From Chloroflexota bacterium (GTDB lineage: Bacteria > Chloroflexota > Dormibacteria > Dormibacterales > Dormibacteraceae): 40,844 bases of DNA. How positions within the stretch are numbered: position 1 is the stretch's first letter; each line of letters starts with the position of its first letter. Location: NCBI GenBank assembly GCA_005889135.1, contig VBEK01000136.1, forward strand, positions 1 through 40,844, read 5' to 3'. The translations under genes were made by a program, and so were the position numbers. Below are positions 1 through 40,844 of the stretch, piece after piece. The notes beneath the pieces are model-generated. The model searched no databases. It saw nothing but the letters and a program-made list of their open reading frames with translations, and was not told the DNA's origin.

Positions 1-311
1 CGGAGGATGCGGTGCTCCCTGAGCTTGGCCTTGAGCAGCCCGAGCGTCAGGCGGGTGCCGTAGACGGGCACGTTCAGCCTCTTGAGCGCGAACGGCAGCC
101 CGCCGATGTGGTCTTCGTGGCCATGCGTGAGGACGATCCCGACGACTTCCTTCACCCGCTGCAGCAGGTAGGAGATGTCCGGCAGGACGAGGTCGACGCC
201 AGGCATGTCTTCCTGCGGGAACATCAGACCGGCGTCGACGACCAGGATGCTGCCCTGCCACTCGAGCGCCCACATGTTGATGCCGACCTCGCCGAGGCCG
301 CCCAGCGGCAC
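1..311 (-). CDS. rnj: Ribonuclease J, N-terminal part (runs off the left edge)
   Basis: RNase J is a metallo-beta-lactamase-fold endo/5'-exonuclease of RNA decay and maturation. The fragment reads VPLGGLGEVGINM, then DAGLMFPQEDMPGVDLVLPD, then the metal-binding HGHEDHIGG, all typical of the RNase J amino terminus. The rest lies beyond position 1. The start is a problem. The GTG at 311 is the only ATG/GTG/TTG in this frame downstream of the in-frame stop at 588-590, but conserved-looking sequence (LRY) continues upstream of it and no Shine-Dalgarno precedes it. The frame overlaps the end of the uracil-DNA glycosylase gene upstream; a GTA codon at 335-333 overlaps that gene's TAG. Identity is certain; the start is not. 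Confidence 0.9.
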   Translation of the reverse strand, partial: MPLGGLGEVGINMWALEWQGSILVVDAGLMFPQEDMPGVDLVLPDISYLLQRVKEVVGIVLTHGHEDHIGGLPFALKRLNVPVYGTRLTLGLLKAKLREHRIL

Positions 312-331
312 GTAGCGAAGGCGCGGGCTGG

Positions 332-943
332 CTACAGAAGGCGTAGCTGCTCTGACTCCGGCCTGGGCGCAGTCATCGCTATCGGAGGCGGAGGCGGCGC
401 CAGGATCTGGTCGAGATAGCGCTTCAGGGCGTCGAAGTCGCGCTCGAGGTCGGCGACGAGGGAGCCGTTGTGCAGGGCCGCCGCGGGGTGATAGAGGGGC
501 ACGTAGGCGACATCGCCGCGCCGGATCATGCTGCCGTGGATCCGGGAGATCGACCCCTGGCCGGGCATCAAGCGCTCGAGGGCGTGCCTACCGAGGATGA
601 GCACGACCTTCGGCTTGACCAGCGCCATCTGCTCCTTCAGGTAAGGCGAGCACGCCTCGACCTCGTTGGGCATGGGATCGCGGTTCATCGGCGGCCGGCA
701 CTTGAGGACGTTGGTGATGTACACGTCGGCGCGGCTGAGCTCGATCCGTGCAAGGAGCGTGTCTAGCAGCTTGCCCGCTGCGCCGACGAACGGCTCCCCC
801 TGACGGTCTTCGTTGAAGCCGGGCGCCTCGCCCACGATCATCACGTTCGCAGGGCACGGTCCCACGCCTGGAACCGCCTGCGTGCGCGTCGCGTGCAGCC
901 CGCAGTTCTTGCAGGCGCGAATGGTGTCGTGGAGCGTCAGCAG
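332..943 (-). CDS. Type-4 (iron-sulfur) uracil-DNA glycosylase
   Basis: Removes uracil from DNA in base-excision repair. Family features are GEAPGFNEDRQGEPFVGAAG (uracil-binding region), the NVLKCRPPMNRDP block, and the later HPAAAL motif. Four cysteines expected to hold a [4Fe-4S] cluster are visible: CKNC near the N-terminus, and a C-x15-C pair in KCRPP...EACSP. The only canonical start is GTG at 865, but it lies downstream of the CKNC pair, which the open frame clearly encodes at 913-902. An in-frame TGA at 967-965 limits the gene upstream. No ATG/GTG/TTG lies between that stop and the CKNC codons, so a CTG at 943 or 940, next to a GGAG, is the best guess. It follows dapA by about 10 bp and precedes rnj. 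Confidence 0.9.
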   Translation of the reverse strand: MLTLHDTIRACKNCGLHATRTQAVPGVGPCPANVMIVGEAPGFNEDRQGEPFVGAAGKLLDTLLARIELSRADVYITNVLKCRPPMNRDPMPNEVEACSPYLKEQMALVKPKVVLILGRHALERLMPGQGSISRIHGSMIRRGDVAYVPLYHPAAALHNGSLVADLERDFDALKRYLDQILAPPPPPIAMTAPRPESEQLRLL

Positions 944-953
944 CTCCGGCGCG

Positions 954-1862
954 CTAAGCGACTTTCACTCCCGGCCTGGCGAAAGTGATGTATTCGCCTG
1001 CGTCGTTGATGGTCTTCATGACCGACTTCAGCTGCTCGTCGGTGAGAGGGACAAGCGGCAGCCGGAACGGGCCCGCGTTGAAGCCAATGGCGTTGAGCAC
1101 CGACTTGATCGGCACCGGGTTGGCGGCGGTCGTCATCAGCGCCTTGATCACCGGAAGCAGGCCGTGGTGGATGTCCTGCGCGATCTCATTGTCGCCGCGA
1201 CTGTGAGCGTCGATCAGCTTCCTCATCGAGCGGCCGGCGATGTGCGAGACGACGCAGATGACGCCGTAACCGCCGACGGCGAGTATGGGCAGCGTCCAGC
1301 TGTCGTCGCCGCTCCACACCTTGAAGCGGTCGGGCTTGCCGGCGCAGACCAGTCCGACCTGGTCGAGGTCCCCGCTCGCCTCCTTGACGCCGACGATCCC
1401 CGGCAGCTCGGCGCAGCGCAGCGTCGTGGCCGCGGTCATGTTGATCGCGGTCCGGCCCTGGATGTTGTACATGATGGTGGGGCCGACCTCCGAGATCGCC
1501 TTGAAGTGCTGGTACATGCCCTCCTGCGGCGGCTTGTTGTAGTACGGCACCACGGCCAGCAGGGCGTCGGCGCCGGCCTTCATCGCCAGCTCGGAGAGCT
1601 CCACCGAGTGGTGCGTGTCGTTGCTGCCCGTGCCGGCGACGACGTTCTTGCCCGGGATCGCCTCCTTGACAGTACGCACCAGTTCGATCTTCTCCGCGTC
1701 GCTCAGGCTCGGCGATTCGCCGGTCGTACCCGAGACGACGACGCCGTCGGAGCCGTCGGCGACGAGCATCGTGGCAAGCTTGCCCGCGGCGTCGTAGTCG
1801 ACCTTCCCGTCGGCTTTCAACGGGGTGACCATGGCCGTGAGGAGTCGTCCGATCTCTTTCAT
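954..1862 (-). CDS. dapA: 4-hydroxy-tetrahydrodipicolinate synthase
   Basis: Condenses pyruvate with aspartate semialdehyde, the first committed step of the diaminopimelate/lysine branch in the cytoplasm. The 302-residue product has the normal length. The GTTGE motif lies at about residues 45-49, PYYNKPPQEG at 107-115, the catalytic tyrosine in MYNIQGRT (Y132), and the Schiff-base lysine in GVKEASGDL (K160). The ATG overlaps the asd stop as ATGA, so the two are translationally coupled. This places the aspartate-semialdehyde producer directly before its consumer. The motif reads YNIQGRT where many homologues have YNIPGRT, a minor variation. Confidence 0.97.
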   Translation of the reverse strand: MKEIGRLLTAMVTPLKADGKVDYDAAGKLATMLVADGSDGVVVSGTTGESPSLSDAEKIELVRTVKEAIPGKNVVAGTGSNDTHHSVELSELAMKAGADALLAVVPYYNKPPQEGMYQHFKAISEVGPTIMYNIQGRTAINMTAATTLRCAELPGIVGVKEASGDLDQVGLVCAGKPDRFKVWSGDDSWTLPILAVGGYGVICVVSHIAGRSMRKLIDAHSRGDNEIAQDIHHGLLPVIKALMTTAANPVPIKSVLNAIGFNAGPFRLPLVPLTDEQLKSVMKTINDAGEYITFARPGVKVA

Positions 1863-2896
1863 GCTTTCACCGTTCCAACCGCTCCCATCTCGATGGCCTG
1901 CTCAGCGATCTGGACCGCATTGAGCGCCGCGCCCTTGCGCAGGTTGTCGGACACGATCCACAGCAGAAAGCCGTGCCTGGCGGACGCGTCGTCGCGAATC
2001 CTTCCGACGTAGACCTCGTCCGTGCCCGCAACGCCGTGAGGCGTCGGGTAGAGCTTGGCGTGCGGGTCGTCCTGCACGATCACGCCCGGCGCCGAGCCCA
2101 GGAGCGTGCGGACCTCGTCGGCCGTGATCTTGTCTTTGGTCTCGATGAACACGGACTCGCCATGGCCGACCGGCACCGGCACACGGACGCAGGTGGCGGC
2201 GATGCGCAGCTCGGGCTCGTGGAGGATCTTGCGCGTCTCGTTGACGATCTTGACCTCCTCCTCGTTGTAGCCCCCCGCCTCCGGATGCCAGCCGCCGGGG
2301 ACGACGTTGTGCGCGAGCTGATAGGGGTAGGCGGCCACGCTCGGCGTCTTGCCGTCGGCGATGGCCTTCGTCTGCTCCTCGAGCTCCTCCACCAGCATGC
2401 GGCCAGCGCCTGAGGCCGACTGGTAGGTCGAGACCAGGACGCGCTCGAGGCCCGCCTTCTGCTTGATCGGGTTGAGGATGACAGCGAGAGGGATCGCGCA
2501 GCAGTTCGGGTTGGCGATGATGCCTTCGTTCTGGGGGATGTCGTCGGGGTTGACCTCCGGGACGACGAGGGGCACGTTGTCCTTCATCCGCCAGGCCGAG
2601 CTGTTGTCGATCACGAGAACGCCCGACTCGGCCGCCACCGGTCCGTACATCAGGGCAATGTCACCGCTGGCGGCGAAGAGCGCGACGTCGATGCCTTTGA
2701 ACGCCGACTCCTTGATCTCTTCGACCTCGAGCGAGCTGCCGTTGTAGGGGACGGTCAGTCCCTTCGACCGCTCGGAAGCGAGGGCGACGACGCGCGCGCT
2801 GGGGAAGTTGCGCTCTGCGAGCACACGCAGCATCTCGTTGCCGACCAATCCGGTCGCGCCGACGACAGCAACGTTTAGTCGCTTGGAGGTGGGCAC
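1859..2896 (-). CDS. asd: Aspartate-semialdehyde dehydrogenase
   Basis: NADPH-dependent reductive dephosphorylation of aspartyl phosphate to aspartate semialdehyde, the branch point to lysine/DAP, threonine and methionine. The 345-residue protein opens with the Rossmann motif VVGATGLVG (about 10-18), has the nucleophilic cysteine in ANPNCCAI (C132), and the active-site histidine in VPVPVGHGES (H245). It starts with GTG at 2896, five bases after the stop of the upstream membrane protein. It overlaps dapA by 4 bp. Together with dapA and dapB it forms a lysine/DAP cluster interrupted only by the small membrane gene. Confidence 0.97.
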   Translation of the reverse strand: MPTSKRLNVAVVGATGLVGNEMLRVLAERNFPSARVVALASERSKGLTVPYNGSSLEVEEIKESAFKGIDVALFAASGDIALMYGPVAAESGVLVIDNSSAWRMKDNVPLVVPEVNPDDIPQNEGIIANPNCCAIPLAVILNPIKQKAGLERVLVSTYQSASGAGRMLVEELEEQTKAIADGKTPSVAAYPYQLAHNVVPGGWHPEAGGYNEEEVKIVNETRKILHEPELRIAATCVRVPVPVGHGESVFIETKDKITADEVRTLLGSAPGVIVQDDPHAKLYPTPHGVAGTDEVYVGRIRDDASARHGFLLWIVSDNLRKGAALNAVQIAEQAIEMGAVGTVKA

Positions 2897-2900
2897 GGCG

Positions 2901-3527
2901 TCAGTTTACTTCCATCCGGCCGAATTGGGAACCGGCGTCGAGCGTCGCCACCCGCTGCTCCTGAAGCTGATGAACGGCCAGCGCGAAAACGGGGTGCACA
3001 TTGCGGAGCTCCACAACATTTCCGAGGCCCCGTACCCACTGCGCGGTCACGATTCCTTGTGGACCCACCCTTGGCCTGACCACCAGGTAACCGATCGCGC
3101 CGAGGATGAACGTGATCAGTCCGAGGACCAACAGGAGCAGTCCCATGGCTGCCTGTCGCCCATGCATCTCGGGCGCGAGGACGATCGCACCCAGACCCCA
3201 GAACGCCGCCGCGATGCCACCGACGAGCAGCCCGGTGAAGGTCCAGAAGACGATCCGCAGCGTGCGCCGGCTGGACCGGGTCAGAGGCAGCCATCCTCCG
3301 GCCCGGCGCGACACCGCCGCGGTGAGCAGAACGATGGCCACCAGTCCGATGCCTGTGAGCAGGAGCGGGAGTATGTGCAGGGCGCCGGCCCATTCCGGGG
3401 CGGTCACAAAGCGGAAACGGCCCCACACCTCCGCCGGCCGTCCGGACATCGCGCAGATCGGTGGGAGGTCCCGCCTCTCGAGCTGTCGCGCCCACACGCG
3501 AACCCGATCGGGCTTGGCCTGGTGCAA
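2901..3527 (-). CDS. Uncharacterised membrane protein with three predicted TM helices
   Basis: Not recognised as a named family. The 208-residue product has a soluble N-terminus with one notable stretch, LPPICAMSGRPAEVWGRFRF (about 21-40). Three hydrophobic segments follow, at roughly 46-72, 90-117 and 124-150, and then a basic/polar tail. The TTG at 3527 follows an in-frame TGA directly, so the frame cannot begin earlier; a GTG about ten codons further in is an alternative start. It lies between dapB (33 bp upstream) and asd (5 bp downstream) in the same orientation and is probably co-transcribed with the DAP genes, but nothing in its sequence links it to lysine synthesis. Confidence 0.7.
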   Translation of the reverse strand: MHQAKPDRVRVWARQLERRDLPPICAMSGRPAEVWGRFRFVTAPEWAGALHILPLLLTGIGLVAIVLLTAAVSRRAGGWLPLTRSSRRTLRIVFWTFTGLLVGGIAAAFWGLGAIVLAPEMHGRQAAMGLLLLVLGLITFILGAIGYLVVRPRVGPQGIVTAQWVRGLGNVVELRNVHPVFALAVHQLQEQRVATLDAGSQFGRMEVN

Positions 3528-3559
3528 TCAGCGCGAGCTGGAGGTGCTCATCAAGCTGG

Positions 3560-4302
3560 TCATCGCAGCCCCAGCAATTCATCCAACGCGCGGAAGAAGC
3601 GAGGCTCGGAGGTGACTCTGCGGATCGCGAGCAGCACGCCCGGGACGTAGGCCTCGCGGCTGGTGGTGCGGTGGGCGATCGTCAGCGTCTGGCCCGGCAG
3701 GCCGAAGATCACCTCCTGGTCGGCGACGAACCCGGGCAGGCGGACGCTGTGCACCGCCACGTTGCCCTCCTCCCCGCCTCGCGTGCCGGCAAGGGTCTCC
3801 TTCTCCGCCTTGCGGTGCGCGAACGGTCTGTCGGTGCCGCGACGCGTGGCCAGGCGGCGCGCGGTCGACAGCGCCGTCCCGGACGGCGCGTCGAGCTTGC
3901 CCGCGTGGTGCAGCTCGATGATCTCGGCGGCGTCGAAATGCGGGGCAGCGATGTCCGCCAGGTGCATCATGAGCACCGCTCCGACGGCGAAGTTGGGCGC
4001 CACGATCCCCCCGACCTTCTTCTCGTGACATGCGGTCTCGATCTTGTCGATGTCCGCGCTGGACAGGCCCGTGGTCCCAACCACCGGCGCGGCGCCGGCC
4101 GCGATCGCGGCGAGCGCGTTGTGGACCGCCTCAGAGGGGCGAGTGAAATCGACGAGCGCTTGCGGCCTCTTCTCGTGGAGGAAGGACGCGAGGTCGTCGC
4201 CCCGCGTCACGCCCCCGACGTAGTCCATCTCGGGCTCGGCCGCGAGCGCCGCCGCGAGCACGGAGCCGACCTTGCCCCTGTATCCCGCGACGGCTACCTT
4301 CA

Positions 4303-4303
<1 letters not shown>
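3560..4303 (-). CDS. dapB: 4-hydroxy-tetrahydrodipicolinate reductase
   Basis: NAD(P)H-dependent second step of the DAP pathway after DapA. The 247-residue protein begins with the nucleotide-binding loop VAGYRGKVG, contains VDFTRP and VVGTTG, and carries the diagnostic catalytic segment ELHHAGKLDAPSGTA with H132/H133 and K136. It starts with GTG at 4303, whose first base is the last base of the pnp stop (TAGTG), so translation is coupled to pnp. Attachment of dapB to pnp links lysine/peptidoglycan precursor synthesis to an RNA-decay gene. Confidence 0.97.
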
Positions 4304-6540
<2,237 letters not shown>

Positions 6541-6541
6541 G

Positions 6542-6563
6542 CCAAATACCTCCAGATATTTGG
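6542..6563 (-). promoter_or_regulatory. Hairpin presenting the pnp Shine-Dalgarno in its loop
   Basis: On the minus strand CCAAATA is followed by TCTGGAGG and then TATTTGG: a perfect 7-bp stem with an 8-base loop containing GGAGG. It lies immediately before the GTG start of pnp. The 150-base rpsO-pnp gap also holds a smaller stem-loop, CGCTC-TGC-GAGCG, near 6618-6630, and a bulged GC hairpin near 6655-6678. In other bacteria pnp is autoregulated through 5'-leader structures; that this hairpin does so here is inference. Confidence 0.6.
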
Positions 6564-6690
6564 GAGGGACCCGGCGGTGCGTTTCTGGGTCAGATTCCTA
6601 GCAGCTGCCTCTGAGGTCGCTCTGCGAGCGGCTTCAGCGAGAGCTTCTAAGAGCTGACCCGCGCGACCGTGCGGGGTCCTCCCGGTTTCG

Positions 6691-6960
6691 TTATCTCCTG
6701 ATCCCGAGCTTGGCGACGAGGGCGCGGTAGCGCTCGACGTCGGTGTCCCTCAGGTAGTTGAGCAGTCGCCGTTGCTTGCCGACCAGGAGAAGGAGGCCGC
6801 GGCGCGAGTGATGGTCCTTGGCGTGCGTTTTCAGGTGCTCGGTGAGCTCCCGGATGCGAGCGGTCGACAGCGCGATCTGGACCTCGGGGGAACCGGTGTC
6901 CTTGTCTGCGCGCCTGTGTTCCGCGATCAGCCTGCCTTTGACTTCGTTCTCTACTGCCAA
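6691..6960 (-). CDS. rpsO: 30S ribosomal protein S15
   Basis: Primary-binding protein of the 30S platform, contacting 16S rRNA and helping bridge to the 50S. The sequence [16 protein letters not shown], then [29 protein letters not shown] and a C-terminal KLGIRR are unmistakable S15. The TTG at 6960 gives exactly 89 residues, the standard family length. The frame stays open upstream, but the extra residues do not resemble S15. A 5-bp stem, GCCAA-N6-TTGGC, overlaps the TTG start. S15 binds and represses its own mRNA in several bacteria, so this could be an operator; that is inference. Confidence 0.97.
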
Positions 6961-7017
6961 ACTCGGTTGGCAAGTATACGTGGGGCCCGCCAGTCGTCGT
7001 TTCGCCGGCCCATCGCT

Positions 7018-7080
7018 GATAGTCCGGGCTATCGACGCGCCAGGCCCGGCAAAAGCTCCGTTAGTCCGGACTATCGACGG
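7018..7080. repeat. Paired palindrome locus A (ggt-rpsO gap)
   Basis: Two copies of the TAGTC-NN-GACTA palindrome. Copy 1 (7020-7031) is TAGTCCGGGCTA with one arm mismatch. Copy 2 (7062-7073) is a perfect TAGTCCGGACTA within GTTAGTCCGGACTATCG. The copies are exactly 42 bp apart and in the same orientation. The locus begins a few bases after the ggt stop and forms part of the rpsO leader. The remaining gap, 6961-7017, shows no other gene. Confidence 0.85.
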
Positions 7081-7088
7081 GTCTCGCG

Positions 7089-8567
7089 TCACTCACGGAC
7101 GTGCTCCACGCTGCCGTCCGAACGTGGGTCGGCTCCGGCCCGCCACGCGCCCGGGCCATCGATGACGATCGCGTGCGCGTGGCCGAAGGAGCTGTGCCGC
7201 GCGGGCATGAGCTTCACGCGGCGGTCGCCCCGCGCCATCTCTGCGGCGCCGGGGTAGTCCGCCTCGACCGCCAGCGTCTCCCCGTCGACGAGGATCGCCT
7301 TCCGCGGCCGGGCCACCGCCTCGGCGGGATCGAGCCCTTCGTCCACCAGGTTGCGCAGGACCTGCACCTGCAGCTGCGGTTGGCGCTCGCCGCCCATGGT
7401 CCCGAGCGCGGCCCACGGCCGGCCGTCGCGCGCCGCCATCGCCGGGATGAGGGTGTGCATCGTCCGCTTCTTCGGCTCGAGGCGGTTGACGTGCGAGGGG
7501 TCGAGCTTGAAGTAAGCGCCGCGGTTCTGGAGCAGCATCCCGGTGCCCTCTGCCACCACGCCGGAGCCGAAGTCATAGGCCACGCTCTGGATAAGCGACA
7601 CCACGTTGCCGTGCTCGTCCGCGGCGCAGAGGTAGATGGTGTCTCCCGGGCGCGGCGTCGCGTCGGCGCGCGCGGCGGGCTCAAACCGCGGGTCCAGGAA
7701 CGCTTCCGGTGGCGCGTGGGCAAACTCAGGGTCGGTGATGTAGCGGTCGCGCAGAGCGTAGGCCGCGTCGCGCGCGGCCCGGAACTCCTGGCCGGCCTCG
7801 AGCCGGAGCGCGAACGACGCCGCGACCAGACCCACCGTCGGAGGCGGGAGCTCGTAAACGGTGACGTCGCCGTATTGGAATGCGATCGGCTCGACCCACT
7901 GCGACCTGTGGGTGGCGAGGTCCTGGCGCGTGATGAGCCCGTCGCGCTTCTTGATCGCCTGAGCGATCGCCGCGGCGATGTCGCCGCGGTAGAAACCGTT
8001 GATCCCGTGCCCACCGATGTCGCGCAGCGTGGACGCTAGATCGGGGTTGCGGAGCAGCATGCCCCGCTCCATCGGCGGGTAGAGCGCGTACGCCGCGGGC
8101 TCCTTCAGAAGCAGCTCCGCCGCGCTCGCCAGGTTGTCGCCCAGGTCGCGGGTGATGATGTAGCCGTCCTGGGCCAGGCCGGCCGCCGGATCGAGCACCG
8201 CGCCAAATCCGACGCTGCCGAAGCGCTCGAGCAGCCTCCCCCACGCCTCCACGGTCCCGGGCACGGTGACGCTGAGCACGCCTCGGGCGGGCATGTCCTC
8301 GTGCCCGCGCTCGCGCACCGCCTCGACGGTCGCCAGCTCGCCCGACCGCCCGGCGCCGATCAATCCCACGGGAGACGCACCGCCGGCGGGCCAGACGATC
8401 GCCATCAGGTCGCCTGCGACCGAGGTCATGTGCGGGTAGACGACGCACAGCACCGCGTCGGCGGCGATCGCCGCGTCGATCGCGTTGCCCCCATCGCGCA
8501 AGACCTGCGCCCCCACCTCGGTGGCAGTGTGATGAGGGGTGGCAATCACCCCCCGCGTCTTGCCCAT
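7089..8567 (-). CDS. Gamma-glutamyltransferase-family protein (YwrD-like)
   Basis: N-terminal nucleophile hydrolase of the gamma-glutamyltranspeptidase family, which self-cleaves before a conserved threonine and acts on gamma-glutamyl amides such as glutathione. The N-terminal half has [20 protein letters not shown] and an AGDLMAIVW block. The processing/catalytic site aligns with [21 protein letters not shown], with T310 as nucleophile. [11 protein letters not shown] matches the late glycine-rich motif. The 492 residues include no signal peptide or membrane anchor, unlike secreted GGTs and like Bacillus YwrD. The ATG at 8567 has AGGA eight bases upstream. The real substrate is unknown. It lies alone between hairpin-rich gaps. 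Confidence 0.88.
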
Positions 8568-8625
8568 GTTTCAGATCCTAGGCACTGGGTGGGCCGCGAC
8601 CCGCCCGTTGCGTCGCATCGCCGTG

Positions 8626-8648
8626 GCGGCCGGACTTGCTCCGGCCGC
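8626..8648. repeat. GGCCGGA-N5-TCCGGCC hairpin, copy 1
   Basis: A perfect 9-bp inverted repeat, GCGGCCGGA / TCCGGCCGC, with loop CTTGC, in the 262-bp dgk-ggt gap. The core stem GGCCGGA-N5-TCCGGCC recurs at 24475-24493 in the yebC-ruvC gap with a different loop. This suggests a REP-like dispersed hairpin. The rest of the gap (8568-8829) holds no open frame that looks coding. Confidence 0.6.
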
Positions 8649-8771
8649 GACACGCGTCTGGTTCAGCAGCCCAGACCACGTGTGTGGAAGGCAAATCAGC
8701 AAAGCCCCTCCGCTCCGGAAGGAGTTCGGGCCGCGAAACCGGCGCGAGGGACCGCTGCGGCGGTACTTGCT

Positions 8772-8826
8772 CTGGGCGCCGTTGAGCGGCCCAGCGTAGA
8801 GGAAACCGGGCACGGTTTCCTCTACG
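8772..8826 (-). terminator. Tandem hairpins downstream of the lipid-kinase gene
   Basis: CGTAGAGGAAACCG and its exact complement form a 14-bp stem with a 4-base loop (8795-8826), starting four bases past the dgk stop. A second, bulged stem (CTGGGC...GCCCAG, 8772-8794) follows directly. There is no T-run, so this may be a rho-independent terminator without U-tract, an RNA 3' stabiliser, or both. Its position at the end of the long rimP-dgk transcript supports a 3'-end role. Confidence 0.6.
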
Positions 8827-8829
8827 AAA

Positions 8830-9774
8830 TCATCGGGGGGTTATGAACTCGATCGCGCCGGGTTGGATCTCGAAGAGAGCGGGCAGAAATCCGACCGCCT
8901 CGCCGTCGAGGTCGATACGCACCTTCTCCGGCGACGTCACCGACACCCGCTTGCCGTACATGAGCTCCATCTTCGGGTTGTTCTGGTCGAGGTGCTTGCC
9001 GCTCATGATGTCGTTCATCCCGCGCAGCGTCTCGAGCTTGCCCGCGTCCTTGATCAGGATCACGTCGAACACCCCGTCGGTGGGCGACGCGGCCGGAGCC
9101 ATCTGCATGCCCCCGCCGAAGAACTGGCAGTTCGCGACCACCACCTGCTGCACCTTCTTCAGGTCGTAGACGGAGCCGTCGACGTCGACCGTCATCGGCT
9201 TGTTGTTGAAGCGCATCAGCGCGCGCAGGCCGCCGATCCTGTAGGCGGCGCTGCCGAACCGTTTGGTCCCGTTCCCAACTGTGTACACGACCTCACCGCC
9301 GAGGCCGGCGTCGGCGATGTTGATGAAATGACGCACGCCGGTGGCGCCGTCGTCGGTCGTGTACGTGACGCAGCCCGCGTCCAGGCGCCTGACCATGCCG
9401 CTGCGCAAGATCTCCACGGCCTGCTTCGTGTCGAGCGGGATGCGAAGCGTGCGCCGGAAATCGCCGCCCGTGCCCACGGGCACCATGGCCAGCTTCGTCG
9501 ACGTCGGGATGGGTGCGCTGTTGCGGAAGAAGCCGTTGACGACCTCGTTCAGCGTCCCATCGCCGCCGACGGCGACGACGACCGGGCGTGAGGCAAGCAC
9601 GTTGCGCTGGGCGATCTCGGTCGCCTCCAGCGGGCGCGTGGTCTTCACGACCTCGTAAGGCAGGCCAGACGACGGCAGCCACGCCTCCACGGCGGCCCAC
9701 TCCCTCCCTGCCTTGCCCGCCCCGGAGGCGGGGTTGACGATGAACAGGATCGGCGCGCCGGCGCGGGCGGCTAT
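8830..9774 (-). CDS. Diacylglycerol kinase-family lipid kinase (YegS/DgkB type)
   Basis: ATP-dependent lipid kinase phosphorylating diacylglycerol or a related lipid. The ATP-site motif VAVGGDGTLNEVVNGF and the later MVPVGTGGDF are clear. The conserved N-terminal strand ILFIVNPASGAGKAG is encoded upstream of the only canonical start (GTG 9690). No ATG/GTG/TTG separates it from the in-frame TGA further upstream. An ATA codon at 9774-9772 is preceded by GGGAGG at 6-base spacing and overlaps the TAG of the FAD-oxidase gene as ATAG. I use it as the start, giving 314 residues. A CTG nine codons later lacks a Shine-Dalgarno. Last gene of the operon. Confidence 0.9.
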   Translation of the reverse strand: MAARAGAPILFIVNPASGAGKAGREWAAVEAWLPSSGLPYEVVKTTRPLEATEIAQRNVLASRPVVVAVGGDGTLNEVVNGFFRNSAPIPTSTKLAMVPVGTGGDFRRTLRIPLDTKQAVEILRSGMVRRLDAGCVTYTTDDGATGVRHFINIADAGLGGEVVYTVGNGTKRFGSAAYRIGGLRALMRFNNKPMTVDVDGSVYDLKKVQQVVVANCQFFGGGMQMAPAASPTDGVFDVILIKDAGKLETLRGMNDIMSGKHLDQNNPKMELMYGKRVSVTSPEKVRIDLDGEAVGFLPALFEIQPGAIEFITPR

Positions 9775-11132
9775 CTCGAGCCTCCCACCGCGCGAGGATT
9801 CATGATCCCCTCAGGGTCGATTCCTTCCTTTACCGCTCTCCAGACCCGCATCCATCCTCCCATCTCGTCCGCGATCCACCGCGATCTGGCCTGGCCGACC
9901 CCGTGGTGATGCGTGATCGCGGCTCCCAGCTCGAGCGCCGCCGTCATCGCTCCCTCCCAGGCGCGCCCATATGTAGCACGCGCCTCGGCTTCGGTGCCGC
10001 CCGATCCCGCGAACGAGAAATAGGCGCAGCACCCCTGCTCGTAGGCATGACTGAAATGGCATAACGCGAGCCCGCCAACCCCTATTGCGCTCTTGACCCT
10101 GGTGTGGAGCTCGGGCAGAACTGTCCAGGGCGCCGCCAGCTCGATCGTGTCCAGGTACGCGCCGGCCGGGGCGAGGAACGCCTGCAGGCGCTCCGCGGAG
10201 AGGTCGAACCGGTGGGCGAGCCAGCGCTCCCACGGCTCCCCGCCCAGCGCGCGGGCCTCGCCGGCCAGCCTCTTGACCTCCGCCGCCTCCGCCTCGGCGA
10301 CCTTCCGCACGCCCGCGGTGGCCACGACCATTGCGACCTCTCCGTCCTGCACCTCGTAGCCGCTGAAGGCGGCGTCTTCGTGGTCGTAGAGGCGCATGAC
10401 CAGCGGCCGGATGCCCGCCTGCATGACCGCCCGCATGCACTCCAGGCCCGCGCGCAGGTCGGCGAAGGCGTACCCCCGACCGACGGTCGCCTCGGGCAGG
10501 CGATGCACGCGCAGGGTCGCGGCGAGGATGACGCCGAGGCCGCCTTCGGCGCCCATGAAAAGCTCGTGCAGCGCCGGTCCGGCCGCCGAGCGCGGTCCCG
10601 GACGTGGCGCGGCAAACGTCCCGTCGGGCAGGACCACCGCCAGTCCGATGACCATGTCCTCGATGCTTCCGTAGCGGCTCGACTCCTGGCCCGAGGAGCG
10701 TGTCGAGATCAGCCCGCCGACGGTGGTGCCGGGCAGGGAGCTCGGATAGTGGCCGAGGGTGAGGCCGCGGGCGTTGAGCTGCTGCTCGAGGGCATAGCCG
10801 TTCACCCCGGCTTCGCACTTACAGACGAGGTTTGTCTCGTCGATCTCGAAGACGCGGTCCAGCGCCGACATGTCGAGAGCTATCTCGCCGGCCTCCGGCG
10901 AGACCGCTCCGCAGACGCCGCTGCCACCTCCGACCGGCGTCACGGCGACGTTGTTGGCGCTGGCCCAGCGCAGGATCTCCGCCACCTGGTCGCGGCCCGC
11001 CGGACGAGCGACGAGGATCCTCGGCGGTGCCTTGCCCGCCCGCTCGTCCATGATCCCGAGCGGCCAGAGGTCCTTCAGCGGGCGCTCGTCGACCGCGGGA
11101 GCGCCGACGATCTTCTCCAGGTCGGTTCTCAT
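9771..11132 (-). CDS. FAD-linked oxidase, alkylglycerone-phosphate synthase-like
   Basis: A VAO/PCMH-type flavoprotein of 453 residues. The FAD-binding half has PVGGGSGVCGAV, then PGTTVGGLISTRSSGQESSRYG, then EDMVIGLAVVLPDG. The C-terminal half ends with ITHHHGVGQARSRW and DPEGIMNPRAV. The HHHG motif matches alkyl-dihydroxyacetone-phosphate synthase better than glycolate or lactate oxidases, which usually have EHGIG. Such an enzyme would make an ether-lipid precursor from acyl-DHAP. That function is inferred from the motif and from the glycerol-phosphate-type neighbour. ATG at 11132 overlaps the stop of the GlpB-like gene (ATGA). Confidence 0.78.
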   Translation of the reverse strand: MRTDLEKIVGAPAVDERPLKDLWPLGIMDERAGKAPPRILVARPAGRDQVAEILRWASANNVAVTPVGGGSGVCGAVSPEAGEIALDMSALDRVFEIDETNLVCKCEAGVNGYALEQQLNARGLTLGHYPSSLPGTTVGGLISTRSSGQESSRYGSIEDMVIGLAVVLPDGTFAAPRPGPRSAAGPALHELFMGAEGGLGVILAATLRVHRLPEATVGRGYAFADLRAGLECMRAVMQAGIRPLVMRLYDHEDAAFSGYEVQDGEVAMVVATAGVRKVAEAEAAEVKRLAGEARALGGEPWERWLAHRFDLSAERLQAFLAPAGAYLDTIELAAPWTVLPELHTRVKSAIGVGGLALCHFSHAYEQGCCAYFSFAGSGGTEAEARATYGRAWEGAMTAALELGAAITHHHGVGQARSRWIADEMGGWMRVWRAVKEGIDPEGIMNPRAVGGSR

Positions 11133-12256
11133 GCGCCTTGTTTCGCCGCGTAGCGACCGGCCAGCCAGCCGGTGAGGATGGGAACGCCGAAGCCGCTCGG
11201 CCCGGCGTAGTCATAGCCTCCGAGCACCGCCCCGGCGGCATAGAGGTTGCCGAACGCGGCCGCGCCGTCCTCCCGCAGCGGATGCAGGCGCTTGTCGGTC
11301 ATCAGGCCGATCCGCATCTCCTCGCTCGGGTCGAGGTATTCGAGGAGATGCAGCCTGACGCCCAAGCTGGACGCCGGGCTTCCCTCGCGGAACACGCCGA
11401 GGCCCAGCAGCGGCTCGGTCGTGGCCCGTCCACCCTTGAGTCCGCCCCCGATGTGCCGGCCGGTAGCAAGGACGAAAGCGTCGGCGCGGAAGGAACGCGC
11501 CGAAGAGCGTGCGGCGACGACGCTGGCTTGACTTGTCTCAAAAGCGGTGACCTCAGCCTGCACGGCGCCCAGTGCAAGCGCCTGCTGCAGCCGCCAGCCG
11601 TGCGGCGAGGGCGGTGACGAGAGCAGCTCGAACCCGTCGTCGGGCAAGGCGACAAAGCCGGGTGGGTACGCGATCGCGGCGCCTCGCGCGCGGGGGGCGG
11701 GGGCACGCCGGCCGTACAGGTCTGTCAGCGACGCCGCCACCGGCAGGTCGTCGATCGTCACGTCTTCGGCGAAGGCCTCGATGCCGTGCAGCTCCTTGAG
11801 CGCCTGCGCCGTCGAGGCGGCGTCGTAGTCGCCCACCTGGGGCACGCCGATGACGGCCACCCGCTTGCCAGAGAGTGCCCCTAGCTCGCCTGGCGCGACC
11901 GTGGCCGGGACGATATTGGCCGGCCGGGCGACGCCATGGATATCCGCGTACAGGCCGCGCCTGCGCCACGTGCCCTCGAACTTCAAGCCCTCCTTACCCA
12001 GCGCGAGCTGCAGGGTGGAGATCGCCGTGTCGAGCTCCGTGGCGATGCCGACCGGATCGATGCCGAGCCGCGTCAGGGGATGGTGCGGAGAGCGGAGCAC
12101 GGTATCGAGGTCGTCGATGATCGCCATTCCCCCGGCGTACAGCGCGGTGGCGCCGGGCGCGCGCGCGACGACCGTCACGTCCGCCCCATCGCGGCGCGCG
12201 GCAAGGGCGGCGCAGTAACCCGCGATGCCGCCGCCGATGACGAGCACGCGCGTCAA
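11129..12256 (-). CDS. GlpB-like flavoprotein (anaerobic glycerol-3-phosphate dehydrogenase subunit B family)
   Basis: A 375-residue FAD protein starting LTRVLVIGGGIAGYCAALAARRDG (GxGxxG dinucleotide fold). The C-terminal segment NLYAAGAVLGGYDYAGPSGFGVPI resembles the C-terminus of GlpB. In GlpABC, GlpB pairs with GlpA (catalytic) and GlpC (membrane/FeS); neither is present here, so the partner and reaction are unknown. The start is TTG at 12256, which overlaps the ribF TGA as TTGA. A much longer open frame extends upstream into ribF, but it is low-complexity shadow sequence. It lies between ribF and the AGPS-like oxidase with 4-bp overlaps on both sides. Confidence 0.75.
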   Translation of the reverse strand: MTRVLVIGGGIAGYCAALAARRDGADVTVVARAPGATALYAGGMAIIDDLDTVLRSPHHPLTRLGIDPVGIATELDTAISTLQLALGKEGLKFEGTWRRRGLYADIHGVARPANIVPATVAPGELGALSGKRVAVIGVPQVGDYDAASTAQALKELHGIEAFAEDVTIDDLPVAASLTDLYGRRAPAPRARGAAIAYPPGFVALPDDGFELLSSPPSPHGWRLQQALALGAVQAEVTAFETSQASVVAARSSARSFRADAFVLATGRHIGGGLKGGRATTEPLLGLGVFREGSPASSLGVRLHLLEYLDPSEEMRIGLMTDKRLHPLREDGAAAFGNLYAAGAVLGGYDYAGPSGFGVPILTGWLAGRYAAKQGA

Positions 12257-13158
12257 TTGGAGACGATGCGCCGAGTCTCCGCGACGTCGCGCTTCAGCTG
12301 CTGGACGAGGTCGGCCGGCGTGGGGAACGTGATGTCCGGGTGCAGGTACTGGACGAACCGAAGCTCCAGGCGCTGCTGGTAGAGGTCGCCCTCGAAGTCG
12401 AGGAGGAATGCCTCGACTTTCAGCTCCGTGCCGCCGAAGGTGGGCCTGTAGCCGACCGACAGCGCGGCGATGAAGCGGCCCTCGGGCGCGACCACCCGGC
12501 CGGCGTAGGCGCCCAGGGCAGGGACCAGCTTGTTTGGCTCGGGGCTGATGTTCGCCGTGGGGAAACCCAGCTGCCTCCCCACCTGAGCACCGGCCTCCAC
12601 CGGACCGCTCATCGTGAACTCGCGGCCGAGGAGGGCGTTCGCTGTCTTGACATCGCCGGAGGTCACGAGCCGGCGTATCTCCGAGCTGTGCAGCTCGTGA
12701 CCGTCGACCCTGAACGGCGGAACCACGTCGACGGGGTGGCCGTGCGCGCGGAGCCACTCCGCGTTACCGGTGCGGCCGCGGCCGAACGCGAAGTCGAAGC
12801 CGATGACCCAGGCCCTGATGTCCATGACCGCGGACAGCCGGTCCACGAACTCCTGTGGCGACAGCGTCGACAGCTCGCGGTCGAAGCGCAGCACCACCGC
12901 GTGCTCCACGCCGGCCGCCTCGATCAGGCTGAGCTTCTCGCGCAGGGTGGTGATGGAGGACGGGCAGTTGGCCGGGTCGAGGACACAGCGCGGATGCGGC
13001 TCGAAGGTGATGAGAGTGGGCGCCGCGTCCCGCGCCACGGCTGCCGCCTTGAGCTGCTTGATCACGTCGAGGTGGCCGAGGTGGACGCCGTCGTAGCTGC
13101 CCACGGTGAGAGCCACCGGCCCGATGGGAGCGGTGGGCAGGCCGAGATGGACCTTCAG
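12253..13158 (-). CDS. ribF: Bifunctional riboflavin kinase / FAD synthetase
   Basis: Makes FMN and then FAD from riboflavin. The N-terminal nucleotidyltransferase domain carries TVGSYDGVHLGHLDVI and TFEPHP. The C-terminal riboflavin-kinase domain carries GRQLGFPTANISP and GAYAGRVV. The first canonical start, GTG 13116, would cut off an N-terminus that looks like the family's usual opening (KVHLGLPTAPIGPVALT). A CTG at 13158 overlaps the truB TGA (CTGA) and is preceded by GGAGAAGG with seven bases between; I take it as the start (301 residues). Flavin supply sits directly before two flavoprotein genes. Confidence 0.93.
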   Translation of the reverse strand: MKVHLGLPTAPIGPVALTVGSYDGVHLGHLDVIKQLKAAAVARDAAPTLITFEPHPRCVLDPANCPSSITTLREKLSLIEAAGVEHAVVLRFDRELSTLSPQEFVDRLSAVMDIRAWVIGFDFAFGRGRTGNAEWLRAHGHPVDVVPPFRVDGHELHSSEIRRLVTSGDVKTANALLGREFTMSGPVEAGAQVGRQLGFPTANISPEPNKLVPALGAYAGRVVAPEGRFIAALSVGYRPTFGGTELKVEAFLLDFEGDLYQQRLELRFVQYLHPDITFPTPADLVQQLKRDVAETRRIVSN

Positions 13159-14063
13159 CTCAACACCTTCTCCGGCACGAACGTCCGCCGGAGCGGGTCG
13201 GTGTGGCCCAGCGCGACGAGCCGGCCGCCGGCGTCGTGCGCGCGCACCGGACCGGGGCCGGGCTCGGGCAGCACACGGACCGCGCGGCCCTGGCGGACCT
13301 GCGCCTCCTGCTCGACGTTGAGCCGCACCCGTTCCATCTCGGGCAGTATGACCTCCGCCGGAAGGAGTCGATCCCGGACGATCTCCGCATCCGCGATCTC
13401 CCCCGATGCGACCGCCGAATCGATCGTCAGAGGGCCGTAGGCGGTCCTCACCAGCCGGCCCAGATAGCCGCCCACCCCGAGCTTCTCTCCAAGATCGCGC
13501 GCGATCGCGCGGAGGTAGGTGCCGCTCCCGCAGCGGACCTCGATCCGCGCCACCGCGTGGGGTCCCGGCTGGAAGTCGAGCACCGTGACGGCCAGGACCT
13601 CGACCTCGCGCGCCGGAGGCCGCGGCGCCTCCCCTTCGCGGGCGAGCCTGTAGGCGCGCTTGCCCTCGAGCTTGACCGCGGAGTACGCAGGCGGGCGCTG
13701 CATGATCCGTCCCGCGAACCCCTGCAGCGCAGACCGCACCTGGTCGGCGCTTATGGCCGAAGGGTCCGCCACCGGCTCCGGCTCCGCCTCGCCGTCGTCG
13801 GTGGCGGTGACGTACCCGAGGTGGACGTCCGCGACGTAGGTCTTCTCCAGCCTCAGCGCGTACTCGGCCAGTCGCGTGGCCGACTCGAACAGCACGGGCA
13901 GCACGCCGGTCGCCAGCGGGTCGAGCGTGCCCGCGTGGCCGACGCGGTGCGCCCCGGTGAGGCGCCGGAGCCGGTTGACGACCGAGAAGGAGGTCTCGCC
14001 CGCCCCCTTGCTGACGTTCAGGACGCCGGTTACAAACCGATCAGCTGCGGGGCGAGGCGGCAA
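13155..14063 (-). CDS. truB: tRNA pseudouridine(55) synthase
   Basis: Converts U55 of the tRNA T-loop to pseudouridine. GVLNVSKGAGETSFSVV is the family's N-terminal motif. The catalytic aspartate is D48 in GHAGTLDPLATGVL. RPPAYSAVKLEGKRAY and VRCGSGTYLRAIARDLG are further signatures, and a short PUA-like C-terminus follows. The start is TTG at 14063 with GGAGG six bases upstream, overlapping the nrnA end by about 20 bases. The rbfA-nrnA-truB-ribF order is common in Gram-positive-type genomes. Confidence 0.96.
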   Translation of the reverse strand: MPPRPAADRFVTGVLNVSKGAGETSFSVVNRLRRLTGAHRVGHAGTLDPLATGVLPVLFESATRLAEYALRLEKTYVADVHLGYVTATDDGEAEPEPVADPSAISADQVRSALQGFAGRIMQRPPAYSAVKLEGKRAYRLAREGEAPRPPAREVEVLAVTVLDFQPGPHAVARIEVRCGSGTYLRAIARDLGEKLGVGGYLGRLVRTAYGPLTIDSAVASGEIADAEIVRDRLLPAEVILPEMERVRLNVEQEAQVRQGRAVRVLPEPGPGPVRAHDAGGRLVALGHTDPLRRTFVPEKVLS

Positions 14064-15045
14064 GGATGGCCTCCTTGGCGGCCGCCAGCACGAATTTCAC
14101 GGCTACGTCCATGGGCTTGTCGATCTCGGCCCCCGCGGCGCGGATGTGACCGCCGCCGCCGAACGAGGCGCAGAGCGCCGCCGCGTCGACCGCGCCGCGG
14201 CTGCGGACGCTGATCTTGGTCAGGTCGCCCGAGACCTCCTTGAACAGGATCGCGAGCTCCAGCCCGGCGATGCTGTTGAGGGTGTCGATGATGCCCTCGG
14301 ACTCGGCCATCGCCGCGCTGGCCTCCTTGAGCATGGGCTTCGTGACCTTCGCCCAGGCCAGGCGGCCATCCATCTCGACACGCATCGTGGCCAGGGCCAT
14401 GCCGCTCAGCTTCAGGGTCGTCTCCGGCCGCATCTTGTACACCTGCGTGGCGATGTGGCCGGGATCCGCGCCCAGGTGCGCCAGCCGGGCCGCGTCCTCG
14501 AGCGCGCGAGGCGTCGTGTTCTCATGGCGAAAGCCGCCGGTGTCGGTGAGCAGGGCGACGTAGAGGTTGGCGGCGATCGTCGGTGTGATCGCGTAGCCGA
14601 AGTGGTCGAGCATCTCCATCACCATCTGCCCCACCGCCGAGGCGTTCGGGTCGATGACGTTGATGTCCCCGAACCGCGTGTTGGAAGGGTGATGGTCGAT
14701 GTTGATGATGGTCGCGTGCTCGGCGATGCGGCGCACCGCGCTTCCCGAGCGCTCGAGGTTGCCCGAGTCGAAGAAGAAGACGAGCTGGGGGTCGACGCCG
14801 TGCGGCGGCTCTGCCTGAATGTCCTCGAAGCCCGGCAGGAACGTGTACATAGGCGGCAGCGGCGGGGGCACCAGCACCCAGATGTCCTTGCCTTCGGTCC
14901 GAAGCGCTTCCGCGAAAGCGAGGCTGCAGCCCAGGGTGTCGCCGTCGGCGTCTTTGTGGCCGAAGATCAAGATCTCCTGGTTGGCCTCGATCAGGTCCTT
15001 GATCTCGTCGTACAGGTGCGGTTTGTCCCGCTGAGCGGTGGCTAT
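14041..15045 (-). CDS. nrnA: DHH-family nanoRNase / pAp phosphatase
   Basis: Degrades 2-5 nt RNAs and may dephosphorylate pAp. The DHH-subfamily motifs are FGHKDADGDTLG and IDHHPSN, and the DHHA1 domain ends in FGGGGHIRAAGAEI. The first canonical start (TTG 14970) falls inside the first beta-strand and would remove the preceding helix LYDEIKDLIEANQEIL. An ATA at 15045-15043 overlaps the rbfA stop (ATAG) and has GAGGAGG with seven bases of spacing. No ATG/GTG/TTG lies between it and 14970. I place the start there (334 residues). The same ATAG layout occurs at the lipid-kinase gene. Confidence 0.93.
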   Translation of the reverse strand: MATAQRDKPHLYDEIKDLIEANQEILIFGHKDADGDTLGCSLAFAEALRTEGKDIWVLVPPPLPPMYTFLPGFEDIQAEPPHGVDPQLVFFFDSGNLERSGSAVRRIAEHATIINIDHHPSNTRFGDINVIDPNASAVGQMVMEMLDHFGYAITPTIAANLYVALLTDTGGFRHENTTPRALEDAARLAHLGADPGHIATQVYKMRPETTLKLSGMALATMRVEMDGRLAWAKVTKPMLKEASAAMAESEGIIDTLNSIAGLELAILFKEVSGDLTKISVRSRGAVDAAALCASFGGGGHIRAAGAEIDKPMDVAVKFVLAAAKEAILAASPRS

Positions 15046-15413
15046 GGCTTCGCCTCCTCGCCGTTCGCGGGGGGCAGCACCTCTTTCAAGAGCTCCGAGA
15101 TGTGCACCGCGTACTCGATCGACGGGTCGAGCTCGAACCGCAGCTCGGGCGAGAACTTGAGGTTCTGCAGCCGGCGCCCGAGCTCGTGCCTGATCAGGCC
15201 CTTGGCCGAGACCAGGCCCTTCATCGACGCCTTCTTCTCCTCGGGGTTGCCGAGCACGCTGACCCGCACGCGAGCCTGGCGCAGGTCGGGAGACATGCGC
15301 ACGGCCGTGATGCTGACGAAGCCGATGCGGGGGTCTTTGAGGTCACGCCGGATGATCGACATGATCTCCTCCCGCACCTGCTCCCCCACCTGGTCCGCGC
15401 GGTAGCTGGTCAT
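15042..15413 (-). CDS. rbfA: 30S ribosome-binding factor A
   Basis: Small KH-like protein needed for late 30S maturation and 16S 5'-end processing. It reads MTSYRADQVGEQVREEIMSIIRRDLKDPRIGFVSIT, then VRVSVLGNPEEKKASMKGL and ELRFELDPSIEYAVHISELL, the standard family layout at 123 residues. The ATG at 15413 has AGGAAG about eight bases upstream. An in-frame TTG 21 bases earlier is less likely. Downstream of infB, as usual. Its stop TAG overlaps the proposed ATA start of nrnA. Confidence 0.95.
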   Translation of the reverse strand: MTSYRADQVGEQVREEIMSIIRRDLKDPRIGFVSITAVRMSPDLRQARVRVSVLGNPEEKKASMKGLVSAKGLIRHELGRRLQNLKFSPELRFELDPSIEYAVHISELLKEVLPPANGEEAKP

Positions 15414-15449
15414 CGCGACCACTTCCTTTAGCAAGACGGCACGCCTTGC

Positions 15450-17432
15450 CTAGATTTCTTCCCGCTCGAGTCGATACGTCTCCATGACGTCACCGGCGGC
15501 AAAGTCCTCCCAGCCCTCGAGCCCGATACCGCACTCCTGGCCGGCCGGCATCTCGCGCACGTCTTCCTTGAAGTGCCGCAGCGAGCTGATGCGACCCTCG
15601 AAGAGCTGCTCTCTGCCCCGGAAAAGCTTCACCCAGCCGCCACGGCTGACCTTGCCCTCCACCACGCGACTGCCGGCGATGATGCCGGTGCGCGGAATCT
15701 TGATCGGGGTGATCACCTCGACTCTGCCCTCGCGGATCTGCCGGTAGGTGGGCTCGCGCAGGCCCTTGGCGGCGCGCTCCACGTCCTCGGTCAGCTTGTA
15801 GATGACGTCGTAGTAGCGGACCTCGACCTTGGCGCGCTCCGCGGCGGCGGTGCTCGCGGGCGTGGCCTTCAGGTTGAAGCAGACGATGATGGCGCTCGAG
15901 ACGCTCGCCAGCAGCAGGTCGGAGTCGCTGACGGCGCCCACGCCCTGGCCCACGACCTTGATCGCGACCACGGGGTCTTCGATCTTCTGCAGCGCCGCGA
16001 GCACGGCCTCGAGGGTGCCCTGGGCGTCCGCCTTGACGACCAGGCTGAGCTCTTTGACCTCGCCTTCCTTGGCGCGGCGCGCGAGGTCTTCCAGCGTGAT
16101 GCGCGGGGTGACGTCGCGGGCGGCCTCGGCTGCGCGCTTCTCGGTGAGCTTGGTGAGGGCGATCTGGCGCGCGGCCTTCTCGGAGCCGACGACCTGGAAG
16201 ATGTCGCCGGCCTGCGGGACCTCGCTCATACCGGAAACGACCACCGGGGTGGCGGGCGGAGCCTCGTCCACGCTGCGGCCGCGGTCGTCGGCCAGCGCGC
16301 GCACGCGGCCGTAGATGTGGCCGCAGACGAAGTCGTCACCGACCTTGAGCGTGCCTGCCTGGACAAGCACCGTGGCTACAGGCCCACGTCCGCGCTCCAG
16401 GTGGGCGTCGACGATGGTGCCGATGGCGTTGCGGTCGGGGTTGGCCTTCAGCTCCAGGATGTCGGACGAGAGCACGATCGTGGTCAGCAGGTCGTCGATG
16501 CCCTTGCCCGTCTTGGCGCTCAGGTGCACGCACTCGTGCTCGCCGCCGTAGTGGCGCGTGACGATGCCCTGCTCGGCAAGCTGCTGGTGGACGCGCTCGA
16601 CGTTGGCGTTGTCCTTGTCGATCTTGTTGATGGCCACGATGATGGGCACCTTCGCCGCGCGCGCGTGGTGGATCGCCTCGACCGTCTGCGGCATGACGCC
16701 GTCGTCGGCCGCGACGACGAGCACGACCAGGTCGGTGACCTGGGCGCCGCGTGCGCGCATCGCGGTGAAGGCCTCGTGGCCGGGCGTGTCGATGAAGACC
16801 ACGGGGTGGCCGTCCGCCGTCTCGATCTTGTAGGCGCCGATCCGCTGCGTGATGCCGCCGGCCTCGCCCGCGGCGACGCGCGTCTGGCGGATGGCGTCGA
16901 GGATGGACGTCTTGCCGTGGTCGACGTGGCCGAGCACGGTGACGATGGGGGGACGGGCCTTGAGCTTGGCCGGGTCCTCGTTGGCGAGCGAGAAGAGCTC
17001 CACCCGCGAGGTAGTGACCACGTCGCCGTCGCCCTCAGCCGCCTCGACCGCGACCACGTCCTCGCTCGCGACCGGCTCGACGGTGTAGCCGAACTCGTCG
17101 GCCACGATCTCGGCGGTGCCGAAGTCGATGACCTGGTTGATGGTGGCCAGGATCTTGGACGCCATCAGCTTCTTGATGACCTCGACGGGGCTGACACCCA
17201 GCTTGTCCGCCAGGTCCTTCACCGACAGCGTCGGCGGCAGGACGACGCGGCGGTCGCCGTTGGTCTCGATCTTGGGTGTGACCGTGGTCGGCTTGAAGGC
17301 GGAGCGGGCGGCTTCGATCGCGCCAGGCGCCAGGGGCGCCGCGGCGTTGCGGGTCAGCCTGCGCTGCTGCAGGAAGTTGACCAGCTCCTTCTGGCTGATG
17401 CCAAGTTCGCGCGCGAGTTCGTGTGCCTTCAT
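15450..17432 (-). CDS. infB: Translation initiation factor IF-2
   Basis: GTPase that brings initiator fMet-tRNA to the 30S P site. At 660 residues it is compact. A first IF2_N motif ([21 protein letters not shown]) is followed almost directly by a second IF2_N domain ([20 protein letters not shown]), without the long Ala/Pro/Gly linker of actinobacterial IF2. The GTPase has [22 protein letters not shown] and a SAKTGKG loop. Domains II-IV continue to the end, with the C-terminal [19 protein letters not shown] region. ATG at 17432; no strong Shine-Dalgarno seen. Confidence 0.98.
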
Positions 17433-17474
17433 GCCGGAACTACTGATTATGCCGCCCGAGCGGAATTCGAAACT

Positions 17475-17729
17475 TCAGGCCCCGATCTCGGACCAGAGTT
17501 CTGGGGGCATCCCCGCGCGCAGGGCGCGCTCGATCGAGCGCTTCTTGCGGGCGACCTCCAGGCAGGCGACATTGGCGTGGACGTAGGCCCCGCGACCGCT
17601 GGCCCGACCCGTCCGGTCAAGGGTCACCGCGCCGTCCGGAGTCCGGACGAGCCTGATCAGCTCCCCCTTCCCCGCCTCCTGGCGGCAGGCGACGCAGGTC
17701 CTAACCGGCGTGTGGCGGGCTTTCGCCAT
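17475..17729 (-). CDS. YlxR family RNA-binding protein (DUF448)
   Basis: Small basic protein encoded between nusA and infB in many bacteria and thought to bind RNA or nucleic acid. The family signature RTCVACRQEAGKGELIRLVR is followed by GRASGRGAYVHANVACLEVA. The ATG at 17729 gives 84 residues and overlaps the end of nusA by 29 bases in another frame. The conserved part begins only at about residue 10, so a start nearer the nusA stop would also fit, but no canonical codon lies there. The 42-base gap to infB shows nothing notable. Confidence 0.9.
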   Translation of the reverse strand: MAKARHTPVRTCVACRQEAGKGELIRLVRTPDGAVTLDRTGRASGRGAYVHANVACLEVARKKRSIERALRAGMPPELWSEIGA

Positions 17730-18720
17730 CGGCGTCGCTGGGCTTGATGTCGATCCGGAACCCGGTCAGCTTGGCAGCAAGGCGCGCGTTCTGACCGTCG
17801 CGGCCGATCGCCAGGGAAAGCTGGTTTTTGGGCACGAGCACCGTCGCGGTCCGGGTCACCCTGTCGATGGTCACCCTTTCGGCGTGCGCGGGACCCAGCG
17901 CCGCGGCCACGAACGCCTCCGGGTCCTCCGACCAGGGAACGATGTCGACGTGCTCGTTGGCGAGCTCGCTCAGGATCGCCCGGTGGCGCACGCCTTTCGG
18001 CCCGACGCACGCGCCGACGGGATCCAGCCCGGGCTCACTGGAGGACACCGCGATCTTGGTGCGAAGGCCTGGCTCGCGGGCGATGGCGCGCACCTGGACC
18101 GTGCCCGCCTTGATCTCCGGCACCTCGGCCTCGAGCAGGCGGTGGACGAACGTGCGGGCGGCGCGCGAGACCCGGACCTGGGCCTGCTTGCGGTTGTGCT
18201 GGGTGTCCAGGATGATGACGAGCACGGGGCGCCCGGGAATGAGCTGCTCGCCGGGGATCTGCTCCTCGGGTGGCATCACACCTTCGGCGCGGCCGAGGTC
18301 CACGTAGACGATCCCGGACTCGATCCGGTCCACTATCCCGGTCGCGAGCTCGCCCTTGTGCTCGGCGACGTCCCGTAGGACCTTGTCCCGCTCGAGGTCG
18401 TGGATGTGGCGCAGGACCGCGTGCTTGGCCGTCTGCGCGGCCATGCGCTTGAAGTCCTCGGACGGCAGCTCTCGCACCTCGACGGTGCCACCGCGGACGA
18501 CACGGCTCCGGACCTCCAGCGCGCCGGTCTTGGTGTCGAGCTTCACGGAGACGTCGCCCTCCGGGTTAAAGGCGCGCTTGTAGGCGACCGCGAGCGCGTC
18601 CTCCACCGTGTGCAGCATCTGGTCGAAGGGGATGCCCAGCTCCGCGACGAGCGCGCTTAGCGCTTCGCCGAGCGTCTGCGTGGACGGCTCAGATTGCGAC
18701 CGCGAGCCTGCCCGCGACAA
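17701..18720 (-). CDS. nusA: Transcription termination/antitermination factor NusA
   Basis: RNA polymerase-associated factor for pausing, termination and rRNA antitermination. The N-terminal polymerase-binding domain covers about residues 15-125. An S1 domain follows (ELATGIVDRIESGIVYVDLG), then two KH domains, including VGACVGPKGVRHRAI and AIGRDGQNARLAAKLTGFRIDI. It stops right after KH2 (339 residues), without the acidic repeats of proteobacterial NusA, as in most Gram-positive-type bacteria. The TTG start at 18720 overlaps rimP by 32 bases. GGGAAG is only three bases upstream, so the exact start is uncertain. Confidence 0.96.
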   Translation of the reverse strand: MSRAGSRSQSEPSTQTLGEALSALVAELGIPFDQMLHTVEDALAVAYKRAFNPEGDVSVKLDTKTGALEVRSRVVRGGTVEVRELPSEDFKRMAAQTAKHAVLRHIHDLERDKVLRDVAEHKGELATGIVDRIESGIVYVDLGRAEGVMPPEEQIPGEQLIPGRPVLVIILDTQHNRKQAQVRVSRAARTFVHRLLEAEVPEIKAGTVQVRAIAREPGLRTKIAVSSSEPGLDPVGACVGPKGVRHRAILSELANEHVDIVPWSEDPEAFVAAALGPAHAERVTIDRVTRTATVLVPKNQLSLAIGRDGQNARLAAKLTGFRIDIKPSDADGESPPHAG

Positions 18721-19159
18721 CGTCTTCCCAAGAGATGTGGATGATTACCGGAGCGCGCCCGCGCACGCCCGGCGCCTGCACCGCGATGCCGGCGCCGTCG
18801 ACCGCGAACAGCTGGCCCTCGACGACGGATTCGGACTCGCCGGTGCGGTAGCGGATGTTCACGCGCTTGCCGTGAAAGCGCTCGTAGTCTCCGTGGCTGC
18901 GTAGGGGACGCTCGGCGCCAGGCGAGGAGACCTCGAGCTCGTACGGGCCGGCGATGAGGTTGGAGTGGTCGATCAGCGGCCCCGCGACCCTGCTCACGCG
19001 CTCGCAGTCCTCGATGGTGATCGGCCCGTTGTGGTCGATGGAGATGCGCAGCGTGCGACCCGACTGCCCCGACTGGTCGAGGGCGTACAGCTCGTAACCC
19101 ATGTGCTTGAGCGTGGGTTCGAGCAGCTCCTTGATCGACGATATGGGCCAGGTCGGCAT
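18689..19159 (-). CDS. rimP: Ribosome maturation factor RimP
   Basis: Helps 30S assembly, and is first in the conserved rimP-nusA-ylxR-infB-rbfA operon. The 156-residue product has the N-terminal alpha/beta domain (MGYELYALDQSGQSGRTLRISIDHNGPITIEDCERVSR) with the family motif ELEVSSPGAERPL, followed by the Sm-like C-terminal domain. ATG at 19159; no obvious Shine-Dalgarno. The 150-base gap upstream carries paired palindromes and is the likeliest place for the operon promoter, although I could not identify convincing -35/-10 boxes. Confidence 0.92.
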   Translation of the reverse strand: MPTWPISSIKELLEPTLKHMGYELYALDQSGQSGRTLRISIDHNGPITIEDCERVSRVAGPLIDHSNLIAGPYELEVSSPGAERPLRSHGDYERFHGKRVNIRYRTGESESVVEGQLFAVDGAGIAVQAPGVRGRAPVIIHISWEDVVAGRLAVAI

Positions 19160-19231
19160 GTCCGCAGTCCGGGCTTACCTTACCGCAGAGCGCCCCAACG
19201 CTCGATAGACGTGTTTTGGTGGCGGTGATCG

Positions 19232-19296
19232 GTGCCTTTTGCGCAAAGCGAACCCATCGATCCCGGCGGGATACGTGCGTTTTGCGCAAAACGCAC
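19232..19296. repeat. Two 22-bp palindromes 43 bp apart (secF-rimP gap)
   Basis: The second copy (19275-19296) is a perfect 22-bp palindrome whose half-site is GTGCGTTTTGC. The first (19232-19253) has the same core TTTTGCGCAAA with mismatches in the outer arms. The starts are 43 bp apart. A small stem, ATCCC-GGC-GGGAT, lies in the spacer. This may be an operator pair for the rimP operon or a 3'-end structure of secDF. Confidence 0.7.
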
Positions 19297-19309
19297 CTCC
19301 AGCGCCCGG

Positions 19310-20335
19310 TCAGCGCAGCGGTTGCACTCTCCGCCAGACCACGAGCAGCGGCGCGGCGTTGAAGATCGAGCTGTACGTGCCCGACACGATGCCGATCAGC
19401 AGCGCGAGCGCCAGGCCCTGCAGCGTCGATCCGCCCGCGATCAGGATCGCCGTGAGCACCAGCACGACGGTGAAGCTCGTGATGATCGACCGCGCGGCCG
19501 TCTGCATGATGCTCAGGTTCACGACCTGCTCGAACGACAGGCGCTGACTCACCCGCAGGTTCTCGCGGATCCGGTCGAACACGACGATCGTGTCGTGCAC
19601 GGAGAAGCCGACGACCGTCAGCACCGCGGAGACGAAGAACGCGTCGATCTCGCCGATCCTTAGGTGCAGCACGGCGCCGAGGATCGAGAAGATGCCGGTG
19701 AGGATGAACACGTCGTGAAGGAGGGCGGCGAGAGCCGAGCCGCCGAACTGGAAACCCGCGCGCCACCCTCCCGGCACGTTGCGGAAGCGGACCGCCAGCA
19801 ACAGGAGGATCGCGACCGAGGCCAGGACGACGGCGAGCAGCGAGAGGGCGATGGTCTCGCCCGCGATCGTTCCCCCCACCGTGAGGATCTGCTGCACGTT
19901 GGTCGGGCCAAGCCGGTTCTTGAGGTCGGCCTGGATGTTGGTGAGCTGCGTGGCCGACAGCGGCGGGTAGCGGATTATGTAGCCGTCCCCGCCGGTCGAG
20001 ATGACCGAGCCGTTGACCCCCTCGGCGTCGACTGCCGCCTGCACCTGCGCGAGCGAGGGATGGTTGGGGAAGGTGGCGGTGAGCTCGGTGCCACCCGCGA
20101 AGTCGATGCCCAGGGCGAAGTGACGCGTCGCCATGGAGACGATGCCCGGGACGATGACGATCAGCGAGAGGGCGAAGAACCAGTTGCGCCTGCCGATGAT
20201 GTTCAGCCGCCGCGGCGGCCTGGGCGTGGGTGCGAGGTCGGGCGCGACCTTGGCCTGCGGCGCGCCGTCCGGCTCGATGTCCGCGGCCTGCTGCTCTGCC
20301 CTGACGTCAGACAGTTCGGACACGGTCCACCCCAA
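19310..20335 (-). CDS. secF: Protein translocase subunit SecF
   Basis: Membrane partner of SecD, using the proton gradient to complete protein export. A hydrophilic N-terminal extension of about 45 residues precedes TM1 (NWFFALSLIVIVPGIVSMA). The motif GIDFAGGTELTATF marks the start of the extracytoplasmic domain. The remaining five TM helices contain VGFSVHDTIVVFDRIRENLR and the region before GIVSGTYSSIFNA, all SecF signatures. The TTG at 20335 lies inside the secD end; a GTG four codons later is equally possible. The two genes overlap by about 29 bases. Confidence 0.95.
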   Translation of the reverse strand: MGWTVSELSDVRAEQQAADIEPDGAPQAKVAPDLAPTPRPPRRLNIIGRRNWFFALSLIVIVPGIVSMATRHFALGIDFAGGTELTATFPNHPSLAQVQAAVDAEGVNGSVISTGGDGYIIRYPPLSATQLTNIQADLKNRLGPTNVQQILTVGGTIAGETIALSLLAVVLASVAILLLLAVRFRNVPGGWRAGFQFGGSALAALLHDVFILTGIFSILGAVLHLRIGEIDAFFVSAVLTVVGFSVHDTIVVFDRIRENLRVSQRLSFEQVVNLSIMQTAARSIITSFTVVLVLTAILIAGGSTLQGLALALLIGIVSGTYSSIFNAAPLLVVWRRVQPLR

Positions 20336-21797
20336 GCAGTCCGGCGCGCCGGAAGCTGCCGCCGGCCATCACGATCGCGAGCAGGTTGTGAGTCACGATG
20401 ATCGAGGAGACCAGGCTCGCGAACACACCGATCGCGAGCGTGATGGCGAAGCCCTTGACCGCCGACGGGCCGACGAAGCCGAGGATGACGCAGGTGATGA
20501 TGGTCGAGGTGTTCGAATCGCGGATCGCTGGCCACGCGCGCCGCACCGCGGCGTCGACGGCGGCCGTGATGGTGCGGCCCGCCCTCACCTCCTCTTTGAA
20601 GCGTTCGAAGATCAGCACGTTGGCGTCGACGGCCATACCGACCGAGAGGATGAACCCGGTGATGCCCGCTAGGGTCAGCGTCACCGGCACGAGCTTGAAC
20701 ACGGCGAGGACGGCGCCCGCGTAGAAGAGCAGCGCCAGGCTCGCGAGGAAGCCGGGCACGCGGTAGTAGACGATCATGAAGAGGACGACGATCGCGAGGC
20801 CCAGCAGGCCGGCCGCGATGCTCAGCTTCACCGACTCAGCGCCGAGGGTCGCGCTCACCTGCGTGACGTCGAGGGCGACGAGGTCGACCGGGAGCGAGCC
20901 GGAGTTGATGCCCGTCGCCAGGTCTTGCGCGCTCTGCTGCGTGAACTGGCCGCTGATCTGGGCCTGGCCCCCGGCGATCTCCTCCACGGTGGTCGGGTCG
21001 GTTAGAAACTTGCCGCAGACCGTGTCGGGACCCTGGGCCGCGAGGCATCCCGGGTCGTACCGGGTGCTGAGCTTGGCGACGTAGCTCGGGTCCTCCCAGT
21101 TGTCGATGTCCTTCTGAGTGAAGTCGAGCCAGATGGTCAGGTGCCGCTGCGGGCAGTCCTGGCCCGCCCCTGGGCACGCCGCGACTGCGTCCCTGGTCAG
21201 GTTGTCGAACTTGCTGGCTCCGGCCGACGTGAACTGCACGTTCACCACCCAGCTGGTCCCGTTCTGGTCGATGGTCGCGGTGGCGCTCGAGATGTCATCG
21301 CCGGTGAGCCCGGTCAGCGCGGGCTTGTAGCCCGGCTGGGGCCCCGCCTGGACCTTGTCGTCCTTGACCCACTTTGTGTATGTGAGCTTCGAGACGGCGC
21401 CGATCGTCTTCTGGGCTTGGTCGGCGGTCACGCCGGCGAGGTCGACGGTGATGCGGTCGTTGTTGGTGCCAGCGCCCCGGATCTCGGGCTCGCTGACGTT
21501 CAGCGCGTTGACGCGCTTGTTGATGACCTGGATGGTGCGCTGCTGGACGTCCGCCCGGTTCTGGCCGGCCGGGAAGTTGGTGAGCTGGTAGTCAATGTGG
21601 GTGCCGCCGGCGAGATCCAGGCCTTTGTGGAAGTACAGCTGCCAGCCGCCGAAGTTCGGCGGCAGGCCGGGAACCTGGCCCGTGAGCGGGTAGTGGTTGG
21701 CGATGCGGTAGACGTAACCGGCCCCGTCGACGAAGAGGGAGAGGATGAGCACTCCCACGACGAAAAGGCGGACGGGCCAGGAGAGGACTAATTGCAT
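20307..21797 (-). CDS. secD: Protein translocase subunit SecD
   Basis: RND-type accessory subunit of the Sec translocon. One N-terminal TM helix is followed by a long extracytoplasmic domain starting GLDLAGGTHIDYQL, then five TM helices with GMAVDANVLIFERFKEE and the end of the permease domain. 496 residues. The extracytoplasmic domain contains two close cysteine pairs (CPGAGQDC and CLAAQGPDTVC), which could form disulfides; this is inference. ATG at 21797 with only a weak Shine-Dalgarno. Followed by secF. Confidence 0.96.
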   Translation of the reverse strand: MQLVLSWPVRLFVVGVLILSLFVDGAGYVYRIANHYPLTGQVPGLPPNFGGWQLYFHKGLDLAGGTHIDYQLTNFPAGQNRADVQQRTIQVINKRVNALNVSEPEIRGAGTNNDRITVDLAGVTADQAQKTIGAVSKLTYTKWVKDDKVQAGPQPGYKPALTGLTGDDISSATATIDQNGTSWVVNVQFTSAGASKFDNLTRDAVAACPGAGQDCPQRHLTIWLDFTQKDIDNWEDPSYVAKLSTRYDPGCLAAQGPDTVCGKFLTDPTTVEEIAGGQAQISGQFTQQSAQDLATGINSGSLPVDLVALDVTQVSATLGAESVKLSIAAGLLGLAIVVLFMIVYYRVPGFLASLALLFYAGAVLAVFKLVPVTLTLAGITGFILSVGMAVDANVLIFERFKEEVRAGRTITAAVDAAVRRAWPAIRDSNTSTIITCVILGFVGPSAVKGFAITLAIGVFASLVSSIIVTHNLLAIVMAGGSFRRAGLLGVDRVRTV

Positions 21798-21827
21798 GGG
21801 CGGCGACCTAGTCTACTTTTGGATCGG

Positions 21828-22034
21828 TCATCGCTGCCGGAACACCAGGTTGAGGACGACCGTAGCGACGATGGACAGGATGATGCTGGTCGCGACCGGG
21901 ATGTAGATGGTCGTGTTCCCGCTCCGGAAGGTGAAGTCGCCCGGCAGGTGCAACCGCCCGAAGAGCATCAGCGCCCCTCCGATCACCACCAGGAGCACGC
22001 CAAAGACAAGGAGCAGGCGCCCGACATCGGCCAT
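21828..22034 (-). CDS. DUF2905 small membrane protein
   Basis: A 68-residue protein with two TM segments (LLLVFGVLLVVIGGALMLF and VATSIILSIVATVVLNLVF) around the family core GRLHLPGDFTFRSGNTTIYIPV. DUF2905 proteins are common near ruvB in Gram-positive-type bacteria; their function is unknown. Its position between ruvB and secD fits this. GGAG directly abuts the ATG, too close for a normal Shine-Dalgarno, so the start could differ by a few codons. Confidence 0.85.
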   Translation of the reverse strand: MADVGRLLLVFGVLLVVIGGALMLFGRLHLPGDFTFRSGNTTIYIPVATSIILSIVATVVLNLVFRQR

Positions 22035-22060
22035 CTCCAGTTAACTATCCCAACCTTTCC

Positions 22061-22150
22061 CGGCCCGAAACCGCGGTGTTGGGGTGCGGGTTTCGGGCCG
22101 AAGCGACAGCGGCGCCGGGCGGCCCGGGTCTCGCGGGCCCCGGGCCGCCC
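22061..22150 (-). terminator. Two consecutive GC-rich hairpins between ruvB and the DUF2905 gene
   Basis: The first, from the ruvB side, is GGGCGGCCCGGG with its complement (22117-22128 / 22139-22150), a 12-bp stem and 10-base loop. The second is CGGCCCGAAACC with GGTTTCGGGCCG (22061-22072 / 22089-22100), a 12-bp stem extended by two more pairs past a bulge. No T-run. They fill most of the 189-bp gap and probably end the yebC-ruvCAB transcript. Confidence 0.6.
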
Positions 22151-22223
22151 CCACCGACGGTAAGGCGACCACGCATGGCCGCTCCTGATGCAAGGTCAAG
22201 TTGGGTGGCGCCGCGATCGCGCC

Positions 22224-23246
22224 TTACAGTAGGCTCGGCTGCTCAGATTCGCGGCGCGGCGGTTTGAGACCGAGGTGCTCGTAGGCGAGCTCGGTGGCCA
22301 CCCGGCCACGCGCGGTGCGGGCGAGGAACCCGATCTGGATCAGGTATGGCTCGTGTACGTCCTCGATCGTCTCCGGCTCCTCCGAGAGCGACGTCGCGAT
22401 GGTGTCCAGCCCGACCGGACCGCCCTTGAACTTGACGATCACCGTCTCCAGGAGCTGGCGGTCAAGCGGCTCGAGCCCGATCTCGTCGACCTCCAGCATG
22501 CCGAGCGCGTGCCGCGTGACGTCGACCGTCGCCCGGCCGTCACTCCGGACCTGGGCGTAGTCGCGCACGCGCCGGAGCAGGCGGTTGGCGATGCGAGGCG
22601 TGCCCCGCGCCCGGCGCGCGATCTCGGAGACGGAATCGTCGTGGATCTCGATGTCGAGGATCCGCGCCGAGCGGCTGACGATCTTCTCCAGCTCTGCCTT
22701 GGTGTAGAAGTCGAGGCGGTAGACCGCGCCGAACCGGTCGCGCAGCGGTCCGCTCAGGAGGCCCTGGCGGGTCGTGGCGCCGACGCACGTGAAGTGCGGC
22801 AGCGGCAGCGTCGCGGCGCTGGCCCCCACCCCCTTGCCGAGCACCGCGTCGAAGCGGAAGTCCTCGAGAGCCGGGTACAGCGACTCCTCGACCACGGTGT
22901 TCAGGCGGTGGATCTCGTCGATGAAGAAGACGTCGCGCGTGGTGAGGTTGAGCAGGATCGACCCCAGCGCGCCCTGGTGGTCGATTGCTGGGCCACTGCT
23001 CACCTTGATGCTGACGCCGAGCTCGTTGGCGATGATGTGCGCGAGCGTGGTCTTGCCAAGACCCGGCGGTCCGCACAGCAGGACGTGCTCGACGGGTTCG
23101 TCGCGCCTGCGCGCCGCCTCGAGGAGGATGCTCAGGTTCTCGCGCACCTGCTCCTGGCCGACGTACTCGGCGAGGTAGCGCGGACGCAGCGTCAGGTCGA
23201 ACTGATCGTCGTCGGGACGCGCGTCGAGGACTTTGTCTTTGGTCAT
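22224..23246 (-). CDS. ruvB: Holliday junction branch-migration ATPase RuvB
   Basis: AAA+ motor that drives branch migration with RuvA. The 340-residue protein has Walker [10 protein letters not shown], Walker B in [10 protein letters not shown], sensor-1 [18 protein letters not shown] including the arginine-finger region, and the winged-helix C-terminus with [23 protein letters not shown] overlaps the ruvA stop as ATGA. Confidence 0.98.
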
Positions 23247-23845
23247 TTGCGACCGAGGGCCTTGAGCGCGCTCGCGAGCGCCTCCTGCGTCGAGGGCGAC
23301 GTTTCCCAGTCGATGGATTCGATGCCCGTCCGCGCCTCTTGCGACGAATAGCCGAGGTTGCGCAGCGCCGACTCCACGGCCCTGGGCACCGCCCCGTCGC
23401 CGGCGATCGCTGCTGCGCGCGGCACGGCCTCCAGCGCAGCCACTGCGTCCAGTCGAGGCTTCAGCTCGATGATCACCTTGGCCGCGGTCCGCTGTCCGAC
23501 GCCGCTCGCACGCCTGATGGGCGCCGCATCCTCGCTCATGATCGCGCGCTTCAGGACCTCGAGGCTCGCGGCACTCAGGATGTTGAGCCCGACCTTCGGT
23601 CCAACTCCATCCACCTGGATCAGCATCTCGAACAATTCGAGCTCCTCGACCGACGCGAAGCCATAGAGGTTGAGCTGGTCCTCGCGGACGTGCGTATGGA
23701 TGTGCAGCTCCACATCACCCCCCGGCGGCGGCAGCTGCTGCCGCGTTTGCGTCGCCACGGTCACGAGGTAGCCCACGCCACCGACATCGAGAACGACGAA
23801 GTCGGGTCCTGCTCGCCGAACAACGCCCGACAGATGAGCGATCAC
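23243..23845 (-). CDS. ruvA: Holliday junction-binding protein RuvA
   Basis: Tetramer that holds the four-way junction for RuvB. The 200-residue form starts [28 protein letters not shown]. It has the OB domain with [16 protein letters not shown], helix-hairpin-helix motifs ([16 protein letters not shown] and [17 protein letters not shown]), and the C-terminal RuvB-binding domain. The GTG at 23845 overlaps the ruvC stop as GTGA. The open frame extends about 130 codons further upstream, but that is ruvC read in another frame. Confidence 0.97.
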
Positions 23846-24339
23846 CTGGTGGCTGCCCTCGAAAATCGCCGGCTGCGCGCGTGGCACAGCGCGATGGCGA
23901 TCGCGTCCCGCGCGTGGTCGTCTAGCTTGCCACCGGGCATTTTCACCTGCGCGGCCAGCATGCGTCCGATCTGCGACTTGTCCGCGTTGCCGTAGCCGGT
24001 GAGGATCACCTTCACCTGGCTCGGCTTGTACTCGAACACCGGCACGCCGCATTCCTCGAGCACGTTGAGGATGGCGCCGCGCGCCTGGGCCACGCCGACC
24101 GCGCTCGTCGCGTTGCGGCCCATGAAAAGCTCCTCGATCGAGGCCTCCGCGGGTGGGTTCTCGGCGAGCAGGGCGCGCAGATGGTTGGTGATCGTCAAGA
24201 GTCTCTCCCCGTCGCGCCCCGGGATGGTGACCACGGTGCTGCACGCCAGGACGAGGTTGGGCTCGGCGAAGAGTGCGAATCCCGTGCCGGCCAGGCCTGG
24301 GTCGACACCGAGGATCAGCCCGTTGTTCGTGCCCGGCAT
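23842..24339 (-). CDS. ruvC: Holliday junction resolvase RuvC
   Basis: Structure-specific endonuclease that cuts Holliday junctions. RNase H-fold acidic residues are in LGVDPGLAGTGFA (first Asp), SIEELFMGRNATSAVGVAQARG (Glu), and KLDDHARDAIAIAL (two Asp). The ATG at 24339 (MPGTNNGLILGVDPG) gives 165 residues. The open frame extends 34 codons upstream, but those residues are not RuvC-like and cross structured non-coding sequence. Confidence 0.96.
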   Translation of the reverse strand: MPGTNNGLILGVDPGLAGTGFALFAEPNLVLACSTVVTIPGRDGERLLTITNHLRALLAENPPAEASIEELFMGRNATSAVGVAQARGAILNVLEECGVPVFEYKPSQVKVILTGYGNADKSQIGRMLAAQVKMPGGKLDDHARDAIAIALCHARSRRFSRAATR

Positions 24340-24423
24340 TTGTCCATCAGGTTCTACACCTGTGCTGAGACGCGTTGAAAATCGCGGGTGAGGACTCTGT
24401 CCTCCCCCGCGGGCCCCCTCCTG

Positions 24424-24493
24424 TTCCACAAGCGACGCCAAGGTGGCGTTTGGAAGAGGCGACGTCCGGGGGACGGCCGGAGTGAATCCGGCC
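24424..24493. repeat. Hairpins in the yebC-ruvC gap, including GGCCGGA-N5-TCCGGCC copy 2
   Basis: GGCCGGA-GTGAA-TCCGGCC (24475-24493) has the same 7-bp stem and loop size as the element at 8627-8647. A second structure has an inner stem ACGCCA-AGG-TGGCGT (24435-24449) enclosed by TTCCA/TGGAA (24424-24428 / 24451-24455). The 181-bp gap (24340-24520) otherwise shows no gene. The first hairpin, 28 bases past the yebC stop, could be its 3' end. Confidence 0.6.
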
Positions 24494-24520
24494 TACAAGC
24501 AACCCTTCAATTTCTTTCAT

Positions 24521-25276
24521 TCATACCTGAGCTGAGACTCTTTCTAGGACGTTGGTTGGGATGTCGAAGTTGGCGTAAACCTGTTGGACGTCGTCGTCCT
24601 CTTCGAGTGACTCCATCAGCCTGAGTACCGCGGCGGCTTTATCCTCGCCGACCGCGACCGTTTGCTTCGGCTGCATCGTGACCTCGGCGTTCTCAATAGC
24701 GACCCCGAGCCCCTCCACCGCCGCCTTCACCTTCTCGAAGGTGGACGGCGGCGCCGATATCTCCACGGAGCTGCCGTCAACCTGCACGTCGTCGGCGCCC
24801 GCCTCGATCGCGGCCAGCCCGACCTCTTCGGGGTCCGCCTTGCCGGCGTTGGCAGTGATCACGCCCTTGCGCTCGAACATCCACCCCACCGCGTTCGACT
24901 CGGCGAGGTTGCCGCCGCCCTTGGAGAAGAGGTGGCGGATGGACGCCGAGGTGCGGTTGCGGTTGTCGGTCAGCGTGTCGACCATGACGGCCACGCCGGC
25001 AGGTCCATAGCCCTCGTACCGAACCTCTTCGAGCTTCTCACCCGCGAGCTCGCCCGTCCCACGCTGGATTGCATTCTTGATCCGGTCCGTCGGCATGTTG
25101 ATCTCGCGTGCCTTCTGGATCGCCAGCCGAAGGCGGAAGTTGCCTTCGGGGTTGCCGCCGCCCTCCCGGGCTGCGATCGTGATCTCGCGGCTGGCGCGGG
25201 TGAACGCCTGGCCCCGCTTGGCGTCGACGATCGCCTTCTTGTGCTTGATGCCGGCCCATTTGGAATGACCGGACAA
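24521..25276 (-). CDS. yebC: YebC/TACO1-family protein
   Basis: Described in other bacteria as a transcriptional regulator and/or a ribosome-associated factor helping translation of proline-rich stretches. The 251-residue product starts SGHSKWAGIKHKKAIVDAKRG, has ITIAAREGGGNPEGNFRLRLAIQKAREINMP and RYEGYGPAGVAVMVD, all hallmarks. The TTG at 25276 has GGAGG about 11 bases upstream. Position before ruvCAB is the common one. Confidence 0.95.
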   Translation of the reverse strand: MSGHSKWAGIKHKKAIVDAKRGQAFTRASREITIAAREGGGNPEGNFRLRLAIQKAREINMPTDRIKNAIQRGTGELAGEKLEEVRYEGYGPAGVAVMVDTLTDNRNRTSASIRHLFSKGGGNLAESNAVGWMFERKGVITANAGKADPEEVGLAAIEAGADDVQVDGSSVEISAPPSTFEKVKAAVEGLGVAIENAEVTMQPKQTVAVGEDKAAAVLRLMESLEEDDDVQQVYANFDIPTNVLERVSAQV

Positions 25277-25312
25277 GTTAGGACGAGCCTCCGAACATGC
25301 TTTCGATCAAGT

Positions 25313-26473
25313 TTAGCGGACGCGGATTCGAACGAAACTTCTTTTACCGGCCTGGAGCACGTCGCCGTCGTGCAGCGCCCCGTCCAGGCCGGCCTTCTCG
25401 CCGTTGATCCGCACGCCGCCCTGGTCGATCAGCCTGCGGGCGTCACCCCGGCTCTTTGCCAGACCCGTCTCCACGAGCACTCCGAGCAGGTCCGCGGCGT
25501 TGGTCACCACCTGCTCGGGGATCTCGGCCGGCCTCTCGCGCTGGCGGAACTTCGTGTCGAAGTCGTCTTCGGCCCGCTTGGCCGCGTCCTCGCCGTGGAG
25601 GCGCCTGACGAGCTGGCGCGCGAGCGCCGCCTTCGCGTCGCGCGGCTTCATCGCCAGGACCTCGTCCTGCACCTTGCGATCGAGGCCAGAGACAAGGCGC
25701 ATGTACTTCTCCGTCAGCGAGTCGGGGATCGACATCGTCTTGCCGTAGATCTGCTCCGGTGGTTCGGTGAGTCCGATGTAGTTGGGCAGCGACTTCGACA
25801 TCTTCTGCACGCCGTCGGTGCCTTCGACCAGGGGGAAGACGGCGATGTCCTGCGGCTCCTGGCCGTACGCCTTCTGGATCTCGCGCCCGAACAGCAGGTT
25901 GAAGAGCTGGTCCGTGCCGCCGATCTCGACGTCGGACTTGATCGCCACGGAGTCGTAAGCCTGGTTGAACGGGTAGAGGATCTCATGGGCGCTGATCGGC
26001 GTCCCGGCTTTGATCCGGTCCGCGAAGTCCTCGCGCTGCAGGACCTGCTGCAGCGTCGCCTTGGCCATCAGGCGGAGGATGTCCGCGGCCGTCAGCGACG
26101 CCAGCCACTCGGAGTTGTGACGAACCTCGATCTTGCTCCGGTCGAGCACCATGTCGAGCTGCTTGAAGTACGTCTCGGCGTTGCGAGCGATCTCCTGCTC
26201 GCTGAGCATCGGCCGCGTGACCGAGCGCCCGCTCGGATCGCCGATGAGCCCTGTGTAGTCGCCGATGATCACGACCACCGTGTGCCCCTCGTCCTGGAAC
26301 ATCTTCAGCGTGTCGAGCACGACGAGGTGGCCGACGTGCAGATCCGGCGCGGTCGGGTCGAGGCCCAGCTTCACGCGCAGCCTGTCGCCGCGCTCGAGAC
26401 GCGCGCGCAGGTGCTCCTGGACGTGGACCTCGACCGCGCGCTCGCGCAGTAGCTGGAAAAACTCCCGACTCAC
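25313..26473 (-). CDS. tyrS: Tyrosyl-tRNA synthetase
   Basis: Class I synthetase charging tRNA-Tyr. The 386-residue protein carries the HIGH-like motif HVGH in LGLDPTAPDLHVGH, the IGDYTGLIGDPSGRS block, KMSKS in VQKMSKSLPN, and a C-terminal S4 RNA-binding domain (DARRLIDQGGVRINGEKA). GTG at 26473 has AGGAG 6-7 bases upstream. That ribosome-binding site begins only a few bases after the IS110 transposase stop, so the native promoter and leader have been displaced or replaced. Confidence 0.97.
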   Translation of the reverse strand: MSREFFQLLRERAVEVHVQEHLRARLERGDRLRVKLGLDPTAPDLHVGHLVVLDTLKMFQDEGHTVVVIIGDYTGLIGDPSGRSVTRPMLSEQEIARNAETYFKQLDMVLDRSKIEVRHNSEWLASLTAADILRLMAKATLQQVLQREDFADRIKAGTPISAHEILYPFNQAYDSVAIKSDVEIGGTDQLFNLLFGREIQKAYGQEPQDIAVFPLVEGTDGVQKMSKSLPNYIGLTEPPEQIYGKTMSIPDSLTEKYMRLVSGLDRKVQDEVLAMKPRDAKAALARQLVRRLHGEDAAKRAEDDFDTKFRQRERPAEIPEQVVTNAADLLGVLVETGLAKSRGDARRLIDQGGVRINGEKAGLDGALHDGDVLQAGKRSFVRIRVR

Positions 26474-26487
26474 GCGAATCTCCTATG

Positions 26488-27531
26488 TCAAGCGGCAACC
26501 GCCATTAGTGCGGTTGACCGCCGTGAGTGGTCCTGTCGAAGGCGCCGATAGACCTCGTCGGAGATTTGGCGGCGCAAGGCTCGAATCGCCTCGGTCTTGC
26601 TGTTGCCCATGCTCAAGCGCCGAGCAATGTAGTCCGATGCCTGTCCTCCGACGCGCATCTGCGTGATCGCGATTCGGTGTAGAACGACGTTGAGCTGGCG
26701 GTTGCCACCGCGGTTGAGACGGTGACGTTCATGATTCCCAGACCAGACCGGAATCGGCGCCGTGCCGTTGTGCATGGCGAAGGCTGCGCTCGAGCGGAAG
26801 CGACTGACGTCGGCGGTTTCCGCCACCAGCTTGGCAGCGCTCAAGCCAGCGCAGCCGGCCAGGCTTAGCAAGCTCGGCGCCAGTTCATGCATGAGCACCT
26901 CGATGCGTCGCTGCAACCGTTTTATCGACCGCGTCAGCTCGGCCAGCCGGTCCACTAGCTCGAGCGCGATTTCAGCCACCACCCCGCTGTGGTTTTCAAG
27001 GCGAGTGCGGACCTCGGCCAAGACCACGGCTCGGAGTAGCCCGCTGGCCACGACCTGGTAGCCCGGCTCCACCTCGTGTAGGTGCCAGAGCAGCCGATTC
27101 TGTATTCGAGTTCGCTCCCCGACCAGGTCTTCACGGTGGTCGACCAACAGCTTGACCTCGCGCTCCTTACCCTCCAGCTGCGCCACTGGGAGGCGAGGTT
27201 CACGCAAAGCCGCTCGGGCCACCGCCAAAGCGTCGATAGGGTCTGACTTGCCGAGCTCGCGACCGCTTCTGCGGGCGCCGCCCATCAGCTTCGGCGACAC
27301 CTGCACCACCGCCTCACCGGCATTCAACAGGTTCCGCTCTAACACCCGCGACAGGTGCCGGCAATTCTCCAGCGCCCATTGCCGCTGCGACCATTGCCGG
27401 GCCCAGCTCAAGGCTTCCATGTGACCGCTTGGCGTCGCCGCCACAGTGCGCTCTCCCAACTGACGCCCGTTCTCGTCCACCGCCACCACCGTGTGGGTCT
27501 TCTTGTGGCAGTCGCCGCCAAATGTCACCAT
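26488..27531 (-). CDS. IS110-family transposase (DEDD/serine recombinase)
   Basis: 347 residues. The RuvC-like N-terminal domain has the acidic set D7 (GGDCHKKTH), E55 (WALENCRH), D97 and D100 (GKSDPIDALAVARAAL). After a helical segment, the Tnp20 domain shows LAGCAGLSAAKLVAETADVSRF, then SSAAFAMHNGTAPIPVWSG with candidate catalytic serines, then HRLNRGGNRQLNVVLHRIA. All motifs look intact and no frameshift is seen, so the element may be active. In the family, the enzyme uses a bridge RNA from the element's non-coding end to pair target and donor. Confidence 0.95.
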   Translation of the reverse strand: MVTFGGDCHKKTHTVVAVDENGRQLGERTVAATPSGHMEALSWARQWSQRQWALENCRHLSRVLERNLLNAGEAVVQVSPKLMGGARRSGRELGKSDPIDALAVARAALREPRLPVAQLEGKEREVKLLVDHREDLVGERTRIQNRLLWHLHEVEPGYQVVASGLLRAVVLAEVRTRLENHSGVVAEIALELVDRLAELTRSIKRLQRRIEVLMHELAPSLLSLAGCAGLSAAKLVAETADVSRFRSSAAFAMHNGTAPIPVWSGNHERHRLNRGGNRQLNVVLHRIAITQMRVGGQASDYIARRLSMGNSKTEAIRALRRQISDEVYRRLRQDHSRRSTALMAVAA

Positions 27532-27628
27532 GTTCCTGTCTCCTTGTCTTGGGGATACAGGACCGGTCGGCGGACACGCCTGAGTTGGGGCGGATCCACG
27601 CTCCTATGAAGTCACGCCGGCCGGCCCA

Positions 27629-27711
27629 TTGCGTCCGGCGGGCGGCAATTCGCATGAAAGCTACGCCGCGTCGACGAGCACCGAGTCTATGAGCCAACCC
27701 GCCGGACGCAA
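27629..27711 (-). ncRNA. Candidate bridge-RNA region of the IS110 element
   Basis: TTGCGTCCGGCGGG (27629-27642) and its exact complement (27698-27711) form a 14-bp stem enclosing 55 bases. Inside is a smaller stem, GCGGC / GCCGC (27642-27646 / 27665-27669; its first base overlaps the outer arm). It lies upstream of the transposase, where IS110-group elements encode the bridge RNA. The guide loops cannot be assigned without the element's ends and an empty site. The rest of 27532-27757 shows no gene. Confidence 0.4.
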
Positions 27712-27757
27712 CGAAGCGTGACACTCAGACGAGTCTAGTTAGGCGCGCGGAACCCTC

Positions 27758-27828
27758 GTTAGTCGCGACTATCGCGGTTCTTCGCGAGCCAAAGCCATTG
27801 TTAGTCGCGACTATCGCGGTTCTTCGCG
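27758..27828. repeat. Paired palindrome locus B (cvpA-IS110 gap)
   Basis: Two perfect TAGTCGCGACTA palindromes (27760-27771 and 27802-27813), 42 bp apart in the same orientation. The identity extends past the palindrome: GTTAGTCGCGACTATCG continues into CGGTTCTTCGCG in both copies, making a 29-bp direct repeat. The locus ends 12 bases before the cvpA stop codon begins on the other strand. Confidence 0.88.
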
Positions 27829-27840
27829 GACGGCGTGGTT

Positions 27841-28395
27841 CTAGGGGTTGACCGGTCCCGGGCCGAAGTAGATCTGCGGGTCGGGCGGAAGCAACGGTGA
27901 GAAGAGGGCGATGATCGGCCGGCCGATCGCGTTCACCAGGTTGACCATGAACAGCGAGTGACGGACCGAGTCGCGCAGGTTCTGCTGCACTGCGTCGAGC
28001 ACGGCGCCGCCGATGGGGTTGGCCGCCTGGCCGAGCTCATAGACGACGACGACGGAGAGCAGGACCGCGGTCGTCACGCCGAGGGCGACGCCAAAAGTGC
28101 GGTTGAGCACCACGGCCTGGATCTGGATCTGCGAGTGCGCGAGCTGGGTCGCCCCCTCGACGATCACGAGCACCGCGACGATGATCCCGAAGAAGCCGTA
28201 GATGCGCCCGTCGGCGACCTCGAAGCTCGACGTCTGCTGCAGTATCGCGCCGGCCTGAAGGCCCATGTTCGTAGCGGCCCACACGGCGATGAAGACCGCG
28301 ACCAGGCCGATGAACCGGCGGATGAGTCCGCTGTAGAAGCCGCCCACCCCGTAGGCGATGAGCAGCACGATGGGAAAGATGTCGATCCAGCTCAA
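27841..28395 (-). CDS. CvpA-family membrane protein
   Basis: 184 residues with about four hydrophobic helices (IFPIVLLIAYGVGGFYSGLI, FIGLVAVFIAVWAATNMGL, FGIIVAVLVIVEGATQLA, FGVALGVTTAVLLSVVVVYEL) and a proline-rich C-terminus. This is the arrangement of CvpA/colicin-V-production family proteins, whose role outside E. coli is unclear. TTG at 28395 has GGAAG seven bases upstream. Co-directional with pheT, 52 bases downstream of it. Confidence 0.75.
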   Translation of the reverse strand: MSWIDIFPIVLLIAYGVGGFYSGLIRRFIGLVAVFIAVWAATNMGLQAGAILQQTSSFEVADGRIYGFFGIIVAVLVIVEGATQLAHSQIQIQAVVLNRTFGVALGVTTAVLLSVVVVYELGQAANPIGGAVLDAVQQNLRDSVRHSLFMVNLVNAIGRPIIALFSPLLPPDPQIYFGPGPVNP

Positions 28396-28414
28396 TTGGC
28401 GCTTCCCTCGAAAG

Positions 28415-28430
28415 GCACGCGGACGCGTGC
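28415..28430 (-). terminator. GCACGC-N4-GCGTGC hairpin after pheT
   Basis: A perfect 6-bp stem with a 4-base loop, 18 bases past the pheT stop, in the 52-base gap before cvpA. On the minus strand it is followed by CTTTC, not a proper T-run. It may be a weak terminator or a 3' processing barrier. Confidence 0.4.
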
Positions 28431-28447
28431 AGAATGCGCGTCAGGAC

Positions 28448-30823
28448 TCACTCGCGGAACCTGGCGCGGTGTCTTTTCTCCAGCCCCAGCTTGATCTCCG
28501 ACATCACCTCGTCCACTTTGGCGTCCGTCAGGGTGCGCTCCGGGCTTCGGAAAGTCAAGGTGAAGGCGATGCTCTTGTGACCCTCCGGAACCTGGGCGCC
28601 GTGATACTCGTCAAACGCTCGGGCCTGCTCCAAAAGTTCGCCGCCTGATTCCTTGATCGCCTGCAGCACCGCGCCTGCCGCGACCGTCTCCTCGACGACT
28701 ACCGCCAGGTCGCGCGCCACCGCCGGGTAGCGCGCCAGCGGCTGGGCCCGAGGCGTCCGCGACGCGGCGAGCACCGGCTCGACGTCGATCTCGAACGCGA
28801 CCACGCGCCCTGTGCCCCCAACCACGGTCGGATGCAGCTCGCCCAGGTAGCCGAGCTGCCGTCCGTCCAGGACCACCGCGGCGCACCTGCCCGGGTGAAA
28901 CAGCTGCGCCGCCGCGCGCTGGTAGGTGCAAGCGGGCGCGTGCAGCGACGCTACGCATCCATCCAGCACCGACTTCATCTCGCGGAATGCCTTCTCTCCG
29001 GCCGCGCCTGATGGGCCCGCGGTCGCCACCGCGGCCAGGCGCAGCGGTTCCTCGGGCTGCGCGTTCTTCTCGCCGACACGAGCGAGGAACGCGGCCGCGA
29101 TCTCGTAGATGCGAACGTCGTCGCGCGCGCGGTCGCGGTTGAGGGCGACTCCGTCGACCAGCGAAGGCAAGAGCGACGTCCGCAGCGTGTCCATGTCGTC
29201 GCTCAACGCGTTGGCGACGCGCATGGCGTGCGCGGCGATGCGCAGCTCTTCCAGCTTCTTGCTCGAGACCAGGGCGGGGGTCCAGGTCTCGGTGAAGCCC
29301 GCGCCGGCCAGGACTTCCCTCGCCTCATCAAGGCGGCGATCGAGGCTGGGAGCGAGCGGCGTCCACCGGTCGTGCCTGCGGCCGGGCAGCGTCGGCGGCA
29401 CGCGGTCGTAGCCGTACACCCGGCCGACCTCCTCGACCAGGTCCTCGGGAATGGAGACGTCGAGCCTGAACACGGGCGGCAGCACGTCCCACTCACCGTC
29501 GCCGCGCACCTTGACGTGGAAGCTGAGGCGTTTGAGGATCGCCTCGGCCTCCTCGAGCGGCACATGCGTGCCGAGGACGTCGTCGATCAGCGCGGGCCGG
29601 ATGTTGACTCGCACCGGCTCCTGCGGTCGAGGGTAGACGTCGGCCCAGTCCCTGTGCACCTGTCCGCCCGCGATCTCGGCGATCAGGGACGCGGCGCGCC
29701 GGGCGCCCGCGAGCGCGAGCTCGGGCGGTAATGCCCGCTCGAATCGCGCCGACGCCTCGGTGCGGAGGCCGAGGGCGCGCGATGTCTGGCGGACGCTGGG
29801 CCCGCTGAAGGTGGCCGACTCGAGCAAGATGTCGGCCGTCGCCTCGGTGACGGCCGTCTCTTCGCCGCCGATCACCCCCGCCAGCGCGACAGGCTTCCGC
29901 GCGTCGGCGATGACGAGCATCTCCGCGGTCAGCTCGCGCTCCACGCCGTCGAGCCCGAGCAGCTTCTCCTTCCCTCTCGCCCGCCGGACCTCGATCGCCG
30001 GCCCCTCGAGCTTGGCGAGGTCGAACGCGTGCAGCGGCTGCGCGTACTCGAGCAGGACGTAGTTGGTGATGTCGACGATGTTGTTGATCGGGCGCACGCC
30101 GGCGGCACGCAGGCGGCGCTGCATCCAGTCGGGGCTTGGTCCCACTGTCACGCCGGTGATCACGCCGCCGATGTAGCGGCCGCAAAGGTCCGGGTCCTCG
30201 ATCCCGACGTTGACCATCTCCCTGCCGGCCGGGTCGGCGGTGCCGGTGAAAGCGGGCATGAAGTCGCGCTTCATGGGCCGGTCGAGGCCGGCCGCCAGCT
30301 CACGCGCGATCCCGAGGTGGCCCATGCAGTCGGGGCGGTTGGACGTGACCTCCGCCTCCATGACTGCCTGGCTCGGGATCACCGTCGTCAGAGGTTGCCC
30401 CGGCGTGCCGCGGTCGAGGACCAGGATCCCGGCGTGGTCGTCGCCGAGCAGCAGCTCGGCCGCCGAGCAGAGCATTCCACTCGCCTTGTAGCCGGCGATA
30501 TTCATGTCCTTCACGACCTTGCCGTTGGGCACGGTCGTGCCAGGCAGGGCCACCGGGACGAGGCTGCCCACGACCGCGTTGGGCGCGCCGGCGATGATCT
30601 GCTGGACGCGGCCGCCGAGGTCTACCTGGTGGATCCAGAGGTCGTTGCGCGACTTCGGATGCTTCTGCTGGTCCAGCACCTTGCCGATCACGATCGCCGA
30701 CAGGTCGACCATCGTCAGCGACTCGACCTCGACCCCTTGACGCGTGAGCACGTCGGCCGCGTCCTTGGGCGTGACGCCATCCAGGTCTACGAAGTCGCCG
30801 AGCCACTCATACGAAATGCGCAT
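28448..30823 (-). CDS. pheT: Phenylalanyl-tRNA synthetase beta subunit
   Basis: Partner of PheS in the heterotetramer that charges tRNA-Phe and edits misactivated tyrosine. At 791 residues it has bacterial length. The N-terminal tRNA-binding (EMAP-like) domain includes VVGSLVPVALPGTTVPNGKVVKDMNIAGYKASGMLCS. The B3/B4 editing domain has NYVLLEYAQPLHAFDLAKL. B5 follows, and the C-terminal anticodon-binding domain has ARYPAVARDLAVVVEE and FTLTFRSPERTLTD. ATG at 30823. It is separated from pheS by 113 bp containing paired palindromes. Confidence 0.97.
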   Translation of the reverse strand: MRISYEWLGDFVDLDGVTPKDAADVLTRQGVEVESLTMVDLSAIVIGKVLDQQKHPKSRNDLWIHQVDLGGRVQQIIAGAPNAVVGSLVPVALPGTTVPNGKVVKDMNIAGYKASGMLCSAAELLLGDDHAGILVLDRGTPGQPLTTVIPSQAVMEAEVTSNRPDCMGHLGIARELAAGLDRPMKRDFMPAFTGTADPAGREMVNVGIEDPDLCGRYIGGVITGVTVGPSPDWMQRRLRAAGVRPINNIVDITNYVLLEYAQPLHAFDLAKLEGPAIEVRRARGKEKLLGLDGVERELTAEMLVIADARKPVALAGVIGGEETAVTEATADILLESATFSGPSVRQTSRALGLRTEASARFERALPPELALAGARRAASLIAEIAGGQVHRDWADVYPRPQEPVRVNIRPALIDDVLGTHVPLEEAEAILKRLSFHVKVRGDGEWDVLPPVFRLDVSIPEDLVEEVGRVYGYDRVPPTLPGRRHDRWTPLAPSLDRRLDEAREVLAGAGFTETWTPALVSSKKLEELRIAAHAMRVANALSDDMDTLRTSLLPSLVDGVALNRDRARDDVRIYEIAAAFLARVGEKNAQPEEPLRLAAVATAGPSGAAGEKAFREMKSVLDGCVASLHAPACTYQRAAAQLFHPGRCAAVVLDGRQLGYLGELHPTVVGGTGRVVAFEIDVEPVLAASRTPRAQPLARYPAVARDLAVVVEETVAAGAVLQAIKESGGELLEQARAFDEYHGAQVPEGHKSIAFTLTFRSPERTLTDAKVDEVMSEIKLGLEKRHRARFRE

Positions 30824-30850
30824 CTCTAGCTCATCACCCGCGTCATTGAC

Positions 30851-30911
30851 GGATAGTCGCGACTATCCAGTGCTTCGCGGCTCGAGGAGCCGCGATAGTC
30901 TCGACTAACCG
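30851..30911. repeat. Paired palindrome locus C (pheS-pheT gap)
   Basis: Copy 1 is a perfect TAGTCGCGACTA (30854-30865) inside the 18-bp palindrome GGATAGTCGCGACTATCC. Copy 2 is TAGTCTCGACTA (30896-30907), with intact arms but an asymmetric centre. The distance is 42 bp. The spacer itself contains a strong hairpin, TCGCGGCTC-GAG-GAGCCGCGA (30875-30895). On the minus strand copy 2 reads GTTAGTCGAGACTATCGCGG, like locus B but inverted. Confidence 0.87.
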
Positions 30912-30936
30912 AGGGTTTCGCTTTCGCTCGCATCGC

Positions 30937-31959
30937 CTAGAACTGCTCCAAGAAGCGCAGGTCGGGCTCGTAGAACATGCGGATGTCGTCGACGTCGTGC
31001 TTCAGCATCGCCATCCGCTCGATGCCGAAGCCCCAGGCGTACCCGTTCCACAGCGAGGGGTCGATGCCACCGTTGCGCAGCACCTGCGGGTGGACCATGC
31101 CGCATCCGCCGACCTCGAGCCAGCCCTTGTGCCGGCAGCTCTTGCAGCCCATCCCCCCGCAGATGCCGCACGACACGTCGAACTCGAAGCTCGGTTCGGT
31201 GAACGGGAAGTAGCTCGGTCGCACGCGAACTTTCCGGTCCGGTCCGTACAGCGACTGGATCATGTAGAGCAGCGTGCCCTTCATGTCCCCAACGGTGAGG
31301 CCCTTGTCGACCGCGAGCCCCTCGACCTGGCTGAAGTAGGGAAGGCGCGTCGCCTCCGGGGCGTCCCGGCGGTACACGCGTCCCGGCGTGATGATGTAGA
31401 TGGGCGGCTCCTTGATGCGCTGCATGGCGCGGATCTGCACCGGGGACGTGTGCGCCCGCAGCAGCAGCTCGGGGCTGAAGTAGAACGAGTCCCAGTCCTC
31501 GCGCGCGGGGTGGCCGGCGGGGATGTTGAGGGCCTCGAAGTTGTACCACTCGGTCTCGACCTCGGGCCCCAGCTCGACCTGGTACCCGAGGGACTCGAGC
31601 ACGGTCTCGATCTGGCGCCGGGTCTGAGTGAGGACGTGGATGCGACCGCGCCCCAGCGGCGGGCCCGGGAAGGTGACGTCGATGGCCTCGGTCTCGGCCA
31701 GGTCGGCGAGCCGCGCCTGCTCGAGCTCCGCCCGCCGCGCGGCGAGGGCAGACTCGATCGCGCGCTTGGCCTCGTTGGCGGCCTTCCCCAGCGCGGCCTT
31801 CTCCTCCGCGCGAAGGCTGCCGATGTTGGACAGCAGGGTGCTGACAAGCCCGCTTCTGCGGCCGAGGTACTCGAGCTCGATCTTCGCCAGCGCATCCTCG
31901 GTCTGAGCCTGGCCGATCGCCTCCAGGGCGTGGCCGGTAAGCGAGGCGGCGTCGCTCAT
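30937..31959 (-). CDS. pheS: Phenylalanyl-tRNA synthetase alpha subunit
   Basis: Catalytic class II subunit. 340 residues with an N-terminal coiled coil (about 15-90), motif 1 around IHVLTQTRRQIE, motif 2 PGRVYRRDAPEATRLPYFSQVEGLAVD, and motif 3 GYAWGFGIERMAMLKH. A cysteine-rich insert CGICGGMGCKSCRHKGW, followed by GGCGMVHP, looks like a zinc site; it occurs in a subset of bacterial PheS. ATG overlaps the methyltransferase stop (ATGA) and has a strong GGAGGAGG upstream. Confidence 0.97.
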   Translation of the reverse strand: MSDAASLTGHALEAIGQAQTEDALAKIELEYLGRRSGLVSTLLSNIGSLRAEEKAALGKAANEAKRAIESALAARRAELEQARLADLAETEAIDVTFPGPPLGRGRIHVLTQTRRQIETVLESLGYQVELGPEVETEWYNFEALNIPAGHPAREDWDSFYFSPELLLRAHTSPVQIRAMQRIKEPPIYIITPGRVYRRDAPEATRLPYFSQVEGLAVDKGLTVGDMKGTLLYMIQSLYGPDRKVRVRPSYFPFTEPSFEFDVSCGICGGMGCKSCRHKGWLEVGGCGMVHPQVLRNGGIDPSLWNGYAWGFGIERMAMLKHDVDDIRMFYEPDLRFLEQF

Positions 31960-32708
31960 GCGCCCCTCCTCCGCCGGACCTCGAAGAGGATCAGCGCCGC
32001 CGCCGCTGCGACGTTCAGCGACTCGACGCCCTCCGTGAGCGGCACGGTGACCAGCCTCAGGTCCTTGCGCGAGAGCCCGCGCGCCTCGCTGCCGAGCACG
32101 ATCATGCCCGCAGACTCTATCGGCGTCTCGGCCAGCGGCGCACCGCCGGTCGGGGCGGCGCCGTAGCCCTCGAGCTCGTCGAGGTCCTTCCAGCGCGCCT
32201 TCGCGACCTTCAGCCGGAAGACGTTGCCGGCCGACGCGCGCACCGCCTTCGGCCCGAACGGGTCGGCGCTGCCGGGCAGGACCACGAGCGAGGGCGCGCC
32301 GGCGGCGGCCGCGGTGCGGCAGATGGCGCCGACGTTGCCGGGATCCTGGACGCCGTCCAGCACCACCAGAGGCCAGCCCGCCGCGCGGGCGGCGTCGATC
32401 GCCTCTCCCGGCGAGGCCTCGTGCACACGTGCGATGGCGATCGCGCCCTGGGGCGTCACGGTCTGGGTGGCGGCGCGGAACGCGGCGGGTGTAAGCGTCA
32501 CGCGGGCGTCGGTGTGGAACGGAAGCTTGTCCCCCTCGCGCACGGCGATCAGGTCGAACGCGAGACCTGCAGCCTTCGCCTCGGCGAGCACGCGCGGACC
32601 TTCCAGGAGGACGAGGCCTGGCTCGCGCCGGACGGCGAGACGTCGAAGGCGACGGACGACCTCGTTGTCCGGGCTGGAGATCAGCTGGTCAGAGGTTGTT
32701 CTTCGCAA
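31956..32708 (-). CDS. SpoU/TrmH-family RNA 2'-O-methyltransferase
   Basis: SPOUT-class methyltransferase that likely modifies a ribose in rRNA or tRNA. The N-terminal substrate-binding domain has [17 protein letters not shown]. The knotted domain has [27 protein letters not shown], then [13 protein letters not shown], and [25 protein letters not shown], the three SpoU motifs. The family normally begins at about [16 protein letters not shown]. The TTG at 32708 (with GGAGG directly adjacent, overlapping rplT) and a CTG at 32684 are both possible starts. Positioned between rplT and pheS, as in many bacteria. Confidence 0.93.
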
Positions 32709-33042
32709 CCTCCACCAGCCGGGCAAAGGAACCGCTGTCGCGCACGGCCAGGTCAGCCAGCATCTTGCGGTCGATCTCCACTCCGGCCTGGCGAAGGCCG
32801 TGCATCAACTTGTTGTAGGGCAGCCCCGACTGCCTGGAAGCGGCATTGATGCGCGCGATCCAGAGCTGCCGCATCTCACGCTTGCGCCGCCGGCGGTCGC
32901 GAAACGCGTACGCAAGCGCGTGCAGCACCGCCTCGTTGGCGGGCCGGAAGAGCAGCTTCTTGGAGAGGCGGAACCCCTTCGCGCGATCGAGGATCGCCTT
33001 GTGCCGGCGGTGCGCGGGGACGCCGCGCTTGACTCGTGCCAT
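32689..33042 (-). CDS. rplT: 50S ribosomal protein L20
   Basis: Early 50S assembly protein. 117 residues opening with [18 protein letters not shown], then [48 protein letters not shown], unmistakably L20. Seven bases downstream of rpmI. L20 represses the infC-rpmI-rplT operon in other bacteria by binding mRNA; the leader structures upstream of infC here could serve this. Confidence 0.98.
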
Positions 33043-33049
33043 CTCTCTA

Positions 33050-33244
33050 CTACTTCACCAGGGCCCGGCGCACCGTCTTGCGGTCGGCCTTCGAGACCGG
33101 CTGCTCCGTGTGGTCCTTCCGCTTGTGCTTCTTCGACTTCTGGTGCAGGCGGTGGCTGGTCCACGAGTTTCGCCTCACCAGCTTTCCGTTGCGCGTCATG
33201 CGGACACGCTTGGCGAGTCCCTTCATCGTCTTCTGCTTAGGCAC
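33050..33244 (-). CDS. rpmI: 50S ribosomal protein L35
   Basis: 64 residues, very basic: [25 protein letters not shown], then [16 protein letters not shown], the L35 pattern. The GTG at 33244 overlaps the infC stop by eight bases, indicating translational coupling. Middle gene of infC-rpmI-rplT. Confidence 0.97.
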
Positions 33245-33785
33245 TGGTCGCAGCCTGCTCCTTCGCCGCTCCCTGGCGGCTGGGGGCGAGGATCATGAAA
33301 AGGTTCCTACCCTCCAGCAGGGGCTGGCGTTCGATGACCGCGAACTGCTTGGCGTCGTCCGCCACGCGCTCGAGTATCTTCCGCCCGATCTCCTGGTGGA
33401 CCATCTCGCGGCCCCTGAACATGATCGTCACCTTCACCTTCTCTCCAGCTTCGAGGAACTGTTTCAACCCCTTGAACTTCGTCTGGAAATCGTGCTCCGC
33501 GACCTTCGGGCGAAGCTTCATCTCCTTCAGCTTGATGACGTTCTGCTTGCGACGCTGGTCCTTCTCGCGCTTGATGGTCTCGAACTTGTAGCGTCCGTAG
33601 TCCATCAGGCGGCAGACCGGCGGGTTCGCTTGCGGCGCCACCTCGACGAGGTCGAGCCCCTTCTCGTTTGCGATGCGAAGCGCGGCGTCCAGGGAAAGCA
33701 CGCCTAGCTGGTTGTTCTGGTCGTCGATCAGTCGCACTTCCGAGCTGCGGAGCTGGTCGTTGATCCTGAGCTCTTTAAACGGTAT
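33237..33785 (-). CDS. infC: Translation initiation factor IF-3
   Basis: Binds the 30S subunit and rejects non-canonical start codons and wrong initiator tRNAs. The conserved N-terminal RINDQLRSSEVRLIDDQNNQLGVLSL runs continuously. The C-terminal domain follows with KLRPKVAEHDFQTK and KVTIMFRGREMVH. GTG 33737 is the only ATG/GTG/TTG after an upstream in-frame TGA, and it would delete the RINDQLR motif. An ATA at 33785-33783 (IPFKELRINDQ) has GAGG nine bases upstream; I use it as the start (182 residues). infC using a rare codon for autoregulation is established in other bacteria (AUU in E. coli), which makes ATA credible. Confidence 0.95.
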   Translation of the reverse strand: MPFKELRINDQLRSSEVRLIDDQNNQLGVLSLDAALRIANEKGLDLVEVAPQANPPVCRLMDYGRYKFETIKREKDQRRKQNVIKLKEMKLRPKVAEHDFQTKFKGLKQFLEAGEKVKVTIMFRGREMVHQEIGRKILERVADDAKQFAVIERQPLLEGRNLFMILAPSRQGAAKEQAATSA

Positions 33786-33835
33786 GGGACGAAACCTCGG
33801 TCAAATTCAGGGTTGCTCTATTCCTCCATCCAGAT

Positions 33836-33864
33836 AAAACAAAACGGACAGCACGCGCCGTCCG
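33836..33864 (-). terminator. Rho-independent terminator (attenuator) in the infC leader
   Basis: On the minus strand CGGACGGC-GCGT-GCTGTCCG forms an 8-bp stem (one G-U pair) and is followed by TTTTGTTTT. This is the only hairpin with a clear T-run in the window. It lies about 50 bases before the infC start, so it would end transcripts before the operon. The upstream segment 33900-33908 can pair with its 5' arm (8 of 9 bases) as an antiterminator. Confidence 0.75.
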
Positions 33865-33886
33865 CTGCGGAACCCTTTTGAGCCGG

Positions 33887-33921
33887 GCTCTGAGGGTGAG
33901 GGCGGCGCCCTGCTTCAGAGC
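33887..33921 (-). promoter_or_regulatory. Upstream stem in the infC leader
   Basis: GCTCTGA / TCAGAGC arms (7 bp) enclose a second stem, GGGC-GCC-GCCC (33900-33910). The inner stem uses the same bases that could pair with the terminator arm, so the two folds are mutually exclusive. This is the layout expected of an L20- or IF3-responsive leader; the ligand is unknown. The remaining leader (33786-33835) shows a GGAGGA without a plausible open frame. Confidence 0.45.
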
Positions 33922-33977
33922 GTGGATGGTACCGGAAACGTAACCGGGTGCGCAAAATGTCGTTTGCCTTTCGCGAT

Positions 33978-35105
33978 ATGGAAACGCAGCCCCGCGGCGC
34001 AGCACTCACGGCCACGGCCCTGGCGGTCCTTGTCATCGGCGCCTGCGGCGGGCAGGGCGGCAACGTCGCCTCGCGCACCCCGTCGCCATCGAGCTCGCCG
34101 GCGCCGCAGGCTTCGGCGACCGGCTCCCCCACCCCGGTCCCCTCCCCCGTGCGGGTTACCGGCGCCTACGGCGTGCTGTACGGCAGCCAGAGCGCGAGCA
34201 CCTACACGATCACCATCATCGGCGTCGACGGCAAGATCGTCGCCGCGGCGGAGGCCTCGACCCCGCCCCTGGTCACGTGCGGGGGCCAGCTCGGCGCCCC
34301 CGTCGCCCCACCAATCAGCACAAGCGACTCCCGCGTCTATTTCATGGACGCCCAGGGTGTCGTCCGCTTCCTCGCCCCCGACGGGACGACCGGACGGGCG
34401 ACCTCGGTTCCAGCGCCGACTGCGTCGCGGCGGGCGATGTTCACCGTCAGCCCCGACGACCGGCGGATCGCGGTCGTCGTCAACGACTACACCGCTTCGG
34501 GCGCCTCGACGAAGCTCTACGTCGAGGACCTTAGCGGCGCCGGCAACCACATTGACACCTTCAGCCAGTCCGGCTCGCGCACCCTGTGGCCGGTCGGATG
34601 GCACGGCACCAACAACCTCGTCGTCGCGGTCGTAGCGTCCTGCACCTCTGGCGGTGGGCCGTTCTGCTGCGGCCCGCTGGAGCTTCACGTCGTCGACCCC
34701 GCCACCGCGACCCGGCGTTTCACGCTGGGGAATGTCACCTCGTGTCTGATCGCCGGGTCCCCCTCGCCCGCCGGCGTGGCCTGTGAGAGCCAGTCGCAAA
34801 GCCAGGCGACGGTCCTGAACTGGACGGCGGGGACGGTACGCACCCTGGCCCTCAACAGACCGTCCTTCGTTTACGTGTCGCCGTCCGGGAGCCTGATCGC
34901 CATGGTCGACGACTCTGGAACGTCCTTCACGCTCGGCGCCGCGACCATCCCCGGAATGTTCGCCTGCACCTGGCTCGATGACACCCACGTCCTGTCCGGC
35001 GGCGATGCGCAGCACCAGCCGCGAGTCGCGGATGTCGTCAACGGCCGCATCGCTCCCGTGGCCGCCCAGGGCGACTGCGCAGGCCGTCTGCCGGGAGGTC
35101 TCTAA
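33978..35105 (+). CDS. Putative secreted lipoprotein, beta-propeller-like
   Basis: Not recognised as a named family. From ATG 33978 the 375-residue product has a short basic N-terminus, a hydrophobic stretch, and the lipobox VIGAC with the lipidated cysteine at position 23. A Ser/Pro/Thr/Ala-rich linker (about 30-55) follows, then repeated beta-strand units such as VSPDDRRIAVVVNDY, SRTLWPVGWHGTNNLVVAVV and VSPSGSLIAMVDD, suggesting a propeller fold. Several cysteine pairs (CGPLELH region, CLIAG, CESQ) may form disulfides. In-frame GTG and ATG codons lie up to 30 bases upstream. It is one of only two plus-strand genes. No Shine-Dalgarno is evident. Confidence 0.8.
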   Translation: METQPRGAALTATALAVLVIGACGGQGGNVASRTPSPSSSPAPQASATGSPTPVPSPVRVTGAYGVLYGSQSASTYTITIIGVDGKIVAAAEASTPPLVTCGGQLGAPVAPPISTSDSRVYFMDAQGVVRFLAPDGTTGRATSVPAPTASRRAMFTVSPDDRRIAVVVNDYTASGASTKLYVEDLSGAGNHIDTFSQSGSRTLWPVGWHGTNNLVVAVVASCTSGGGPFCCGPLELHVVDPATATRRFTLGNVTSCLIAGSPSPAGVACESQSQSQATVLNWTAGTVRTLALNRPSFVYVSPSGSLIAMVDDSGTSFTLGAATIPGMFACTWLDDTHVLSGGDAQHQPRVADVVNGRIAPVAAQGDCAGRLPGGL

Positions 35106-35110
35106 CCCCC

Positions 35111-35171
35111 GCGATAGTCCGGACTAACGACCATGTCGGGAGTCCGGAGCGCGCGATAGTCCGGACTAACG
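35111..35171. repeat. Paired palindrome locus D (between convergent lipoprotein gene and thrS)
   Basis: Two perfect TAGTCCGGACTA palindromes (35115-35126 and 35157-35168), 42 bp apart, each inside the identical 19-mer GCGATAGTCCGGACTAACG. The locus fills most of the 80-bp gap between the two stop codons. Orientation is inverted relative to loci A and B. Confidence 0.88.
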
Positions 35172-35185
35172 CCGACAGGTCGCCT

Positions 35186-36955
35186 CTAGCGGCGGCGCTC
35201 CGCGACCTCGGCCGCCACCATGCTCACGAACGTTTCCAACGGAGTTGCGACCTCGCGGTTCTGGCGATCGCGGACATTTACCTGCTCCGCATCAGCCTCT
35301 CGCTGGCCAACGATCGCCATGTAGGGCACCTTGCGGGAATGCGCCTCGCGGATCTTCTTCTGCATCTTCTCGGGTCGCCCGTCGATCTCAACGCGAAGAC
35401 GGGCGGCGCGAAGACGCGATGCGACCTCGGTGGCGTACTCGTGATGCGCGTCCGTGATCGGGATTACCACGACCTGCGTCGGATGCAGCCAGGTTGGAAA
35501 CGCGCCGGCGTAGCGCTCGATCAGGTAGCTGAATAGCCGCTCCATCGAACCCGCCGCGCCGCGGTGGACCATGACCGGCCGTTTGCGCGTGCCATCCTCG
35601 GCGACGTACTCGAGGTCAAATCGCTGCGGAAGCTGGAAGTCGATCTGCACGGTCGAGTTGGTGAACTCCCGGCGGTGAGCGTCGTAGACCTGGAAGTCGA
35701 TCTTTGGACCGTAGAAGGCCGCGTTCCCAACTCCGACCTTGTAGGTCTGGCCCATCGACTCGAGCGCTTCCATGAGGTCGGCCTGCGCCTCCTCCCATTG
35801 CTCTACGGTTCCGAGCCATTTCTCCTTGACGTCGTCCCGCGTCGCCACCTCGTAGTAGAACTCGTCGATTCCCAGCACTTTCGAGAAATACAGGGCGAGC
35901 TCGATCGCGCCCTTCACCTCCTCGATCAGCTGCTCCGGAGTGCAGAAGACATGCGCGTCGTTCAAGGTGAAGTGCCGCACTCGGTTGAGACCAGCAAGGA
36001 CCCCTGACCGCTCGTACCGCCAGTAACCCGCAAGCTCGGCCAGCCGCAGCGGAAGGTCGCGGTAGCTGCGCAGCTCGGACTGGTAGATCACGATGTGGTG
36101 GGGGCACGCGACCGGCCTGAGCTCCAGCTCCTCCCCATCCTCGAACTTCATCGGCGGGTACATGTAATCGGCGTACAGCTTTGCGTGTCCGCTCTGGCGG
36201 TAGAGGTCGAGTCGCGCAACGTCTGGCGTGCGGACATGCTTGTATCCGCGCGCGATCTCCTCGTCGACGATGAATCGCTCGATCTCGCGCCGGATGGTGG
36301 CTCCGTCCGGAAGCCACATCGGAAGCCCAGGGCCGACGCGGTCGTCGACCAGGAACAGCTTGAGGTCCTTGCCGAGCTTCTTGTGGTCCCGCTTCTCCGC
36401 CTCCTCGAGGAACTTGAGGTAGTCGTCGAGCTCTTTCTGCGTTTGCCACGCGGTGCCGTAGATGCGAGTCAGCTGCGGCTTCTTCTCGTCGCCGCGCCAG
36501 TAGGCGCCGGAGACACGTTGCAGCTTGAAGGCCTTCAGGTCTCTGGTCGACTTCACGTGCGGACCGAGGCAGAGGTCGAGAAAGTCTCCGGTCCTGTACA
36601 CGCTGACCCCATTGCCCTCCACCTTGTCCGCGATTAGCTCCAGCTTGTAGTCCTGGCCACGCTTGCGGAACTCCTCGATCGCCTGCTCGCGGGGAAGCGT
36701 CTCGTGCACGAACGGCAGATCCGCCTGGGCCAGCCGCCGCATTCGCGACTCGATCGCCGGCAGGTCCGCCTCGTTTATCGGCTTGCCAAGATCGAAGTCG
36801 TAGTAGAAGCCGGGCGGGTTCTCGATGGGCGGCCCGATCGCGTACTTGGCGCCGGGGTAGAGCTCGGTCACGGCGGCGGCGAGGAGGTGCGCGGTCGAGT
36901 GCCGCAGGACCTGCAGAGGATCGTCCGTGGCCTCGTGATCCCCGAATTCCGGCAT
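35186..36955 (-). CDS. thrS: Threonyl-tRNA synthetase lacking the TGS domain
   Basis: Class II synthetase charging tRNA-Thr and editing Ser-tRNA-Thr. The protein begins directly with the editing domain (RHSTAHLLAAAV, HxxxH motif). It continues with the catalytic core (RPVACPHHIVIYQSE zinc-ligand region, RYERSGVLAGLNRVRHFTLNDAHVFC motif 2, PVMVHRGAAGSMERLFSYLIE motif 3), and ends with an anticodon domain. The N-terminal TGS domain of most bacterial ThrRS is absent. The ATG at 36955 gives 589 residues. An ATG at 36982 is also possible, but its codon overlaps the divergent dedA ATG (CATG). Confidence 0.95.
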   Translation of the reverse strand: MPEFGDHEATDDPLQVLRHSTAHLLAAAVTELYPGAKYAIGPPIENPPGFYYDFDLGKPINEADLPAIESRMRRLAQADLPFVHETLPREQAIEEFRKRGQDYKLELIADKVEGNGVSVYRTGDFLDLCLGPHVKSTRDLKAFKLQRVSGAYWRGDEKKPQLTRIYGTAWQTQKELDDYLKFLEEAEKRDHKKLGKDLKLFLVDDRVGPGLPMWLPDGATIRREIERFIVDEEIARGYKHVRTPDVARLDLYRQSGHAKLYADYMYPPMKFEDGEELELRPVACPHHIVIYQSELRSYRDLPLRLAELAGYWRYERSGVLAGLNRVRHFTLNDAHVFCTPEQLIEEVKGAIELALYFSKVLGIDEFYYEVATRDDVKEKWLGTVEQWEEAQADLMEALESMGQTYKVGVGNAAFYGPKIDFQVYDAHRREFTNSTVQIDFQLPQRFDLEYVAEDGTRKRPVMVHRGAAGSMERLFSYLIERYAGAFPTWLHPTQVVVIPITDAHHEYATEVASRLRAARLRVEIDGRPEKMQKKIREAHSRKVPYMAIVGQREADAEQVNVRDRQNREVATPLETFVSMVAAEVAERRR

Positions 36956-36980
36956 AGGGTCGTCCAGTATATGAAGCCTC

Positions 36981-37502
36981 ATGAGCTGGGCCTGGATCGG
37001 CGAAGCCTTATTGCTGCTGGTGGCCGCATGGGGCGCGACGCGCAACTTTCCGCTTGCGGGCGTGATCCTGCTCGGCTTCGCCGGGGCGGTCGCCGGCGCC
37101 GACGTCGGCTACTGGCTCGGACGTCGTGGCGGCAGACCCTTCATCGAACGTGTCGGGGCACGACTCCACATCCGGCCGGACCATCTCGCACGCGCCGAGC
37201 TCTTCCTCGCCCGCCACGGCGACAAGGCGATGCTCGCCGCGCCCTTCGTCGTCGGCATGCGCAGCTGGGGCTCGATGCTCGCCGGGATGTCACGCATGCC
37301 GTTCTGGAGATTCCAGGCGTTCAGCGCGGTAGGCGGGCTGGCTTGGGCCGCCGTCGTCGGCGCCGCAGGCTACGCGGTCGGCACGAACCTCGAGCTGCTC
37401 GAGGCCATCGTCCGCACCATCGGCGTCGGTGGCGTCGTGTTCGTGGTGGTCATTGTGTCGGCGTTGCTCGTGGCTCAGGAGCGCGCAGCCCGCCGGCGAT
37501 GA
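36981..37502 (+). CDS. DedA-family membrane protein
   Basis: A 173-residue member of the DedA (SNARE-associated/VTT) family, whose members flip or help recycle lipid carriers. GEALLLLVAAWGA and DVGYWLGRRGGRPFIERVG are family landmarks, and PFVVGMRSWGSMLAGMSRMPFWRFQAFSAVGGLAW holds the conserved arginine region. About four TM helices. It lacks the usual 25-30 N-terminal residues before the GE motif. An in-frame TGA at 36972-36974 rules out an earlier start, so it is short or begins abruptly. Its ATG is nose-to-nose with thrS and its 3' end overlaps the convergent MFS gene by about 50 bp. Confidence 0.85.
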   Translation: MSWAWIGEALLLLVAAWGATRNFPLAGVILLGFAGAVAGADVGYWLGRRGGRPFIERVGARLHIRPDHLARAELFLARHGDKAMLAAPFVVGMRSWGSMLAGMSRMPFWRFQAFSAVGGLAWAAVVGAAGYAVGTNLELLEAIVRTIGVGGVVFVVVIVSALLVAQERAARRR

Positions 37503-38769
37503 CACCCACCCCGCCCCCCAGCAGGAGGACGCCCAGGCCGCCGAGGACCTGGGCGGTGCCAATGTTGTCCGCCAAGGCGGCGGCGACGAGCACGGGCAGC
37601 GCCGAGACACCGTTGATGACCATGTAGAGCAGGGCGAAGACGCGGCCCCGGATCGCGTCGCTCGTCGACTCCATGAGGTACGTGATGGCGGGGATCAGGA
37701 TGGCCCCGAACTCGACCCCTAGCAGGAAGCTGAACGTCGCACCCGTGATCCGGTTATGGACCTGCAGGTCGGGAAAGTGCTTCATCGCCTCCGGGACGGC
37801 CGCGAGCGCAAGCAGCGTGAGCCCGTTGGCCACCAGCGATCCGGCGAGCACGCGCGAGCGATCGAGCTGGCGCAGGAACTGGCCGAGGAGGACAGCGCTG
37901 AGCATCGCGCCCGCCGTCGCCGGACCAAGGATCACATAGGTGTCCTCGGCGGCGATGCCGATGACCCTGCTCACGTACGCCGGCGCCAGCGTGTACAGCA
38001 TGAAAAGGACGAGGACCGCGATGCTCACCTGGCCGAACGCCAGGCGCAGGCCGCGCGAAACCCGCAGCGCGTCGATGCCCTCCTGCAGGTCGTGGAGCAT
38101 GACGCGGAAGCGGCTGCGACTCTCCTCCACCGGCGAGGGCTTGCGCCGTTCGAGGCGTGGGATCTCGGAGGCGAAGATGAGCGTCCCGCCGATCACGAGC
38201 AGCACCACGGCGCACCAGTACGGCGCGTAGAGGTCGATCCTCGACACCACCGGCGCGAGCACGCCGCCCACCACCAGGGTCAGCACCATCGTCAGCAGCG
38301 CCATGGAGTTGGCGGTGATGAGCGCCTCGCGCGGGAGGATGGTGGGAATCACGGCCGCCTCGGCCGGACCGAAGAGCTGTCCGATCGCCGAGAACAGGAG
38401 CGTGATCACGAGCAGGTGGAAAAAGTCGTCCTTCACGCCGGGGATCACGGACGCGATGGGGATGAGCGCGACCACGGCGGCGCGCCCGAAGTTGCACCAC
38501 ATCATGATCTGCTTGCGATCGAGGCGGTCCGCGATCACGCCCGCGGGGGGCGCGAACAGCACCGCGGGCACCGTGTACGCGAGCAGCGTCACCGCCACCG
38601 AGGTGCTTCCGCCCGAGATGTGGTAGGCCAGGATGATCAGCGAGAAGAGCAAGAACTTGTCGGCCAGCTGAGCCGCGAGCTGCGCGAACCAGATGTTGCG
38701 GAACGCGGTGTGCCGGAGGGCGCCGCGAAATCCGCCGGGACCCTCGACAGGAAGCCGGATCGGATCCAC
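37450..38769 (-). CDS. MFS transporter (MFS_3/EntS-like)
   Basis: 439 residues with about 12 TM helices. The N-terminus FRGALRHTAFRNIWFAQLAAQLADKFLLF is typical of the MFS_3 group. The loop 2-3 signature appears as PPAGVIADRLDRKQIMMW. A cytoplasmic loop rich in charged residues (about 205-240) splits the halves, and the second half has SDAIRGRVFALLYMVINGVSALP. Substrate unknown; homologues export siderophores, drugs or macrolides. GTG at 38769, 11 bases after the rsmA stop, no clear Shine-Dalgarno. Confidence 0.87.
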   Translation of the reverse strand: MDPIRLPVEGPGGFRGALRHTAFRNIWFAQLAAQLADKFLLFSLIILAYHISGGSTSVAVTLLAYTVPAVLFAPPAGVIADRLDRKQIMMWCNFGRAAVVALIPIASVIPGVKDDFFHLLVITLLFSAIGQLFGPAEAAVIPTILPREALITANSMALLTMVLTLVVGGVLAPVVSRIDLYAPYWCAVVLLVIGGTLIFASEIPRLERRKPSPVEESRSRFRVMLHDLQEGIDALRVSRGLRLAFGQVSIAVLVLFMLYTLAPAYVSRVIGIAAEDTYVILGPATAGAMLSAVLLGQFLRQLDRSRVLAGSLVANGLTLLALAAVPEAMKHFPDLQVHNRITGATFSFLLGVEFGAILIPAITYLMESTSDAIRGRVFALLYMVINGVSALPVLVAAALADNIGTAQVLGGLGVLLLGGGVGVIAGGLRAPEPRATPTQ

Positions 38770-38780
38770 GACCGCGAAGG

Positions 38781-39629
38781 TTAACGATCAAGACGCGCAT
38801 TGAATGCGCGATAGACCCTCTCCCATTCGGGGAGGGAGAGCGTCTGGGGGCGCCTCGACGGGTCGATGCCGAGATCCGAAAGGAGGTGCGCCGCCTCTTC
38901 GCTCGAGACCCGCGCGGCCCGCGCCAGCGTGCCCCCGAGCTGCTTGCGCCGGAACTGAAAGACGGCCTCGACGAAGCGCAGGAAGCCAGGCACGTCGTCG
39001 ACCTCGACCGCCGGGCGTTCGCGCACCTCGAGCACGACCAACGCCGAGTCGACCCTGGGCGCCGGCGAGAAAGCGGCAGCCGGGATCGTCATCAAAATCC
39101 GCGCCTCGGCGAAGACCTGGACGCCGATGGTCGCGAGGCTGCTGGCGGTGGTCGCAGTCCAGCGCTCGGCGACCTCCTTCTGCACCACGAGCGAAGCTCG
39201 TCGGGGTCGCGGCGGCAGGTCCAGGAGCTTGGGGATGAGGGCGCCGGTCAGGTTGTACGGAATGTTGCCGGCGACGATCTCGCCGCCTTCTGGAAACGCA
39301 GCCGCGACATCGAACCGCAGGATGTCCGCCTGCACGACCTCGACGTTGTCGTGGCTCGCGACCACCTCGCGCAGCGCAGGAATCAGGTTGCGGTCGAACT
39401 CCACCGCCACTACCCGGCGCGCGCGCGCGGCCAGGGCAACGGTCAGCGTCCCTACGCCCGCGCCGACCTCGAGAACCTGGTCATCGCCCGCCGCGCCCGA
39501 CGCGTTGGCGATGGCGTCGCGAAGCTCGGGATCGACCAGGAAGTTCTGGCCGAGGCGGTGCTGAAGTGTGATCCGGTGGCGGCGGAGCAGGTCGGCCAGC
39601 TGCCTGCCGTCCGCCGGATCGATCGTCAC
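38781..39629 (-). CDS. rsmA: 16S rRNA (adenine(1518)-N6/adenine(1519)-N6)-dimethyltransferase
   Basis: KsgA: dimethylates two adenines of helix 45 and acts as a late 30S checkpoint. The 282-residue form starts VTIDPADGRQLADLLRRH and has HRLGQNFLVDPEL, the SAM motif VLEVGAGVGTLTVALA, and the catalytic NIPYNLTG. The C-terminal domain contains FQFRRKQLGGTLAR. The GTG at 39629 overlaps the tatD stop as GTGA. A long open frame upstream within tatD is a shadow. metG-tatD-rsmA is a common gene order. Confidence 0.96.
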   Translation of the reverse strand: MTIDPADGRQLADLLRRHRITLQHRLGQNFLVDPELRDAIANASGAAGDDQVLEVGAGVGTLTVALAARARRVVAVEFDRNLIPALREVVASHDNVEVVQADILRFDVAAAFPEGGEIVAGNIPYNLTGALIPKLLDLPPRPRRASLVVQKEVAERWTATTASSLATIGVQVFAEARILMTIPAAAFSPAPRVDSALVVLEVRERPAVEVDDVPGFLRFVEAVFQFRRKQLGGTLARAARVSSEEAAHLLSDLGIDPSRRPQTLSLPEWERVYRAFNARLDR

Positions 39630-40375
39630 TTCATCTTTTGGAAGAGTGCGATCGCGTTGGACCGTTCCTGGTCCCCAAGCTGCTCCATGGTGATGCCGCG
39701 GAGGTCCGCGACCACCTCGGCGGTGTCGACGAGGTAGGCCGGCCGGTTCGGCACCCCCATCCGCTTCTGCGCGTTGCCGTACGGCGCGTCCGTCTCGAGA
39801 AGGATGCGGTCGGCGGGGCAGTGCTTTACCACCTCGCGCAGCTCCTCGCGGCTCGGCCGGGTCACCAGACCCGCGAACGAGAGGTAGAAGCCCACGTCGA
39901 GGAACTTCTTCGCCCACTCCCAATCGAGGGCGAAGTAGTGCATGACGCCCCGGATGCCGCCGTGGGCGTTGATCACCTCGAGGATCTCGGTGGCGGCGCC
40001 GCGGTTGTGGATGCCGACCGGGAGCTCGAGCTCCGTCGCGATCGCGAACATCTCGTGCAGGCGCTGGATCTGCAGGTCGCGGTGCGGCCCGCCCACGTGC
40101 TCGAAGTCGAGGCCGATCTCGCCGATGACCACCACCATCTCGTCCCGCGCGAGCTCGCGCAGGGCGGCGAGGTCGGGTTCGGAGACCTCCAGCGGGTGAT
40201 GGCCCACGCCCGCCCAGACCTCCTCGTACGCGTGGCCGAGGCTGATCGCGTTGGCGCTCTTCTCCAGGTTGACCCCGACGCCGATCAAGCGCGTGACGCC
40301 GGCGGCGGTGGCCTGCTGCACCACCTCTGTCGCGTCGCCGAGCTCGTCGAGGTGGAGGTGGGTGTCTACGAACAC
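39626..40375 (-). CDS. tatD: TatD-family metal-dependent hydrolase
   Basis: TIM-barrel DNase/deoxyribonuclease-like hydrolase. It begins with DTHLHLD (metal ligands), has GVGHHPLEVSE, VVIGEIGLDFEHV, LPVGIHNRGA, GVMHYFALDWEWAKKFLDVGFYLSFAG, and LLETDAPYGNAQKRMGVPNRPAYL. The metal-ligand His/Glu/Asp set is complete. GTG at 40375, three bases after the metG stop. 249 residues, normal length. Confidence 0.95.
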   Translation of the reverse strand: MFVDTHLHLDELGDATEVVQQATAAGVTRLIGVGVNLEKSANAISLGHAYEEVWAGVGHHPLEVSEPDLAALRELARDEMVVVIGEIGLDFEHVGGPHRDLQIQRLHEMFAIATELELPVGIHNRGAATEILEVINAHGGIRGVMHYFALDWEWAKKFLDVGFYLSFAGLVTRPSREELREVVKHCPADRILLETDAPYGNAQKRMGVPNRPAYLVDTAEVVADLRGITMEQLGDQERSNAIALFQKMK

Positions 40376-40378
40376 GGT

Positions 40379-40844
40379 CTAGTCGGCGACCTCGTCGAGC
40401 CGCTTGAACAGCGGAGCGGGTGCGGGCAGGTTGCGTCCCGGCTCAAGCGTCGAAGGCTTCCAGCGGTCCATCGCCTCGTAGTCGCCCGTGATGACCCGAT
40501 GCGTCCCCAGGTCTTTGACCTCAGGTTGGGGAGCGATCACGTCCTCGTAGCCGAGCATCGCGTGCAAACGTTGGCACGAGAACGGCAGGAACGGTGTGAG
40601 CATGGTCTTCAGGTTGTCCACGCAGCGCAGGGCGACGTAGAGCACGGTCCCGGCCAGCTCTCGGTTGGTCTTGATGCTGTGCCACGGCTGCTCGGTGCCC
40701 AGGTAGACGTTGACCTTGGCCGCCGTGGCCATCGCGTGCTTCAGCGCGTTCTGAAATCGCGCCTGCTCGAGCTGCTGCGCGACATAGTCCAGAGCGGCCT
40801 CGACCTCCTCGAGCAAACCCTTGTCGCGATCGGTCAGCGCGCCC
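40379..40844 (-). CDS. metG: Methionyl-tRNA synthetase, C-terminal part (runs off the right edge)
   Basis: The anticodon-binding helical domain of MetRS: RFQNALKHAMATAAKVNVYLGTEQPW followed by IKTNRELAGTVLYVALRCVDNLKTMLTPFLPFSCQRLHAMLGY. It ends after PLFKRLDEVAD without the extra C-terminal EMAP/tRNA-binding domain found in some MetRS. The catalytic domain lies beyond position 40844, since the frame stays open to the edge. The downstream order tatD-rsmA supports the assignment. Confidence 0.93.
   Translation of the reverse strand, partial: GALTDRDKGLLEEVEAALDYVAQQLEQARFQNALKHAMATAAKVNVYLGTEQPWHSIKTNRELAGTVLYVALRCVDNLKTMLTPFLPFSCQRLHAMLGYEDVIAPQPEVKDLGTHRVITGDYEAMDRWKPSTLEPGRNLPAPAPLFKRLDEVAD

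Follow-up and report, generated by a model that had tools for sequence, protein, structure and literature searches.

Phased palindrome pairs near gene 3′ ends in one Chloroflexi genus: a possible two-dimer protein target

Four palindrome arrays and their genome-wide family

The window analysed here, a stretch of DNA of 40,844 nt, belongs to the genome of a soil Chloroflexi bacterium (2.95 Mb, in 221 contigs), to which we refer as the host. It holds four arrays, each with two copies of a 12-bp palindrome (Table 1). The first follows the stop of a gamma-glutamyltranspeptidase gene (7089-8567, − strand) at a distance of 15 bp, and the second follows that of a Colicin V production-like gene (27841-28395, − strand) at 27 bp, with an IS110-type transposase gene 228 bp away. 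The third is 29 bp from the stop of pheS and 30 bp from the start of pheT. The fourth is bordered by a predicted + strand gene without a Pfam match, which ends at 35105, and by a threonyl-tRNA synthetase-like gene on the − strand, whose end is at 35186. The fourth array being 9/17 bp from its neighbors' stops, all four agree with the earlier note, which had placed the arrays 9-30 bp past a stop codon.

Table 1. Palindrome arrays and spacers in the window
Feature	Copies or polarity	Position	Strand
Palindrome array	2 copies: 7020-7031 TAGTCCGGGCTA, 7062-7073 TAGTCCGGACTA	7020..7073	.
Spacer, 30 bp		7032..7061	.
Palindrome array	2 copies, both TAGTCGCGACTA	27760..27813	.
Spacer, 30 bp	polarity T..T	27772..27801	.
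Palindrome array, pheS/pheT junction	2 copies: TAGTCGCGACTA, TAGTCTCGACTA	30854..30907	.
Spacer, 30 bp	mixed polarity T..A	30866..30895	.
Palindrome array, convergent genes either side	2 copies, both TAGTCCGGACTA	35115..35168	.
Spacer, 30 bp	polarity A..A	35127..35156	.

All eight copies were found where the earlier note had located them, exactly 42 bp apart from start to start, and six are perfect palindromes, as it had said; one arm mismatch occurs in the copy at 7020, and the core of that at 30896 is TC. Seven of the eight match TAGTCNNGACTA exactly. When up to two mismatches were allowed, the window gave 11 matches, a number reached by none of 100 dinucleotide shuffles (mean 4.95, largest 10).

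The family extends well beyond the window. Exact TAGTCNNGACTA sites number 259 in the host genome, compared with one for the reversed-pattern control, and 158 exact pairs are spaced at 42 bp (control, 0). Among spacings of 43-72 bp there are eight exact pairs, every one at 43 bp and none at 44-72 bp, and no spacing below 42 bp occurs in the sampled arrays. The 42-bp rule, set against single or randomly spaced copies, survives these counts. Subtraction (259 − 158 − 8) gives at most 93 clusters in the host. In 758,048 sampled host bases, 37 of 38 clusters have two to six copies, and the sole single (L157, 12993), tallied separately from its own array, is 84 bp from its neighbor and in register. 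Two copies per locus, as originally described, is accurate for the window's four loci but not elsewhere, where arrays reach six copies. We regard the observation of paired palindromes as confirmed: it is real and genome-wide.

The module measures ~62 bp, comprising an outer flank of ~4 bp, a 12-bp palindrome, a 30-bp spacer, a second 12-bp palindrome, and another outer flank of ~4 bp. Judged from the columns, outer flank and palindrome together form an inverted repeat of ~16 bp at both ends. Spacers share a weak consensus across loci, and the polarity of the inner flanks is constant in 25 of 27 arrays, so that the description of the spacers as mostly unrelated needs qualifying.

Placement, distribution and spread

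Gene context was derived with our own simple gene caller (a hexamer model). The first 20 sampled stretches were drawn from contigs known to carry arrays. Among the next 40, at least six were picked for arrays already known (C90, C100, C132, C182, C188, and C199), and the rest mostly by contig number. Of the 38 sampled clusters, two were set aside, one located inside a gene prediction and the other at the edge of a contig, which leaves 36 arrays. Their flanking genes are convergent in 19 cases, tandem in 16, and divergent in one, where the corresponding shares of intergenic bases are 17, 60, and 23%; p is 9e-7 for the convergent count and 0.001 for the divergent one. Split by sample half, the convergent/tandem/divergent counts were 12/8/0 and 7/8/1. 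The median distance to the nearest stop codon is 15 bp, and it is within 40 bp in 30 of 35 cases. Such placement at gene ends could merely mark sites where insertion does no harm.

Of the 17 genomes of one genus, 14 contain exact 42-bp pairs and three (G009, G013, and G014) have none, as have all 25 others of the same order; in a phylum-wide sample of 400 genomes such pairs occurred in seven, all of the host's genus. Looser GTCNNGAC pairs at 42 bp number 168 in the host; each of the other 16 genus members has 1 to 41, and the 25 remaining genomes of the order have 0 to 3 (control, 0 to 2). The pheS-pheT junction, readable in 15 of the 17 genomes, carries an array in 6 of the 15 species. Across sister species the exact sites range from 0 to 69, and many lack an exact partner, with 69 sites but 14 exact pairs in G005, 48 and 17 in G003, and 24 and 3 in G011. 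In G005, which has 41 looser pairs, the partner of an exact palindrome is often a degenerate copy, and by eye many looser pairs of sister species have one degenerate inner arm. Since exact partners are so often missing there, strict conservation of both palindromes is a feature of the host, and the same counts led us to give less weight to the two-dimer reading considered below.

Among the matches listed for named genomes, at least 58 stretches hold exact pairs (57 from Chloroflexi MAGs and one from a Cytophagales MAG). Exact pairs were also seen on three viral contigs, whose GC content of 31-42% is unlike that of the module, and AGTTAGTCNNGACTAACT occurs in 40 stretches of viral contigs. A distant-mode search of a plasmid collection with the stretch 27700-27860 gave no match. 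The TAGTCGCGACTA string did not turn up in the literature, nor did a published account of a 42-bp paired-palindrome family in the titles and abstract beginnings of the matches listed.

Several copies resemble one another within the module. They include three modules of the CF_47 MAG (L070 at 1256 and 7313, L048 at 4022) and the pairs L078/L052 and L078/L023 of the CF_81 MAG; these copies differ at one to five spacer positions, have few bases in common beyond the module, and occur in either orientation. Other groups of paralogous doublets also share the flank on one or both sides. As some copies are common only over ~62 bp, we conclude that the module moves. Consistent with this, 61 spacer pairs of different loci, a figure that includes some same-locus cases in two MAGs or contigs, have at most eight differences, compared with a mean of 7.9 and a maximum of 13 in column-shuffled controls. 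The IS110 gene beside the 27760 array was considered as the mobilizer; its sole match in the genome is itself, and it therefore gains no support in that role.

In 22 comparisons of tandem neighbors (17 from the host and 5 from relatives), the spacers differ at 91 of 660 positions, the left palindromes at 5 of 264 (Fisher p = 3e-9), and the right palindromes at three. Arrays were found via their palindromes, and outward extension without demanding a palindrome added one degenerate unit. Host palindromes change in place ~seven times more slowly than spacers. Taken at the level of sequence, the data establish a dispersed, genus-limited module, copies of which have evidently reached the 3′ ends of many genes and have grown locally in tandem by 42-bp steps. 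In the host, each palindrome is evidently kept as a two-fold symmetric double-stranded site, its center included, while the spacer drifts and keeps its length.

Duplex symmetry and the competing readings

Symmetry extends to the palindrome centers, of which 201 of 202 are self-complementary (CG or GC). This count excludes the duplicate-flank locus L021 and the Cytophagales locus L025, and counts identical arrays once; outside it, non-symmetric cores are found once in the host (contig C44) and at single listed sites in G001, G002, and G003. The loci of relatives were collected by exact pairs, which biases their arms toward perfection but not their cores. Seven pairs combine a CG with a GC core, so that both palindromes stay intact and the stem between the sites breaks; pairs that are mutually complementary yet non-palindromic number zero. 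The strict four-turn spacing and the symmetry of each site point to recognition of duplex DNA.

The spacers gave no sign of a hairpin. Mirrored positions pair in 384 of 1053 cases in the host, compared with 430.7 ± 13.8 in half-swapped controls, and in 353 of 858 in relatives (controls, 346.9 ± 12.1), without excess in either set, and the modules fold more weakly than the half-swapped controls. With one spacer per array, the z values are −2.3 and 0.3 for pairing and +1.6 and +2.4 for energy. Compared with spacer-shuffled controls the modules do have a slight folding advantage, with a mean z of −0.42 over the 204 strands of 102 modules. However, the half-swap control, which keeps the column make-up, reverses this signal, and we therefore ascribe it to shared symmetric composition. 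A hairpin in the spacer was rejected on the covariation and half-swap folding tests.

The reading that we tentatively prefer, at somewhat short of even chances, is a REPIN-like mobile module at gene 3′ ends in which the constrained part would be two phased dimer sites on the DNA duplex. The earlier note had suggested a two-site protein target on one face of the DNA; the 42-bp spacing, the symmetry, the slowly changing palindromes, and the lack of hairpin covariation speak for such a target, and the protein itself is putative. A purely symmetric two-dimer site leaves the polarity of the inner flanks unexplained.

It is improbable, in our estimate, that these are true REPs, REPINs, or BIMEs, that is, non-autonomous single-stranded DNA transposons whose folded doublet is recognized by a Y1 (RAYT-like) transposase. 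Their constant-length doublets, tandem clusters, location at gene 3′ ends, lineage-specific amplification, and unit mobility would all fit, and passages on REPINs and REPs describe the same features (PMC3116915, PMC3733652). However, the REP-associated tyrosine transposase that the earlier note had proposed to find linked to the arrays did not appear: none of the genus's 17 genomes (MAGs, 63-96% complete) gave a Y1_Tnp (PF01797) match, against 5 of 14 control genomes. Also missing is a GTAG tag at the stem foot, all 51 outer flanks of our own sample having G and then A or T ahead of TAG, and the absence of hairpin covariation contrasts with the compensatory changes that passages of PMC3116915 describe as common in REPINs. 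The suggestion of a REP/BIME-like mobile repeat finds support in mobility, placement at gene 3′ ends, doublets, and tandem clusters, and fails on the transposase. Overall, the earlier interpretation is partly supported.

Only a little less probable is an RNA element, in which the transcribed doublet would form a long stem, terminating transcription or shielding the 3′ end of the mRNA. The arrays do follow stop codons, and the two palindromes, once transcribed, give a long stem (102 modules with flanks average −36 kcal/mol); one terminator-like site (30899-30914) overlaps the 30854 array, and the slight folding advantage over spacer-shuffled controls would agree. Nevertheless, a stem between sites has no need of self-complementary cores and is broken by the seven mixed pairs, and pairing within the spacer is not favored under the column-keeping control. 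The form of an intrinsic terminator, a stem followed by a U-run, was not seen, there being no T-rich columns immediately past the arrays. In positions 20900-40844 of the window, the six terminator-like sites are at chance level (mean 8.9), the window has no Rfam match, and the inner-flank polarity has, by eye, no link to gene direction.

We rate slightly lower still the possibility of a MITE, a short derivative of a DDE-type transposon whose palindromes lie within terminal inverted repeats and whose copies are passive. The inverted repeats at the ends, the unrelated places of insertion, and the degenerate inner arms in sister species are compatible with this, but 81 arrays show no clear target-site duplication: at k = 4, 5, 6, and 8 the best offsets are within permuted controls, and at k = 3 the best count (28, against a largest permuted value of 26) is at an offset within the shared CGGA/TCCG flank. 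Slow change of host palindromes relative to spacers is a further argument against passive copies. A large regulon under one transcription regulator, with the arrays as its ordinary operators, would account for perfect dyads at fixed spacing, and is nonetheless very unlikely when the arrays hug stop codons and just one of 36 lies between divergent genes. A CRISPR-like origin, despite constant repeat (12 bp) and spacer (30 bp) lengths, was rejected on anatomy as next to impossible, the arrays being many, short, and scattered and the spacers being copied with the module, diverging stepwise between tandem neighbors, and sharing a weak consensus.

A putative boundary and its relation to known repeats

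Under the preferred reading of phased dimer sites, a putative dimeric DNA-binding protein, encoded by the host or by an unseen helper element, would sit on each palindrome. At a separation of 42 bp, or about four turns, two such dimers would face the same side of the DNA and could bind co-operatively, which would explain why single sites are scarce in the host. A bound array between convergent genes or past stops might then act as a boundary that halts or slows read-through from either side; alternatively, it might pin local supercoiling. Copies would be kept through the benefit of such a boundary, or through mere tolerance at gene ends. As for the copying enzyme, a search of the genus for a PF01797 Y1 transposase found none.

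More speculatively, and in our view unlikely, the family could be a form of chromosome punctuation, in which one Chloroflexi genus has coupled a host DNA-binding protein to a spreading array of duplex palindromes in 42-bp steps. The bound boundary, of two dimers or longer, would stand at gene 3′ ends, above all convergent ones, and would replace intrinsic terminators or pin supercoils. The family has the location and spread of REPs, yet fails on transposase, GTAG tag, and hairpin covariation; if the preferred reading of phased dimer sites is right, REP-like behavior arose via another route. Sister species, in which the number of clusters goes from none detected to about ninety, would then be a natural series (0 to 158 exact pairs) for testing effects on transcription ends.

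Palindromes that are short and dispersed are usually interpreted as single-stranded elements that fold and are linked to a Y1 transposase. Passages of PMC3116915 describe REPINs as REP doublets that form hairpins and spread as doublets, with conserved ends, a length-constrained spacer, tandem clusters, and extragenic location. Our modules have, like these, two conserved ends, a spacer of constrained length, a doublet as the spreading unit (several paralogous doublets are alike in the module alone), tandem clusters, and extragenic location; unlike them, the host's ends are perfect duplex palindromes at 42-bp spacing, spacer co-variation is absent, and PF01797 was not found.

REPs are described, in passages of PMC2817692, as extragenic palindromes with >100 copies per genome, and REPs and BIMEs as clusters at regular spacing that lie past coding regions and between genes in convergent or tandem order, and as sites to which proteins bind (PMC2817692, PMC3733652); GTAG repeats are named in Chloroflexi too (PMC3733652). 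The present family is likewise extragenic, palindromic, regularly clustered, and downstream of convergent and tandem genes, and it exceeds 100 copies in the host only, sister species having fewer. Unlike REPs and BIMEs as described there, it has a strict four-turn step, no GTAG tag, and no signal of a folded unit in the spacer. A CGTC tag at the stem foot, which marks an alternative superfamily, is absent from the host consensus, and some degenerate inner arms of sister species read TCGTC. BIMEs have regularly spaced REPs that alternate in orientation; here the regular spacing is present, the orientation of a perfect palindrome is undefined, and the inner flanks keep one polarity within 25 of 27 arrays.

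The modules are also short, non-coding, and dispersed, with inverted-repeat ends, as MITEs are, but differ from them in having no clear target-site duplication, slow palindrome change in the host, and tandem growth by 42 bp. Finally, the phased palindromes of the Cytophagales MAG (L025) belong to another phylum, have AT or AC cores, and occupy few loci, with 6.2 Mb containing 11 AGTCNNGACT pairs at 21 bp; they are likewise TAGTCNNGACTA-type and helix-periodic (21 bp).

Copy number, spacing and symmetry of the palindromes

The window corresponds to contig C173 of genome G000. Each of its four loci contains two copies of TAGTCNNGACTA, 42 bp apart from start to start, with an arm mismatch in one copy. 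The host genome, G000 (2,952,697 bases in 221 contigs; completeness 94.7%), contains 259 exact copies, as against one for the same pattern read backwards, and 158 exact pairs at 42 bp, as against none in that control. Only eight pairs were found at spacings of 43–72 bp, all at 43 bp, and the resulting 166 steps among 259 sites leave at most 93 clusters. Within 758,048 sampled bases we found 38 clusters, 37 of which have two to six copies; the sole apparent single palindrome is also in register, lying 84 bp from its neighbor. Steps in this sample measure 42 bp (75 cases) or 43 bp (seven cases). Contig C4 ends immediately after an array (L010), and contig C14 (L021) repeats its left flank, which suggests that arrays interrupt the assembly and that their true number may differ.

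The palindromes change far less than the spacers between them. In 22 comparisons of tandem neighbors, 91 of 660 spacer positions vary, compared with 5 of 264 positions in the left palindromes and three in the right ones. Of the 202 sites in the array set, 201 have CG or GC as their core dinucleotide. Seven neighbor pairs mix the two cores, such that each site remains a palindrome whilst a stem between the sites is broken; the converse, a stem kept with the palindromes lost, was not seen among neighbor pairs of the array set. Two-fold symmetric recognition of duplex DNA would demand such a pattern more than a stem between sites would. Outside these 202 sites, non-symmetric cores occur as CA in contig C44 of the host, and as GG or AG at single listed sites in three compared genomes (G001, G002, and G003). 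As judged from the sequences, the host conserves duplex symmetry at each site and the 42-bp step, and its sites change slowly.

For REPINs, compensatory changes in the hairpin are described as common (PMC3116915). In the present module, mirrored pairing in host spacers (384/1053) falls below a control in which spacer halves are exchanged and column make-up is kept (430.7 ± 13.8), and in other genomes of the genus (353/858) it equals that control (346.9 ± 12.1). In host and relatives alike, real modules also fold less stably than those with exchanged halves. Taking a single spacer from each array weakens the effect (pairing z: −2.3 in the host, 0.3 in relatives; energy z: +1.6 in the host, +2.4 in relatives), and a cruder shuffle control leans slightly the opposite way (mean z −0.42).

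Anatomy and spread of the module

The spacer is not random. All 48 host spacers scored read palindrome, then A/T, then C on each side, and columns 8–11 from each palindrome are T-rich. The flank outside the array matches the inner flank and fades after ~9 bases. Inner flanking bases are T..T, or the opposite-strand equivalent A..A, in 68 of 81 host spacers and 53 of 66 spacers of relatives, with a single polarity kept in 25 of the 27 arrays that have at least two such spacers. The module therefore has a direction, though its palindromes have none.

Three modules in the CF_47 MAG, and the pairs L078/L052 and L078/L023 in the CF_81 MAG, are alike only across the module and a few further bases, in either orientation. 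Flanks are shared on one side by L057 with L041/L033 and by L030 with L039, and on both sides by L041/L033, L069/L049, and L021/L010, as would be expected of inherited or segmentally copied loci. Spacers of different loci form 61 pairs with at most eight differences (including the same locus in two MAGs), compared with a column-shuffled mean of 7.9 and a maximum of 13. We saw no clear target-site duplication at arrays, and the Y1 transposase, the proposed REP mobilizer, was found in none of the 17 genomes of the genus. Sequence comparison shows a module that is mobile and limited to the genus.

Distribution and genomic position

Of the 42 genomes of the order, 14 carry exact pairs, and all of these belong to the window's genus (17 genomes). 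A phylum-wide sample of 400 genomes contained 7 with exact pairs, none of them outside that genus. In a scan of named genomes, relatives are labelled as Chloroflexi MAGs for 57 of the 58 stretches among the matches listed. In sister species, exact pairs range from 0 to 19 and looser GTCNNGAC pairs at 42 bp from 1 to 41; other genera have 0 to 3 of the latter, with up to two in the control. Counts of exact single sites run from 0 to 69 per sister species, and hence many exact palindromes there lack an exact partner; in G005, 69 sites compare with 14 exact pairs. The partner, judged by eye, often has an altered inner arm. At the pheS-pheT junction, where the window has its 30854 array, an array is present in 6 of the 15 species that could be read there, and the rest have a bare junction or other sequence. 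Upstream of pheT in the sister species G011, G012, G009, and G006 (L111, L112, L113, and L115), a different, repeat-like sequence with a GGGGAGG-type inverted repeat stands where others have the palindrome array.

The module lies at gene 3′ ends. Of the 36 arrays flanked by two predicted genes, 19 have convergent neighbors, 16 tandem ones, and one divergent ones; these classes hold 17%, 60%, and 23% of intergenic bases (p = 9e-7, 0.09, and 0.001, respectively). Arrays lie a median of 15 bp from the nearest stop codon, and 30 of 35 have one no more than 40 bp away. In seven arrays, the TAG of an end palindrome is itself the stop codon of the predicted neighbor gene (distance −3).

The start side of an IS110-type transposase gene is 228 bp from the 27760 array; given its low coding score, the gene is perhaps a newcomer. 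By its title, PMC1525189 concerns IS elements that target REPs.

Helix-phased palindromes are also found in a second phylum. An array in a Cytophagales MAG has one step of 42 bp and nine of 21 bp, the Cytophagales genome as a whole contains 11 exact AGTCNNGACT pairs spaced by 21 bp (none in the control), and pairs on one contig are separated by multiples of 21 bp. Three IMG/VR contigs with a GC content of 31–42% carry similar pairs.

Coordinates of the transposase gene, modules, arrays, and similar palindromes
Feature	Sequence	Position	Strand	Remark
IS110-type transposase gene	window	26488–27531	−	single copy in genome; low coding score
Modules alike only across the module	L070 (CF_47 MAG)	1256, 7313
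Module alike only across the module	L048 (CF_47 MAG)	4022
Array with palindrome TAG as gene stop	L101	1847
Array with palindrome TAG as gene stop	L162	9246
Arrays with palindrome TAG as gene stop	L092, L094, L102, L018, L175
Array of TAGTCATGACTA-type palindromes	L025 (Cytophagales MAG, CAMFLX010000063.1)	1662–1920
Cytophagales pairs	G042, contig C126	8671, 8755, 8860		starts
Exact TAGTCATGACTA pair at 42 bp	L080 (IMG/VR)	7216
Exact TAGTCATGACTA pair at 42 bp	L081 (IMG/VR)	13898
Exact TAGTCATGACTA pair at 42 bp	L082 (IMG/VR)	6158
Further AGTTAGTCGCGACTAACT site	L082 (IMG/VR)	6358

Interpretation and comparison with known repeats

Our best explanation, held tentatively at a little short of even chances, is a mobile module bound by dimers at gene ends. 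A dimeric protein would occupy each palindrome, neighboring dimers may co-operate, and the bound array could act as a boundary at gene ends. The counts in sister species lowered our confidence in this explanation and slightly raised three rivals. The same counts slightly lowered our confidence in a more far-reaching reading of the arrays as a new kind of chromosome punctuation, in which arrays bound by a host protein would stand in for intrinsic terminators or pin supercoils at gene 3′ ends; we consider this rather unlikely.

Compared with REPIN/BIME elements, the module differs in three tested features that are absent (the transposase, the GTAG tag, and hairpin covariation), and we have therefore not filed it as a member of that family. 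It resembles them in its spread and location, and we rate it as a variant within the dispersed extragenic palindromes.
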